A stretch of DNA of 64,000 bases from the NCBI GenBank assembly GCA_963575745.1, contig CAUYUJ010017847.1, forward strand, positions 1-64,000, written 5' to 3'. Position 1 is the stretch's first letter. Every line of letters begins with the position of its first letter. Shown here in pieces: positions 1 through 64,000 of the stretch. This stretch comes from Prorocentrum cordatum (lineage: Eukaryota > Sar > Dinophyceae > Prorocentrales > Prorocentraceae). Position numbers and translations under genes: made by a program. The notes under the pieces are model-generated. The model was not told where the DNA came from. It did no database searches and worked only from the letters and a program-made list of their open reading frames with translations.

Positions 1-86
1 CTCACTCACTCACTCACTCACTCACTCACTCACTCACTCACTCACTCACTCACTCACTCACTTACTCACTCACTCACTCACTCACT
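1..86. repeat. (CTCA)n microsatellite
   Basis: About 21 copies of the tetranucleotide CTCA with one interruption (cttac at 61). It begins at the window edge, so its full length is unknown. Confidence 0.97.
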
Positions 87-157
87 GACACACACTGGCG
101 TTGGCAGCGCCTGGGGGCCTAAGGGGCGGTCGGCCTGTGGAGCTGCCAAGGCGGAGA

Positions 158-809
158 CTCTCAGTCGAACGCGATCCCTCCACGGCCAGGCAAGAAGGGG
201 TAGCGGGAAAAAGCGCTGTACAACCGGAAAGTCTGGACCAGCAAGCCCGCAGAGCGTGAGCTCGAGGCGACAGGCTACTTAGCCAGTCTGGCGCTGACTA
301 GACAGCGACGTGCGCAGCTGCGCCACAAAACAACGTCACCGAATTTGTTTCCGACACGAGAAAAAGACCGCGCAAGTCCAAGAGGCGTTCGGAAACACAA
401 GCGCCCGAGCCTGACAGGGCGTCACCACCAAAAAAAAACAAAAAGCAACCCCACCGCAGCCAAACACCCAAGGACCACCAAAACTCTCAGTCGAACGCGA
501 TCCCTCCACGGCCAGGCAAGAAGGGGTAGCGGGAAAAAGCGCTGTACAACCGGAAAGTCTGGACCAGCAAGCCCGCAGAGCGTGAGCTCGAGGCGACAGG
601 CTACTTAGCCAGTCTGGCGCTGACTAGACAGCGACGTGCGCAGCTGCGCCACAAAACAACGTCACCGAATTTGTTTCCGACACGAGAAAAAGACCGCGCA
701 AGTCCAAGAGGCGTTCGGAAACACAAGCGCCCGAGCCTGACAGGGCGTCACCACCAAAAAAAAACAAAAAGCAACCCCACCGCAGCCAAACACCCAAGGA
801 CCACCAAAA
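158..809. repeat. Tandem duplication, 2 x 326 bp
   Basis: The segment 158-483 is repeated head to tail at 484-809, apparently without change by eye, including an A9 run and the tract following CCGGAAAGTCTGG. The near identity indicates a recent duplication or local assembly duplication. Short open frames inside it (for example 345-608 plus) have no recognisable domain and are duplicated with it, so I do not call genes. Confidence 0.93.
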
Positions 810-1427
810 CGACTGCAAGACAGCCACCAGGGCACGGTTGAGTCTGCACGAGTCACCAGCAAGACGCACCAACCCGACCAGAAGCAACAAGAAAAATGTG
901 AAAAGGAAACACGCCCGGCGATCAAACCAAGCCGACTGTCAGAAAAAACTTACTGGAACGGACCCTGACAGAAGGAACAAGCCACGGCGCTGCAAATTGG
1001 CGGTGGCGGTGGTGGAACAACGGTACACTGTATAGCCACAACGCGGCCGCCGCCGAGCCCCCCCGAGGGCAGCTCAACGCCACGCGTTGGAACGAAGGCA
1101 ACCGCAGCACAAACAAACACAAGGCTGGTGGAAGGCGCGCGCGGGGACAACGCGCGAACAGGGCGCCACTGTTGAAAGACAAGCCCACCGCAGTGAACGC
1201 CGCGTCCAAGACATGAGTGGAAGCTGGGACAACAATGAGTTCCAACAGCGCGGGAGCCGAAGCTGCACAACAAGGACTGCCGCCATCGTCGGGGCGCGGC
1301 GCCCAGCTATGTAGGCCGACAGGGGCGGGGCTGCCGCCGGATAGCCGCCGCTGCTTAAGGGAGGCTGCGCGCAGGGCGGAGGGCGACGCCAGGCAGCGCC
1401 AGAGACAGAGCCGCGCCTGACGCCGAG

Positions 1428-1504
1428 GAAAAGGAGGAGGAGGAGGAGGAGGAGGAGGAGAAGGAGGAGGAGGAGGAGGAGGAGGAGGAGGAGGAGGAGG
1501 AGGA
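1428..1504. repeat. (GGA)n microsatellite
   Basis: Purine-only run of about 24 GGA triplets with two AAG interruptions. Confidence 0.96.
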
Positions 1505-2348
1505 GCCAGGAGCCAGGAGGGCGCCGGACGAGGAGAGGGGAGGCGCGGAGGCTGAGGTGGCATAGGGGCGGCGAGGCGCGGGCGCTGACACGAGGGGCCG
1601 AGGACTAGGGGCCAGGCGCGGCGAGGGCCAACTGTGAAGAGCAGGGTCGGGAGGGGAAGGGGCTGCTGCACACCCGCCAGCGGGTCCCACCTCCCATGTG
1701 CAGGGCGGGGCTGCCGCGCACCCGCCTGCGGGCCCCACGCCCGAGACTTTCGCCAGACCCAAGACCGCCGCCTGGCCTCGGGATGCTTGCGCAGCGCAGG
1801 CGCAGGAGGCGGCCTCGAGGAGAGGGGGCGGACAAGACACGTGAGGCAGAGGACGAAAGGAGCAGGCAGCCGAGGACAGGCGGCCGGGTGGAGAGCAGGC
1901 TCAGGGAAGGAAAAAGTGTTAGGAGGTGACAAGGTGCTGTCGCGCACCGAGACCCGTCCCCGGACCCAGGACCCTCGCGCGAGGCAGGGAGCGTAGGACC
2001 GGGGCTCGGCGAGGCACACGGCCAGGAAAGAGGATCCGGGGAGGGAGCTGGGACGGAGCTAAGGAGCACCCGCCTGCGGGCCCCACCTCCCAGGTGTGGG
2101 ACGAGGCTGCCGCGCAACTGCCTGCGGGCCCCACAGCTGGGCCCCCAACGGCCTCGGGGCCGTTGCCGCCCGACCCAGGTCCGCCGACAGGCTTGGCCGA
2201 GGGCCTCTGGACGCCTGCGCGACGCGGGCGCTCGGCGGCCGCTACGACAAAGCAGCAGCTCCGCCACGGCCGCGACGACGGCGGCCAACCACGCCCCCAC
2301 CACGACGGCGGCCAGCAGCAGCAGAGGGCGACCGGCAGCCGCAGCAGC

Positions 2349-2428
2349 AGCAAGCACTACCACCGCCACCACCACCAGCACCATCACCACCACCACCACC
2401 ACCACCACCACCACCACCACCACCACTA
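2349..2428. repeat. (CAC)n microsatellite
   Basis: Run of CAC/ACC triplets, imperfect at its left end, preceded by CAG-rich sequence. Confidence 0.95.
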
Positions 2429-3779
2429 CGACAAGAACAAGCGGCAGCACCGCCACCAGCTGCAGCGGCCGCGCGGCGTGCCGCCAGCGCACGGCGACGA
2501 AGAGGACGAGGCCGAGGCAGCGGCGGGGGAGCAACAGGAGGAGGCAAGGGAGACGCAGCTGCGCCACGAAACGCCAGGGGAAAGGTGAGAACGAGCGGGC
2601 ACCGCGCCAGGCAGTTGGTGCCATCGACGCCGCGATCGTCGAACACAGCACGCCCGTGGAGCGGGAGGCAGCTGTCCAGCGGCGGCGCGCTGTCCTGCCC
2701 GAGAGGTTCGGCAGGAGGTGGGCGCAAGGCGCGCTCCGGAAAGTGCTCCGGGCAGCCCCGAGCGCGGCGCCGCACGACGAGCAACAGCCGCAGCAGCACC
2801 AGCGCCCACCTGCACAGCATCAGCAGCGAAAAGAGGCAGAGGAGAGCGGCCAAGGCGGGGCGCGCCGCGACGGCCAGCAGACCAAGCTAGGAACATCCAA
2901 GCCCCGAGAGGCGTTCTCCACGTCCCCGCGCCCACACCGACGACAGGACGCGGACCGCGAAAGGGCGCGTGCGGACGTCGGCGAGGGCACGCCAGACAGA
3001 GCCAGGGAGCACTGTCGCCGCAGGCGCCACGAAAGCAGCAAGCCGAGCGCTGCACAGACCCACTCCCGGACTGACTTCAAGATCTTAAGAAGGTGTTCTC
3101 GGGACTCTGAAGTCTCAGGGGACGGTCACGGGAGGAGCGCGCGAGAGCAGGCAGCACCGCAGTGACCAGAGCGACGGCAGCCAGCACCCACCCTCGGCAA
3201 CAGGCGGCGGACCCCAACGACCACGCCCACCACGACAGCGACCACCATGAAAGCGACCTGCAGCAACACCTAGAGCACCGCCACCGGACCAACAACGACC
3301 AGCGGCAGCACTACAACTGCGAACAGCAAGGCCGCCGCCGCGAGCAGCCCAGGGCCACCGGGCGACGCCGCCGTCCCAGCCACGCCGCCGCGCGGGTGCT
3401 CGCAAGCGGGCCCACCCGAGCCAGCGGGCGAGGTTTCCTGCGAAAAGCGCCTTTGCCAGCGGTGGCCGAGACCTCTCCTCGGGAGCTCTTCCGGCTCGCC
3501 AGGCCGGCCCCAGAGCCAGGATGCCGCCATATTCGGGCAGGCGCCGGCGGCTGCATGGAGCTTCTCTCCTCTGTTCGCGCCGCCGGGGAGGCTTGTGCAG
3601 TACGCAGTGGTTCCTCTGTGCAGTGATTCTTCCGTGCTGTTCCTTTGTGCAGTGAGTCCTAGGATAGCACTTCTCAAGGAGCAGTGCCAGACTACTGAGG
3701 GGTGTGTGCGGTACGCGGGGCTCCTGCAGAGCTTGTGCAACTCCTGCTCAAAATACTCCTCTTCACCCCAGTCTTCCTA

Positions 3780-3900
3780 CTCCTCCTCCTCCTCCTCCTT
3801 CTCCTCCTTCTCCTCCTCCTCCTCCTCCTCCTCCTCCCCTCCTCCTTCTCCTCCTCCTCCTCCTCCTCCTCCTCCTCATCCTCCTCCTCCTCCTCCTCCG
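3780..3900. repeat. (TCC)n microsatellite
   Basis: Pyrimidine-only run of TCC triplets with scattered TTC interruptions and one CAT. It immediately precedes the ~456-bp repeat. Confidence 0.96.
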
Positions 3901-3931
3901 GACCACTCCAACGAGCACCATTCCACACCAC

Positions 3932-4890
3932 GGAGCACATGCACTCGAAGCTTTGCGGCACTCGCCGACTTCATCCGAGCACACACTGAACACCAAGCCC
4001 CGTCCCCCCTGAGCACACCCTGAGCAGGAAAAGACCACCGATTTGGAGGAACACGCCCCAACTGAACCAGCGGGTCCCCACCAAACAAATGGCCCGACAT
4101 GCTCAAGTCAACGTCAATCCTGACAACACGTCTTCAACTCATTATCCACCCTGTACACAGAGAGCAACCACCCGTGTGAAGGAACACACCTGGAGTGAAC
4201 CAACGAGACCCAACCAACAAGTGAACCCGCAAGCTCAGAGGGATGCACCTCCAGACACAATCGTCCAACTCATTCCGTCAGGGACCACCCATTTCGATGA
4301 ACACACCTGGAATGAACCAGCCGAGCTCCACCAAATGGATAACCCTCCATGCTCCAGAACACACAGAAACGACCCCTCCCCCACCACGGAGCACATGCAC
4401 TCGAAGCGCTGCAGCACTCACCGAATTCATCAGAACGTAAGCTGCACACGAAGCCCCCCCACGGGCACACCCTGAGCACGAAACGACCACCGATTTGGAG
4501 GAACGCACCCGGAGTGAACCAGCGGGGCTCCACCAAACGGATGACCCGACATGCCTAAGTCAATGCCAATTCGGACAGCAAACGTGCAATTCACTCCCGC
4601 ACGCCACACGCACAGAACGACAACACATTTGAAGGAACACACCTGGACTGAACCGGTGAAGCTCCAACAAACACATGAACCCTCGTGCTCTGATGGAAAC
4701 CACTCCACACAACCACCGTCGAACTCATTCCCGCGAAGACCACTCATTTCGGTGAACACACCTGAAAGGAACCAACGAAGCTCTACCAAAGGGGCGACCC
4801 TGCATGCTCCATACCATTCCAAAGTGACCCGCCCCCCCCCCGACGGAGCACATGCACCCGCAGCACTGCAAATTCACAAAACGCTTGAAT
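3932..4890. repeat. Degenerate ~456-bp tandem repeat, two units plus a partial
   Basis: The landmark ACGGAGCACATGCACTCGAAG recurs at about 3932 and 4387, with a diverged form at about 4843. A second landmark, CACCGATTTGGAGGAAC, follows each of the first two by about 100 bases. Within each unit a shorter motif (GAACACACCTGGA-TGAACC followed by CTCCACCAAA) also recurs at about 4185, 4300, 4635 and 4755, so the unit is itself built of diverged sub-repeats. Confidence 0.8.
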
Positions 4891-6284
4891 CACACTCTGA
4901 ACGAACCAACACATGCACAGTCATGCTCCGACCGATGCAAATCACACAGCCCCGCCTCGACCTCAGCGAACTTGAGTGCAGAAAGCACCAGATCAGACCT
5001 GCCCAGAAAAACACTTAACTCAAGAACCCGATAACACGAGAGACTGAATCGAACATCGAACAGAAAGAACCCCGCAGGATCAGAATGGCAACACACTTCC
5101 TTGCCGCAACACGCTCGCCCCCTCACCAACAAAAAAAATCGTTGCAAACAACGAGGCCGAAGAACGAGACCGCCGCTCAGACACCAGAACCATTTGCTGC
5201 AAGCGGACAACATGCCGCACCAACGCCACGGAATGCCCTCCGGCAAACAAAAACACCCTGCCCGCACAGCTGCACACAAAAAAAGCATACGCACCGTTAC
5301 ACAGCGAACGCACCCTCCAAACAAAAACGTACTGAATATGGCATGCCCACCCAAATGCCTGGAAGCGCAAAACACGCGAAGTGAGTGCGAAGCACCAAAG
5401 CGGACAGCCGCCACCGCACAATTTGCACGCGCGGTTATGCCCAAATCCAGGCGCCACCAACACCAAAAATGCCTCATCACACACAGACAAAAACACACAC
5501 ACACACACACACATTGACACACACACACACACACACACTCCCAAGTCAGCAGCGCGGAGGGTCCTCAAACGCGGGCAGCAGATGGAAGTGCGAATTGCGA
5601 TTGAGCGTAATCGGAAGCACAGTGAACGAAACGTCAAACATTGGAATGCAAGCGATGGGCGGTGGACCATAGGGCCTGAAATCACACAAAAAACGTGCAG
5701 CGGCCAGAAAACTGAAGAGTAACCTCAACTCAAAGTGAACTTAGGCGCAAGCAGTCCGGTGTTAATTGGCGACCACTGAATCATTGATCAAGCGATGTTA
5801 GACAATGAAGCGCGAGAAAACCTGAAAAGCTGCCAGATCCGTCGATTGGTGGGTTAGCGCTGCACAAGCTATGGCCTGGCGAAATGGATGGGTAGGGTGC
5901 TAGCCTATCACAACAGCGCGACCCGAACATAAAATGAGCGTCACCGAAAGCGAAAAGCTATGAGCGTCACCGAACAGAAAGTGAGCGCCACCGAAAGCCC
6001 GTACGTGCGACGCGGCACGCGTAACACTCAACCGCAGAATTCTGCAAACAACCGCATAAAGAAGTGCAAACTTCCAACATGTCTAAACGTGCCCCTGTAA
6101 TTGCACGTGATGGACGGCGAAGCGACCACCCAACCAAACGCCGCCAGCGCTGTCAAAAACGGGAGGGGGCAAGAGGAAGAAGAGAAATCCGCCGGCCCCC
6201 TTGTGGGGCCACCAGGCTGCGAGGCCCGTGATTCGCAGTTTCCTGTACCAGTTGTAGTTTCTAGTTTCCAGTGTTACAGTTCTG
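4891..6284. other. Unassigned non-coding stretch
   Basis: Apart from the (CA)n run I see no gene, RNA gene or repeat I can name. Near 5930-5990 the phrase GAGCGTCACCGAA recurs three times, with variants, within about 60 bases. Confidence 0.5.
5478..5540. repeat. (CA)n microsatellite
   Basis: Two CA runs separated by TTGA. Confidence 0.97.
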
Positions 6285-6340
6285 CTTCTTGCTGGTTACT
6301 GTAACTAGTTGACTTCTTGCTGGTTACTGTAACTAGTTGA
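6285..6340. repeat. 28-bp direct duplication
   Basis: The 28-base unit beginning CTTCTTGCTGGTTACTG and ending AACTAGTTGA is present twice back to back, just left of the 73-bp satellite. Confidence 0.9.
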
Positions 6341-6427
6341 TTGACCGCGCGAGGGGGGGGGAGGCCCAAACAAGACTTTTAGCGTCTCCTGGGCGCGTTG
6401 TCTGAATTGCTGGGGGGGCTCGAAATC

Positions 6428-6955
6428 GACACCCCTCACGCAGATCCGCGGGGTCAGGGTCCAAAAACACAAGGGGATTTGCCACATTTCTGAAATTCGG
6501 TGCCACCCCTCACGCAGATCCGCGGGGTCAGGGTCCAAAAACACATGGGATTTGCCACATTTCTGAAATTCGGTGCCACCCCTCACGCAGATCCGCGGGG
6601 TCAGGGTCCAAAAACACAGGGATTTGCTACATTTCTGAAATTCGGTGCCACCCCTCACGCAGATCCGCGGGGTCAGGGTCCAAAAACACATGGGATTTGC
6701 CACATTTCTGAAATTCGGTGCCACCCCTCACGCAGATCCGCGGGGTCAGGGTCCAAAAACACATGGGATTTGCCACATTTCTGAAATTCGGTGCCACCCC
6801 TCACGCAGATCCGCGGGGTCAGGGTCCAAAAACACATGGGATTTGCCACATTTCTGAAATTCGGCGCCACCCCTTACGCAGATCCGCGGGGTCAGGGTCC
6901 AAAAACACAGGGGATTTGCCACATTTCTGAAATTCGGTGCCACCCTTCACGCACA
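6428..6955. repeat. 73-bp satellite array, about seven units
   Basis: Unit landmarks are ACGCAGATCCGCGGGGTC, GGTCCAAAAACACA and CACATTTCTGAAATTCGG. Unit starts at about 6500, 6573, 6645, 6718, 6791 and 6864 give a period of 73 (once 72). Units differ at only a few positions, for example ATGGG versus AGGGG. Because 73 is not a multiple of three, the open frames through the array are not conserved protein repeats. Confidence 0.96.
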
Positions 6956-7080
6956 TCCATCGCAAGGCGTGGTAACCCAAACTGCGAGAACTCCCTCGGC
7001 CCTTTAATCGCAAGGTGTGGTAACCAAGCCCGTAAACCATACACGTCTTACCAATCGCCAGGTGTGGTAACCCCTCTTGT
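6956..7080. repeat. Short repeat around AAGGYGTGGTAACC
   Basis: Three copies of TCGCAAGGTGTGGTAACC or close variants at about 6960, 7010 and 7055, directly right of the satellite. Confidence 0.75.
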
Positions 7081-9080
7081 GATCAGTTGGTTTTGCTGAT
7101 TGCGAATCGGCTTCGCATGAAGTTTCGATACTGCTTCACGACAGCGCCAAGGCCTCATGACTTAGCTCTTCCATGGCCCATTCTCCGAGAGAGGGGGCCG
7201 GCGGCAGGGGGCGAAGCCCTTACGGATAGAACGGGGAGGAGGAGGAGCAAAAACAGCCGCACCACGCCAGCCGCGACCGCCAGGCGGGCACACAAAAGAG
7301 GCTCAGCCCCCCACCCCGGCGGGGACGACCCGGAAGGAGGAGGAGAGGGGGGGAAGGAGCAAACAGGGGCACAGGCAGGAGGGGAGCCCAGAGAGACAAC
7401 GGCGGGGGACCCCACGACGCGGCCGAGCCCGCGACCGACGACGACGACGACTGAGCGAACCCCGCGACCCACGAGCCGGAGGGGACAGACGGACCCCGCG
7501 GAGGAAAGCGCCTCTGGCGGTGGCGAGAACACCGCGCCTCCTCCGACTGAAAACAGACCACCACGGGACCCAAGGCTGGGGGCGGCGGAAGCAAAGGCGA
7601 AAGAAACACAGCAAAGCCAGGAGGCAACAGATCGGCGCGCGCCCCGAGCGACTAATCGGTAGGTGACAAGGCAGAATGGACGACTAATCGGCGCGTGACC
7701 AGAGCGACGGATCGGCGGGGGACGAGGCAAAACAGGCGACCGATCGGCGGGCGTCGGTCCGCGACCGCCAATACAGGCGACTGCTGCGCGATGCCCAACT
7801 GCCACTTGGCGAGAAAGCCGCGAAAGAAGCTGACGACATGCCACCACGGGTCCAGCGCGCTGCCGCTGCACTGAGCACAACGCGCTCTCCAAGCCTCCTT
7901 GCCCTGGCCCACGAGCCGTTTGACACGGACCACGAGCATCGGCCTGGAGGCGACCGCCCCGTCAGCCGGGCGCCCAGCACAGCCCGCGTCGTCGGCGGCT
8001 CCGCGACGACCGAAGCAGGCGAGCCCCTGGCGCGAGGTGCCAGGCGCCGCTCGCGAGCTGGCAGAAGGCGCGGGAAGTCGATCGCGACCAACCGCGGGAC
8101 CTCTGCTGGGCGAGCTCGCCCCGCCGCAGGGATTCTGCAATCCCACACCTACGGAGAGAGACAGCCCACGACACTTTGACGCGCCGCCAGAGGCTACCCT
8201 GCCCTAGCCAACCGAGGCAAGGACTGTCCACGGACGGCACCTCCGCAGCAGGCGCGCCGGTCGAAATGGGCGGGGGGTCGACGGATGGCAGGCGCCCGTC
8301 GCGCGCCATTGCCTCTGTCGCCCGTCGCGACGGCTACCAGTCTGCCTTCCACGGGCAGTCGACAAAACAGCCGGCACGAGAGGGCTCTGGACCTCAGTCC
8401 TAGCGCCAGCGTCGCTCGCAGCAGCGCTGTTCGAACGCGATGGGCGACCGCGCGCGCCCAAGCCCGCTGGCGGGAGGGCAGAAGACCCGCGCCTCGACCC
8501 AGGAGGGTTGCCAGGTGGACAAGGCCCGGCCGCCCGGACTGCCCAGCTTGGGAGTCTTGCGCCCGCGCTCCGAGCCCGCAGCGCCCGCCGGCGGAGAGTT
8601 GACGAGTTCTTGCGTCTCCGCGACAACGCTACGCGGCGAGGGCGCAGTATGAGTCGCCAAGTGAGCCGGCCAAAATCCGCACCACCTGCTGGCGGCATCG
8701 TTGCGGTCTGCGACCGCCTTGCCACAGTCGGGCGACACGGGTCGGAACGGCGCGAGGCGGCCCTTTGCAACGAGGCGGCGCAGGGCGCGCTCATCTGGCC
8801 CCACTAGATCTGAGCTGATTTCCCCAGACAGTGCTTGGACATGGGCAGCGTGGACCGAGGACTCTCTCCATCTCGCCCTTGCCCGCTGGCGAACTGGCGG
8901 GGGCTTCGCCTGGAGGCAATGACAATCTAATTTGGCTTAGGGTCTGCTGCATTGGCCCCCCAAGGGCCCCCGCGCACCCCGCATCGTCCACCCCCAATCT
9001 CGCTGCGCGAATTGACGGAGCAAGACTAGGGTTAAGGTCTGCCACTCTGGCTCCACGCGTTCCCCTACACCCCACATCGT
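7081..9080. other. GC-rich stretch, no recognised gene
   Basis: Open frames on both strands (for example 7155-7892 minus) are compositionally biased and show no domain. I see no repeat of note. Confidence 0.45.
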
Positions 9081-9289
9081 TCATCCCAGAGCTCTGACGA
9101 AGTTGGCGGGCATGATCCACACTGGTCCGTCGCGGGGCATTGACGAAATTGGCGGGCCCGATGGGATCGGGAACGAGCTGCCCGACGTCGCCCGCCCGCT
9201 CCTACACCCCCACCCCCCCGACGCTCTCCACGACGCGACCTTGCTCCGAAGCCCCCCCCCCTCCCCGACGCAACTCTGCCCCGAATGAT

Positions 9290-9890
9290 TGGGTGGGGCG
9301 ACGCCCACCGCGACAACCGCTTCGGCGGGCGGTTTGAGGTAGGCGCCGGGGGCGTCGAGAGCCACAACCTGCGCCCAGCCCACTACGGGAGCCATGAAGT
9401 GATCGGGCACGCTCAGGACGCTCGGAATCCTCAGCCCTGTAGGTGGCCCGAAGAGACCACGTAGCTGCCTGGTGACGTTCGGAATCACACCCTCCGCGGT
9501 CGCAAGCATGCTCACGCGGCCGCGCATCAAATCAGGCTGGCGCTCTTGCGCCGTCATCCGCAATGAACCCAGCAGGGCCCCAAAGGCCAACTTCTCCGTG
9601 GCCTCCTCCACTTCTTCCTCTGCGCCCTTCACCTCAGCGGCGGGGCCAGTCGTCGACGACGTCACCCTTCATCTCCTCCTTCTCTCCATCGTTCTCGATG
9701 CCCCCATCCACCTCCTGCTCCACCACCCACGCCGCCTCCTCCACGAACTCCTCATCAGCCCCCGGAGGCCTGGCCCCCCGCCTCGGGGGAAGCGGGGAGC
9801 CCGCGCAGATCGCCAACATGCCGCGAGATCGCCAACATGGCCATCATAGCCAAACGACCAGTGGCAATCTCGGCACTCAAAGGCGAAAGG
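9290..9890 (-). pseudogene. Coding-like fragment, unrecognised
   Basis: Minus-strand frames contain non-low-complexity protein. One frame reads a Cys/His-containing segment with FECRDCHWSFGYDGH near 9880-9840. The next has an acidic stretch (DEEFVEEAAWVVEQEVDGG) near 9760-9690. A third, 9665 to about 9290, has GRVSMLATAEGVIPNVTRQL and GLRIPSVLSVPDHFMAPVVG. The pieces lie in different frames, so this is a broken gene or separate exons. I do not recognise the family. The tract continues in style with the fragments at 11.5-13.5 kb. Confidence 0.35.
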
Positions 9891-11534
9891 CACCTGGAAC
9901 TACGTGGCCAGCACACGCGATGATGACGACGCGGCCGCGCACAGCGTAGCCAGCGCCAGAATGCCCCCGCGTCTCCGTCCTCGGAGTAGCCAGCCGGGCC
10001 CCACAAGCCCACTGGGGCCTGCACGCCGGGCTCGCTCTCGGGCGAGCGCGCCGGTGATCCAACGTAGGGCGCCGAGTAGCCCTAGGCGGAGCCCGTCTCC
10101 TGGAAAATATGCGGCAACAGGTGTAGATCATTCCGTTCTTGTAGAAATCGCGTCACCCTCCATTGATATCTGGGCCACTACGTCAAGCATGGAAGGCGCC
10201 CCCCACGGGGGCGGCGGCTCGCCGGGGGGGGCGGCGGTTCGCTGGGCTGACAGCGCACCATAAAATGCCATCCCAGCGAGCAAGAACCCGACCGGTCCAG
10301 GCGGCCGCGTCGCCTCGCAAAATGGCCCGCAGCCCCGCCAGGCGCTCGCCTCGGCCCCGCCCTCACCCGCGACACGAACGCGCCCGGGGCGAACAGGTGG
10401 AGGAAGAAGGCGACGAGGAGAACGAGGAAGACTAGGCCGAGGAAGACCTCGGCGAGGAACACCAGCCACGAACGAAAGCAGGAACAATACAAAGCGGGCA
10501 ACGCTGCCGCGAAGCGCCCCCCAATCGATCGCGAGCCCAAGCCACTGGCTTCAACGCCCCTGCGAAGATGCGAACGACGTCCGCATCAGATCAACGGCCC
10601 CCGCCACGCCAAAGACGGCGCCCACGGCACAAACTGCGAATGTCAAATGCACCCCCCGCGGAAACCGAAAACCCAATTTTGCACCAGGGCCTCGCGACGC
10701 AGCCTGCCGCCACTGCGACCGCGAATCCGCCTCTGCGCCCCTGAGTGACCAAGGAAGAACAGGGAGCCACAGCGGACGTCGTCACCATCGGGGGCCCGGG
10801 CAGCCCATGACTCCGCCCGGCCAGGGAGCGAAACGGGGCGGTGCCAAAGCGTCGGAGACTAAGCGGACACACAAACGATACAAAAATGGCGCATGCCCCC
10901 AGCAACCACCGTCGCCCACTGGCCCCTGCGACTCCAGCTAGCGAAAAGCAGCAGACGGCGAATGACGCAGCGCGCACTGTCAGAGCAACTGGGAAAGCGG
11001 GCGCTGCCAACCACCGTCACGCCTGGCGTCCGCCAACGACGCTGGCGAAGGGCGCGGGCCGCCCGAACGTCAAAAAAAGACCGCACCTTTCGCGGACGCG
11101 GCCCGCGAGGGGCGAGGCCCACCCATTCCTCGACGTCACCTGGGGCGCACGGCGTGCTCGAGAGCGCGGGGCGAGGTGGCCCCAGGAAACAGCCGCACCA
11201 CCAACAAATGCCCTTGCAGCTAACTCGGGCGCCATAGTCACTGGTCAGGATCAAATAAATTGCAAGCCGCGAGGCCAATCTGATCGTCGGTTCGCCCGAG
11301 CACACCTCGCGAACATCTGCGCGGACTTAGACTAGGCACCTTGCACAATGGAAAAGCATGCCGATGATCGCCATCATGGCCAGACGATCGTTGGCGATCT
11401 CACCCGCCGTCATCTCCCACTGCTCGGCTCGCCAGCTCCCCAACGGACGCTACCGCGGCGGCGGCGGCGAAGGCGGCCGCGCCGGCGGCGGCGGCGGCGG
11501 CGGCGGCCGCCGCGCCCTAGGCCCCCGGCCCCGT

Positions 11535-12012
11535 CTATTGGCGAGCGTCGCTGACTCCACCATGCGCCTGTCTCATCGTCTCCTCGCTCTCGGCCGATGC
11601 CCTCTTCGCAACCGCTCCGGCGGCCAGTCGATCTGCACGTGCCCGTCGAAACACCGCGCACGCCTCCGCCATTAGGAGAGCGTTGCGCGCCTCGGCCGCG
11701 CTGAACTCTCCAGCGCCTCTGGTCATCGCCACCTGCTGTGACTCCCCAACCCCCTGGGCGACGCGCCAGGCCTCATCTGCGACACTCTGCTCGGCATCTT
11801 GAGCGCGCTTCTCGGCGGCTGCCGAGACCTCGACAACGCTGGCCAGCTCACAAAGCTCCGCTGCTTCTCGCATCGCCTGCTCTGAGGCGACAGCCCGCTG
11901 CCCTTCCTCGGCCTGCTCGATGGCGCTACTGATTGCGACGCGGCGCGGTCGCTCTCGGTCTGGACTCGAGCAGCCGCGCGCTGTTGAACTTCGGTCAGTA
12001 AGACATGGTCAC
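11535..12012 (-). pseudogene. Ala-rich coiled-coil-like coding fragment
   Basis: From an ATG at about 12011 the minus strand reads MSDHVLLTEVQQRAAARVQ. After a shift of frame near 11925 it reads an Ala/Glu-rich helix-forming segment (ELCELASVVEVSAAAEKRAQ; AEARNALLMAEACAVFRRAR) ending at a stop at 11535. Heptad-like spacing of Ala/Leu/Val suggests a coiled coil. No catalytic motif is visible and the family is not recognised. It could be a piece of a retrotransposon gag or of a host gene exon. Confidence 0.4.
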
Positions 12013-12809
12013 TCATTTGCGCCAGCCCCCAGCTGCTCCAGCCACTGCCTCCCGCCCCCCCCCCGGCCCGCCCCCGTTCGAAGCCGCGCAACGCAATGCA
12101 GTCACGCGACAGTCACGCGAAGTGGAATATTAAAAATGCACGGGCGACAACTGACCGAGCATTCACGATTAACTGCCTTCTTGCAGTGTCCTCAATTTCA
12201 TGGGGGGCAGCGCCCCGGGGAGGTCGCGCACCAGGGGCCCCCGTTAGCGCGTGACTCATTGATGCGAGAGCTCGATGCCACACAGCGCGCCGTGCGAGCG
12301 GAGGACGACGACGCGCCCGACAGGGCCCTCGACGCCCCACGTCGGTCGGGCCCCGCGCTTCCAGCCCGCGGAGGGCACCAGCGAGGGACAGGGGGCCTCG
12401 TCGCACCGGGGTTCAGGCGCCCAGCACGGAAAATCCTCCGCGGACTTCCCAGCGGGGGAGGTGGCCATGGAACAACCCCCGGGGCCCCCCCCAGGAGAGA
12501 GAATCTGGCCCCTGGCATGCCCTCCGGCCCGGTCCGCTTCCCGGGTGGGGGTCCGACCGACCGGCCGATGGCCTCCCAGGGCTGCTTCGCCGCGGATGCT
12601 CTCGAATCGGCTGCCCCCCATGGCGTTCGGCGGAGCGGCCGCGGGCAGGCCCGACATCACTTCTGCCATTTCGCCCCGCAGATCTCCCCGCTCGGCCTCG
12701 GCGACGCAACTCGCCGAATGGCATAGTCGCGGGCGACGGTCCCGGAGCCAAAATTGTGGGCGATCCGAGACCACGGGCCTCGAAGTTGCCCACCAGAGCG
12801 GGCTCAGCA

Positions 12810-13452
12810 GCCGCTTCCGGGCCCAGATGGGGAGTGGCAGGCTCGGATTCCTCCGATGAAACGGTTAAAGTCTTCATCCTGTTCATCAGACCAGTCGGAG
12901 GAAATCGCGCAGGTTTGATGGACGCTTGCCGGCAATGGCTGCCTGTCCGGGTTGCTTGACCCGCACCACGCGGCGCCCGCCAACGCCTTGTCGGAGCCCA
13001 GGCCTTCGCCCAGCGGCGCGTCTTCCGACGACGGCAAGAAGATCTTGCTGAGCATCTGTAAAGGACGCGAGTCGGAGCCCAAGACAGTACCAGAGGGCTC
13101 GGTCTTCAGGACGATGCGTCGAATTGCTCTTGGGCCGTGGCATTGCCCTTCATTACTTGGCCCATCCACCTTCGAGACGGGAAGCACAGCTTCGTGATCT
13201 CTCGGCGAAAGGTTCGGCTGGCAACCAACACCCTGCCTAGTCATCCTCGATTCGGGCATTGACTTGATCCCGTCGAAAGGCCCTTGGTCCGTATTTTCTG
13301 GCAAGTCTTTTTCGAATAGTGGTCCCATGTAATCGCGGACAGAACGTTCCTGACGCCGCGGTCAGGACGCGCGCGAAGCGGACCTCGTGCAACGGGATAG
13401 CGCGCACGTCAGCCGGCCAGCCGACCAGAGGGGGGGGGGCGGGCTTATCCAA
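12810..13452 (-). pseudogene. Coding-like fragment, unrecognised
   Basis: Two frames joined by a shift near 13320 look like real protein. The first (13452-13320) contains PLHEVRFARVLTAASGTFCP. The second (13328-12830) contains KIFLPSSEDAPLGEGLGSD and the acidic SSDWSDEQDEDFNRFIGG. The mixed composition and lack of simple sequence argue for coding origin. No domain is recognised. Confidence 0.35.
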
Positions 13453-13777
13453 ACAGCAGCCTTCGCTGTCTCAATATAGATGATCACGCCACGTGAAACA
13501 CGGCGCCGCGAACCCTCAGTTTGAGGGCACTGGCGGCGAACCCAAACCGAGCAAGGGATGCGCTAGTGATGACCGAAATTTAATATGAAATCCGACGAAA
13601 AGAAAATCTCGACGCACGTTCCTCACAAGAAGAACATGGGTGAAAAATCATTACGAAGGGACCTAAGTGAAGAAGCCTTACACAGAGAGACTCGATAGGA
13701 ATACTGAGTAAGAGAACCGTAATCACAATCCATACTACGAAGGCCCGATGTTCTTTTTCGAAAAAAAAATACAATCA
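13453..13777. other. AT-richer stretch, nothing recognised
   Basis: No gene or repeat that I can name. It is noticeably less GC-rich than its left neighbour and leads into the (CAT)n tract. Confidence 0.5.
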
Positions 13778-14600
13778 TCATCATCGACGTCGTCACCGTT
13801 ATAACATCACCAAACGCGGCAGTAGTATCATCATCGGCCTGGTTGTCCTCATCCTCATCAGGATGAACATGAGCATGATCCTCATCATCGTCGTGGCACT
13901 CATCATCAGACCTCTCATCACCAGAAACACCACCATCACCTCACCACCATCGTCATCAGCATAGTCACCGCCGATGTCACCATCACTGTAGCAGCATCAT
14001 CAGCAGCAGTCTCATCATCTTCGTCGTCGTCAGCATCATCATCATCATCATCAACAGCACCAGGCAGCATTCTCATCCACGCCATCGTCATCGCCATCGC
14101 CATCAACATCACATTCGACGTCGTCCGCATCGTCACCATACCTATTCATGCCACCAGAATCAACATCCTCGTCTTCACCATCATCATCACCACCATCACC
14201 ATCGTCGCCAGAGGACCACCATAAAACTCCCGACCAGCATCAGCAATGGCATTCTCACCACTGTCGTCATCACAATCAATTTGGTCGTCAACATGGGGAA
14301 CGGATGCACCGTCATCAACATCGGTGCCATCCTCATCGACATATTCACCGCCATCATCACCACAATCGTCATCAGCGTCAACATCAACACCATCAGCTCC
14401 ATCATCAACACCATTATATTCAACACTGTCAACGTCATCAATAGCATCAAAAATAACCCTCGCCATTACCACCATCACCATTACAATCGTCGTGATCATG
14501 ATCACGACCATCATCATCATGGTCACCATGATTCTCCGAATTACCACACATCCCACCACCAGCATCACTAACAACACCACGATTCCACATCACCCAGAAC
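13778..14600. repeat. (ATC)n imperfect microsatellite tract
   Basis: About 820 bases of CAT/ATC/CAC triplets with frequent substitutions. Open frames made of His/Asp/Ser or Met/Val runs are artefacts of the triplet period. Confidence 0.95.
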
Positions 14601-14648
14601 ATCATCATCATCGCCAACGTCTCAGAAAGAAGCGAGAAAGAGAAAAAT

Positions 14649-14705
14649 TAGCCTGGCGAAAGACCCAACCATATGCAGTTGTGAATACCACAATTGTGAA
14701 TATAG
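14649..14705. repeat. Composite-unit module M1, copy 1
   Basis: Conserved block of about 55 bases: CCTGGCGAAAGACCCAACC, ATATGCAGTTGTGAATACC, then the 10-base palindrome CACAATTGTG. Related blocks lie at 21255-21311 and 53125-53190. In all three places it sits directly after a long trinucleotide tract and just before a tandem array with the core GGGGCCACGA. Confidence 0.85.
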
Positions 14706-14751
14706 TCGTCGCCCGCGCTCCCTATATAGCCACGGCTTCCCACCGGACCCC

Positions 14752-14927
14752 GACATGCTCAGGAACACGTTCGTGGCCGTCTTCGCGAACGCCGACGACG
14801 ACAAGGACGGCGTCCCTTTGACCGAGGAACAGAAGCAGGAGAGGGCGTTGAGAGCCATGAGGGAGGAGGTGGCGGTGCACGTCGACAAGGCTGAGTACGA
14901 CGCCGAGGGCGCGGTTGTTGAAGCAGC
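14752..14927 (+). CDS. Exon-like coding fragment fused to satellite
   Basis: From an ATG at 14755 the plus strand reads NTFVAVFANADDDKDGVPL followed by a charged helix (EEQKQERALRAMREEVAVHV), then AEYDAEGAVVEAA. This is normal-looking soluble protein of about 57 residues. The frame then runs straight into the 89-bp array, where the protein becomes a translated repeat. It may be a captured host exon or the edge of a gene invaded by the array. The family is not recognised. Confidence 0.45.
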
Positions 14928-15715
14928 ACAACTATGGGGCCACGATCCTCGTGAGGGATGTGCCCGAATGGCCCGAGGCCGCCATGCGAACCCTGCAACT
15001 GGCGCCTTTGGTGGAGCTCCCTATGGGGCCGCGATCCTCGTGAGGGGTGTGCCGAAATGGCCCGAGGCCGCCATGCGAACCCTGCCACTGGGGCCTTCGG
15101 TGGAGCCCCCTATGTGGCCACGATCCTCGTGAGGGGTGTGCCGAAACGGCCCGAGGCCGCCATGCGAACCCTGCCACTGGGGGCCTTCGGTGGAGCTCCC
15201 TATGGGGCCACGATCCTCATGAGGGGTGTGCCGAAATAGCCCGAGGCCGCCATGCGAACCCTTCCACTGGGGGCCTTCGGTGGAGCTCCCTGTGGGGCCA
15301 CGATCCTCGTGAGGGGTGTGCCGAAATCGCCCGAGGCCGCCATGCGAACCCTGCAACTGGCGCCTTTGGTGGAGCTCCCTATGGGGCCGCGATCCTCGTG
15401 AAGGGTGTGCCGAAATGGCCCGAGGCAGCCATGCGAACCCTGCCACTGGGGCCTTCGGTGGAGCTCCCCATGTGGCCACGATCCTCGTGAGGGGTGTGCC
15501 GAAACGGCCCGAGGCCGCCATGCGAACCCTGCCACTGGGGGCCTTCGGTGGAGCTACCTATGGGGCCACGATCCTCATGAGGGGTGTGCCGAAATAGCCC
15601 GAGGCCGCTATGCGAACCCTTCCACTGGGGGCCTTCGGTGGAGCTCCCTGTGGGGCCACGATCCTCGTGAGGGGTGTGCCGAAATCGCCCGAGGCCGCCA
15701 TGCGAACCGAAGTCC
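14928..15715. repeat. 89-bp satellite with 358-bp higher-order repeat
   Basis: Units contain GGTGGAGCTCCCTATGGGGC, CACGATCCTCGTGAGGGGTG, TGCCGAAATGGCCCGAGGCC and GCCATGCGAACCCTGCC. The basic period is 89-90 bases. Variant units recur every four (for example 14958 to 15316 and 15047 to 15405, both 358 bases), so the array evolved by duplication of a four-unit block. It shares the core GGGGCCACGA with the arrays at 21.3-22.5 and 53.2-54.2 kb. Confidence 0.94.
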
Positions 15716-15721
15716 AGGCGT

Positions 15722-15825
15722 CAGTGTAAAAATTGAAAAGAAATTGAAAGCGAGAGCGCGATTCCCAGGCAAACCACGAGGCGTCTCGAGCGAGAGCACG
15801 ATTCATTAGAAAATTGGGCAGTCCC
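15722..15825. repeat. GAGCGAGAGCGCGATTC-type degenerate repeat, short copy
   Basis: Two copies of (A)GCGAGAGCRCGATTC at about 15750 and 15790. The same motif makes up the longer blocks at 23.8-24.0, 55.1-55.3 and 63.5-63.95 kb. Confidence 0.7.
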
Positions 15826-17710
15826 CAAGGATCGTCCGGAATCCTTGACTCCTGAGGAAGCCTTCGGGTTCCGTCGGGAAAGTGCGACATCCATAGGAAG
15901 CCGAAAGGAATCATCAGGAAAACATGGAACACTCTGACTCTCTAGGGAACCTGGGGAACCACAAGGCATCCTCAGGAATCAATTGGAATACAAGGGGGCT
16001 CGTCGTAGGAATTCATCTGGGATCCACAGTAAACCTCTGCAATTCTGAGGAACCCGCAGGACGCCATAAGAATGGTCCCAGGCCTAGACAAAAATACTCA
16101 AGCCCACAAGAATCAGCAGGAATCCATGGGAAACCAAGGAGTTCCCCGAGGATCCCTTGAGATCCTGAAGGGTTCCGATGAGTTCCGAACGATTCCTGTG
16201 GATTTCGACGAATTCGCATGCATTCCTGAAGAATTCCTGCGGATTCCTGTGCGTCCCTGAGGATACCGGACTATTCTTGGAGAATACCTGCAGATTCCCA
16301 TGGATGCATGAAGGATTCCCCAGGGTATCCTGGGGGCTCCAGAAATTCCATCGGATTCCTGCGGTTTCCCATAGGTTCCTGAGGTTCCCTCGGGATGCAT
16401 GGGGATCCCTTTGAACTCCGATGGGTTGCTAAGGATTCCTTAGAATTCCTCAGAGCTCCTAAAGATTCCGATGGAGTCCTGAAGATCCCGACAGATTCCT
16501 ACAAATCGTTGTGGGTCCCTGGCGTTTTTTGAAGATCCCTTGGGATTCCGACAGATTTAAAAAAGTGGTAAAAAAGATTCCTTGGGATTCCTGCGGGTTG
16601 CTCTGGGTTCCTACGGATGCATCTGGAGTCTCGGCAATTCCCATGTACCCCTAGAGACCCTTAGGATTCCTGAGGATTCTTGGGAACTCCTGGAAATCCC
16701 TGGGGATCCCGCAGGTTCCCCAAGGATTCCTTAGGATGCCTGCGCATTCCTAATATGCTGCTGAAAATGCGACGACGTCCCTTGGATTGCATTGGATTGC
16801 TGCGCCTCCCTTTGGATTCTCATGGGTTCCTGAGGAGTCCGAGCAATTCCGAAGGATTCCTGGGGACGCCTATGGATTCCCACGGAATCCTAAGGAGTCC
16901 TCGGGATCCCCAGGGATTCCGACGGATTCCCGAAATCCAATCGCATACCTATACAGTCCGAACTACTCCTATGGATCACTGAGAACCCCGGTGGGTTCGA
17001 AAAGATTGCTGCTGGTCCCTGCGGAGGTCTGCGGATTCTACCAAGTTCCTGGGGGTTCCGATGGTTTCCTGGGGATCCCCTGGGAGTCCTGCACACCCCG
17101 ACGGTGGGCCAAAGAATCCCTGAGGTTTCCTACAAAACCTCCGGATCCCGTGCAATTCCGATGGGTGCCTGACGACGCATGATTCTCAGGGGTTCCTGCG
17201 GAGTCCAGAACGTTCTGCCGAATCCCTACAGATTCCGAAAAAAATGGAATGGATTCCAATGGATTCCTGCAGATTCCGAATGGTTCCTGATAAATCCTGA
17301 GGGTTCCTGCGAAATCCTGCGAATTCCGATGGATGCCTGTGGAGTCGAATTTCTTCAGGAATCCCCAGGTGGGTGTCCTCTGGAAAACTGGGGATCCCGA
17401 TGACTACTTCTAGATTCCGAATGATTTCGACGGGTTGCTGCGGATTCATATGGCTTCCTGTGGTATCCTATGGATTCCTGAAACGATTCCTGGGGACTCA
17501 TAATGATGCATAAGGACCCCTGAGGAATCCTCGGGACTCCAAAGGAATCCTGCGGAATCCTTTGGGATCCCGGTGGGTTCGTCTGAACATGTCGGGATAC
17601 ATGGGGATCTTCAGCAACACTTGAGCATCGCTTCGACCCCATGGGAATCCAATGGAATCCTGAGGACCTCCCAGGTTCCCCGAGGACTCCTGGAGAAAGC
17701 CTCTTTCACA
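15826..17710. repeat. Degenerate GGATTCC minisatellite
   Basis: Nearly 1.9 kb of loosely repeated 10-12 base phrases such as CCTGAGGATTCCT, GCGGATTCC and ATGGATTCC. No unit is constant, which points to an old decayed array. Open frames in all directions translate the repeat (FRRIP, SQESFGI) and are not genes. Confidence 0.85.
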
Positions 17711-19560
17711 AGGAATCTTCACCATGGACCCCTTGATAAGGAATATGCACTAAAGAATCTGTAATCAGAAATCCTTCACAAATCTTTCGCAAACAGAAAT
17801 CGTAACTACGGAATTATTGAAAAGGAATGTGCACGAATGAGTCCTCCATAAGGAATACGCAACAACGAAGCCTTGGTGGGGAACCTTTTACCAAGGAATC
17901 CCACATAAAAGACGATGTATTAAGGAATCATGCGTAAGGGATCTGTACTAAGGAATTCTCAATCAGGGATCTGCACTGCGGGGTTATTCGTACGGCTGTA
18001 TTCGGGAATCCTCAGTAAGGAATATTCACTAACGAAACCCTACTAAGTCTGTCATGAGGAATCCTACGAAACAAATCTGAACTAAGGAATCGTCAATGGG
18101 GGACTACACCAAGGAATCTCGACTCAAGAATACGTGAGGAATCCTTCGCGAGGAACTGTACCGTGGAACCCTTCGAAAGGAATATGTACTTATGAATACT
18201 AGGTAAAGGGTTCTGTACTCACGAATCCTGACAAAGAAAGAATTACTCCATAGTCCTTAGTAAGGCTCTTTATCCAGAAATACTCAGGGAGGAATACTTG
18301 ACAAGGTAACCTGAATACAACCCTTACAAGAGAAGTCTGAATAAGGAACCTTTACTGAGGAGTCATGCATTAAAAATCTTGGCCCGAAGATCTTTAGTGA
18401 GGAACCTTTTTAAGCAGGAGCTCCAAAGAAACATTCGCTATTGAGGATTAAGGAGTTATGTGTAAGCGATCTGTAGTACGGAATCCCTAGCACTGAGTCT
18501 GTATTAAAGAACCCTACGAAAAGGAATATGTACTAAGGAATCGTCAATGAGGGATTCTACGAAGGAACCTCAAGTAAGGAGTCTTTACTAAGAAACCCTG
18601 CGTCATCCTTAGTAAGGAAGATTTGCTCAAGAATCCTCTGTATACAAATCTGTACTTCGAAATCCGTAATAACACGCTACCCAAGAATCCTTTGCAAGGC
18701 ATGTGTACTCCGGAATCTCTGGCGAGGAGTATTTACTCCGGTAAACTGAACGAGAAGTTTTTGCTCGGGAATCCTGAATGAGGAACTTTTTGATAAGGAA
18801 TATCTAATGAGGAAGATTTACTCCAGAGTCCTCAGTGAAGAAACTGTACTAACAAATTCAAATTCAGGAATGTGTAATGAGGAAGCCTTAGGAAGAAATC
18901 TGTACTAAGAAATCCTTAATAACAAATCTGCATCAAATAGTCATCACTAAGGACTGTTCGCTATGGAATCCCAGATGGGGAATCTTTGAAGAATTCCATG
19001 TTAAAATGCTGACGAAGGAACCTTTCAGTAGGATATATTGACTCAGATACCCGTACCAAGGAAACCTGACGAAGGAACCCATCATAAGGGAGCTTTACTG
19101 AAGAAGCCTTACTCAGGAACCAACCTGATTAACCCATTAGTACGGAATCTTCATTCAAACATCTGTAGTAAAGAGTCTTCACGGAAGAACCCTCGGTAAC
19201 GAACCTGTACGGAAGAGATCTCAATGAGGGATCGGTAATAAGGGATCCTGAGAAAGGAATCTGAATTGAAGAACATGTACGAAGGGATCCTGGGTAAGGA
19301 ACCTTTACTCAGGAATCCTTACTGAGGAACCTTTACTGCGGAGTCCGTAGTGAGGAACATTTACTCCGGAACCCTCACCAAGGAATATTTACTCAGGAAG
19401 CATTAGTAAACAGTTGTTCCTGAATAATCCTGAGCAAGGCAAAATGAAAGAACTCTGAATAAGGAATCTGGATTCACGAATCCGCAGTACAAAAATATTT
19501 ACTCGGGAATCCATACGAGTGAAGCTTGAATGGGAAATCCTTGATAAGGAGTACGTCCTA
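17711..19560. repeat. Degenerate AAGGAATC minisatellite, AT-richer variant
   Basis: Continues the previous block with a different consensus: TACTAAGGAATCCT / TGAGGAATC. Long open frames are absent. The common AGGAATCCT core suggests that this block and the block at 15.8-17.7 kb are diverged halves of one array. A third short block lies at 22.7-23.15 kb. Confidence 0.85.
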
Positions 19561-19589
19561 CGGGATACTGACTGACAACTCCTTATCAA

Positions 19590-19915
19590 ACATTTCAAGC
19601 CAAGGACGGCCCCAAGAGAGCCCCAAGAAGGCCTCCTGAAGGATACATGACGTCTCAGAGGCACCCGATGACATGGCCCAAGACGGACACATGAGACCTC
19701 CCAGACGGCCCAGAAGGCCCCAAGACGGCCAACGAGAACACCACGACGGCCCTAGAGAGCCCCAAGAGGGCTCAAACGGACTTCCAAGAATGCCCCACAA
19801 ATGTCCAGCACAGCCCCAACCCTGCCCAAACGAACTCCGTGAGAGCGCCTCAACAACTGCGAACAGAAAGGCGTACCATGCGACACCCTTCATCGCCTTC
19901 CTCTTCCACCTAGTC
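19590..19915. repeat. CCAAGACGGCC-rich repeat, copy 1
   Basis: Phrases GCCCCAAGACGGCC and AGAGAGCCCCAAGA recur. ATGGCCCAAGACGGACACAT and CTCCCAGACGGCCC are matched in diverged form near 20740-20790, so this is a dispersed repeat. Confidence 0.7.
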
Positions 19916-19929
19916 CTGTAACTCCTTCT

Positions 19930-20169
19930 TACATCACCGTCACAACCATCACCATCATCATCACCATCACAATCACCATCATCACCACCAGCACCAGCAA
20001 AACAATCATGATCATGATACTCATGATCATCATCATCAGCAGCAGCAGCAGCATCATCCTCATCAGCATCATCAGCATCATCAGCATCATCAGCATCATC
20101 AGCATCATCAGCATCATCAGGATCAGCATCCTCAGCATCCGCATCATCATGATCATCATCAGCATCAAT

Positions 20170-20225
<56 letters not shown>

Positions 20226-20570
20226 CATCGCCATCAGCATCCGATAACATTATCGTCATCTGCACACCATCATCATCACCGATATCAGAATAAGCATCAT
20301 CAGCATGACCATCATCATCAGAATCACCATCATAATCACGATCATCATAAGCATCAGCATTATCATCATCAGCATCATCATCATCTCCATAATCGTCATC
20401 ATGGTCACCGTCATCATCACAATCGCCATCATCAGCAGTATAACAAACATCGTCATAATCATCGCCATCGTCATCATCGGTATCATCATTGCCACCATGA
20501 TCAGTACCATCTCATCATCATCATCACGATCATCAGAATCCATCCCCGCCCCCCTCACTCATCATCCTCC
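19930..20570. repeat. (ATC)n imperfect microsatellite tract
   Basis: CAT/ATC/CAG triplets with substitutions over about 640 bases. Met/Ile/Asp/His-rich open frames are artefacts. Confidence 0.95.
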
Positions 20571-20689
20571 TTGTCCCCATCAGCTTCACCTCCCCATCCT
20601 CCACCTCCTGCTCCTCCTTCTCTTCACCTCCTCCTCATCCCCTTCACCTCCTCGTCCTCGCCCTCAGTTCCTTGGGGGCGGCGCGCACG

Positions 20690-20822
20690 CGCGAGGAAGG
20701 CCGCGACGAACCCACGATGGCTTCACAAAGCCCCATTCGATGGCCAAAGACGGGCACTTCAGACCCTCCAGACGGCCAAGAGAGCCCAAGACGACCCAAG
20801 ACAATCCCAAGGACGGCCTTCC
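20690..20822. repeat. CCAAGACGGCC-rich repeat, copy 2
   Basis: Diverged copy of part of 19640-19750 (CGATGGCCAAAGACGGGCAC, CCTCCAGACGGCCAAGAGAG), lying between two (ATC)n tracts. Confidence 0.65.
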
Positions 20823-20849
20823 TCTCACTCCTCATCCTCCTTCTCCTCC

Positions 20850-21254
20850 TCCGCAACGTCGTCGACACCATCATCATCAGCAGCATCGGAATCAGCATCA
20901 TCAGCATCATGAGCATCATCACCAGCATCATCATCAGCAGCAACAGCATCATCATCAGTACCATCATCATCAGCATCAGCATCAGCATCAGCATCATCAC
21001 CATCACCATCAGCATCATCAGCATCGTCAGCATCAACATCAGTATCATCATCATCATCAGCAGCAGCAGCATCATCACCGTCATCAGTCTCATCAGCATC
21101 ATCATTAGCACCAACATAATCAGCATCATAAGCATCATCGACACCATCAGCCTCATCTGCAATAGCACCATCATTTTGATCAGTAGCATCATCAGCAGCA
21201 TCATCGTCAGCAGCATCATCAGCAGCATCATCATCGTCACCACCATCATCATTA
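20850..21254. repeat. (ATC)n imperfect microsatellite tract
   Basis: About 400 bases of ATC/CAG triplets, directly left of module M1 copy 2. Confidence 0.95.
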
Positions 21255-21311
21255 ATTATCCTGGAGAAGGACCCAACCATATGCAGTTGTGGGTACCGCA
21301 ATTATGAAAAT
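21255..21311. repeat. Composite-unit module M1, copy 2
   Basis: ATCCTGGAGAAGGACCCAACC then ATATGCAGTTGTGGGTACC and GCAATTATGAA. Same position relative to microsatellite and array as copy 1 (14649). Confidence 0.88.
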
Positions 21312-22530
21312 TTTCTTCGGTGACACTCCCTATGGGGCCACGAAGCGCTGCACTGGGTGGGGGGGAACGCTGTTCTGGGTGAGTGGTGTGTAAAGTAAGG
21401 TTTCCGGGACGCATGCGGACGGTCCCACTGGGGGTTTCGGTGGAGCTCCCTATGGGGCCACGAAACGCTGTACTGGGTAAGTGAACGTGCCAAATTGGGT
21501 TTCCGGGACGCATGCGGACGGTCCCACTGGAAGCTTCGGTGGAACTCCCTATGGGGCCACGAAACGCTGTATTGGGTGGGTGAACATGCCAAATTGGGCT
21601 TCTGGGACGCATGCGGACGGTCCCACTGGGGGCTTCGGTGGAGCTTACTAAGGGGCCACGAAACGGTGTATTGGGTGAGTAAAAATGCCACGTTAAGCTT
21701 TCGGGACGTGACTGGGGGGGGCGCATGTGGACGGTGGCACTGGGGCCTTCGGTGGAGCTCCACTGGGGCCTTCGGTGGAGCTCCCTATGGAGCCACGAAA
21801 CGCCGTACTGAGTGGGGGGGACGCGTGTGGACGGTGACACTGGGGCCTTCGGTGGAGCTCCCTATGGGGCCACGAAACGCTGTACTGAGTGGGGGGGACG
21901 CATGTGGACGGTGGCACTGGGGCCTTCGATGGAGCTCCCTCTGGGGCCACGAAACGCTGCACTGAGTTGGGGGGGGCGATTTGGACGGTGGCACTGGGGC
22001 CTTCGGTGGAGCTCCCTATGGAGCCACGAAACGCTGTACTGAGTGGGGGGGGCGCATGTGGACGGTGGCACTGGGGCCTTCGGTGGAGCTCCCTATGGGG
22101 CCACGAAACGCTGTACTGAGTGGGGGGGACGCATGTGGACGGTGGCACTGGGGCCTTCGGTGGAGCTCCCTATGGGGCCACGAAACGCTGGAGTGGTGGG
22201 GACGCATGTGGACGGTGACACTGGGGCCTTCGGTGGAGCTCCCTATGGGGCCACGAAGCGCTGTACTGAGCGGGGGGGACGCATGCGGATGGTGGCACTG
22301 GGGCCTTCGGTGGAGTTCCCTATGGGGGCACGAAACGCTGTGCGGAGTGGGGGGGACGCATGTGGACGGTGGTACTGGGGCCTTCGGTGGAGCTCCCTAT
22401 GGGGCCAGGATACGTTGTACTGAGTGGGGGAGGACACATGTGGACGGTGGCGGTGGGCCTTCGGTGGAGCTCCCCACTGGGGCCTTCGGTGGAGCTCCCT
22501 ATGGGGCTACGAAACGCTGTAGTGGGTGGG
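21312..22530. repeat. GGGGCCACGAA satellite array, ~119-bp then 77-bp units
   Basis: All units contain CTTCGGTGGAGCTCCCTATG and GGGGCCACGAAACGCTG. Left units (to about 21700) are about 119 bases because of an insert with CCGGGACGCATGCGGACGGTC. From about 21720 the period is 77 bases with ACGCATGTGGACGGTGGCAC. Open frames on both strands translate the array. Confidence 0.94.
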
Positions 22531-22722
22531 TGAAACGCAGGGAAGAGGGGGAGAAGGGAGGGGTGGGAGGAGGAGGGGGAGGAGGAGAGGAGAGGAGGAG
22601 GAGGAGGAGGAGGAACGCGGGGACCGTCTCTTCAAAACGAGGGCCCAACAACACAGGTCGTCTGGGAAAAAGTCCTCATCATCACCATCACCTTCATCAT
22701 TACTATGATCAACTTGGGAAGC
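22531..22722. repeat. Polypurine block and module M2, copy 1
   Basis: A GGA-rich purine run (22540-22612) is followed by AACGCGGGGACCGTCTCTTC, AAAACGAGGGCCCAACAAC and GTCTGGGAAAAA. The block matches 54241-54360 in order and spacing. Confidence 0.85.
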
Positions 22723-23150
22723 CTGGGGAACTGTGAAGAAAACCACATAACCCTGATCAATATCGAAGATCCCCAAGAAGGAACCCTGAGGAACCGTAAG
22801 AAATCCTGGGGGGGGGCGAGAAGTCCTGAGGTTCCCTGACGCACTTTGAGGAATCCTGATGGGCCCTGGGGGATCCTGAGGAATCCTGAGGCTATCTGAG
22901 GAGTCCTGAGAAATCCTAGGGAATCCTGGGGAACGTTGAGAACCCATGAAGATCCCCGAGGATCCCTGAAGGTCCCTGATGAATCCCTGGAAATCCAAAA
23001 ATTGTGAAGACCCCTGAGGATCCCTGCGGGCTCCTGGGCCCCTCGCGGATCCAGAGAAAACCTGGGGAATCCTAAGGATCCCTGAGGAACCCTAAAGAAT
23101 TCTCACGGGCCCTAAATAATCCTGACGATTCCTAATAATTTAACAGGCAA
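22723..23150. repeat. GGAATCCTGA minisatellite
   Basis: Repeated phrases such as AATCCTGAGGAATCCTGAGG, related to the 15.8-19.5 kb blocks. It separates M2 from M3 here, whereas in the copy at 54 kb M2 and M3 are divided only by (AAC)n. It is therefore an insertion into, or a deletion from, the composite unit. Confidence 0.8.
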
Positions 23151-23162
23151 CGGGGGGTCTGA

Positions 23163-23305
23163 GAACAACAACAACAACAACAACAACAATAAGTTTAAGA
23201 CTGTTCGCCCTTACATGCTCGAGTGTCCAATAACGCGTATTTCCCAAACCTTCGATACCCGCCCTCTTCGTTTTCGCTCGAAACCATTTTGGGGGGTATA
23301 CCTTT
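23163..23305. repeat. (AAC)n and module M3, copy 1
   Basis: A short (AAC)n run is followed by TTTAAGACTGTTCGCCCTTA, ATGCTCGAGTGTCC, CTTCGATACCCGCCCTCTTC and TTTTGGGGGGTATACC. The same ordered landmarks occur at 54435-54545 and 62937-63045. M3 is the most conserved module of the composite unit. Confidence 0.9.
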
Positions 23306-23439
23306 CTTCCCTGCAGGCCAGACCCTGGCAAGCGGCGGGGCGGCCGCGGACCGTCGGCCTGGCCAGTGGCAGCGCTGATCGGCGGGGCGGCCACGGACCG
23401 TCGACCCGACCCCAAGAGGGACGGACAGGGGACCGACCA

Positions 23440-23473
23440 CGACGACGACGACGACGACGACGACGACGTCGAA

Positions 23474-23505
<32 letters not shown>

Positions 23506-23520
23506 GCGAAAGCGAGAGCG
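23440..23520. repeat. (GAC)n tract
   Basis: GAC/GCG triplets interrupted by GTCGAAGACGACGGC. The counterpart is at 54675-54760. Confidence 0.93.
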
Positions 23521-23524
23521 AGAG

Positions 23525-23790
23525 AGAACGACAGCAGGGCCACGAAGGGCACGAAGTAGGCCACGAAGGGCGACAGCGGGGACACGAAGGGAATGCGTAT
23601 GGGGCCACGAAGAGCGCGAACGAGCGGCGGCCACGAAGCGCAGATAATGCGGGGCCACAGAAGGCAACTATGGGACCACTGAGGGTAGCAACTGGGCAAC
23701 GAAGGACAGTGAGGGGGGCATAGATGGCGACAGCGGGGCCACGAAGGGCATGCACATGGGGCCACAACGGGCGCGACTCCTGGGTGCCTG
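23525..23790. repeat. GGGCCACGAAGGGC degenerate array
   Basis: Phrases GGCCACGAAGGGC, GCGACAGCGGGG and GGGGCCACGAAG recur about every 27-36 bases. Counterparts are at 54785-55060 and 63095-63460. The GGGGCCACGA core is also that of the long satellites. Confidence 0.85.
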
Positions 23791-23794
23791 GGTG

Positions 23795-24005
23795 TCGGGA
23801 GCGCGGCGCCTGGGCAAATTGTAAGAAATTCCAACGCAAGGCCATTCTTCAAGAAGTTGCAAGCAAGTCGCCAGCGAGAGCGTGACTCCAGAGCGCCGGG
23901 AACGCGATTCCTGACTAAATGGGAGGAAGTCCCAAGCGAGAGCGCGATTCCTGAATAAAATGCGATGAAGTCTCGGGCGGGAGCGGGGTCCTGGCTAAAT
24001 CCCAC
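23795..24005. repeat. GAGCGAGAGCGCGATTC degenerate repeat
   Basis: Roughly 40-60 base repeats of AAGTCYCAAGCGAGAGCGCG followed by ATTCCTGAATAAA. The minus-strand translations (RSRWRLACN, ESRSRLG) are repeat artefacts. Confidence 0.82.
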
Positions 24006-24574
24006 CAGCCATTTAGGGCGTCGGTGGTTTAAAGAGTTTCCTCTTCCACCCCACCTTCTTCCCCTTCGGGGAGGGGTTTACCCCTCCCCCTACCCCCTCC
24101 CCACTGACCTGGACAGGGGGTTCCGCGGCGCGTTTGAGCGCCCAAAACGACCTCGGCGAGGAAGCCAAAATGATTGATTTCACTATGGTTTTGGCTCCAT
24201 TTTGGCCTTCTGAGGGGGGGGGGGGGGGGGCTGAAATTTAGGAACCCCCCTTCTTTGATCGATTTCCTCCACGATGGCCGCAAGAGGCCCCCAGGATGCC
24301 CCAAGAGGCCGCAGGATGGCCCCAAGATGGCCCCAAGAGGCCCCCCAAGAGGCCCCCAGGAGGCCCCCAAGAGACCCCCAAGAGGCCCCAAGAGACCCCC
24401 AGAGGCACCCAAGGTGCTCCCAGATGCCCCAAGATGGCCCCAAGAGGCCCCAAGAGGCCCCCAGGAGGCCCCAAAGAGGATTCCGAACGGCCCACAGAGG
24501 CCCCCCCGAGGCACCCAAGACGCCGAAAAGCCCCTCAGGACGACCCTCTACTCGCCTGGGCGTCGTTTCTGGAC
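24006..24574. repeat. Left flank of the giant element, with CCAAGAGGCC minisatellite
   Basis: After pyrimidine-rich sequence (24040-24110) and a G18 run near 24214, positions 24275-24540 consist of 9-12 base phrases such as CCCCAAGAGGCCCCC. No gene is seen. This is the host DNA that directly abuts the 3' target-site copy. Confidence 0.7.
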
Positions 24575-24590
24575 GGGCTGGTGGGGATAC
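24575..24590. repeat. Target-site duplication, 3' copy
   Basis: GGGCTGGTGGGGATAC abuts the T8 run (A8 on the element strand). It matches GGGCTGGTGGGGACAC at 52303-52318 at 15 of 16 positions. Confidence 0.85.
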
Positions 24591-24598
24591 TTTTTTTT
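24591..24598 (-). other. Poly(A) tail of the giant element
   Basis: T8 on the plus strand is A8 on the element strand, between TGT (element 3' end) and the target-site copy. Confidence 0.8.
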
Positions 24599-24866
24599 AC
24601 AGCCGCAGGCGGAAGCGCCAGCGGCGGGAGGTCGCGGGCGGGCTACGGCCGCGGCTAAATTGCCTAACGCGCGCGGGGGCCGCGGATCAGGCGGCGAGGG
24701 GGGCAGCGCCCAGGGCGGCAGCCGACGCGCAATCCAGGGAGACTGAGACAGCCCCAGGACGGGCATGCAACGGTGCATCCAACGGGCCTGAGGACAGGCA
24801 CCGAGGAGACCAAGCGCAGCCAAAATGGCGCGTGAGGCGTTCCCAGAAGTCCAGATGCGGACAGAA

Positions 24867-25975
24867 AGGAACGTTCCCGAGGACAACGAACCACGGAGCC
24901 TGACGGGTACCACAGACTGACTGGGGACATAAGTCCAGCGGGAAACCCTGGCGGTGACACGAAGTCGCGACGCCAGAACGCGCATCCAGGGTGTGGAACG
25001 TGACAGGAGAGCCTTCCACAACTGAGATGCGTCAGCCCAGACCCAACGAGTGGAAGGGCGTCGCAGTGCACGATACACGGTCGACCACGTGGCGTATGCA
25101 CATCCAACGTGTCTCAGCGCTACCAGACCGAGTCGGATAGCACCCGAGGGACGGGACCTTCGAACCCCAGACGCATCCCTCAGAGCCACTTCGATCCAGG
25201 GTCACGGGGAAGGCCGTTCAGCGTTTAGGAGTTCCCGAGGACATCGATCCAGGGAGTCTGACGGGCAACACAGACTGACTGGGGATATAAATCCAGCGGA
25301 AGCCTGAAGGCGAATCCAAGTCGTGACGCAAGAGAGCGCATCCAGAGTGTGGAGCATGATGGCAGGAGAACCTTCCACAACTGAGATGCGTCAGCCCAGA
25401 TCCATCGAGTGGAAGGGCGTCGTAGTGCACGATACGCGGTCGACCACTTGGGGTGTGCACATCCAAAGTGTCTCAGCGCTACCCAAACGAGTCGGATAGC
25501 ACCCGAGGGACGGGGCCTTCGTATACCCTAGACGCATCCCTCAGAGCCACTTCGATCCAGGGTCACGGCGGAAGGACGTTCAGCATTTAGAGTGCCGAGG
25601 ACATCGACCCAGGGAGTCTGACGGGTAACACAGACTGACTGGGGACATAAGTCCAGCGGAAAAACCTGACGGCGGATCCAAGTCGCGACGCAAGGAAGGC
25701 ATCCAGGATGTGGAGCATGATAACAGGAAAGCCTTCCAGAACTGAGATGCGTCAGCCCAGATCCATCGAGTGGAAGGGCGTCGTAGTGCACGATACACGG
25801 TCGACCACGTGGCGTGTGCACATCCAAACTGTCTCAGCGCTACCCAAACCGAGTCGGATAGCACCCGAGGGACGAGACCGTCATATACCCAAGACGCATC
25901 CCTCAGAGCCACTTCAATCCAGGGTGACGGCGGAAGGCCGTGCAGCTTATTTAAAAAAGATCCAGGGAGTGACAG
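24867..25975 (-). repeat. ~360-bp tandem repeats in the 3' region of the giant element
   Basis: The landmark CAGACTGACTGGGGACATAA recurs at about 24910, 25270 and 25630, and the phrase GATCCAGGG-GT-TGACGGG at about 25245 and 25606, with a truncated copy at 25960. Each unit also has TCGACCACGTGG and GAGTCGGATAGCACCCGAGG. Three units plus a partial fill most of the ~1.9 kb between the polyprotein stop and the poly(A). Open frames through it (VDVHTP) are repeat translations. Confidence 0.9.
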
Positions 25976-26493
25976 GCGAGCCGCGACCCACGGACGGCCG
26001 AAAGGAACGCCTGGCGGTGAGACATCTACAGTAAGGCCAGAGGCCACGAGTCCACAGCGGGGGGGCAGTGGACGGTATTGCCGATGCGCGCACCTGAATC
26101 CAAAGGCAGGAGGCGCGCGCCTCGGGTGGAGGGCGGCGGAGCGCTGCGATTGAGAAGCCCACGGCGCGGCCCGGTGCAGCGCCAGCTGGGAATTAGGAAG
26201 TGAAACCGACGGCGAGGAGCGGGAGAGCCTTGCGGCGAGAGGGCTGCGGCCAGCGAGGGAGAAAGGCAGCGAGGCCAGTGGCACGTTGGTCTGCAGGATG
26301 CGCGGCGTCGCGCAGAGAGCATATGGTATTACTGAACGGCACCCCAAGGCCCAAGGGTAAGTGAGAGCGCCGTCCAGGGGAGGGGCTCGGTACCCCAGGT
26401 TGAAGGAGAGAGCGGCGGAGGGCCGCAGTAGCGCGTCGTAAGGCGTCAGTGGCGGCGCGGGCAATGGGGGCGGGGAAGGGGCGGAGAGGGAGC

Positions 26494-27140
26494 TCAGTCT
26501 CCCCAACGGAGTCTCTTTTCATCGCGATCGTCCCGATCATCAGGGCGACCTCCGCCGCGTTTGCCACCCGTCTGCCAGTGATCTTCCCGCCATCCATCGC
26601 GCCACTCGCCCTGCCAACTGCCCCAGGTGCCCCAGGAACTTGTCGCACGGTCGCGCCAGCCCGCATGGTGATAGCCGCCTTTGCCCCTGTCGTCTGTCTG
26701 GGAGTGACGCAGGTAGTTGGCTCTTATCCTATCCCAGTCGATGTCATAGCCCAACCTCGTGTTCATCTCGTAGGCGTCGTACCCGCAGTCCTTCCAGGCC
26801 TCCAGGAAATTGTTGATGTCCGAGGGCGAGTGAAGTTTCGGGTCGGATTTGGGCGCCCTCCATGTAGGGAGCAGGGTACGCTGCGTGTTCGCTGTCCACA
26901 GCGCGCAAAAGACTGCCCCCAGCTCCGACTGAAGCCTGGATATGCGTCTGGCTGGTGTTTCGTCGGGACGTTCGAGTTCGACAGTGCCCAGCCTGACTTT
27001 GTACATTGGGCCGCCTCCGTCAGGGCAGGACAACAGGTTGAGTGCGTCCCGCTCCGATGAACCAGTATGGCGAGGGTGATAGGGCATCTTTCCAGGGGGC
27101 ATCGGGGTGGGCGCAGGAGAGCGCTCGCACCGCGAGCCCC
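26494..27140 (-). CDS. Giant element, C-terminal segment of the polyprotein
   Basis: Last segment before a TGA at 26494. The sequence is not low-complexity in the middle (GPMYKVRLGTVELERPDE; NNFLEAWKDCGYDAYEMN) and ends in a Gly/Arg/Trp/Asp-rich tail (SSWGTWGSWQGEWRDGWRED) of the kind seen in RNA-binding termini. No known domain is recognised. It joins the upstream segment by a change of frame near 27130-27180, where the minus strand has G runs. Confidence 0.6.
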
Positions 27141-28325
27141 CACCGTCGCTGGCCCTCTCGCTGGCCCTCTCGTGCCTCTCGGGGTCTCGGGCTGGACCCC
27201 TTTCTGCGGTCGGCGTAGGGCGTTTCCTGTGCAGCTGAGGTCGCGGTATCCTCGCGGCTGGTGTCAGAGCTGTCCGCCTTCGGGCTTCGCTGCGGCGCAT
27301 CGCCGCCTGAGCGATTGTCATCATCTTCCTGGGCCGACTCTGAGCACGAGGGAGGACGGGCGGGTTCATCTTCTCCGTAATCGGGCTCCATCTTGGTAAG
27401 GGGGATCCCGTCTTCCGCGCCTTCGCCGTTGTCGTAGTCGGGCGGGTCATGGTGGCCCATACGCGAGTCGTTGTCCACTGTGCCCTGCGACCTGTTTGTG
27501 TCGGCCGCCATGGGAGTGTCTGGCCTGTCGTCGCTCACGCCAGTTGGTGGGGACTCCGCCAAGGAGGTGATGGGTGTTGGCTCTGCCGACGCACCGGAGC
27601 TGCCTGCGGCGCTGGGTCCAGGGGGATCGCTTGCTCCGAATGTGGTGAATTGGTCCTGGGCCTTGGCGTCCACGCCAAGCCAAGGGAGAGAATCCCCGAT
27701 GTCCACGGGCGCCTCGAACCCAATCTGGCTGCTGAGCGGGGGAAGGGCAGGAGGTTCTTCTGGACACAGCGATCGGAAGTCGCGATCCAGGATGCGATCC
27801 AGGGTGGCCGGGCCTATGCTCCAGATCGGGACCAGGCAGCGTCGGCAGCACCATGTAGCGTTCCATTGGCGTCCCCACCAGGCCAGGGCACGCTTGTCGA
27901 TGGGGGGCAGCCCGTCTTGCTCGGGAACGCCTATACCTTCCGCCGGCTCCCAAATGAGGCAACCCAAAGGCGGGGAGCCGGGGTTCCAGATAAGGAGCGG
28001 GGCCCCTTGGGGGCAGGTGTCACACCGCGCAGAGTAGGTCTGCGTCTGGGCGGCTTTGATGCCGAAGCGCTCATCCCGGATCCGGAGGATCGGAATGGTG
28101 GTATTGGCACACTCAGGAATCTTCGTGCCCGTCGGCTCCATGAAGAGATCAGCTAACCTCCTCGTGTCCGCCAGCGGGTTGCACCCGTAGCCGAGCGGAA
28201 GGTGCCCCAGGGAAGGGAGGGCGCGCGCCCTGTCATTGCTGGTTCCCGACATCTGCTGCTCATGTTCCCTGACTCTGTCGGCGAGCTTCGTTCCGGCAGG
28301 CGCAGGGAGGCCTTTTGTCCTCGAG
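27140..28325 (-). CDS. Giant element, Cys-pair segment after the helicase module
   Basis: Frame read after a shift at the A4 run near 28318. It contains CDTCPQGAPLLIWNP and a second Cys pair in WWGRQWNATWCCRRCLVP, followed by an acidic Ser/Asp-rich linker (DNGEGAEDG; SESAQEDDDNRSGGD). The cysteine pairs could bind zinc but I cannot name a family. The acidic linker resembles nuclear protein spacers. Confidence 0.55.
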
Positions 28326-29905
28326 GTGGCGTATCCAGCAGACAGCGCAATGCCACCCCATGTTGGCACCGCTGATGTATGCCTGAGGTCTATTCTGAGC
28401 GACCATCTGGCGCGTGCTGTCGGAGATCCAGGTACCCTCGGCGGCGGTCAGATGGTCCTTTCCGCACCTGTCGCACGTGTATATGTTATTCTTTTTCTCG
28501 AGCACGAGCCTCTCATCGGGGATGAAAGGAGGGTCCAGTCTGGTGCCAGGGGCCGGAGCCGGAAGTGGAGGGGCATTGAGGTCGGTCTGGGACAGGGCAA
28601 GTCCGCCGCCGATGTAGGAAAGACCCGCGACCCTGTTGTTGGGACCGAGGGAGGCGTCGGACCCCGCCAGCGCGACGTGTAGCGCACACACTGAGCAGCC
28701 GTGCGTATCCAGGCAGGTCAGAGTTGCTGCCGGGACGATCCGCTCGAGGACGAGCATCGGTGCTTCTAGCTGGAAGTCTTGCCTGTCCATCTCGCTCCAG
28801 GTCTGCGGGCAGCCGGCTTTCTGCGCCGCCGGGTGGTGATGCGCCAATGCCACGAGCTTGGAGATGTGAGGTAGCACCGCTTCGATGCGACCGTGCAGGT
28901 CAGCCAGGTCTTCCAGGGTGAGGCTCCAGGTATTAGCGAATTGGCTTCGGAAGTCCTGGTGGACCTCTTGCCAGGGGACGCAAAACCCCAGAATGGCCTC
29001 GATGACGTCCCCGGCCTGCTCTGCATGAGAGAAAGGCCACAGAAACACTCGTGGTTCACGGAGCATGAGCATCATGACAACCAGAAGCGAACGTGCCTTG
29101 CAGGAATCCATGGGCTGACCGTCGGTGTCTATGATTCCCAGACGGAACTCTTCCATCGAGGAACCGCACCCTCGGAGGATGTCTCCCAACCCGGCCATTC
29201 CAGGGTGCCTCCTGTGTCTGCAGCAGTCCTTGGTAGCGGAGCTCCAAGCCTTGGGGACCTGACGGAAGAGCCCTTTGGGGGTGCACTGGCGGCGCTTCCA
29301 GAGTGTCACACGTCTACCGTTGGCGCGGGGCAACGGAGGAAGGGAGTCATCGGGCACGGCGCAGCTCGCGTCCCCCCAGGGGGTGCCTAGGCCGAGCGAC
29401 CAGACCATTGCTGCCCACAGCGTGTTGTAGACCAGATTGGTCGCAACGAGCCCCAGAGACATGTCAAACAGGAAGCCCAGGTGCGACCAGGCCTTGCGGT
29501 CGAGCATGCCCGGCTGCCGCGGTGCGTTGGCCAGCGTGAATTCGTGAGGGTGCAGCCCGAACATAAGGTAGATGAGCACATGAAAGGCAAGCGTCGAGAG
29601 GATATCGTGGAGCCCTCCCGAGATTAGCTTGCCCAGGATGTCCCAGTCGAAACTCTCCTCCAGGGGTGCGTTATAACGCTCGGCGAAACCGGTAGCCTGG
29701 GCATCGCGCGCTTTCTTCTTGGCGACGTCCAGCTCGTTCTGCCCGTTCTCTCCCTTTGCGACACTGCCCCAGGCGACGGACGAGGGTATCCATGCGGCAA
29801 GGTCCTTGAGTGGGTCGAAGCTCTCGTCGATGTCCAGGGAAAGCCTGCGGCCCACAGGGGCGTGGCCTCGAAACTGGACCCAGAGGCGAGTCAATCCGGG
29901 ACCAG
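28325..29905 (-). CDS. Giant element, segment C-terminal to the helicase, with zinc-finger-like end
   Basis: About 525 residues following helicase motif VI. It has a hydrophobic helical stretch (LSTLAFHVLIYLMFGLHPHE) and ends with a Cys/His cluster (YTCDRCGKDHL, then HCAVCWIRHLEDK) that would fit a treble-clef or PHD-like zinc site. The cluster is cut by the frame shift at 28318: deleting one A from the A4 run joins HLEDK to GLPAPAGTKLADRV. No enzyme family is recognised. Confidence 0.6.
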
Positions 29906-30200
29906 GTGGCGTTGGCAAACATGCGGCCGTCTCCCAGGATCAGGATATTCCGCTTAGCCCTGGTAATTGCCACGTTCAGGCGCTTGGCGTCATCGACGAA
30001 ACCCCAGTTGTAGCTCCCGTTGCTCCGGGTAGTTAACACTATTACGATGTCCGCCTCGCCTCCCTGGCTGGAGTCGATTGTCGTGAGTTTGAGCGCCCCC
30101 GTGCTCATATGCTCGCCCGCAACTTGTCGTAGTCCAGGGAAGTTGGAGCTGATGGCAGTGTTGGCATTATCGTCCTCTCGGAACACCTGTTGCCAGCGCT
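29905..30200 (-). CDS. Giant element, SF1 helicase C-terminal motifs V and VI
   Basis: Reads TTIDSSQGGEADIVIVLTTR (motif V: SxQG and following) and RLNVAITRAKRNILILGDG (motif VI: TRAK), then GRMFANATWSRI. These are the diagnostic end motifs of UPF1/SETX-type SF1B helicases. The segment is out of frame with the Walker A/B part by one base at a GGG run near 30199. The downstream join near 29905 is a further frame change. Confidence 0.85.
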
Positions 30201-31589
30201 GAATGTCCACCCTGTGGCCTTGAGGGGGTTGTCCAGGGCCAGGTGTGTCCTGTCCACCCCGTCCAGGTCCGTCTTTCCCCTTGCCGGGCTGCCCTTCGTG
30301 CCTCCTCTAGTGTTGCGCAGGACGCCGGAGAGGTGAAGAGGACCCTGCGGCCATCCGTCCATGAGAATGGCCGTCTGGAGCTGGTAGCCGACCACGATTC
30401 TGACAGTGGTGCCCCTGTTGAGTTCCGGTAGTAGAGCGCGGACGATGTCCACGGCTTGAGCCGCCTCCGGAAGATTGGCAAAGCCTGGTTGTAGCTCAGA
30501 GGTGACCTCCCAGGAGGGTGTATGAACCATTAGGAAACGGTGCTCGTCTGCGCTTAGCGGCGGGTCCAGCGGTTCAAGAGAGGCGCGGAGGTCACCTTCG
30601 TCGGAATCGGTGAGTCTGGCCAGCTCTGCCAGTCGCCCAGGTTCCCACACGCGAATGTCTCTCCAGGGGATGCCCTCGACGATTGGCCGCTCTCTGAGTG
30701 GATCCAGGATGCCAGACTTCATGCCTTTCCCGTAGTAGGCAGCGTTCGGGAAGGCCAGTAGCTGCGGGTGCATCCGATAGCAGATTGAAAGGTGAACCAC
30801 GGAAGACTCCTGGCCGCGAAGTGCGTGAAACATCCTGTCGAAGATGCTGACGCAGAGCCCTAGGTCGTTCGCCAGTTTGGAGAGCACCGTGGGGGGCAGC
30901 TGGTTCGGGTCTCCGACGAGGACCACGGTCCCCCCGCTGTTGATCAAGTTTACCATGGACATGAGCGCGTGGAGCTCTGTGGCTTGCCCAGCCTCGTCGA
31001 TTACCAGGAGGACGATTTGGGGGCTGTCCTTTTGACCAAGTGCCTCTGACGCCTCGTGCGTAGACATGATTATCCTGGCCTGACGTAGTAGGCTCGCCTT
31101 ATAGGGCCTGAAGCCCTGGCTCTTGTCCCCGTCCTGGAACGGGAAGTCGCCGTGGGCGCTTCTGTAGTGACCTTCGGGTGTAAGGTCGACCAGTGCCTCG
31201 TTGACACGGTCCTTCTTGGCCAGGCGCACGAACTTGTCGGGGAAGCCCGTGTCTTGGTCGAGGCGCTGCTGACGTTGTGCTTCGATCATTGCCAGAGCTG
31301 GTTGGTCGACCGCCGTGTTGGATCCTGCTGCCAGAGCGACCGCGTGTCCAGGGCGTAGGCAGGAGCCCCACATGTCCAGGCAGGCAACTGAGAAGGTGGT
31401 CTTGCCTATTCCAGGGGGTCCGTGCACTAGAACGGCATGGTGGTTCAGGGTGGCCTGAAGGGCAGTGGACGCATCGCCGTTCGGCCTGTGCTTGTCCACA
31501 ATCCTGTGGAGAGTGTCCAGGCTGGGAGTTGGACGCACTCTCTGAAAGACCGAGCCTGTCGCATCTGAGATTTCCTCGTCAGAGAACGC
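30200..31589 (-). CDS. Giant element, SF1B (UPF1-like) helicase, motifs Q to IV
   Basis: Numbering from 31538: Walker A GPPGIGKTTF at 40-49, motif Ia ALAAGSNTAVDQ at 68-79, Walker B VIDEAGQA at 169-176, motif III VLVGDPNQLPPTV at 206-218, motif IV ICYRMHP at 252-258. Motifs V and VI follow in the next segment, so all NTPase and translocation motifs are present. The family unwinds RNA or DNA 5' to 3'. Upstream, the frame is continuous with the preceding segment except for a TAG at 31590-31592; the residues just after it (AFSDEEISDATGSVFQ) still look coding, so the stop looks internal. A helicase 3' of RNase H is not part of standard LINE architecture. Confidence 0.88.
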
Positions 31590-31592
31590 CTA

Positions 31593-32950
31593 TAAGCCTT
31601 GGGGGAGAGGCGGTGCCTGCAGTAGCGTGCCGTCACTGACAGCCTGCGTGTGGTCGGCGTCGGGGACGATCTGTTCCAGGGTGGCTGCCGCCCTGGCCCT
31701 AAGGCTCAGCCCCAAGGAACGCGCGTGTGCCAAGTCGTAGGCCAAAGTCCGTTCCGACCGAGGGGCGTGAACAAAGGCCAGGAGGTACGTCACAGGTGAC
31801 AACTGGTGGCCAAACAAGTCCGCTGGGTTCTGGCGTAGGTAGTAGATTTGGTCCAGCGCCGAGCATTGCCGCCAAAACTGGATGTCAGAAGGGGCTTCAT
31901 CCACGCGATACCAGGGAAGATCGTCGCTCGGGGGGCGTTCTGCCTTGGTCTCGTCTTCGTGAAACTGCCCGCCCTTCCCGTAGTTGTAGACCACGATGCA
32001 CCAGTTTGAGGGGTACCTGGCGTAAGGGCTGAGACCTAGCGCTTGAGCATCCTTCGGGTGGATGTGTCGGCCCAGAGCGGGAGGACACCAAACTGAGACG
32101 TCCGCGATCTTGTCTACTGTCGGGCCCGTGACTGAAATGTACAGCCACCTGCTCTCTTTGTCACGTTCCAGGGGTCTGGATGCAACCTTGTACATTGCGG
32201 GCCACTCCAACAACAGAAATGCTTTCCCGTCGGGTAGGTTCATGGCGTTCCGCAGCCGAAAGGTGTCCAGATCCTCCATGTTCGCGCTGGCGTCGATCCT
32301 GGTGACACGAACTCCGAGAGCGAAGTTGCCCCTTCTGGCGAGATCCTCTCGCGTGGAGCCTGTGCCATCGTCTACCGTCTCGACCGAGGCTTGGCTTTCA
32401 ACCCAGGCGATCCTCCTCAGCGATTGCCCTCGGTCCTGGAGGGAGTAAGGCCATTGTGAGGGGAGTCGAACGGCATTGATCAGCTCCCCGAGCGCTGCCT
32501 TGGGGTGGACCCTGGAGTGCGGGGAGTCCAACGGAACCGAGTAGAGGCTGGCGACCTCTGAGGCTGCCTGCATGGCCAGTGACTCATCCAGGGCGGCTGG
32601 GCTTGTCGGGGAGAGAGCGTCGACCTCCGTTGCGCTGTCCTCGGCCAAATGGACTGTTCGCTGCTGGCAGGGTGGGCCCCAGGCAGGAGGAGGGTGAGTC
32701 GGCGGGGGCGGGGGAGAAGGTACACCGGAGGAGCCTGCGGCCTGTCCAGGTGCGGGGGGTAGCCAGATGGACGTTTTCGCCCGCATCCTGTTCCCGTCGC
32801 CGTCCTCGGACGGCCTGAGGCCCTCTCTTGCGGCGCCCCGCCTGTCCATCATGTGCGTTCGAACCTTCTCCAGGTCCACCCTGGTGCCTCCTGGGCAGTT
32901 ATATGTCGGCGGATCGTCCCAGAGGGGGGAAGGTAATGGGCACATCAGCG
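31593..32950 (-). CDS. Giant element, segment N-terminal to the helicase
   Basis: About 450 residues. The start is Pro-rich (PSPPPPPTHPPPAWGPP). The rest is ordinary globular-looking sequence (FLLLEWPAMYKVASRPLERD; YPSNWCIVVYNYGKGGQFHE). It ends PPLPQGL then TAG. No domain is recognised; position suggests an accessory domain of the helicase. Confidence 0.6.
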
Positions 32951-33472
32951 CATCCTCACGATGCCAGGGAGCGAACGCACACCGTCACGGGTAACCGAGG
33001 GCTGGACAGGTTTCCAGCCGCGCCAGGGCATCCGCGCGACGGGCACCTGGTGGGACGAGTCATAGGGCTCCCCTCCACACATGCACCAAAGATTCCCAGG
33101 AGTGACGAAGGTGTTCGGGTCTGGCCACCCGTCCTGGTACCGTGCCACCGACATGTCGCAGTGCTTTTCGCTTAGGATGTGCACTGTGTCGTCGACGGGC
33201 TCCTGGCAGATCTCGCACCAGCGCCGCCAACCACCGTGGAAATAGACCCAACGCATCCAGGGGCAAAAACGGGCCAGGAAGACGCGCGTGCCCATGCGCA
33301 TTGGCGGCCCGTCGTCACTGTACTGTAGGCAGGAGGGCAAACGACGGAGGGGGCCCTGGTTGTTTTTGGGAATTGTCCAGGGTGGGAGCAGGTCCAGGGT
33401 GGCAGCGGAATGCTGCGCTGTCTTGTGATGGCAGATGAAGCTGCGACCCGACAGGACCTTAGTGTGCCGCGG
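32950..33472 (-). CDS. Giant element, Cys/His-rich segment between RNase H and helicase
   Basis: In this frame the sequence is open from the C7 run at about 33470 and reads SFICHHKTAQHSAATLDLLP, then after LQYSDDGPPMRMGTRVFL the cluster WCEICQEPVDDTVHILSEKH and later LWCMCGGEPYDSSH. The pattern C-x2-C...H...H suggests a zinc finger. Because the frame is open right through the join, RNase H and helicase were probably one translation unit. The TAA at 33459 belongs to the other frame. Confidence 0.6.
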
Positions 33473-34445
33473 CGGGGGGGCGATCAGAGGGGGCGAGAGG
33501 GAGGAGGATTTTCGAGAGCATCAACGAACAGCGCAACCTGGTCCAAGACGCAGAGGTCGACGCCCGCGGCAGGGAAAAGGGGGGGGGGCGGCTGGGTGCC
33601 GTCCCAGACGATCCGGGAAGCGACGGCAAGGTCGCCGGCGCCTCGAAGGGCGTCGGCCCAGGAAACCCCTTAGGTCCTAGTGTGGCAAGACGGTCGGCTG
33701 CCTTGTTGAGGCGACGACGCACAGCCTGCCATGTGAGTGTCCATCCAGCTTCGCTGGCTTGTCGAAGGGCAAAGTCCATCTGTTGTGCCAGGTGGAGCCG
33801 GCGATAGCGCCCAGTGCCGGCTCCGTACCGGATGGCAGCTAGATTGTCGCCGACCACTCGAGCCCCTCGCAGCGTGGTATCAAGGTGGTGGAGCAGGGCA
33901 AGTCCCGCTCTGCACCCGGAAGCCTCCGCCGTCTGCGCATTGTCGCAGCCTGGAAGGGCAACGACGGCGACCGCGACGACGCGCGGGTAGCCGCGGTGCG
34001 GGTCGTGTCTCCAGAGGACAGCTGCCGCCCCGGAGACCTTATCACCTTCCCCAATCCGGCGAGCCCCACCGTCAAAGGTGAGCTCAAAGGGCCATTGGGC
34101 CGCATCGGCAGCGGGGAGCGGGGAGTCTCCGACGGTGATTTCCTCGCCTGCCTCCATGTCCCTGCTAGCTCTGAGCACCAGGGTATGCAGGTCGCAGAGT
34201 CTGCAGTAGCTCTTGGTCCAGAGGGCGCTGGGGGACCTGTCAGTCCTGGGGCAGGGGAACCAACCAACCCCTGGCGGCATCCAGCTGGCCCTGGTGTCGC
34301 CCGTTTGGAGAACGGCGAGCCGATCCCCGCTCCGCGCGAACCTGGTCGCGACGGGGAGGCGCCCGATCTCCCCCCCGGCGCGCGGAGCTTGTTTGCCGAG
34401 ATGCGGACCGGCAGCCCCCTGTATGCGCAAAGGTGTGGGCCTTGG
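33472..34445 (-). CDS. Giant element, RNase H domain
   Basis: RNase HI fold motifs, numbering from 34454: FDGGAR with D128, NAQTAEASG with E167, VVGDNLAAI with D193, and RRRLNKAADRLATLG with D234 as the fourth acidic residue in the usual N-x-x-A-D context. All four acidic residues are present, so this copy's domain could be active. It lies after RT and a zinc linker, as in LINE families that carry RNase H. It degrades the RNA strand of the RNA/DNA hybrid. The downstream join is a C7 homopolymer. Confidence 0.87.
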
Positions 34446-35270
34446 GGATTGCAATGCTGACAGGGGTCCAGCATGGGGGCCCAGACGGCAGTTTCGGCCG
34501 CCGGTGCAGCGGGGGCCTGCCCTTCCTGTATGTCGTCGTCCTCATCACTGTCTTCCTGGAGGTCGGTGTATGGTACGGAGATTCCCTGGACGATGAGTCT
34601 GGCGGCTTCGACGGCCCCGATGGGGGCACAGTCCAGGGTCACACAGTATCTGAAGGAGATCTGGTGTAAAAGGCGGCAGGCAAGCCTCTGGTGCTGACCT
34701 TTGGAGCATATCGCGGTGGGAAGGTCTCTGGGGTGGTCAGGGCCTCTAGCCTTTTCCCAGGCAAGGGCGGCGGCGGGGCACCAGCCCCACACGTGCTCAG
34801 TAGTGGCTTCCCCTAGGCCGCAGAGAGGGCAGGCTCCGTAGAGTCCTTGCCGTATGGGAACGGTGATGTTGCCGAGTTGCCTTCTTCTCTCCGCAGCAAG
34901 TGGGCGCAAGTCCTCTGGCAACGCGTCGTCGCCGAGGAGGGGCCAAAGGGAGGCTTCTCCGGTCCAGGGCCCGAGGCAGGAGTCGCACCAAGCCTGACCG
35001 CAATCCCGTTGCCCAGCGGTGAGCCAGACTCTATTGGCCGCCCTGCCGCAGCCGCACTGGTGGGGGATCCTGTCAGCAATACTTCGCCTACGCGCGGAAC
35101 CGGGCAATCCGTTGGCCAGGACTCGTAGGACGTGGTGCGCCTCGGTGAAAGAGGCGCAGTGCCCGAGGAGGGACCATTCCGCACCGTCTGTTTGAGCCCA
35201 CCTACGCTCGTGGCTGGTTGTGGAGAACCAGGCGCTCACCACGTGTCCGTGGAGCTGCGTCCATGCCGCG
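34445..35270 (-). CDS. Giant element, zinc-binding linker after the reverse transcriptase
   Basis: About 270 residues with CPLCGLGEATTEH followed by VWGWCPAA (C138, C141, H150, C155 counted from 35242), which matches the zf-RVT/CCHC-like module found after the RT of many LINEs, and upstream Cys pairs (HQCGCG; WCDSC). The end of the segment (MLDPCQHCNPQGPHLC) has a further Cys cluster. Joins on both sides change frame. Confidence 0.75.
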
Positions 35271-37600
35271 ACGTATACAACGCGCCCGAAGTATCGAGCC
35301 CGGCGCCAATGGGGGCCCTCTCATGGCACGATTGAAGAGGTCAGCGGCCCTGGCGTCGGTCAGCACCTTGGAGCCGGGCCTGCGTGGCTCGTCCCGAGGG
35401 GTGAATTCCCGCGCCCATTTCACGAGTTTGTTCCACCTTCCCCCTGCCTTGTGCCTCTCCTGCAGGGGCCCCCACAGGTCGTCAAGGGCGCGCGCCCTGG
35501 CCGCGATCGCACGCGAGGTGGCAACCGGGCATTTGGGGCAGCCAGGGACTTGGAAGCGGATGCCCAGGCCGGTGAGAATGCTGTCTGGGATCCAGGAGGC
35601 GGAGGCAAGGCCGAGGGCGACCCGCAAGTGCGCCCGAAGAGCCCTTTCTTGCACGGTGTCAGGGAGGGAGTAGTGGGATGGGTACGGGATGAGCGCGATG
35701 AGGTAGGTGTTCCAGGCGAGGGCGGTTTTGGCGGGAGACATGCTTGCAAGGTGTAGGGCCATGGCCCGGTCCCGCAGCTTGGGGAGAGGTTCGCCCCAGG
35801 TGCCGGCAACGAGGGCGTCGAGTTGCCCTTTTGTCATTCTCCCCCTGGGCGGTAAGTTTTCCCCCTCGGAAGCCCGAGATACGATGCAGGCGCCGAGATA
35901 GGGCCACTGAGAGCGGACGGCGGACGAGCCAAAAGGGGTGTAGTCCATGGTGCGTCTCCACCAATCGTGGTCGCTGGCGGGGACCAGGGCCGTTTTAAAT
36001 TTGCAATTGCACGGGCTGCTCCAGGGAGAACACTGAGCCGCAATTCTGGGGCCGGCAGCGTGCCTGATCATTTCCAGGAGGAGTCCGGCCGGCAGACCTG
36101 TAACAGTTGTGGTGGTGCCATTATCGCTGAAGTCCACCGGGGCGTTGTCCAGGTGCTGCCTGATGTTGATTCCGGATGGAGCTGCGATGCCCCTGCAATG
36201 GTGGGCTTCGACGAGGAGCCCTGCCGCTCTTGCGAGCCAGGGCAAAGCGATACCGGCACGTAGTGATTGGGCCGTGGCGCCCAGTAGGGCAGCGAGGTCA
36301 TCCACGTACGTCGGATCGTCCGCCCCGGTGATGTCAGCCAGGGCGCTGATGAGAGGGTCGTATCCTAGGCACCAGAGGAGCGGGGAGGCGGTGCCTCCCA
36401 TTCCGATGGACCGTAAGAGCTTCCATATTCTGCTTTCGCACCTGCCCTTGCAGGTGCGCACGCTCCTGTTGCCGACGAGGCAATCCACGGAGTGCAGAAG
36501 CCAGGTCGGGAGTTGCCACCGCCTCGCCAGCTGTCCCATCCATTGCAGGGATATGCGCTCGAAGGCTTTGTTCTGGTCACAGAAGAGGACAGCCGTGCTC
36601 GGGGCAGGGCCTAGTTGCCGTGCGGCGTCCAGTATATAGCGGTCAACGGCTTCTTGGCGCGCGCCGAGCAGGGCGGTCCACGAGGGCCCAGGTTCGGTGT
36701 CGGTGACGGGATCCAGGGCAAGGTGGTTGGTGGCGGTGGTGATGTTGGGACCGCATTGCCCACCGCGCTTGGCAGCTTGATTGGGGCTGAGCCTGGGTTC
36801 AATCACGGGGCCGAGGCAATCGGCAATGGTAGCTCCATGCAGCCTCCGTAGGCAAGAGGGGAGCTGCAAGGGACGCATGTCGTTGGGACGCTCAGCGGCC
36901 GGCTTCTTGCCGATCCAGACCAGAAGGTCAACAGAGGGGCCAAGGACCAGGTCCAGGAGCCCTGGGTTCAGCGCCGCGGCGTACCAGGCCTGGGCGAGGA
37001 GTCCAGCAACGAAGCGCGCTCCAGGATGATACAGCTCGCACGGCTCTCCGTCCCCACCGGGGGCGCTGCCGCTAGGCCCCAGGACGAGGGAGGCAATCCT
37101 GCCCCACTGCGGGCTGGGAGAGTGTGGAAAATGCCCCATGTCCTTTTGCCTGAAGTACTCGTTTAGGATGCAGTCCGCTGCGGGGGGGAGGGGAGGGGCG
37201 GTTTGCCAGATCGGACTCCGACTCCGCCATAGGACATCGTCTACCTCCTTGGTGCGCTCCTTCCAGCTTCCGTCTTCGTCGCGCACTCCGAGGATGGCAT
37301 GTGTCCTGACGAAGATTTCTCGTCCCGTCCGGTAGTGGGAGGCAAGCGCGGGGCGTTCAACTCCGGGGCCCCTTTGCGCGGGAGTGAGGCGGGCGGCGCG
37401 TCTCTGCGCGGCGTCATTGTCCCACCTTCGCAGCCAGAGGGCAGCCTGCTGAGGTGTTAAATCGTTGCCGTCCGACTCGTATTCAGCGAGCCAGGCAGCA
37501 AGAGCTCCCACCGGGCGCGTCATGGAGTCCGATCTTACCGCTGCCGCTAGCAGGGTCCCTGGCGAACGGTTGGTTTTGCTTCTGCGCCACTTCCTCCACC
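35270..37600 (-). CDS. Giant element, non-LTR reverse transcriptase
   Basis: Numbering from 37523: RPLQLPSCLRRLHG at 217-230 (LINE motif 1/2 region), motif A VLFCDQNKAFERI with D316, motif B GMGGTASPLLW at 374-384 (in place of the common GxPQGxxLSP), motif C YVDD at 406-409. The catalytic aspartates of A and C are intact. A thumb-like region follows to about residue 700. It follows an APE-like endonuclease, the usual LINE order. RT copies the element RNA at the nicked target. The unusual motif B (MGGTAS) suggests a divergent clade, which only a tree could settle. Confidence 0.9.
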
Positions 37601-38915
37601 AGTCCTGTATTGCGGCCGACAGCGCGTGGCGACCAAGCGTGAGAGGAGGGCGGGCAGAAGCGGGACGGTGTGGTCATCACCCGGGTTAGGGGCTGGGGGA
37701 GGAGTGGAGGGTTCCTGTTCTCTTTCTCCTTCGCCGTCGTCGTTGTCGCAGTGACTGGCTGGGAACTGACCTGGGGTGGCCGGGCGGACCCAGTCGGCGG
37801 GTTGTGGGAGGCCGGTCAGATCAATGTCCGGCATCCCAAAGGTGCGTTCGAGAAAGGAGTAAAGAGTCCTTACTTCGGCGTGCGCCTCGCTTGGAAGTGG
37901 GCGGAGACCGCCCGCGCGAATGGTGCTGTCTCGGCGGGTTCTGGGGGCGCCCTGCGGCTCCATGTACAGGATGGCGTGGTCGGAGACTGAGGGTTTCCAG
38001 GCCTTTCTGACCCCGTAGGCACCAAGCTGACAAAAAGGGCAAGCAACGATGTCGATCTGTGACTCATTGTCCGCGTCCACTCTGGTGGGGCCGTCGCAGT
38101 GGCAGACGCTTGAACCAGTCAGCGAGAGCAGGTCGGCGAGGGCCGCTGCCTCGTCTGTTTCACCGTCCCTGGGGTTGTCCAACTGGATGTTGACGTCCCC
38201 TCCCCAGTATGTAGGGGTGTCGTCCCACCTTTCGATGGCCTGTCTGATGGCGTCAATGGTTTCAGCTTTCCTGGAGGGTGGGAGGTACACCGAGACCAGG
38301 CGGTGGGTGCTGTCACCTCGGCTGATGGTGGCTGCAACGGCACATCTGGGGGCGAGGTCTTGTGCCCGTAGGAGCGTAGTGCCGTGGGGAATGCTGATTG
38401 CCACTCCGCTGGCGCATCCCCCGGCTGGTCCAATGTAGGCTGGAGAGGCGACAAGCGTGCGGGCGTGAAACATGGTGGACCAGACGGCCGCCTCGTGTTC
38501 TGTCCAGTGGGTCTCCTGAATGAGCCCGCTCCTACCGTTGGTGGTCATCTGCGTCAAGAAGGCGTGTTTGATCATGTTCTTATGAGCGGTCGTGCTTTTG
38601 AGGTACCTAACGTTCCAACAGCCCACCTCGAGTGAACCGGCCTGTGTGGCAGTGGAAATGGCGTCGATCAGTGACCGAAGGGAAAGGTCTCCGCAGAGGT
38701 CCGCCCAGGTGGGGTTGCTCCAGGGGGTAGTGTGTACGAAGGCCCAGAGGGCTCGCGGTCGCCGCACGGTGCGATTACTGTGCAGGGCAAGAGCGCGGCC
38801 CAGGGAGGAGCAGGCTAGTTGCCAGGCTCTGGTTCTCGCCCCCGGAACGAGATTCGTGAGCGGGGGAGACCCAAGGGCGAGGTGAAGCGTCCCTGGGTCC
38901 TCAGGCGAGTCTAGG
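37600..38915 (-). CDS. Giant element, APE-like (EEP) endonuclease
   Basis: Numbering from 38767: WNVR 51-54, IQETHW with E85, VSVYLPP 158-164, GGDVNIQ with D191 and N193, QIDIVAC with D239, VSDHAIL with D263 and H264. These are the metal-binding and catalytic positions of the exonuclease-endonuclease-phosphatase fold used by LINEs to nick target DNA, and all appear intact. The Pro/Ser-rich linker after residue 275 leads to RT. The join with the upstream DNMT-like segment lies at a C4 run (38914): one extra C would turn LPFP-stop into LPFPLDSPEDPG. Confidence 0.9.
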
Positions 38916-40585
38916 GGAACGGCAACCCTTGATCTAGGAGCTGCTGCTGCAGCCTGGCTCGTACTATGTCATCTGGACAGGGGTTCCCGGCGAGCGGTGC
39001 CCAAGGGCAGTTTCTGTCGGCGAAGCTGCGCGCCTGCCTCCACGCGGCCCAGATATGGCTCTCTGTCGGAGCTTCGTGCTGGTAGCCCGAGATATTCTCG
39101 TTCCTGCTCCAATCCAGGATGGCGGTCGCAAGTCTGCGCTGGAGGCACCTCGGGTCCAGGTGGGTTCCCACGGCATCGTAGAGTTTTTTCCCACTAATGT
39201 CCAGGGACCGATAGTAAGAACCAAGGCCCACCGCTCGGGCCCGTTCCTCCGGAGATGGGATCCTGAGTCCGTGCTCTCTGCCATGGGCCTGGAGCCAGCC
39301 AGCCCAGGCCCTCGCTTTTCCTTCGCTGGCTAGGCTCTCTCGCTCTCTTCCGTAACAGACGAGCGTCAGACCTTCCGCGCAGCCCTGGAAGTTACGCTCG
39401 GCTCCGGTCTCCTGAAGAATGTTATTGATGCCATTCCTGGTGTCGGCGAGGGTGCGAAGGAGCCATCTGTGGCTGCTGTCCCCATTGTATAGAAGACAGA
39501 GGGGGTCTGTCTGATAACCGCAAGGAACTATTGCCTCCAGGGCGTTGGCAGGAGCCTTGGACTGGGTCCAGGGAGGGATGTGTCCGTCCGGTCTGTACGT
39601 CCATCCCCTTTCCCAGGGACTGGGGAGCCGAGGGTACGTGACGAGGTCATCCGCGGGAGGGCTATTGTTGAACCACAATCGGTCTCTCGGGCTGGCGACT
39701 GTGGGTGCAGCATCTATGCGGACCGCCCAGTCTGGGGGAAGTTCCCCCAGTGCAGTGCACATTGCCTGCTTGTGCGCCTGTAGGATGGTGGCTGGACATT
39801 CGCAGCATATTATGACGTGGACATCCGGGCGGAGTCTGCGGGCGGTGCCCCACAGGAGAGGCACGGCAAAGAACTGCACTGCCTGGGAACCCGCAAGTCC
39901 ATCAAGTCCCCCGTGCTGGCTGGCTGCAGAAAGGCTGGCACCTGGGAGCCCCGCTGTGATGACAAGTAAGCTTCCAGGGTCCAGGGTTCTGAGGTGGTCG
40001 ATCCAAGGACTCCGGCGGTCGTCCCCTCTCAGGAGATCCCACACATCAGCTCCCAACCTAATGTGCGGGGGTCCTCCATCAAAGCGCGTGGCACTGTCAC
40101 GGTCCCAACGCCTCTCCACTCGAGCCGCCACTTCCCCGCTGATCGCGACGAAGGCGGAGGATCTGCACCGAGAAGACGCGGCAACTTTGGCTAAGAGGTC
40201 GCCTACCGCCAGTCTCGCCAGGCCCCATTCATCGAAGAGTGATACAAGATGAAGACTCGCTCCCACGGTGGCGCTCGGGCCAGGTCGAGGGTTGACTACG
40301 CGTGCACTCGTCTGCTGGGTGAAGTCATACGTCCAGTCTTCCCCGCGTCTGGGATCGCTGATAGGGTGGAGCCTAAGGTGCCCCGCGATGCCCCATGTGC
40401 CGTCGGGGGAAACGCTGGAGACGAGGCCATCCTGCTGGAGAGTCCTTAGAGTGCTGATGATCTGAGTATTGTCCAGGCCCGCAATCTGGTACGCAGCAGG
40501 CGTCGTGTCTGCAGGTGCGACTGGAGAGATGCCAGTTCGTCCGTCCCTATGTCGCTCCCAAACCTGCTGAAGCACATCGGCGGGC
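38915..40585 (-). CDS. Giant element, DNMT3-like cytosine methyltransferase domain (catalytic Cys replaced)
   Basis: Numbering from 40575: motif I VSLFDEWGLARLA from 111; motif II-like ISGEVAARVERRW 145-157; motif IV ITAGLPGASLSAASQ from 206, where DNMT3 has G-x-PCNDLS and this protein has P211-G212; motif VI CCECPA 257-262 (ENV in active enzymes; Glu kept, Asn-Val lost); motif VIII ASPRDRLWFNNSPP near 295-308, matching the R-x-R-Y-F-W-x-N of DNMT3; motifs IX-X SPEERARAVGLGSYY and KLYDAVG near 421-460. Codon 212 is GGT (plus-strand 39940-39942); a single T to G change from TGT would explain the loss of Cys. Retrotransposon-borne DNMTs are known from Symbiodinium-type dinoflagellates and charophytes. 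This copy is predicted to be inactive as a methyltransferase. Confidence 0.75.
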
Positions 40586-43500
40586 TGGGGGCGGCCGTGG
40601 GCTCGTCTGGTGAGAAGACAGTTGGACGGGGCCGCGGCCTGCGGACCCGTGCGCCCTCCGCACTCGCTGGTCTGGACGCCCGTCTTGTGACGCCTCTCCC
40701 TGTGACCCCGGAGGGGGGGCCCCCCCCTGCGCGGGAGCGTTCCCAGAGGTCGACCAGAGTTCTTGGGTAGGGAGGTCTGCTGTCTGGTCGGGTGGACCTT
40801 TCCCTGTCTGCGTTGCCCGCAGCTCTGCGTCGGGTCGCACCGCGTAGTGCGGTCCTGCGTGTGCCGTCATTCCTGCCTCTGGGTGGCCGGCGAGCCGGAC
40901 TCCCACGAGCTCTGTCAGCGGCGGTGGTCTGGGGCTGGGTGCTGGGCTCTACCGGTCGCGGTCCAGTCGCGCTTCGGTGTCGGGCACGCCTGGTCAGCCC
41001 GTCGTTGGCTGCACTCACCGCAGTCCCGGCCGAGGCACGTGCAGGTCTGGGCGTGCCGGCACGCCGGGCGGCGCTACCGGTACTGCGAAGGTTCCTTGGA
41101 GAGGCCTCTACAGTCTCTCTCAGGACCTGGTCCCTATCGTCCGAGAATGGGGCGCCTGCTCCCGCGCGCAGGATGGCGCGGAGCATGGCAGGCGTAAGGC
41201 TCTGAAAGGGGGGGGCATCGGGTGCCGACACGCTGTCCGAGCGAGAGGCCGGACCGCCTGCGAGTTGCCTCAGCTGAGCGCAAGCCGCGTCAGCAGTCAG
41301 CGCCGCTTTGCGTGAGTTTATCCTCCTGCCCGTGGGGTTGCGCGTGCCCGGTGGTGGGTGGATACTCCAGTAGGCGTTGAAGGCGTCTGGGATTCGCGTG
41401 GTGAGTCCAAGCTCTTGGTGAAGGTCCCTGGCGGTTTTGTCCAGCTGGGGTATCGCTGCGGCCCATGCGATTACACTGAGAACTTGGTTCCATTCGTCTT
41501 CGGAGGGGGGGGGGTCTGTGCCGTCAGAGGCGTGCACCTGTGCCAGTCTGAGCGTACGCGCCATGACGTCATATTCCCGTCTCCAGTCCGCATCCATGCA
41601 CGGGGGGAGCTCAGGTCCGGTTCGCGGCATGTCTCCTCGCCCCAGGGGGTCGTTGCAAGTACTAGGCACCGTGCCCGGCGGCGGTCTCCGGCTCTGGACT
41701 GTCGCCGCATCCGTGGGGATCCGTGGAGGCGCGTCCTCGCTACCCGCCGCGCCCCCCGTGCCCGTAGTGCTGGCAGCCGGGGCCGTACACCGAGCCTCCT
41801 CTGTGCTGTCCAGAGTCGTGGTTCCACCCCTCCCAGCCGAGCGCAGCTCCGTGCTGGCATTTGCTTCATCCTGAGAGGTCCGTGGGCTCACAGGGGTGCT
41901 CACGCCGTTGTATCTCTCGGGAGGTTCTGCGGGGTCAGAGCTATCTCGTCCCACAGTTTCTGCAGCGTTGCAGGCTGTGGAGGGGCCTTCGCCTGCGCCC
42001 GGGCTCGGCGTGGTGGCGCAGACCGGGGCGTGTGGCCGTGCTGGTCCCTCTCTGGATGTCGCGGGGTTCGCAGAGGTCGCCCGGGGTGGGAATTGGACGG
42101 TGTTGTCGGTCCGGGCAGCGGCATTATCCGCCATTCCTTCGCCGGCTGGTCTGGCCACGGAGGGTGGTGCCGTACTTTGCTCGTGTGGTGCCGTCTGTCG
42201 CGGAGGTTGCATTCCCTGCGCGGTGAGCGCCGGGTTGTCGTTGGCCCCTCCGCTGGAGTTTGCGCATGTCTGTGATGTCGCCGAAGTGGGGAGCCCGGGG
42301 TTTGCAGGTGCGGCTGGCGGTCCAGGACCTGTCGCAGTAGGTGGTCTCGCGTCACCCGCTTGTATGCCTGCCACGTCCGTCTCATTGTTCGCACGGCTGC
42401 GGCTTCTGCGTTGGCTCGTACCTGAGTTGTCCAGAGGTCTGTCCCCCGCTCCAGCGGTTCTGGGGGTCTGGGAGGTGCCGTTCCGCCCCCGAGTGACTCT
42501 TCCGGGGTCATGGCGCTGCCGCTCCTCCCAGTGTAGGTTAGACAGTCGGTTGATCAGGGCGTCCAAGGCACTAGTGACGGTTTCCTGGATTGAGAGCGTA
42601 GTGGTGGCGTCAACGTCTGCACCTCTGGATCCAGGGACTTCGAGCCAGGGCTGGTGGGCTGAGTAGGTGTCGTCAGGCTCAGGCGCGAGCCACTGGGTGA
42701 AAGGGAGCTGCCTCGTGACTTCTTCTCGGATCCCAAGCTCTCGGATCAGCTGCCAGACGTGGTCGCGGTCCAAGCTCCCCGGGTTGGCCAACTGCAGGAT
42801 CCAGATGGCGGCAAACATGTCCCAGTTGTACCTCTGTATAGGTCGGCCCTCGAATTGTCTGCGGATTTCGAGGGCGATCCGGCGCTGGACGCCGCGCGCC
42901 ATGTCGTGCACAGCTTGCTCCGGGACCACGGCGGCACATCTACCCAGCATACCCCGCGCGATGCGGACTGCATCTTCGTCGGCTCTTACCAGTTCGGCCG
43001 GGGGCGGCCTGCATGCACTCACTAGTACATCGGCGAGCTCCAGAAAGTGAGTGGGTCTGGCGGGTCCAGGGAGCGGGTTGAGTGAAGCCGAAGTACGTCT
43101 AGGAAGTGGCTGCTGGGAGGGAGCATGGACCCTCAGCCCCACTGAAGCGAAAGTTGGTGTGGCTGCGGGGGCAGAGTCCAGGCGTGCAACGTGGATGGGG
43201 CCCGCGGCAAGCTGAAGTTTGAGTCTAGCTTGTGGTCTGTCCGCACCCCTCGTGGCTGCCCTGATGTCCGCGTCCGCAGGGAGGAGCACCGTCACCCAGG
43301 TGGGGACCGACGTGAGCAGGAAACCTGCCTCACCGCTCGCGGTGACCTCAACGGCTCCACCGGCTGCTATCGCGGCGAGTAAGTATTCTCCAGGCTGTAG
43401 GACGGTCTCGTAATCCCTTAGGCCACTTTCCTTCGACACGCTAGGCACCGTGTTGGGCGCGCTCCTGCTCATCGCCCTAGCGTTCTCTTGGAGCCAGTCC

Positions 43501-43735
43501 CCCGTGATGCTAGGTGGGGCAGCTCTGGTATTGGCTGGGTGCGAGGTACCGTCCGGGCCATCCGGGAGTGGCCAGAGTCGAGTTAGTAGCTGGGCGCTCG
43601 CCGAGCCAACCGAGGCAGAGAAGAGCCGAAGCGTGCTGTGTCCAGGGAGCCAAGCGTCAGGGCGCATGCTTCGTGGGCGAACTTCTCCAAGCTGCGTCCC
43701 GTGCCTGTCGAAAGTGGTGATCTCGAGGACTTGGG
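40585..43735 (-). CDS. Giant element, large unrecognised segment
   Basis: About 1,050 residues. The N-terminal half is globular-looking (VLQPGEYLLAAIAAGGAVEV; RYNWDMFAAIWILQLANPGS). The middle is Ser/Thr/Pro/Ala-rich and probably disordered. A second folded part has NQVLSVIAWAAAIPQLDKTA and PDAFNAYWSIHPPPGT; the latter resembles SGFDTYWMLMPTRSPED of the 47.5-51.5 kb segment, so the region contains an old internal duplication. The C-terminus is Arg-rich (RRAPRGRN-like). No enzyme motif is seen; ORF1/capsid-like or nucleic-acid-binding roles are possible. Confidence 0.6.
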
Positions 43736-44883
43736 GCTGAACGGTGCGTCTGGGGGGCTTGTCGGACCGAGATGCTGGCCAGCGCGTCCACATGCTCTTG
43801 CAGTTCCCTGGATGTCGCAGCCGCTCTGTGCATGGGGTCCCTGCTGGGTGTGGCAGGGAAGATCCTGACGGTCTGGGCTCCGGTCACTATACAACTGGTG
43901 CCCACGAAGGCTGCCGCCATGGCGTCGGCCGCAGCTAAGCGTATGCGGACTTGCGTCATGTATCTGTAGTCAGAGACGTCTGGGAACCAGGCGTACACGG
44001 TGGAGACCTGCTCGACCGTGCCAGGACAGGTCGTGGTCTCTACGGCTTGCAGGACGTCCTCAGGCCGTGTTTGTCCCATGTCCGCGAGACTCCATCTTAG
44101 GTGAAAGCCATCCTCAGGGTCGGAGAGGCGCACAAGTGAGGGTCCTCCATCCCAGGGTCCTTCCAGGAGGATGCGGCGCGGTCCTAGTGCCATGGAGGAG
44201 GAGGCGCCTCCAAAGACCCGCGGAAGCTCGTCCCGGAGGTGCCTCAAGACGGGGGCGGCAATTCTCTCTGGAGTGGAGATCAGAAGAAGCCCCGTCCCGC
44301 AAATTCCGACTCTGTGTCCCATGGCTCCGGCTGCTGCGAAAGCAACGGAGTGGGCTATGCAGATCGCCCTGGGGGGAACTGGGATGTGCACTGAGTCACT
44401 TGTCTCGTGTGTTCTCCAGACGCACGCCGTCTGGTGGGCCAGCATGGTGGTTTGAGCTACCGCCTGTAGGTTATCCAGGGGGGCACGTATGCCGTTTCCA
44501 CCGCTCGTAGGTCTCGCTGCCCTGCAGCGGAGAACGTGGTGGAAGAGCATCTCGAGTCCCTGGTATCTCAGAAGCTCGTCCCGGGGGAGTTGCACTCTCG
44601 TGGTGACCCAGTCGGCTGCGATCGCCCCGTTGTGGGATCGCCCTAGTTCGTCCCTCCACCTCATGATCTGCGCAACGACACCGTCATTGCCGCTCTCAGG
44701 GGTTAGGATGTGCAGTGCGTCAAAGGTGTCCCCGTTCCTCCCTCCCCAGTGCACAACTATTGACGGGTGTACGATCGTGCACAGTGTCCTGCCCTCTAGG
44801 TCGAATTGAGCGGCGAAGAGTTGCTGCATTGGTGGACTGGGCTTGCCAGTTCGGTAGGGGTGTCCGATCGGCAGGAGATTGAT
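43735..44883 (-). CDS. Giant element, unrecognised segment
   Basis: About 380 residues of well-mixed composition (RRILLEGPWDGGPSLVRLSD; VYAWFPDVSDYRYMTQVRIR; AICIAHSVAFAAAGAMGHRV). The upstream join is at an A4 run: adding one A after GCCAGCAAAA brings YRAASK into frame with NINLLPIGHPYRTG. No domain is recognised. Confidence 0.6.
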
Positions 44884-45565
44884 ATTTTGCTGGCGGCACG
44901 GTATCCCCACTGCGCGTTGGCCAAAGCTGCGAGCTCGACCGGATCCGGTCCTCCGGGGGACGGCACTCCCTCGGTGGCCAGGGCAACGAGACAACATGGG
45001 CTACCCGCGACGGCGGCTGCCGTCAGTGCGGCATCCATGTGCTGAGCAAGGGCGTCTACCACGAGGATTGTTGGGGCGGCATTCCCCTGAGGCTGGTTCC
45101 TGCGCTCCGTGACCACTGCTTTGATCTGCTCCCAGGCGTCTGGGCCTGCAAGGGCAAAAGTGACTCCCGTCTCGTCCGCCACACGCTCGCCAAAACAGGT
45201 GCTTCTGGAAATTACCAGATCGGCTGCAATGTCTTGGACGGCCGCGGTGAGCAGCCCTACAGGGAACCGCCCAGGTCCCCTCTTCCTGGGTTCATCCTCT
45301 GGGGGGTTCCGTCCCAGTAGCAGTGCCCATCCCCCGAAAGTGATTCGCGGGGCCTGCCGCATCCTATCTGCCCTGTTAGTGAAGGGTCGCTGCGGAGGCG
45401 AGGTCCCAGGTCCCTGCGTGCTGCTGTGAGTGTCGTCGGAGTCCATGCCGCTTCCACCGTTTCCACCGTCAGGTGGGGTCCCATCCACCTCCATCGGGGC
45501 ATGACGTGCCTCCTGCGCGGTTCTCCTCTCGGTGACGTGCGCATGAATTCTGCGCATGTCTGAGA
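44883..45565 (-). CDS. Giant element, segment with PMEVD motif
   Basis: Starts with a motif (RHAPMEVDGTPPDGGN ... GTSPPQRPF) that resembles GHAPMDVDNPRNGGD ... GTRPPQRPP at the start of the 46.1-47.5 kb segment, indicating an internal duplication of a linker. The folded part contains NAAPTILVVDALAQHMDAAL and GSPCCLVALATEGVPSP. Function unknown. Confidence 0.58.
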
Positions 45566-46138
45566 GTGTGACGTATGTGTGGGGGGACGTCGGATGGAGA
45601 GTGTTTGTGCTCTGAGGCAGTCCAGATCAGGGGCCAGATGCCTGAGGGCATCGGCTAACTCTTGCAGGCTCAGGTAAGGCTGCAGTGGGAGTAGGGTCCC
45701 GTCGCGGAGCTGCAGGAGGTCTGGTGGTACCGCCACATCAGCGGCGTCGGCATCTCGGGGTCGTCCTGGCATCCTTACGGAGACGCTACCCCTATCATTG
45801 GAGCGGCAAATCGGACAGTTCACTGGGAAGCATCTTCCGTGGGACAGGGCCTGCGCTGGCTGGCTAACCCTCCACGGACTCAGGCATTCGGCGTGGTACA
45901 GGTGGCCGCAAGGCACCAGGGCTTCCGCGAAACCTAAGATGTCTTCGCTGCAGATCGTGCATTGGGGGGTCCCTACCTCCAGGTCCCAGGGAGGCACATC
46001 CACGGCGTCCATGCTTTCCGGAGGGAGCCTGACACTGTCTCCAGGCGGGTGGCTGAGTTGGGATAAGCCATCCCCCAGGCTCTCGATGAGGGCTCTGGCG
46101 GACACACTGGCGTCGAGGTGCGTCAGGCTAGCTCCCCC
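45565..46138 (-). CDS. Giant element, RING-H2 finger segment
   Basis: Counted from 46144 the zinc ligands are C62, C65, C79, H81, H84, C87, C110, C113 (TICSEDILGF, VPCGHLYHAECLSPW, NCPICRS), the C3H2C3 pattern of RING-H2 ubiquitin ligases, at about 45806-45961. RING-H2 proteins recruit E2 enzymes; within a transposon polyprotein this could act on host factors or be a plain structural zinc fold. The upstream join is a G6 run (46136): removing one G puts it in frame with the previous segment. Confidence 0.82.
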
Positions 46139-47540
46139 CTCCACTGAGATGGGATATGAGGGCCTGGATTTGTAAGATGGAGAGGTTGGAGTAGGGAGCT
46201 AGATCGACATCCGGGAAGTCCCCTCGAAGGCAGGCCACGAGGTCTTCCGGCGTGTGCATTTCATTCCTGGTCATCCAGCGGTAGAGAACGTCATAGGGTC
46301 GAGAGTCCAAGGCCCGCACAGTCAGCACTGGTCTGAGGAGTGGGAAGTAGTGTGGGGCCAGGCAGAGCCACAGGGCTCTAGAGATCCAGGGACCCGGTTG
46401 TCGGTCTACCCTATGTTCCAGGAGCATGCTCTGTGCCAGGCACTGTGCCTGGTCGCCGTTGACAGAAGTCCTTTCTCCGGGGGCCGGCATGGTCCCTCTG
46501 CCTGCCTCCTCTTCATCCCGCTGCCTGGCGTCGAGGGTGCGTATGAGTCTGTCCAGGAGCCCTTCTCTGGTGCTGCCAGCCGGTAACCTGCCCTGGGGGG
46601 TAGCGAAGCTTGCCCGGTTGAGCATCTGTCTTATATCCGCGCGCCAAGGCGTGGTTGTGTTTGTGGCTTCCACAGCTTCGGTCTCAACTCCAGGGCGAGC
46701 TCTGCCTTCGCTCGCGGGCCCGTTGATCCTTGGGTTTAGTCTTTGTCCGGTACTGGCCATTTGCGCACGAACCCTCGCTCCAGCTTCCACCGCCTGCCGA
46801 TCCCCTGACAGGATGGCAGTCTGAAGGAAGCCACTTGCATCCAGGTGTAGCATCATTCGCTCCTGGAGCTGGGGTGCAATGTATCCGCCTACCTCGGGGG
46901 CCTCGAACGAGGCACCAGCTGCCCTGGACGCCGTGTCTGCTTCGGACGCAAGCGCTATCTGGGCATCTCTGTAGGAGCTGACGCCCCGTGCTCTCCACCA
47001 GGCTGCTGCGTGGTCAATAATAGTGGTGCTGAGGTTGCAGCTCCTGAAGGCCAGCTCGAGGACGCCTCGACCTCTGTCGGTGGCTGTACCCCATATGAAG
47101 GGGACCAGGATGCTGCTCCAACGCATGCCAGGGGTGACGGAGTTGCTTGCGACCCTCGTCCTGATTCTTCGCACCTCCTCGATGAAAGCATCTCGCTGGG
47201 AACGCTCCGCTTGGGAAAGCCCTTTCTCCAGGAATGGGGGGGGTCTCTGGGGAGGCCTGGTTCCTACCCCTTCTGAGCCCGCGTGATAATCCCCGCCGTT
47301 GCGGGGGTTGTCCACGTCCATGGGGGCGTGCCCCTCACTAGGAAGCCCAGAACGCACTTGGTCCTGACCCCTGCTGTCCGCATCCAGTCGTCTAATGACG
47401 GCGTCCGTGACGAGGTTGCCCAGGGGGGTACCCTGCCCCATTTGGGGATGCATTGGGCGCCATTCAGTGCGTGCGGCTGCTTGCAGCGCCCCCCTTATTA
47501 CTTCTGCTGTTTGCGAGTGTGGGCTGTCCCTATTGTGCCA
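46138..47540 (-). CDS. Giant element, unrecognised helical segment
   Basis: In the same frame as the 47.5-51.5 kb segment, separated only by a TAG at 47541-47543. It carries the PMDVD motif, then SSILVPFIWGTATDRGRGVL, FRSCNLSTTIIDHAAAWWRA, and RALWLCLAPHYFPLLRPVLT. Largely helical in appearance, no known motif. Confidence 0.58.
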
Positions 47541-47543
47541 CTA

Positions 47544-50500
47544 GCGTCTACTGAGATCGGCATGGTCACGTGCGTCGCTTATAGCGCGGTCAAGGTGATC
47601 CCCGCCGATGGTGTACCTTAACCAGCAGAGGTCATCCAGATGCACCAAGGTGTTCGGTCCTATGGGGACGGATGTAGTTGTTCTGCTGGGTAGTGGGGGC
47701 CTCCGGCATGCTGGTGAGTGAGCGCCTGGGCTGCCATGGTAGAGAGGGGGAGGGAACCACCCATCGAGCCGTCCATGGGGGCAGGTCCTAATGACGCGCC
47801 GAATGTTCTGGCAGACATTGAGGGCCCAGGAGCCTGGTGCTGAGCAAAGTAGGGCCAGCGAGATCGTTGCTGTGCTGAGCTGCCAATCGCTCCCGACCTC
47901 TTCGGGGCCTCCTGAGTCTTCGTATGACCAGATTTCAGGTAGGCCTGCAGCGTGGGCCACCATATGCCTCCAGGCTCCCAGGAGTTCACCCACGAACCAA
48001 GTTGGGGTGAAGTCGGAGGGGCCAGGCGGGGTGCGACAGTAAAGGTGCTCGGCGATTGGGGCGTAACGCATGCCCGCTTTGACAAGTTGAGCCAACAGAG
48101 CGGAGTCCAGGAGGTCGAGGGCGTGCCTGTTGGGTGCCTGGCCAGGGCCTGCTCCTGGGTGACTCTGAGGTGAGGCGTCTGCTCGCGGCTCCTCTGGGTT
48201 GTAACTCCAGGGGTTGGCCAGCCTGTGGCAAGTGATGCAGGTTCGCCCTGAGGGGTCTCGGAGCACCCAGGAGCCACAGAAATTGCATCTCTCTCCTGGG
48301 CAGAAGAAATCCCGCAGCCGCAGCCTGTGGGCTGTGGTGGACCATGGCCACACGTTGTCGCTGCTGTCGCTTCCTTGGATGGGGACTCCGGGGATGCCCG
48401 CGGAGCTGGCGGGTATACCCAAGAGGGCCGGCTCCACCCATGGTACTGGGCCTCTACCTGCTTGTCGTCTCGAGTGCACGTCACTCCCCATTCGCTCGAG
48501 GTTCCCTCTCGTGATGGCCCACTGTCTGACGTCCCCATGGTCCGGAAAGTGGACTATATTTTGTCTGCGCCCATGAATTAGGACTCTGTGCGCATGCTCC
48601 ATAGTCTCCGCGGGGTCCTGCGTCCCGTCTGTTCGGTTAGGGCCACCGCTGTGCAGGGGAACAGCATCTTCGGGAGATCTGGTGGGCATGAGCATCCAAT
48701 ATGTGTCAAAACCGCTCGGGAGCTCCATTCCTATGTCGCAGTAGTGTGCAGCGGCGGCCATTGCAACGTACTCGAGCCGTGCTAGCTGTCTCTCAGTCAC
48801 TGAGGGGTCGGCTGCATCCAGTCTTTCCCTTCTTATGCTGGGATCATGAGTAATGCTCGCAAAGCGGAAGGCAAGGACCTGTATTGGGTCCGGTTGAACG
48901 CCTCCCAGACGCCCCTCATAGTCTCCTCCAGTGATGGACCATACTAGCCAAATGTGGTCCAGGATAGCGAGAATCGGAGCTGAAGTGGCGAGCCCCGAGC
49001 AACGCCCAGGGAGAGCTGGCTCTACGGGAGCCGCGCGCATGGGGCTGTCTGCTCGTATCCCTGGGTGGCCTGGGCGGCGCCCCCTCCACGCGTGGTGTAT
49101 GAGGAGCTCTAGGTTGCTAGTCTCACGCGATGTTCTCGGCGCTCCGCGGTTGGGAACCTCGCGCCACGGGCCATCAATGCGCACAAGGTGCCGACGTAGG
49201 GCCCTCATGGTGCCCCCCCTGCCAGAGATCCTGGCGTCCGCAACGCGTGGGCCGCAGATGGGTCCGTCCGCCTCACGGCTGGCCGCCCAGACAGCATTCG
49301 CGTGCCCAGTGGCGTCCAGCCACCGGGCGTGGAGGTCCGCAGCGCGTTGCCCTCTGCTCCTCAGCGTTTGGCTGGGGTCGTCAAGGTCTGAGGGGGCTGG
49401 CGGGTTCTCCATTCGCAACTCGTCCTCCAGGGCAAGGTCTGGAGATGGGTAGGAAGGGGGGTCCGCGAGGACGGAACCCCCGTGAGCCGTGTGGCTAACC
49501 ACGAAGGGCGAGCCGCTGCCCGACCAAAGGAGAGGCCCCCGCTCTCTGTCCTGTGTCGATTGGTCAGGTCCACGGCGGCATCCACCGAACGCGGCGTTAG
49601 GAAACTGAAGCCCAGGGGGCGGGTCGGGAGTGGAAAAGTCGGGAGAAGAGCTGGTGGACGAGGGAGGAAAGGCACGGGGAGATCCAGCCGCCGAGATCGG
49701 AGACCTTGCCCGATCGATCCGATCAACATGAGGAGCGGCCCCGACCGCAGGATCGGAAGCAACCCTGGGGATACGGGGCGAACGAGGAGGCACGTCGGGC
49801 CTTCCATCCGCCGATCCCGGAGAGGGAAAGATGCGATCGATCATCCCTGTGGAGGAAGGCATCCCCCTGCGATCACTGGAGTCAAGGACCCCCGACTCTC
49901 GCTCCACTCCCTCTGGTGGAAGGCCAGGCCCGCTGCCTGCTCCAAGGAAGCGACGGAAGGTCGCACTGTCAGTGTGTATACTGTCGACGCTCTCCCGTCC
50001 CGCCTCTGTGGGGGCTGGGTCACAGGTCATGTCCTCCGTCTGCCAACGGTCCCTAGGCCGAACGCCGTGAGCCTCCCTCTGTATGCCGTCGTCCGATCCA
50101 GGATAGCGACGGAAGGTCGCACGTTCTGTGTGTCTCGCGGGGGAGAGAGCCTCACCCCCTCCACCAGCGTCGTGCCTAGCGCTCTCAACTCCAGTGGGTC
50201 GACTGAAGGCAGCAGCGTTAGGGTGCACACAACTACCGCACCCACGCCCAACCCCCGTGGGGGGACGGTCTATAGCCCTTACTCCCACATCCGACTGATC
50301 CCTGGGTCGAACGCCTTGGGCCTCATCCAGCCTTCCGCCATCCGATCCAGGGTAGCGACGGAAGGTCGCACGATCTGCGTGTATCTCAGGGATGTCTGCA
50401 TCACCCCCTTCTCCAGCATTACGCATGCCGCTCTCGGGTCCATGGGGGCGGTCGAACGCTGCATCGGCGTCGGGATGTGCTTCACAGGTAGAAGGCCTGG

Positions 50501-51545
50501 CTTCACCGCTTAGCTCAACAGCGGGGACGGCCTCACTCAGCGCGGGCACGTCCAGGGGAGGGGGTTCGGCGGTGGGTTGGCGTGAGCCTCCGTGAAGCGG
50601 GCCAGGGCTGCGGGCAGGGACCTGCCCGTTCCTGTTGCCTGTACCCTCGTGAGCGTCCCCTGAGGGTATCAGTTCCCTGAGCTCCCACCCCGAGTCGCCC
50701 TGGCCCATGGGACGACCGCCGAGGACGCTCATCTGCGCCTCGTCAGTTGGCCTAAACGGGACTGGATCCGTGATGGGGTTTGCTTGTGCAAAAGCGAGGC
50801 CCTCTCCCCCCGTAGCCCTGGTGTCGCCTAGGGCCGATCCACTCTGTCCAACAGCGCCTGGAGAGAAAGAAATTAGGCGTCCCGCAGTGGGCATGGGAGC
50901 GGTAGGGGTGAGAGAGGCGGTCGGGTTAGACAGGAGGGCTTCGCGCCCACGGTCATCGCGTCCAGGGGAGCGACGGAAGGTCGCAGCGTCGGAGTGAATT
51001 CTGCCAGCGCTCTCACGACCATTCCCCATAGGGGTTAGCTCCCTGATGCCTTCTTCCAATTCACACCGTTCCCTGGGCTGAACACCGCGGGCGTTCCTCT
51101 GCCCGTCACAGTCCGTTCCAGGGTAGCGACGGAAGGTCGCAAGATCTGTGTGAATTGTGGGGATGGACGCGTTACCCCCTCCTCCGATGCTGCGCCTGCC
51201 GCTCTCAGGTCCCTGAGGGTGGCCTTGCGCGGCATCAGCGTCGATGTGCGCGCCGTAACCTGAGGGCCCGTTTTCTATGCTCAAGCTGCGGAGAGCAGCT
51301 TCGCTCGGCGCAGCCGCATCCAGAGAGGGGGGCGCGGCGGAGCGAGGGCAAAAGCCTATAGGATGCGCGACGGGGCCAGGGCGTCGCGACTGCCCATCTC
51401 CCCCCACTTCGCCTTCGTGGGCGCCTGCTGGGGGTGTCGGGCCCATGCTCCCCCCATCCACGCCGCCGAGGTCCCTGCGTCGGGAGCCGAGGGCGCCTCT
51501 CTGCTCGTCGCCGAACCGTGGGGGGATGAACTGCTTCAGGAGTGG
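47544..51545 (-). CDS. Giant element, N-terminal repeat region and zinc ribbon
   Basis: About 1,330 residues. The first part is Pro/Gly-rich with repeats of the form HTDxATFRRYPGSD (five in this frame) spaced by disordered linkers such as PTAGRLISFSPGAVGQSG. The second part is folded: APILAILDHIWLVWSITGGD, LARLEYVAMAAAAHYCDIGM, and a Cys cluster FFCPGERCNFCGSWVLR then TCITCHRLANPW, a zinc-ribbon-like C-x2-C...C-x2-C. It ends SDARDHADLSRR before TAG. It occupies the place of a LINE ORF1 but resembles no ORF1 class I know. Confidence 0.6.
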
Positions 51546-51825
51546 GGCCGTTGGCCCCCGTAAACCTCGCATCGCCATGTGCGGTCCCGCTATGCCCAGC
51601 GCTGCCTGGAGAAAAGGAAATTGGGCGCCCAGCAGTGGGCATAGGGAGAGTGGGGGTAAGAGAAGGGTAGCTAGGCGGGAGAACCTCATGCCTGCCATTA
51701 TTAAGTCCAGGGTGGCGACGGAAGGTCGCGCTGTCAGTTTGAAACAGAGGGCTGAACGCATCAACCCCGTCTACCACTGCGCGTCCGCCGATCTCGACTC
51801 CAGGGCAGCGACGGAAGGTCGCAAC
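49940..51825 (-). repeat. Seven identical 15-base hairpin repeats encoding ATFRR
   Basis: The plus-strand word GCGACGGAAGGTCGC occurs at about 49956, 50108, 50354, 50973, 51127, 51716 and 51807, always in the same reading frame phase of the repeat (ATFRR). It is an inverted repeat (GCGAC/GTCGC, 5-base loop). In most copies it follows TCCAGGGTA or a close variant. Confidence 0.9.
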
Positions 51826-52092
51826 TTCGGTGTGCATCACAGGGTTCAGGGAATCAACCCCTCCTTCCGATTGGTTGGGGGCCATCGGTCCTCGTGTGCC
51901 CGGAGCATCGGCTGAAGCGCTCCCATTCCAGGGAGCAGGGGGCGAGGGTTGTCCCGGCGGGATGGTGTCCTGAGATCCAGGGCGGGCATGTCCTGAGTCA
52001 TTCAGTCCACAGGTCCCGAGGCCGACGTCAGGTGATGCGGCCCTCGCCCCCGCAGGGATGACAGGATTATCGCCGATCGATCGCTCGGTCAT
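51545..52092 (-). CDS. Giant element, start of the polyprotein
   Basis: ATG at 52092 is the first ATG in this frame downstream of the spliced-leader relic, giving a ~190-nt leader. The segment holds two more ATFRR repeats (TEVATFRRCPG, TDSATFRRHPG) and a linker (PTAGRPISFSPGSAGHSG) nearly identical to one further downstream. Around 51545 the coding potential moves to another frame (TAPLLKQFIPPRFGDEQ). The open frame also extends upstream of the ATG through the leader to 52491, but that part translates non-element repeat. Confidence 0.62.
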
Positions 52093-52284
52093 CCATGGGG
52101 CGGCGGCCCTGATCCGATCTGAGCCGGGGGCCGCTGAGCCCGTCTGCGCGGCGGCAAGGCAGCAGCAATGGCCAGCGCGCCCAGGGGCCGGTGGGGGCCC
52201 AGGGCCGCGGGCCCCCGACGCCGCGTCTGGGCGCCCCCCTGAGCGGCGGGAGACTGCCCCGGAGAGAGCAGGCCCACCAGACGG

Positions 52285-52302
52285 CTTGAGCCAGAGGCTA
52301 CA
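52285..52302 (-). promoter_or_regulatory. Spliced-leader relic at the 5' end of the giant element
   Basis: The minus strand reads TGTAGCCTCTGGCTCAAG immediately after the target-site copy. The 22-nt dinoflagellate spliced leader contains GTAGCC, then ATTTT, then GGCTCAAG. Here the two outer blocks are exact and the middle is TCT. It indicates that the retrotransposed RNA had been trans-spliced, and it marks the full-length 5' end. Confidence 0.75.
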
Positions 52303-52318
52303 GGGCTGGTGGGGACAC
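52303..52318. repeat. Target-site duplication, 5' copy
   Basis: GGGCTGGTGGGGACAC, directly adjacent to the spliced-leader relic; one mismatch to the copy at 24575-24590. Confidence 0.85.
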
Positions 52319-52338
52319 GCGAAGCGTCTAGAATTGTG

Positions 52339-52510
52339 AGGAAGGCTCAAGCGGGAGCCGTTGTTGTTGTAACCCGGGGGCCAAGGGCCCAGTTTGAGCA
52401 GGAAGACTTGCCCTGTCAAAAAACAGGGTGCGAGCGTCGAGGGGCACCCTTTGATTGAGAAAGCATATGCACCGGTGGGGGGGATCAACAAAAAAACCTT
52501 CAGAAATGAG
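52339..52510. repeat. Composite-unit modules M5 and M6, copy 1
   Basis: M5: AGGCTCAAGCGGGAGCCG, TTGTTGTTGTAACCCGGGGG, CCAAGGG (to 52387). M6 from 52391: TTTGAGCAGGAAGACTTGCC, the hairpin CCCTGT-CAAAAA-ACAGGG (52411-52428), GTGCGAGCGTCGAGGGGCAC, TTTGATTGAGAAAGCATATG. M5 recurs at 55272 and, diverged, at 63886. M6 recurs at 62631. Here M5 and M6 are joined directly, giving the unoccupied version of the site used by the LTR element. Confidence 0.9.
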
Positions 52511-52513
52511 AAC

Positions 52514-53117
<604 letters not shown>

Positions 53118-53124
53118 ACACAAA

Positions 53125-53190
53125 CATTAGCCTGGCGATGAACCCATACATATGCAGTTATGAATACCGTCGTTGTGAGTATCGCATTCG
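53125..53190. repeat. Composite-unit module M1, copy 3
   Basis: TTAGCCTGGCGATGAACCC, ATATGCAGTTATGAATACC, then GTCGTTGTGAGTATCGC. It follows the trinucleotide tract and precedes the array as in the other copies. Confidence 0.85.
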
Positions 53191-54240
53191 GTGGTACTCT
53201 CTGTGGGCCAAGAAACGCTGTCCTGCGTGGGGGAGACGCGTGCGAACTGTGCCACTGGGACTTCGGTGGGGCTCCCTATGGGGCCACCAAACGCTGTCCT
53301 GGGTGGGGGAGACATGCGGTTCCCCCCCAATGGGGCCTTCGGTGGAGCTCCCTATGGGGCCACGAAACGCTGTCCTGGGTTAGGGGGGGACGCATGCGGG
53401 CACCCCCGCCTGGAGCCTTCGGTGGAGCTCCCTATGGGGCCACGAATCGCTGCACTGAGTACAGGGGACGCATGTGGCACCCACCCCCCCACCGAGGCCT
53501 TCGGTGGAGCTCCCTATGGGGCCACGAAACGCTGTCCTGGGCGCGGGGGACGCATGTGGCACCCCCCCCCACACTGGGGCCTTCGGTGGAGCTCCATATG
53601 GGGCCACGAAACGCTGTCCTGGGCGTGGGGGACGCATGTGGCCCCCCCCCACTGGTGCCTTCGGTGGAGCTCCCTATGGGGCCACGAAACGCTGTCCTGG
53701 GCGTGGGGGACGCATGTGGCCACCCCCCACTGGTGCCTTCGGTGGAGCTCCCTATGGGGCCACGAAACGCTGTCCTGGGCGGGGGGGCACATGCGGGCAC
53801 CCCCAGGCACCCCCCACTGGGGCCTTCGGTGGAGTTCCCTATGGGGCCACGAAACGCTGTCCTGGGCATGGCGGACGCATGCTGGCACCCCCACTGGGGC
53901 CCTCGGTGGAGCTCCCCAGGGGGCAACGAAACGCTGTCCTGGGCGTGGGCGGCGCATGCGGGCACCCCCACTGGGGCCTTCGGTGGAGCACCCTATGGGG
54001 CTACGAAACGCGGTCCTGGGTTAGGGGGACGCATGCGGGCACCCCCACTGGAACCTTCGGTGGAGCGCCCCATGGGGCCACGAATGGGCGCGGCGGACGC
54101 ATGTGGGCACCCCCTTTGGGGCCCTCCGTGGAGCTCCCTAGGGGGCCACGAAACGCCGCGCTGGGCGTGGGGGACGCATGCGGGCACCCCCCCCGGGACC
54201 TCCGGTGGAGCTCCCTATGAGGCTACGAAACGTGTGAGGG
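53191..54240. repeat. GGGGCCACGAA satellite array, ~80-105-bp units
   Basis: About 12 units with CTTCGGTGGAGCTCCCTATG and GGGGCCACGAAACGCTGTCC, separated by C-rich spacers of varying length (GCACCCCCACTGGGG). It is homologous to 21312-22530 but with different spacers. Confidence 0.93.
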
Positions 54241-54397
54241 GTGTGCCGAGAGCAGAGGCAATGAGCGGTAGGAGGGGGAGGGAGAAGCGGGAGGAGGAAG
54301 GAACGCGGGGCGCTGTCTCTTCAAAACGAGGACCCATCACCACAGGATGGTCGGGAACAAAACAACACAACAACAACAACAACAACAACAACAGCAG

Positions 54398-54429
<32 letters not shown>

Positions 54430-54432
54430 ACA
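54241..54432. repeat. Polypurine block, module M2 copy 2 and (AAC)n
   Basis: GAGCGGTAGGAGGGGGAGGG, then AACGCGGGGCGCTGTCTCTTC, AAAACGAGGACCCATCACC, GTCGGGAACAAAA, then (AAC)n/(CAG)n. Same order as 22531-22722 plus 23163-23190. Confidence 0.86.
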
Positions 54433-54560
54433 ATTTTAAGACTGTTCGCCCTTAAATGCTCGAGTGCCCAATAACGCGTATTTCCAAAACCCTCGATACC
54501 CGCCCTCTTCGTCTTCGATCGAACCCCTTTTGGGGGGTATACCTTTCTTCCCTGCAGGCC
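54433..54560. repeat. Composite-unit module M3, copy 2
   Basis: TTTTAAGACTGTTCGCCCTTA, ATGCTCGAGTGCCC, CCTCGATACCCGCCCTCTTC, TTTTGGGGGGTATACC and CTTCCCTGCAGGCC, near-identical to 23189-23320. Confidence 0.92.
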
Positions 54561-54679
54561 GGGCCCCGGCAAGCGGCGGGGCGGCCGCGGACCGTCGGCC
54601 TGGCCAGCGGCAGCGCTGATCGACGGGGCGGCCGCGGACCGCCGACCCGACCCCAAGAGAGACGAACAGGGGACCGACC

Positions 54680-54716
<37 letters not shown>

Positions 54717-54784
54717 CGTCGAAGACGACGGCGACGACGACGACGACGGCGGCGACGAGCGAAAGCGAGAGCGAGAGAGAACGA
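54561..54784. repeat. Composite unit: GC-rich spacer with (GAC)n
   Basis: Homologue of 23320-23524: GCGGACCGTCGGCCTGGCCA, then (GAC)n 54675-54760 with an internal GTCGAAGACGACGGCG. Confidence 0.85.
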
Positions 54785-55271
54785 CAGCAGGGCCACGAAG
54801 GGCACGAAGTAGGCCACGAAGGGCGACAGCGGGGACACGAAGGGAATGCGCATGGGGCCACGAAGAGCGCGAACGAGCGGGGGCCACGAAGTGCAGATAA
54901 TGCGGGGCCACAGAAGGCAACTATGGGGCCACTGAGGGTAGCAACTGGGCAACGTAGGACAGCGAGGGCGAGGGGGGCACAAATGGCGACAGCGGGGCCA
55001 CGAAGGGCACGCACATGGGGCCACAACGGGCGCGACTCCTGGGCGCTTGGGTGTCGGGAGCGCGGCGCTTGGGCTAATTGCAAGAAATCCCAACGCAAAG
55101 CCATTCTTCAGCGAGTTGCAAGCAAGTCTCCAGCGAGAGCGCGACTCCAGAGCGCCGGGAGAGCGCTTCTTGAACAAATTGTAGGGAAGTCCCAAGCGAG
55201 AGCGCGATTCCTGGATAAATGCGGGGAAGTCTCGGGCGGGAGCGGGGGTCCTGGCTAAAATGTAAGGAAGT
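54785..55271. repeat. GGGCCACGAAGGGC array and GAGCGAGAGCGCG repeats
   Basis: 54785-55060 is the GGCCACGAAGGGC array. 55065-55271 is the AAGTCYCAAGCGAGAGCGCG block. Order and much of the sequence match 23525-24005. Confidence 0.87.
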
Positions 55272-55313
55272 CTCAAGCGGGAGCCGTTGTTGTTGTAACC
55301 CGGGGGCCAAGGG
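55272..55313. repeat. Composite-unit module M5, copy 2, cut by the LTR element
   Basis: TCTCAAGCGGGAGCCG, TTGTTGTTGTAACCCGGGGG, CCAAGGG, then the left LTR begins. The M5-M6 pair resumes at 62625. Confidence 0.9.
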
Positions 55314-55437
55314 CGATCAAGACAAATCCCTGTTTCCTCGAAGCTGAAACGGCTATTGCGCAAAGCAAAGAGTGAGAGTAAGAGAAAGAAGATATAATAC
55401 AGAAGAGTAGAGAGCATGATGGGGAGTAACTTCAACA
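55314..55437 (-). repeat. 3' LTR (124 bp)
   Basis: On the element strand it runs from TGTTGAAGTTACTCC to TTGATCG; in the 5' LTR the end is TTCATCA. It contains the shared core CGGCTATTGCGCAAAGC. Confidence 0.93.
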
Positions 55438-55445
55438 CCCCTCCT
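55438..55445 (-). promoter_or_regulatory. Polypurine tract
   Basis: AGGAGGGG on the element strand, ending exactly where the 3' LTR starts with TG; it primes plus-strand DNA synthesis. Confidence 0.8.
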
Positions 55446-55581
55446 AACATGAAACTGGTGACTGTACACTACCAGTGAAAGGTTCTTGACGCTCCTAATC
55501 ATCTCTGTGGTTCAGAACCTCCCACGGGGCTCGCCGCGAGACCGTTCTTACTGTACAACACTAACATACACGAGCTATTAC

Positions 55582-57168
55582 TTAGATGAGCTCCTTCTCG
55601 TTTCCCACATCATCCGTCTGAGCTAGAAGGTCCTCGTCCCCGTAGCCGCCCAAGCCGTGCGAAACCTTCAACGCTTTTGGATGACGTCCGGCCTCCTCCT
55701 TGAATCCCATGCCTCCCATAAAACGTATAATCAAAGCCTCCTCGACGTCTTTGGTCCCAAGATCAGCTAAGTTAGTTTCACCGTCTACTCTGTGCATCTG
55801 GATCTTCCCCTTACCTGCCTGGTGCTGCATCCACAACAGCGCCGTGTCCAAGTGTCGCACCTTCCCGAGACCGATCCGGGAAGCGATCCCCTTGGAAGCT
55901 GCGCTGTCTGTCCGCAGACGGATCCGCAGCTCGTCGCCGAAGTCCCGGGCCATGGACTGCATGCCAAGAGAATGGCTCCTTCCTTTGACGTTCGCTACAA
56001 ATTCCGCCTCTCCTGAGGACAGAGTTGGACTCGTCTGTGTAGCAGACGAACATCGTAGGCAATGATTGCCGATCATCACTACCGTGCAGCTCACAGACTT
56101 CTGGTCTGTTAGGTTTGACGCCCAATCAGAATCTGTCCATTCGTCAACATACCCCACAGGATCCTGCATCTGGAACTGCTGAACCCACCGGGGGTGGCCC
56201 TTCAGGTAGCGCACCGCGCGCTTGAGCCGGTTCCAATGACTCACAGTGGGCTTGGTCATCCCACGGGCCAGTCGATTTGCAGAAAACTGTAGGTGCGGCA
56301 GATCTGCCGCAAGGCACGCTATACGCATAGTACATGACCTGTACAAACTCACGGAGCTATCCGCGAGCGGCTCTTCCGAGTGGTAGTCGCCGCGCCTGTC
56401 GCCTGGCGTGCCCACTGCTTTGAACCTGCTGCCGGTCAGTCCAAGCTGGTCTACTAGAAGATCCACGTGTCGAGGATCAGGCTCGTAAGTGACTGTCGGC
56501 ACACCGTCCTTCGTGCAGAAATCAACCAAACGGTTCAGAATGGTGATGTGCGTGTCGTCACCATCCTCAAAACCAAGCATACCTCTCTTCTTAAGGATCA
56601 TGTGCTTGCCGATTTCGTCAAACAAGCTGTTCATGTGGTCTACTTCCCCTATGAACACAAGATCGTCTCCGTGCCTCCACCCAATTGACAGTTTGTTCCT
56701 GCGCCTGTACAAACATGGGTTTGACACGCCAACGTCGTAGCCAAGCTTGGTAATGATGTCGTTAAAGAAACTGCCCCATTGGTTCGCTGCGTCGCGCGTG
56801 CCGTAAATGGTGCGAAGAAGCTTTCCGACCATCCCTGGGGTAGCATCCTCCTCCGGGAGGCGGATGTACATCTCCCGCACACACGGCGCATGGAAATGAG
56901 CTCTGCTCACATTCATCACCAACATCTTCAGACGAACCGGGGTGCCTCGCACCCGCCTCGTGGTTGTCATGAAATGGAACAGATATTTAAGGCTCTCTAG
57001 TGGTGGCGTCGCGGCAAACGTGCCTTGCATGAATGGGTCTTGCCACTTGTACTCCCTGCCGACCAGCCGGGAGCGAACCTCCAAATTAGCATCGTCACTT
57101 TTGTTGACATCGCACCAACGCACAGAAACCATGTTCTTCCCTTTCGCCTGTGCTGCTGGCACTTTTTC
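55582..57168 (-). CDS. pol: Copia element reverse transcriptase and RNase H
   Basis: RVT_2-type RT counted from 57162: RSRLVGREY near 31-39, motif A region LVMNVSRAHFHAP near 81-93, LLRTIYGTRDAANQWG, motif C-like GWRHGDDLVFIGE near 160-172. RNase H: DEWTDSDWAS, TLSSGEAEFVANVKG and RLRTDSAASKGIASR keep their D, E and D. In motif A the expected Asp is Asn (codon AAT, one G to A change from GAT), so polymerase activity is probably lost. Ends in a normal stop about 140 bases before the polypurine tract. Upstream the frame is continuous with the 57169-57660 segment except for one TGA. Confidence 0.9.
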   Translation of the reverse strand, partial: EKVPAAQAKGKNMVSVRWCDVNKSDDANLEVRSRLVGREYKWQDPFMQGTFAATPPLESLKYLFHFMTTTRRVRGTPVRLKMLVMNVSRAHFHAPCVREMYIRLPEEDATPGMVGKLLRTIYGTRDAANQWGSFFNDIITKLGYDVGVSNPCLYRRRNKLSIGWRHGDDLVFIGEVDHMNSLFDEIGKHMILKKRGMLGFEDGDDTHITILNRLVDFCTKDGVPTVTYEPDPRHVDLLVDQLGLTGSRFKAVGTPGDRRGDYHSEEPLADSSVSLYRSCTMRIACLAADLPHLQFSANRLARGMTKPTVSHWNRLKRAVRYLKGHPRWVQQFQMQDPVGYVDEWTDSDWASNLTDQKSVSCTVVMIGNHCLRCSSATQTSPTLSSGEAEFVANVKGRSHSLGMQSMARDFGDELRIRLRTDSAASKGIASRIGLGKVRHLDTALLWMQHQAGKGKIQMHRVDGETNLADLGTKDVEEALIIRFMGGMGFKEEAGRHPKALKVSHGLGGYGDEDLLAQTDDVGNEKELI

Positions 57169-57660
57169 TCACACAGGAAAACCGCGTAGGAAATCCAACT
57201 CGGCGACTCTCGCTTTCCGTACCAGCGGCGTTGGTAAAAGCTTCCCAGAGACATCGTCGCAAAACTTCGCAAGGTCTTCCTCTGGATACTCTGTGGGGTC
57301 GTGGCCTGTGACCCCCGGCTCGAGGGAGAACAACGACAACTTCCCGTCTTCCTGGAGCTGCCGCCGGAGGCCACGCAGCACCGCACTTACCAGCGCGGGC
57401 GTGCACCCCCCTGCCCCTGAAGCCTGGGAACCCCTTCTGTTCCAAAACTCGCACATCGCAAGCTCCTCGGCGATACACCTGCTGTTGGTGAGCCAACCGG
57501 CCCCCTGCGCCACCAGCTCGTGGCCGCCTCCTTTGGTGGCGATGGCCTGCCCCATCCCACGCTCGTCAATGCGCACCCAAAACACATCTGGCTGCTCTAA
57601 CACCCCCTGCGCGCACGGCTCCTGCAGAGACGCCGCGCCGCCACGGTGCTCGTGTAGCAT
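57169..57660 (-). CDS. Copia element, N-terminal part of the RT polyprotein
   Basis: Same frame as RT, ended by TGA at 57169-57171 in FLRGFPV-stop-EKVPAAQAKGKNMVSVRW. The phrase resembles the start of copia RTs (a position where a Tyr or Cys would be usual), so the TGA is a nonsense mutation. Contains EYPEEDLAKFCDDVSGKLLP. Confidence 0.75.
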   Translation of the reverse strand: MLHEHRGGAASLQEPCAQGVLEQPDVFWVRIDERGMGQAIATKGGGHELVAQGAGWLTNSRCIAEELAMCEFWNRRGSQASGAGGCTPALVSAVLRGLRRQLQEDGKLSLFSLEPGVTGHDPTEYPEEDLAKFCDDVSGKLLPTPLVRKARVAELDFLRGFPV

Positions 57661-58343
57661 GTGTCGAGCAGCGTCGATTTGCTCCCTGCACAGCGGACAA
57701 CACGCCCGGAGTTACTGCCTGCTGCGTGCCCCGCGCGCGTCCCGCGCGCCTGCGCCAGCATCGCCCCTGCGCTGCCGGCTCCAGGGAGGGCCGTCAGTGC
57801 CCCCCACTAGCAGGCATGGCCGGATCTGCTCCTGCATTTCGTCGGCCTTCTGTTGCTCTGGGACCTCCAAGTCCCACCCTGTGGTGAAGTCAAGCACGCA
57901 GCCCGGGTGAAGACCGAACTTGCCCACCTGCGTGGTGAACCTGCACTTGCAGAACACCTCGCCCACAGCTGCCTCCCCAGCTGCTGCCCGGAAGCGGACA
58001 GCCCCTCGCGACCGAGCAAACGGACTTGATGGACGGGCCAACTGCCGCGCCCATCTGCCGAAGATTCGCCTGGATACTACCAAGATCCATGTCGTCCTCG
58101 TCTAGACCAGGAACTGGCCTATCCGCGGCGCTGGGGTCCGCGTTACCAAGCGATTCTCCTTTGTCGCCGCCTCGAACCAACACTGGCTCTGACCCGGCCA
58201 GCGCAGCCTCGACGCTGCCAGGCCTTAGCGGTGCAGCCGGCCCTGCTGCAGCCGAAGCTGTCACCCCAGAATCGGCCGCCGCTGCTGCCGGCCCCCCTCC
58301 TGCGCCTGGCGCAGACTGCCGTGGCGCCCCCCGCGACGGTCTA
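57661..58343 (-). pseudogene. Copia element, broken linker between integrase and RT
   Basis: Coding potential moves among frames: GSIQANLRQMGAAVGPSIKS near 58090-58030 in one frame, EQQKADEMQEQIRPCLLVG near 57860-57800 in another. It corresponds to the variable linker between integrase and RT in copia elements and holds at least two frame breaks. Confidence 0.65.
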
Positions 58344-59936
58344 CTAACAGGCAAAATTGACGAGCCGCTCCGGCTGCTGCGAATCAATACCTCCCTGCTC
58401 CTCCCTTGGTGCTGTCCGCGGTGCTTCCCGCGAAGGTCCCCCCTGCTCCTGCCTATGCGCCGTCCGCGGGGCTTCCCGCGAAGGCTCCTCCGTTGTGCTG
58501 TCTGGCCCCAAAACCTCTCCAGGCCCCAGGGTTTCCCCTGGCGCTGCTCGCGCCCCCGGGACGCCTGCTGCCTCCCAGTGCGCCTCTGCCTCCTCCAGAC
58601 GAACGCCAAGCTCGGTATCTTGAGCCATGGCGTCTTCGATCCTTTTCCTACACTCTTGCGTGCGTGCCCTCGGCTTGTGACCAAAAGCTGCTGCTAGGCA
58701 TCCTTGGCACCCGTCTGTGTACCCAAAACGGGCAAGTTCTACATCTCTTCGGATGTATACGCGCCTCGGGACCCAAGGTGCCGCTGGTGGTGGTGGCCAG
58801 TGTGGTGGTAATGCCGACTCAGACACAACTGATTCCGTCGCTGCCATCACGGGTGCGCCCCCCGGCTCCTCCGCGTCGACACCCTCGGAGTGGCTCCACG
58901 GATACCCCCTGATGGCCTTCACCAGCTCAGGGTCTTTAGCCTGGACCGGCGGCAATCTCTTGACGCAGTTCACCTTCCAGACACCCCATGGTGTCCCGAT
59001 CAAGACCATGTTTGAGCGCTCTACCAGTCCAAGGTAGACTCCCGTCTCCCATCGGTCTTCGAATTTGCGCCTCTGCCGCTTCCCTGCTACTCTCAGAAAC
59101 ATTACTGCTTCTGCAAAGACTGGAAGTTTGCGACGGCACGGTCTGCCTTTCCTCAGCTCGCACACGGCACGGCCATCTTTCAGAGCCTTTTGACCTCTGT
59201 TGATGACCTGTGAGGCGTACTCCACTGGCCACACACGGACAGGATGAGTCAAAGGAAGTTTTACTCCGTGGAACTCCTGGGCCGCATGGACCAGAGTCCG
59301 GGTTCTGGGCTCCACCTCCCAGATGACCCTCTCCACCACACCATTTTGTTGAGACTCCCCGGCCCCGCTCTCCTCCATCTTAACTGCGATGGCCCCCCCA
59401 CATTTGGATCGAAGTTCTTCGGCGGCTGCTGTCTTGAGCGCCTTGATGGCGTTTTCGCCGTCTGACTTGTAGATGAAGTGCTGCAGACCACTCTGTTCCA
59501 GGTCGTGCGCCGTGACTTTGGCGGCCCATTCATCTACTCCTTTGCGCCTTACAACATGTGGCGTCAACCACCTATCCTGGAAAAACTTATGTATAATTAT
59601 AAGTAAACATCGATCACACATCCTCTCCTCCTCAACCGACTCCCCCATGAAACAGTAATCACAAGAGACACAAGGTATTTTCAGATCGTCGATCTCCCGC
59701 CTAAAATGACTGGCTGACCCCCCACAACCAGCCACGCACGATCTACACCAACTCTGGTAAGGACAATGATCAACATTGCCCCTTGCAATCTCCTCCGCCG
59801 AAGGAAGACTTGGGGAGGGGAGAGCTCGAATGACCCCGCCTCCAGCGTTGGCCATGTGAGACTGGAGATGAGCGCCGCCATCCCCTCCTTGGCCCGCGGG
59901 GCTGCCCGCTGGCGCCCTCGGCCCTGCGGCCGGCAC
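58344..59936 (-). CDS. int: Copia element integrase
   Basis: Zinc-binding N-domain DHCPYQSWCRSCVAG near 57-71. DDE core: D in IPCVSCDYCFMG near 92, D in YKSDGENAIKAL near 164, and E in GESQQNGVVERVIWE near 203-210. All three acidic residues are present. A GAG_pre-integrase-like start and a Pro/Glu-rich C-terminal tail with a repeated SREAPRTA motif flank the core. The enzyme inserts the cDNA into the host genome. Ends at a stop at 58344; the frame then breaks. Confidence 0.9.
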   Translation of the reverse strand: MPAAGPRAPAGSPAGQGGDGGAHLQSHMANAGGGVIRALPSPSLPSAEEIARGNVDHCPYQSWCRSCVAGCGGSASHFRREIDDLKIPCVSCDYCFMGESVEEERMCDRCLLIIIHKFFQDRWLTPHVVRRKGVDEWAAKVTAHDLEQSGLQHFIYKSDGENAIKALKTAAAEELRSKCGGAIAVKMEESGAGESQQNGVVERVIWEVEPRTRTLVHAAQEFHGVKLPLTHPVRVWPVEYASQVINRGQKALKDGRAVCELRKGRPCRRKLPVFAEAVMFLRVAGKRQRRKFEDRWETGVYLGLVERSNMVLIGTPWGVWKVNCVKRLPPVQAKDPELVKAIRGYPWSHSEGVDAEEPGGAPVMAATESVVSESALPPHWPPPPAAPWVPRRVYIRRDVELARFGYTDGCQGCLAAAFGHKPRARTQECRKRIEDAMAQDTELGVRLEEAEAHWEAAGVPGARAAPGETLGPGEVLGPDSTTEEPSREAPRTAHRQEQGGPSREAPRTAPREEQGGIDSQQPERLVNFAC

Positions 59937-60029
59937 AGGTGCGCTCGCGGGGCCGTCCGCCGAGCCACCTGGTCAAACTGACTGTGAAACATGAGGCCCC
60001 GCTGCTGGTGCTGCCGGAGGGGCCACGGA

Positions 60030-61530
60030 GCTACCCGCGACCGTTGGAGCACCTGAGCTCGCCTCCTCCACGGGACTTACGGCCAGGCCAGCCCGTCTCA
60101 GTTTGACGGCAGGATGACTCTTGCGTCGAGCTCATACCTGCCCCCTCTACGATGCATCTCCAAGACTTCGCCCGACTCCCTGCGACGAGCCCACCGACGA
60201 CCGTCGACGAAGAAAACATCGTGACCGTGATCTCCAAAATCCCAGTGCTAACACAGGTTTGCGGACTGGGACGATGTGAACATTAGCGTGCCTGCGAACA
60301 CCACCAATGTCTAACTCGTACACCCTCTTCCCGAGGTTCGGCAAGGACGGCGCGACGGTGTCCCCAGGGCCGTAGTACTTCACGCCGCGGCGGGACTCTG
60401 GAGAGTCCTTGGTTGGGACTTCTGGGACCAGCTCTGGGGGCCAGACGGTTATCTCCGCGCCGCTGTCGAGACCAATCGCAATCCGCGGGTCTGCCCGCGA
60501 GTACGACACAGCAGAAACCTCGCTAGCCTCGATTGCCGAGATCCCAAGACCCCCCACCTCCGAAGACCCCGCCGCTCCGGATGACGACCCAGAAAGGCCC
60601 TGCACCTGCAGCGAAAGCGCCGCCAGCTGCTGTTCGAGATGGGAAATCTCTGCTCGAGTGCGATTATTGCTCGGCTCCCCGGTGCCTGTCCTAGTTGCTC
60701 CTGCGGCGTCCGCGTGCTTCTTGTGGCAGTCTGCGGCCTTGCGGCCTGGTTTGCCGCGGTAGCCGCAGTCCCCCGAAGAGTTCCCAGCAAAACGCTTGGC
60801 TGCCGCCTTCGGTTTTGCCTTCCCAGCTGGTTTCGCCTTGGCCATGGCTGCCGGGCTGCTCCGGCACTCGCTGGCCCTGTGGCCGGTTTTGCCGCAAGCC
60901 CAACAGTCGCCCGAAAACTCGATGGCAAGCTGCAACTTACCGTCGCCGCCCTTCCCGCCAGCCCGTCCTCGTCCGCCCCCCTTCGGGCCCCCTTTAGCAA
61001 GAGCGCGCAGACCGCCCGCAGACCGCCCGAGAAACCGGTTCGCGCCGACGATTTCCCGCAACTCTTGCTTGATCTGCCCGTGCGTCTCGATCCGATTGCA
61101 GTTCAGAACGAAATGTTTCGACAGATCCCACTGGTCTGCGTCTCCGTTGGCTAACGCACGGAGAATCACACCAGCCTTCGTTTCGTCGTCTACGGTCTTC
61201 CCGGACCCGTTTTCGTACTCCTTGACTAAGTCTTCAAACTTGTCTAAGACTACCCAGACGTCAGCGTCCTCGGCGGCGCAGCCGAGAACGGCCTGGCACC
61301 GCACCATCCGCCGGCTCTTGAACTGCTTCGGCTCGTAGTCCTGCGCCAGGAGCCTCCACAGCTTCAGCCCTTCCCCCTCGTTCACCTTCTTGACCTCTAG
61401 CAGCGCGTTGCCCTCCACCATCAGAGTGATGATGAAGTACAGCTGCTTGTCCGGGGCGTCGTCGCCCCGGGCTAAGTCCCCGCGCTCTATGGACTGCTGC
61501 AAGCAAGTCCTCAGCGCGCCGAAGCAGGGA
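60030..61530 (-). CDS. gag: Copia element gag C-terminus and protease
   Basis: Counted from 61502: UBN2-like gag helices (LYFIITLMVEGNALLEV; VWVVLDKFEDLVKEYENGSG), a CCHC zinc knuckle CWACGKTGHRASEC near 197-210, a second degenerate knuckle CGYRGKPGRKAADC, then an aspartic protease site IAIGLDSGAEITVWP near 340-354. Gag packages the RNA, and the protease matures the polyprotein. Near 60240 the coding frame is lost: a stop at 60147 follows in this frame while another frame continues towards integrase. Confidence 0.87.
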
Positions 61531-61833
61531 CTGCATCCTCGGCGAGATGATCCCCACGTATGCGTGGAACACGAGGCTGAAAAGAGCCCAGTCGGACTCT
61601 TTTCCGCTGAACATCCTGGGTTTATTCAGGACCCGGGTGTCCACGGTCCCGGCTGCCAGCCTCCGCGCCTCGTCGTCTGGCCCCCTCCTCTCGGTCTGTG
61701 CCGCGCTGCTTGCGCCTGCCCGAGAGGCTTCTGCTGCGGCGAGGTCCGCCCGCAGCTGTTGGTTCTCTGTGCTCACTGCTTGGAGCTGAGCCTCCATGGC
61801 TGTGAGCCTCGCCAGCACCTCCTCCATCGCCAT
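61530..61833 (-). CDS. gag: Copia element gag N-terminus
   Basis: ATG at 61833 opens MAMEEVLARLTAMEAQLQAV, a coiled coil, then RMFSGKESDWALFSLVFHAY, the typical opening of copia gag (F-x-G-x-x-x-x-W). Coding passes to another frame near 61530, again by a one-base shift. Confidence 0.85.
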
Positions 61834-61839
61834 TGTCGT

Positions 61840-62473
61840 AAGCGGCGGGCCGGCGGTGCCTCAAGTAGTGATCGCAAGCGTCGTCGCTCCCAGCGGCGAC
61901 CTTCAGCACGCGAAAGAGAGCGCTGGCTCGCACCCTTGGGGCGTCGTTGCGCTCACAGTGCTCTATGGCCTCCCTGCGGAGGTCCTTCGGCGCGTGGTCA
62001 AGGAGCTCCCTCACCCACTCGTGGTAGAAGATCTTCTCCTCCTCCGGGAGCTCTTCGCCGCTGTCCACCTTTCTGAGCACAGAGCCTTTCAATGCTGTTC
62101 TCTGGAGAGCCTCCTGCGTGCGACGCTCTCCCCTAGGGCGCTGGCCGCGGCCCCTCTTCTTGGCCACGTAGCTGGCCGCCCCTGGCCGCACCACGGCCTG
62201 CGAGGGGAACTGCTCCAAGATCCGCCTCTGCACCGCGAGGTTCCTCGAAGCCTGTCCGAAGCCCGGGCCGAAAGCCGAGAACTCCTCGGGTTCCTCCCGC
62301 GGCGCTGGCGGCCGAGGCCGCCCCGCAGGGGGCACAGGCGGCGGCGGCGGCGGCGGCGGTGGCAACCTCGGCCGCGGGGCTGACCGCGACCAAGGTGGCG
62401 GAGTTGGCGCCCGCTGCTGGCGCCAAGGTGGCGCCCGCGGGTCCGACCGCGAACTCGTTGCCGTGGATCGCAA
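61840..62473 (-). CDS. Copia element, leader-region open frame
   Basis: Upstream of gag, in another frame: Pro-rich start, then EEPEEFSAFGPGFGQ, EALQRTALKGSVLRKVDSGE, and HEWVRELLDHAPKDLRREAI. Composition is that of real helical protein. It may be an extra N-terminal domain of gag joined by a lost frame. No ATG-based start is obvious. Confidence 0.5.
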
Positions 62474-62488
62474 AGCTGAGCTCTCAGA

Positions 62489-62500
62489 GCTCCGCTACCA
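62489..62500 (-). promoter_or_regulatory. Primer binding site
   Basis: TGGTAGCGGAGC directly follows the 5' LTR on the element strand. It resembles the site complementary to the 3' end of initiator methionine tRNA (TGGTA-CAGAGC type) used by many copia elements. Confidence 0.8.
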
Positions 62501-62624
62501 TGATGAAGAAAAATCCATTTTTCCTCGAAGCTGGAACGGCTATTGCGCAAAGCAAAGAGTGAGAGTAAGAGAAAGAAGATAGAATACAGAAGAGCAGAGA
62601 GCATGATGGGGAGTAACTTCAACA
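62501..62624 (-). repeat. 5' LTR (124 bp)
   Basis: Element-strand ends TGTTGAAG and CTTCATCA form a near-perfect terminal inverted repeat with TG...CA. About eight differences to the 3' LTR. Confidence 0.93.
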
Positions 62625-62755
62625 AGGGGGGGCCGTTTGAGCAGGAGGACTTTCCCTGTCAAAAAAAAACCGGGTGCGAGCGTCGAGGGCACACTTTGAT
62701 TGAGAAAAAATATGCAGCGGTGGGGGGATCAACCATAATTATTCTACAGAAATGA
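62625..62755. repeat. Composite-unit module M6, copy 2 (resumes after the LTR element)
   Basis: GTTTGAGCAGGAGGACTTTCC, CCCTGTCAAAAAAAAACCGGG, GTGCGAGCGTCGAGGGCAC, TTTGATTGAGAAAAAATATG. Homologous to 52391-52510; the hairpin stem has decayed. Confidence 0.9.
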
Positions 62756-62761
62756 AAATTC

Positions 62762-62846
<85 letters not shown>

Positions 62847-62935
62847 CCAACACCAAGAACAACAACAACACCAACAACAACAACAACAACAACAACAACA
62901 GCTGCAACAACAACAAAAACAACAACACCAATCAG
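62756..62935. repeat. (CAA)n microsatellite
   Basis: CAA triplets with CAG and CAC interruptions. Confidence 0.97.
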
Positions 62936-63094
62936 TTTAAGACTGTTCGCTCTTATCTGCTCGAATGTCCGTTAATGCATATTTCCCAAACCTTCGATAC
63001 CCGCCCTCTTCGTCTTCGATCGTACCCCTTTTGGGGGGTATCATTTCGATCGGCGGCAACCCGACCCCAACAGGGACGGACAGGGGACCGACCA
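62936..63094. repeat. Composite-unit module M3, copy 3
   Basis: GTTTAAGACTGTTCGCTCTTA, TGCTCGAATGTCC, CTTCGATACCCGCCCTCTTC, TTTTGGGGGGTATC. This unit goes from M6 and (CAA)n straight to M3, without M1, long array or M2. Confidence 0.9.
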
Positions 63095-63460
63095 CGGCAA
63101 CGACGGGGCCACTGAGGGTAGCAACTGGGCCACGTAGGACAGCGAGGGGGCCACGAAGGGCGACAGCGGGGCCACGAAGAGCATGCACACGGGGCCACGA
63201 AGGGGCGCGAACGAGCGGGGGCCACGAAGGGCATGCGCATACTGGGCCGCAGAGGACAAGGACGGGGCCACTGAGGGCAGCAACAAGGCCAAAGGACAAC
63301 GAGGGGGCCACAAAGGGCGACAGCGGGGCCGCGAAGGGCACGCACATGGAGCCACGACGGGCGCGAACGAGCGGGGGCCACGAAGGGCATGCATATAGGG
63401 GCCACGAAGGTCAGCGAGGGGGCCACGAACGGCTGCAACGGGGCCACGAAGCGCAGTCGT
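63095..63460. repeat. GGGCCACGAAGGGC array, third copy
   Basis: GGGGCCACGAAGGGC and ACTGAGGGCAGCAAC phrases recur every 27-40 bases; homologous to 54785-55060. Confidence 0.87.
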
Positions 63461-64000
63461 CTTCGATTGCGCCCTCTTTCGCGGGGGATATCTTCCTCGT
63501 CGGCCAATGACTGAAGTGCGAAGAAGTCTCGAGCGAGAGTGCCGCTTCTGATTTCGGGGGCCTCTCTGGCCAGGGGCTCTCGGAATACCGATTGGGGAAT
63601 ATCAGCCAGGAGACCTCGTCGCAGTAGTTGGCCCTCCACCGACTTGCCTGAATGACGCGACAGTATTGAGCGAGAGCGCCGTTCCTGAGTGCGGAGGCCC
63701 TCTTGGCCGAGAGCTCTCAGAATAAGCCGTGAGTAGGTATCGAACAGGGGCCCTTGTCGTCTCGGCTGGGCCTCCGCCAACTGAACTGAACTGCGAGGAG
63801 CTCTCGAGCGAGGGCGCCGCTCCGGAGTTCGGAGGCCTCTCCAACTAGGGTGCCTCGGGGTAAATGGTGAAGAGGCATCGGGCGGGAGCTGTTGTTGTCG
63901 TAGCTGGGCTTCCAAGGGCCCACATCTAGGCTCAAGCCGACGCTCGAGCGGGGGTCTCGCTTTCAGAGGGAATGTAGCCGGCGTCGAGGCGAGAGCGCGC
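63461..64000. repeat. GAGCGAGAGCGCCG degenerate repeats and diverged M5
   Basis: Roughly 120-bp repeats with TCTCGAGCGAGAGYGCCG, TTCGGAGGCCTCT and CTCTCAGAAT. At 63886-63925 a diverged M5 (GGCGGGAGCTGTTGTTGTCG) appears, so another unit border lies just before the window edge. Confidence 0.78.

Follow-up and report, generated by a model that had tools for sequence, protein, structure and literature searches.

The window, the whole 64,000-nucleotide stretch analysed here (contig CAUYUJ010017847.1 of the dinoflagellate Prorocentrum cordatum), carries on its minus strand a retrotransposon of 27,712 bp, which very probably is a decayed copy of a site-specific APE-type LINE family of the dinoflagellate nuclear genome. 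Its features, listed from the 5' side of the element to the 3' side, are as follows.

52303 to 52335, minus strand: first 33 bp of the target repeat, AATTCTAGACGCTTCGC plus the target duplication (97% identity to repeat unit 1-33, L053)
52303 to 52318, no strand assigned: target duplication, 5' copy, sense GTGTCCCCACCAGCCC
24591 to 52302, minus strand: whole retrotransposon copy, 5' end at 52302 and 3' end at 24591
52285 to 52302, minus strand: dinoflagellate spliced-leader relic, sense TGTAGCCTCTGGCTCAAG
49919 to 51837, minus strand: 61-nt motif present in eight copies, spread over the 5' region and the beginning of ORF1
38914 to 50742, minus strand: ORF1, ~3944 codons between shared stops, broken
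45803 to 45964, minus strand: RING-H2 finger in ORF1
39583 to 40446, minus strand: ORF1 C-terminal domain
33487 to 38968, minus strand: ORF2, ~1828 codons, broken
37960 to 38580 (approximate), minus strand: APE-like endonuclease domain
36258 to 36602, minus strand: reverse transcriptase (RT), RVT_1 stretch with YVDD
33681 to 34040, minus strand: RNase H (RVT_3)
26497 to 33520, minus strand: ORF3, ~2342 codons, broken
29929 to 31466, minus strand: SF1 helicase, UPF1/SEN1-like (AAA_11 and AAA_12)
24873 to 25953, minus strand: three tandem units of ~360 bp each, in the 3' region
24591 to 24598, minus strand: A8 tail
24575 to 24590, no strand assigned: target duplication, 3' copy, sense GTATCCCCACCAGCCC
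23998 to 24590, minus strand: remainder of the same target-repeat unit (81% identity to repeat unit 18-558)

A preliminary description of this DNA had proposed one very large non-LTR retrotransposon whose ends are defined, and copies elsewhere in the P. cordatum assembly that holds the window copy (4.13 Gb) support it. The copy at C6113:267205-294565 is collinear from element base 2 to 27711, covering 27,423 of the 27,712 positions at 95.9% identity, and C17100:22161-49559, which has internal deletions, extends over bases 2 to 27712. Both ends are common to the three copies, and homology in C6113 and C17100 stops there, with none of the continuation past 24591 or 52302 that the description had said would speak against it. 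The genome holds many family members, one collinear end to end at 96% and others partial. The ends themselves are as described: a 16-base direct repeat (gggctggtggggatac at 24575-24590, gggctggtggggacac at 52303-52318) matching at 15 of 16 positions, A8 at the 3' end (24598-24591) and the spliced-leader relic at the 5' end (52302-52285). As in LINEs, a target duplication and a short A tail occur without terminal repeats; A-rich tails are seen at many other 3' ends, and simple repeats take their place in some copies. Copies truncated at the 5' side, another LINE trait, are represented by a relative at 75% identity directly behind C17100, which begins inside the ORF1 C-terminal domain, and a crude first-look count found 441 candidates with the 5' kb and 1623 with the 3' kb. 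Against this, several copies are cut at the 3' side: C19321, C16896, C13661 and C18543 pass into other sequence before reaching the 3' end, breaks which, unlike the 5' truncation expected of LINEs, may reflect later rearrangement or assembly. A search of Rfam returned no match at the gathering score in the window, L031 or L034, and the viral contigs searched held no relative of the element.

The three-ORF layout, unremarked in the preliminary description, emerges when limits are set at the stops common to copies; the ORFs overlap and are broken in the window copy, where 20 frame changes were flagged as private, and in all five copies whose ORFs were listed. Between copies at 94-97% identity, dN/dS is 0.49 for ORF1 (0.94-0.95 in the other frames), and 0.42 and 0.38 in the coding frames of ORF2 and ORF3. 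The close pair C13661-C6113 counts against this signal, with values of 0.68, 1.01 and 0.62. Third codon positions carry an excess of differences in ORF1-3 in all three pairs tested (p 0.0016 to 9e-13) and none in a 3' control stretch. Comparison with further copies reveals purifying selection on the RT (dN/dS 0.07-0.25), the helicase (0.11-0.19) and the ORF1 C-terminal domain (0.20-0.21 against two divergent copies), the other frames exceeding 1.2. The 5' region could hold a fourth ORF, being open for 588 codons, but its dN/dS is 0.64 (1.10 and 0.82 in the other frames) and its third-position excess is weak (p 0.21, 0.029 and 0.12). The earlier statement that coding sequence runs in one direction throughout thus holds for the long minus-strand frames and fails for ~1.5 kb at the 5' side and 1.9 kb at the 3' side, which are not clearly coding.

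The enzymes claimed for what is now ORF2, an APE-like endonuclease, an RT and an RNase H, are recovered by Pfam at scores slightly under the curated cut-offs (PF14529, E 1e-4; RVT_1, E 5.1e-6; RVT_3, E 2.6e-4). Endonuclease and RT lie in one ORF, as in APE-type LINEs, and both are found in a single frame of C6113 (E 6e-4 and 0.032), with RNase H at E 0.0011 in the same copy. The endonuclease motif strings are present in the window copy, and the dN/dS of this domain, 0.59 against 0.76 and 1.16 in the other frames, is not clear-cut. Four homologues (P0001-P0004) match the RT at 39-48% identity, and one of them, P0003, carries PF03372 and aligns over the RT; the RT profile had no match to PDB at 0.01. 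A SET-like match (E 0.3) in the frame of the RNase H was not seen again in C6113 and was rejected.

The SF1 helicase of ORF3, likewise noted before, lies far over the Pfam cut-off, with AAA_11 and AAA_12 as best models (E 2.8e-27 and 2.7e-18); Viral_helicase1 reaches E 0.0056 and 0.016, and a phage search gave one helicase match (E 3e-8). Alternatively, the 27.7 kb could be a composite, in which an endonuclease-RT LINE has been joined by neighbouring insertions bringing the helicase and ORF1. The very large size and the spread of the ORFs over three frames would fit this, as would same-place insertions such as the 75% relative behind C17100, and helicases and RING fingers are, to our knowledge, rare in LINEs. 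Two copies, C13661 and C20171, have kept the helicase and lost the RT. Yet C6113 is collinear over the full length with the same two ends, and of ten further copies, six have both RT and helicase at the expected places and four have neither there. The three copies with one of the two show deletions or a break, as in C19321, which has the RT and ends before the helicase. Counting against the main reading are the four copies with neither enzyme at its expected place and an internal gap in the helicase of C3224. A composite origin is therefore highly improbable. The preliminary description had also asked whether the RT, DNMT and helicase segments ever occur together elsewhere; in other copies they do, and it is the DNMT label that lacks support, as set out below.

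It could also be supposed that the helicase ORF is a functionless passenger captured once from a host gene, given that its best matches among solved proteins in PDB are to the cellular helicases SEN1 (1e-19) and UPF1 (1e-15). Such a passenger would not be expected to show a dN/dS between copies similar to that of the RT, nor to retain, as the window copy does, all helicase motif strings searched, and we consider it quite unlikely.

In ORF1, the claimed RING-H2 finger is confirmed above the Pfam cut-off (zf-RING_2, E 3e-7) and recurs in C6113 (E 3.3e-6); over this short stretch, the dN/dS of 0.57 against 1.64 and 0.67 in the other frames is not clear-cut. The C-terminal domain, called DNMT3-like in the preliminary description, had no Pfam match, PF00145 included, whether in the window (E<=0.5) or in pieces taken from four copies elsewhere (E<=10), no PDB sequence match at E<=5 and, in a set of 7996 candidates scored, no homologue reaching E<=0.001, and PGA replaces the catalytic Pro-Cys in all eight copies that show the motif. 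With neither a Pfam or PDB match nor the catalytic Cys, a DNMT3-like function was dropped. An AlphaFold model of the domain has a mean pLDDT of 39, so its Foldseek matches, class-I methyltransferases along with other folds at a best E of 0.0067 and none reaching 0.001, are no evidence for a DNMT. The domain may possibly have a methyltransferase-like Rossmann fold without the catalytic Cys. Besides the selection on the domain, features recalling a DNMT are the string LFDEWG, which resembles motif I, and, in the 75% relative, CCENAAT at the place expected for ENV. With its RING finger, ORF1 would encode a very large protein, perhaps binding RNA or directed at the host.

The flanks of the element, missed in the preliminary description, are the two halves of one target-repeat unit. 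This repeat is ~0.55 kb long in one subfamily, occurs in tandem and has, by eye, an 11-bp inverted match near its ends; no transposase or target duplication marks it as a DNA transposon. The 5' end lies at the target motif in all seven distinct first copies (by eye) and in 19 of 20 further copies (<=4 edits). The chance rate was 6/2000 in control stretches of 80 nt, and because the tested stretches are longer (131-151 nt), ~11/2000 is the fairer figure. The 3' ends are weaker: 12 of 20 lie at the target by rule (chance 29/2000), five more are alike by eye and three are not, two of the 12 (C14690 and C21171) share a flank and may be one insertion, and L029, L030 and L032, three of the first ten 3' ends examined, are off target. 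Genome-wide, exact junctions number 297 at the 5' side and 329 at the 3' side, counts in which some loci are duplicates and some belong to other families sharing this head or tail; a reversed-pattern control gave 0. The target 23-mer (<=1 mismatch) occurs at 16,521 sites, against 0 for its control, and at 18 of 20 sites read among those listed, the motif continues unbroken into a repeat.

Independent insertion at one point is characteristic of sequence-specific LINEs. The shared flanks could arise without any choice of target if a LINE already inside the repeat had spread together with it by other means, for both are abundant, and C15938 and C17100 have flanks in common, while C14690 and C21171 have the 3' flank in common; some such pairs are duplications. 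Joint spread is nevertheless extremely improbable, as the sequence upstream of the motif differs among the copies read, the motif recurs behind many 3' ends and sampled repeats are mostly empty. Under the site-specific reading, the target half before each copy retains the motif in full and can therefore receive further elements in a stack.

The relic of the host spliced leader, identified with the DinoSL sequence given in part of PMC8045281, begins all 20 further copies. Dinoflagellate host retrogenes are marked by such relics as well, according to the portions consulted of PMC12014239 and PMC6050394; the tag of the present element differs in belonging to a LINE with an RT of its own. From the likeness to these tagged retrogenes, and since the leader originates from the host, the element might be regarded as a long trans-spliced transcript retroposed by host machinery and not as an autonomous LINE. 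This is very unlikely for a transcript that encodes endonuclease, RT and RNase H, with the RT under strong selection, and that has many copies with a preferred target and shared ends. For the autonomous LINE, the life cycle can be pictured as follows. The host leader would be trans-spliced onto the element RNA, and would so supply its 5' end. The ORF2 endonuclease would nick the target motif, presumably AATTCTAGACGCTTCGCGTATCCCCACCAG, cutting between AATTCT(A/T)GACGCTTCGC and GTATCCCCACCAG at the head of the abundant short repeat. The RT would prime at the nick, begin at the short A tail and copy toward the leader, RNase H would remove the template, and the ORF3 helicase could aid the RT through a 28-kb RNA of ~63% G+C or remodel the RNP.

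We tentatively propose, as a possibility short of an even chance, that the element represents a new kind of LINE with three ORFs totalling ~8,100 codons, in which copying depends on the UPF1/SEN1-type helicase, which would enable target-primed reverse transcription to reach the end of a G+C-rich template of 28 kb. The host leader, renewed in each round, would mark the full-length end, and the constant stem and variable loop of the relics would be the footprint of the leader step. Typical LINEs measure 4-8 kb. With over three times this length and a helicase of its own under selection, the present family makes it testable how far target-primed reverse transcription can proceed. The preference for one motif in a repeat of more than 16,000 sites would account for the spread of so large an element without damage to genes, and many insertions of differing divergence beside probably thousands of empty sites form a natural experiment in one genome. 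The element likewise offers a clear example of host trans-splicing adopted into a LINE life cycle.

A preferred insertion point in multicopy sequence is known from the sequence-specific LINEs Tx1L of Xenopus, R1, R2 and TRAS, and Tx1L inserts into another mobile element. These differ from the present element in target sequence, host and architecture; Tx1L appears in the reference list of PMC8869645. DNMT-bearing, helicase-bearing and site-specific LINEs are each known already. The preliminary description held that the element matches no known LINE architecture, which is too broad, as DNMT-bearing LINEs (PMC5890265) and LINEs carrying an SF1 helicase (PMC6338049) are described in the sections seen of these papers; what stands is that the combination and size were not found in the open-licence literature searched, which takes in few subscription papers, and the main text of the P. 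cordatum genome paper (PMC10666404) does not contain "retrotranspos-". SymbioLINE-Dnmt, the Symbiodinium LINEs with a DNMT ORF, resembles our element, as far as the consulted parts of PMC5890265 go, as a dinoflagellate LINE with an ORF upstream of the endonuclease-RT ORF and with target duplications. Its DNMT keeps the key residues according to its authors and it has no poly-A, whereas the window element has neither a methyltransferase with catalytic motifs upstream of endonuclease and RT (no DNMT profile match, Cys gone) nor a tail-less 3' end (A8, and A-rich tails in many copies); "helicase" and "spliced leader" are absent from the main text of that paper. An SF1 helicase is also carried by the insect TRAS/R1 and Jockey LINEs, described in the passages available of PMC6338049, PMC4686597 and PMC5563155, with TRAS associated with telomeric repeats. 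The insect helicase is of viral origin and, in R1 LINEs, forms the C-terminal domain of ORF2 (PMC6338049, in the part seen), whereas the helicase of the present element, from a protist host, is UPF1/SEN1-like and has an ORF to itself (ORF3, ~2342 codons).

The LINE retrotransposon copy in the window lies at 24591-52302 on the minus strand (27,712 bp), its 5' end at 52302 and its 3' end at 24591. The ends proposed in the preliminary description were borne out, as a 16-nt direct repeat (15/16 matching) bounds the element around minus-strand 52302 to 24591, a relic of the dinoflagellate spliced leader opens it and A8 closes it, and a repeat search of the window found no terminal repeats in it. 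The genome searched comprised 4,128,499,153 bases in 21,875 contigs, with the best 40 candidates scored in homology searches. Copies are named here by their contigs. The alignment of copy C6113 spans element bases 2-27711 (27,423 positions covered, 95.9% identity), in agreement with these ends. C17100 keeps both ends and has internal deletions, and C16896, C13661, C19321, and C18543 are partial copies, each passing into other sequence short of the 3' end; identities between pairs of these copies are 94-97%. The CpG observed/expected ratio is 0.82 within 24591-52302 and 0.89-0.90 in the flanks.

The copies share an insertion point. In the seven distinct first copies (C15938 was left out, its flank being the same as that of C17100), the last 30 bases of the upstream flank are nearly identical, AATTCTTGACGCTTCGC GTATCCCCACCAG, and the sequence further upstream differs. 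Of the 32 other places picked out by homology to the 5' 1 kb, 20 were read as further 5' ends; 19 of these lie at this motif within 4 edits, against 6/2000 by chance on control stretches of 80 nt, shorter than the 131-151 nt tested, and the remaining one, judged by eye, has a degenerate form of it. Among 20 further 3' ends, 12 satisfy the motif rule (29/2000 by chance in equal-length controls), five resemble the motif by eye and three do not, with C14690 and C21171 having a common flank. Of ten 3' ends read earlier, seven lie at the motif, intact or decayed, and three elsewhere. Genome-wide, the exact pattern gives 297 junctions on the 5' side and 329 on the 3' side, counts that include duplicated loci and other leader-headed families, and the reversed pattern gives 0.

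The motif stands at the head of an abundant short repeat. Its 23-mer, allowing ≤1 mismatch, occurs 8102 + 8419 times genome-wide, and at 18 of 20 places read from 100 listed, it continues unbroken into a repeat; the exceptions are locus L047, which contains the terminal bases of a LINE 3' end, and L054, which contains something else. The repeat unit is ~0.55 kb in one subfamily, represented by L053. Window flank 52335-52303 corresponds to bases 1-33 of this unit (97%) and flank 24590-23998 to bases 18-558 (81%). Judged by these alignments, the window flanks are the two halves of a single repeat unit and their overlap is the target duplication, in an empty-site comparison that uses paralogous sites. 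At L053 (C370:350100-351000), the repeat is also found in head-to-tail arrays with ~550-bp spacing. Downstream of the LINE 3' end, L047 and the C15988 3' end (L085) carry similar sequence, ACCTAACAGCG..GACTGATA, perhaps marking a relative with an extended tail.

The half of the target that precedes each copy still carries the motif complete, so a further element could presumably insert there. Stacking was seen twice. Directly behind C17100 lies a 75% relative that is 5'-truncated, and in L031/L133 (C13956, after 245831) the 3' end and its target duplication are followed directly by another kind of leader-headed element, which has three leader relics, so the target is shared by at least two families. 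In C20868 (L087), the A-rich tail is succeeded by another leader-like stretch, CCGTAACCTTTTGGCTCAAG, and no clear target duplication is seen there.

Other repeats surround the window copy. Outside the target duplication, a ~0.85 kb direct repeat (23166-23999 and 54407-55259, 91% identity) flanks it, accompanied by 77-bp satellite arrays at ~21.3-22.5 kb and 53.2-54.2 kb; parts of this arrangement recur near 63 kb, and it looks like an older repeat structure. Copia-like remains lie on the minus strand at 55585-57168 and 60150-61625 (RVT_2 E 1.3e-7, zinc knuckle 2e-4).

A leader relic starts all 20 further copies (L062-L081). In 18 of them every letter of the AGCC...GGCT stem is preserved; C14748 is without one C and C14100 has GGGT. 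The loops read TCT in eight, CCTTT in four, CCTCT in two, CTCT in two, and other forms in four; the canonical loop ATTTT occurs in none of these 20 and in seven of 100 listed 5' junctions. Relics stand in tandem in C19427 (three) and C14748 (two), which would be explained if a leader were added afresh in each round of copying.

The coding sequence of the window copy is broken into many frames. The ORFs were reconstructed by mapping six other copies to it and seeking shared stops and private frame changes; 20 changes were marked as occurring in the window copy alone, and the frame numbering was adjusted for 18 of them before shared stops were read. The open stretches between shared stops are ~3944 (ORF1), ~1828 (ORF2), and ~2342 (ORF3) codons, with these domains:

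ORF1, minus strand: RING-H2, profile match
ORF2, minus strand: APE-like endonuclease, RT, and RNase H, profile matches
ORF3, minus strand: SF1 helicase, profile match

Since the ORFs overlap, by 58 and 37 bases, and each lies one frame back relative to the preceding one, coupled translation or -1 frameshifting is suggested. Among copies, dN/dS in the coding frame is 0.49 (ORF1), 0.42 (ORF2), and 0.38 (ORF3) versus 0.94-1.31 in other frames, and a third-position excess is seen in individual pairs of copies. The RING stretch alone (0.57 versus 1.64 and 0.67 in other frames) and the endonuclease stretch alone (0.59 versus 0.76 and 1.16) are not clear-cut. Against further copies, dN/dS is 0.18, 0.07, 0.15, and 0.25 for the RT, 0.14, 0.19, 0.11, and 0.18 for the helicase, and 0.21 and 0.20 for the ORF1 C-terminal domain. 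The DNMT3-like label earlier given to this last domain found no backing from profile searches, sequence searches or any good structure model; its PC motif is PGA in all eight copies showing the motif, and a motif I-like LFDEWG is present.

That RT and helicase belong to one element, as previously proposed, agrees with their joint presence in six of ten further copies read at the expected places (the C3224 helicase has an internal gap). Neither is at its expected place in the other four, three of which are unmatched to the element already at ~5 kb and one of which still matches there. Among the six copies fetched as tiles, both segments are present in C6113, C16896, and C17100; C19321 breaks off ahead of the helicase, an internal deletion has removed the RT of C13661 and spared its helicase, and only 3 kb remains of C18543. 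In C20171:79060-80660 (L130), helicase sequence is kept beside an internal deletion of ~8.4 kb.

The helicase's relatives of solved structure are SEN1 and UPF1, and of 7,998 proteins scored against its core, just one reached E≤1e-20, a 273-aa fragment with 92% identity. Four RT relatives have 39-48% identity (among 7,996 scored). Sequence-specific LINEs exist. LINEs that carry a DNMT have been described in Symbiodinium (PMC5890265), and insects have LINEs with a helicase (PMC6338049). As far as the literature was searched, the present element is new as a combination of size, a separate helicase ORF under selection, a giant RING-bearing ORF1, a leader-headed start, and a repeat target.
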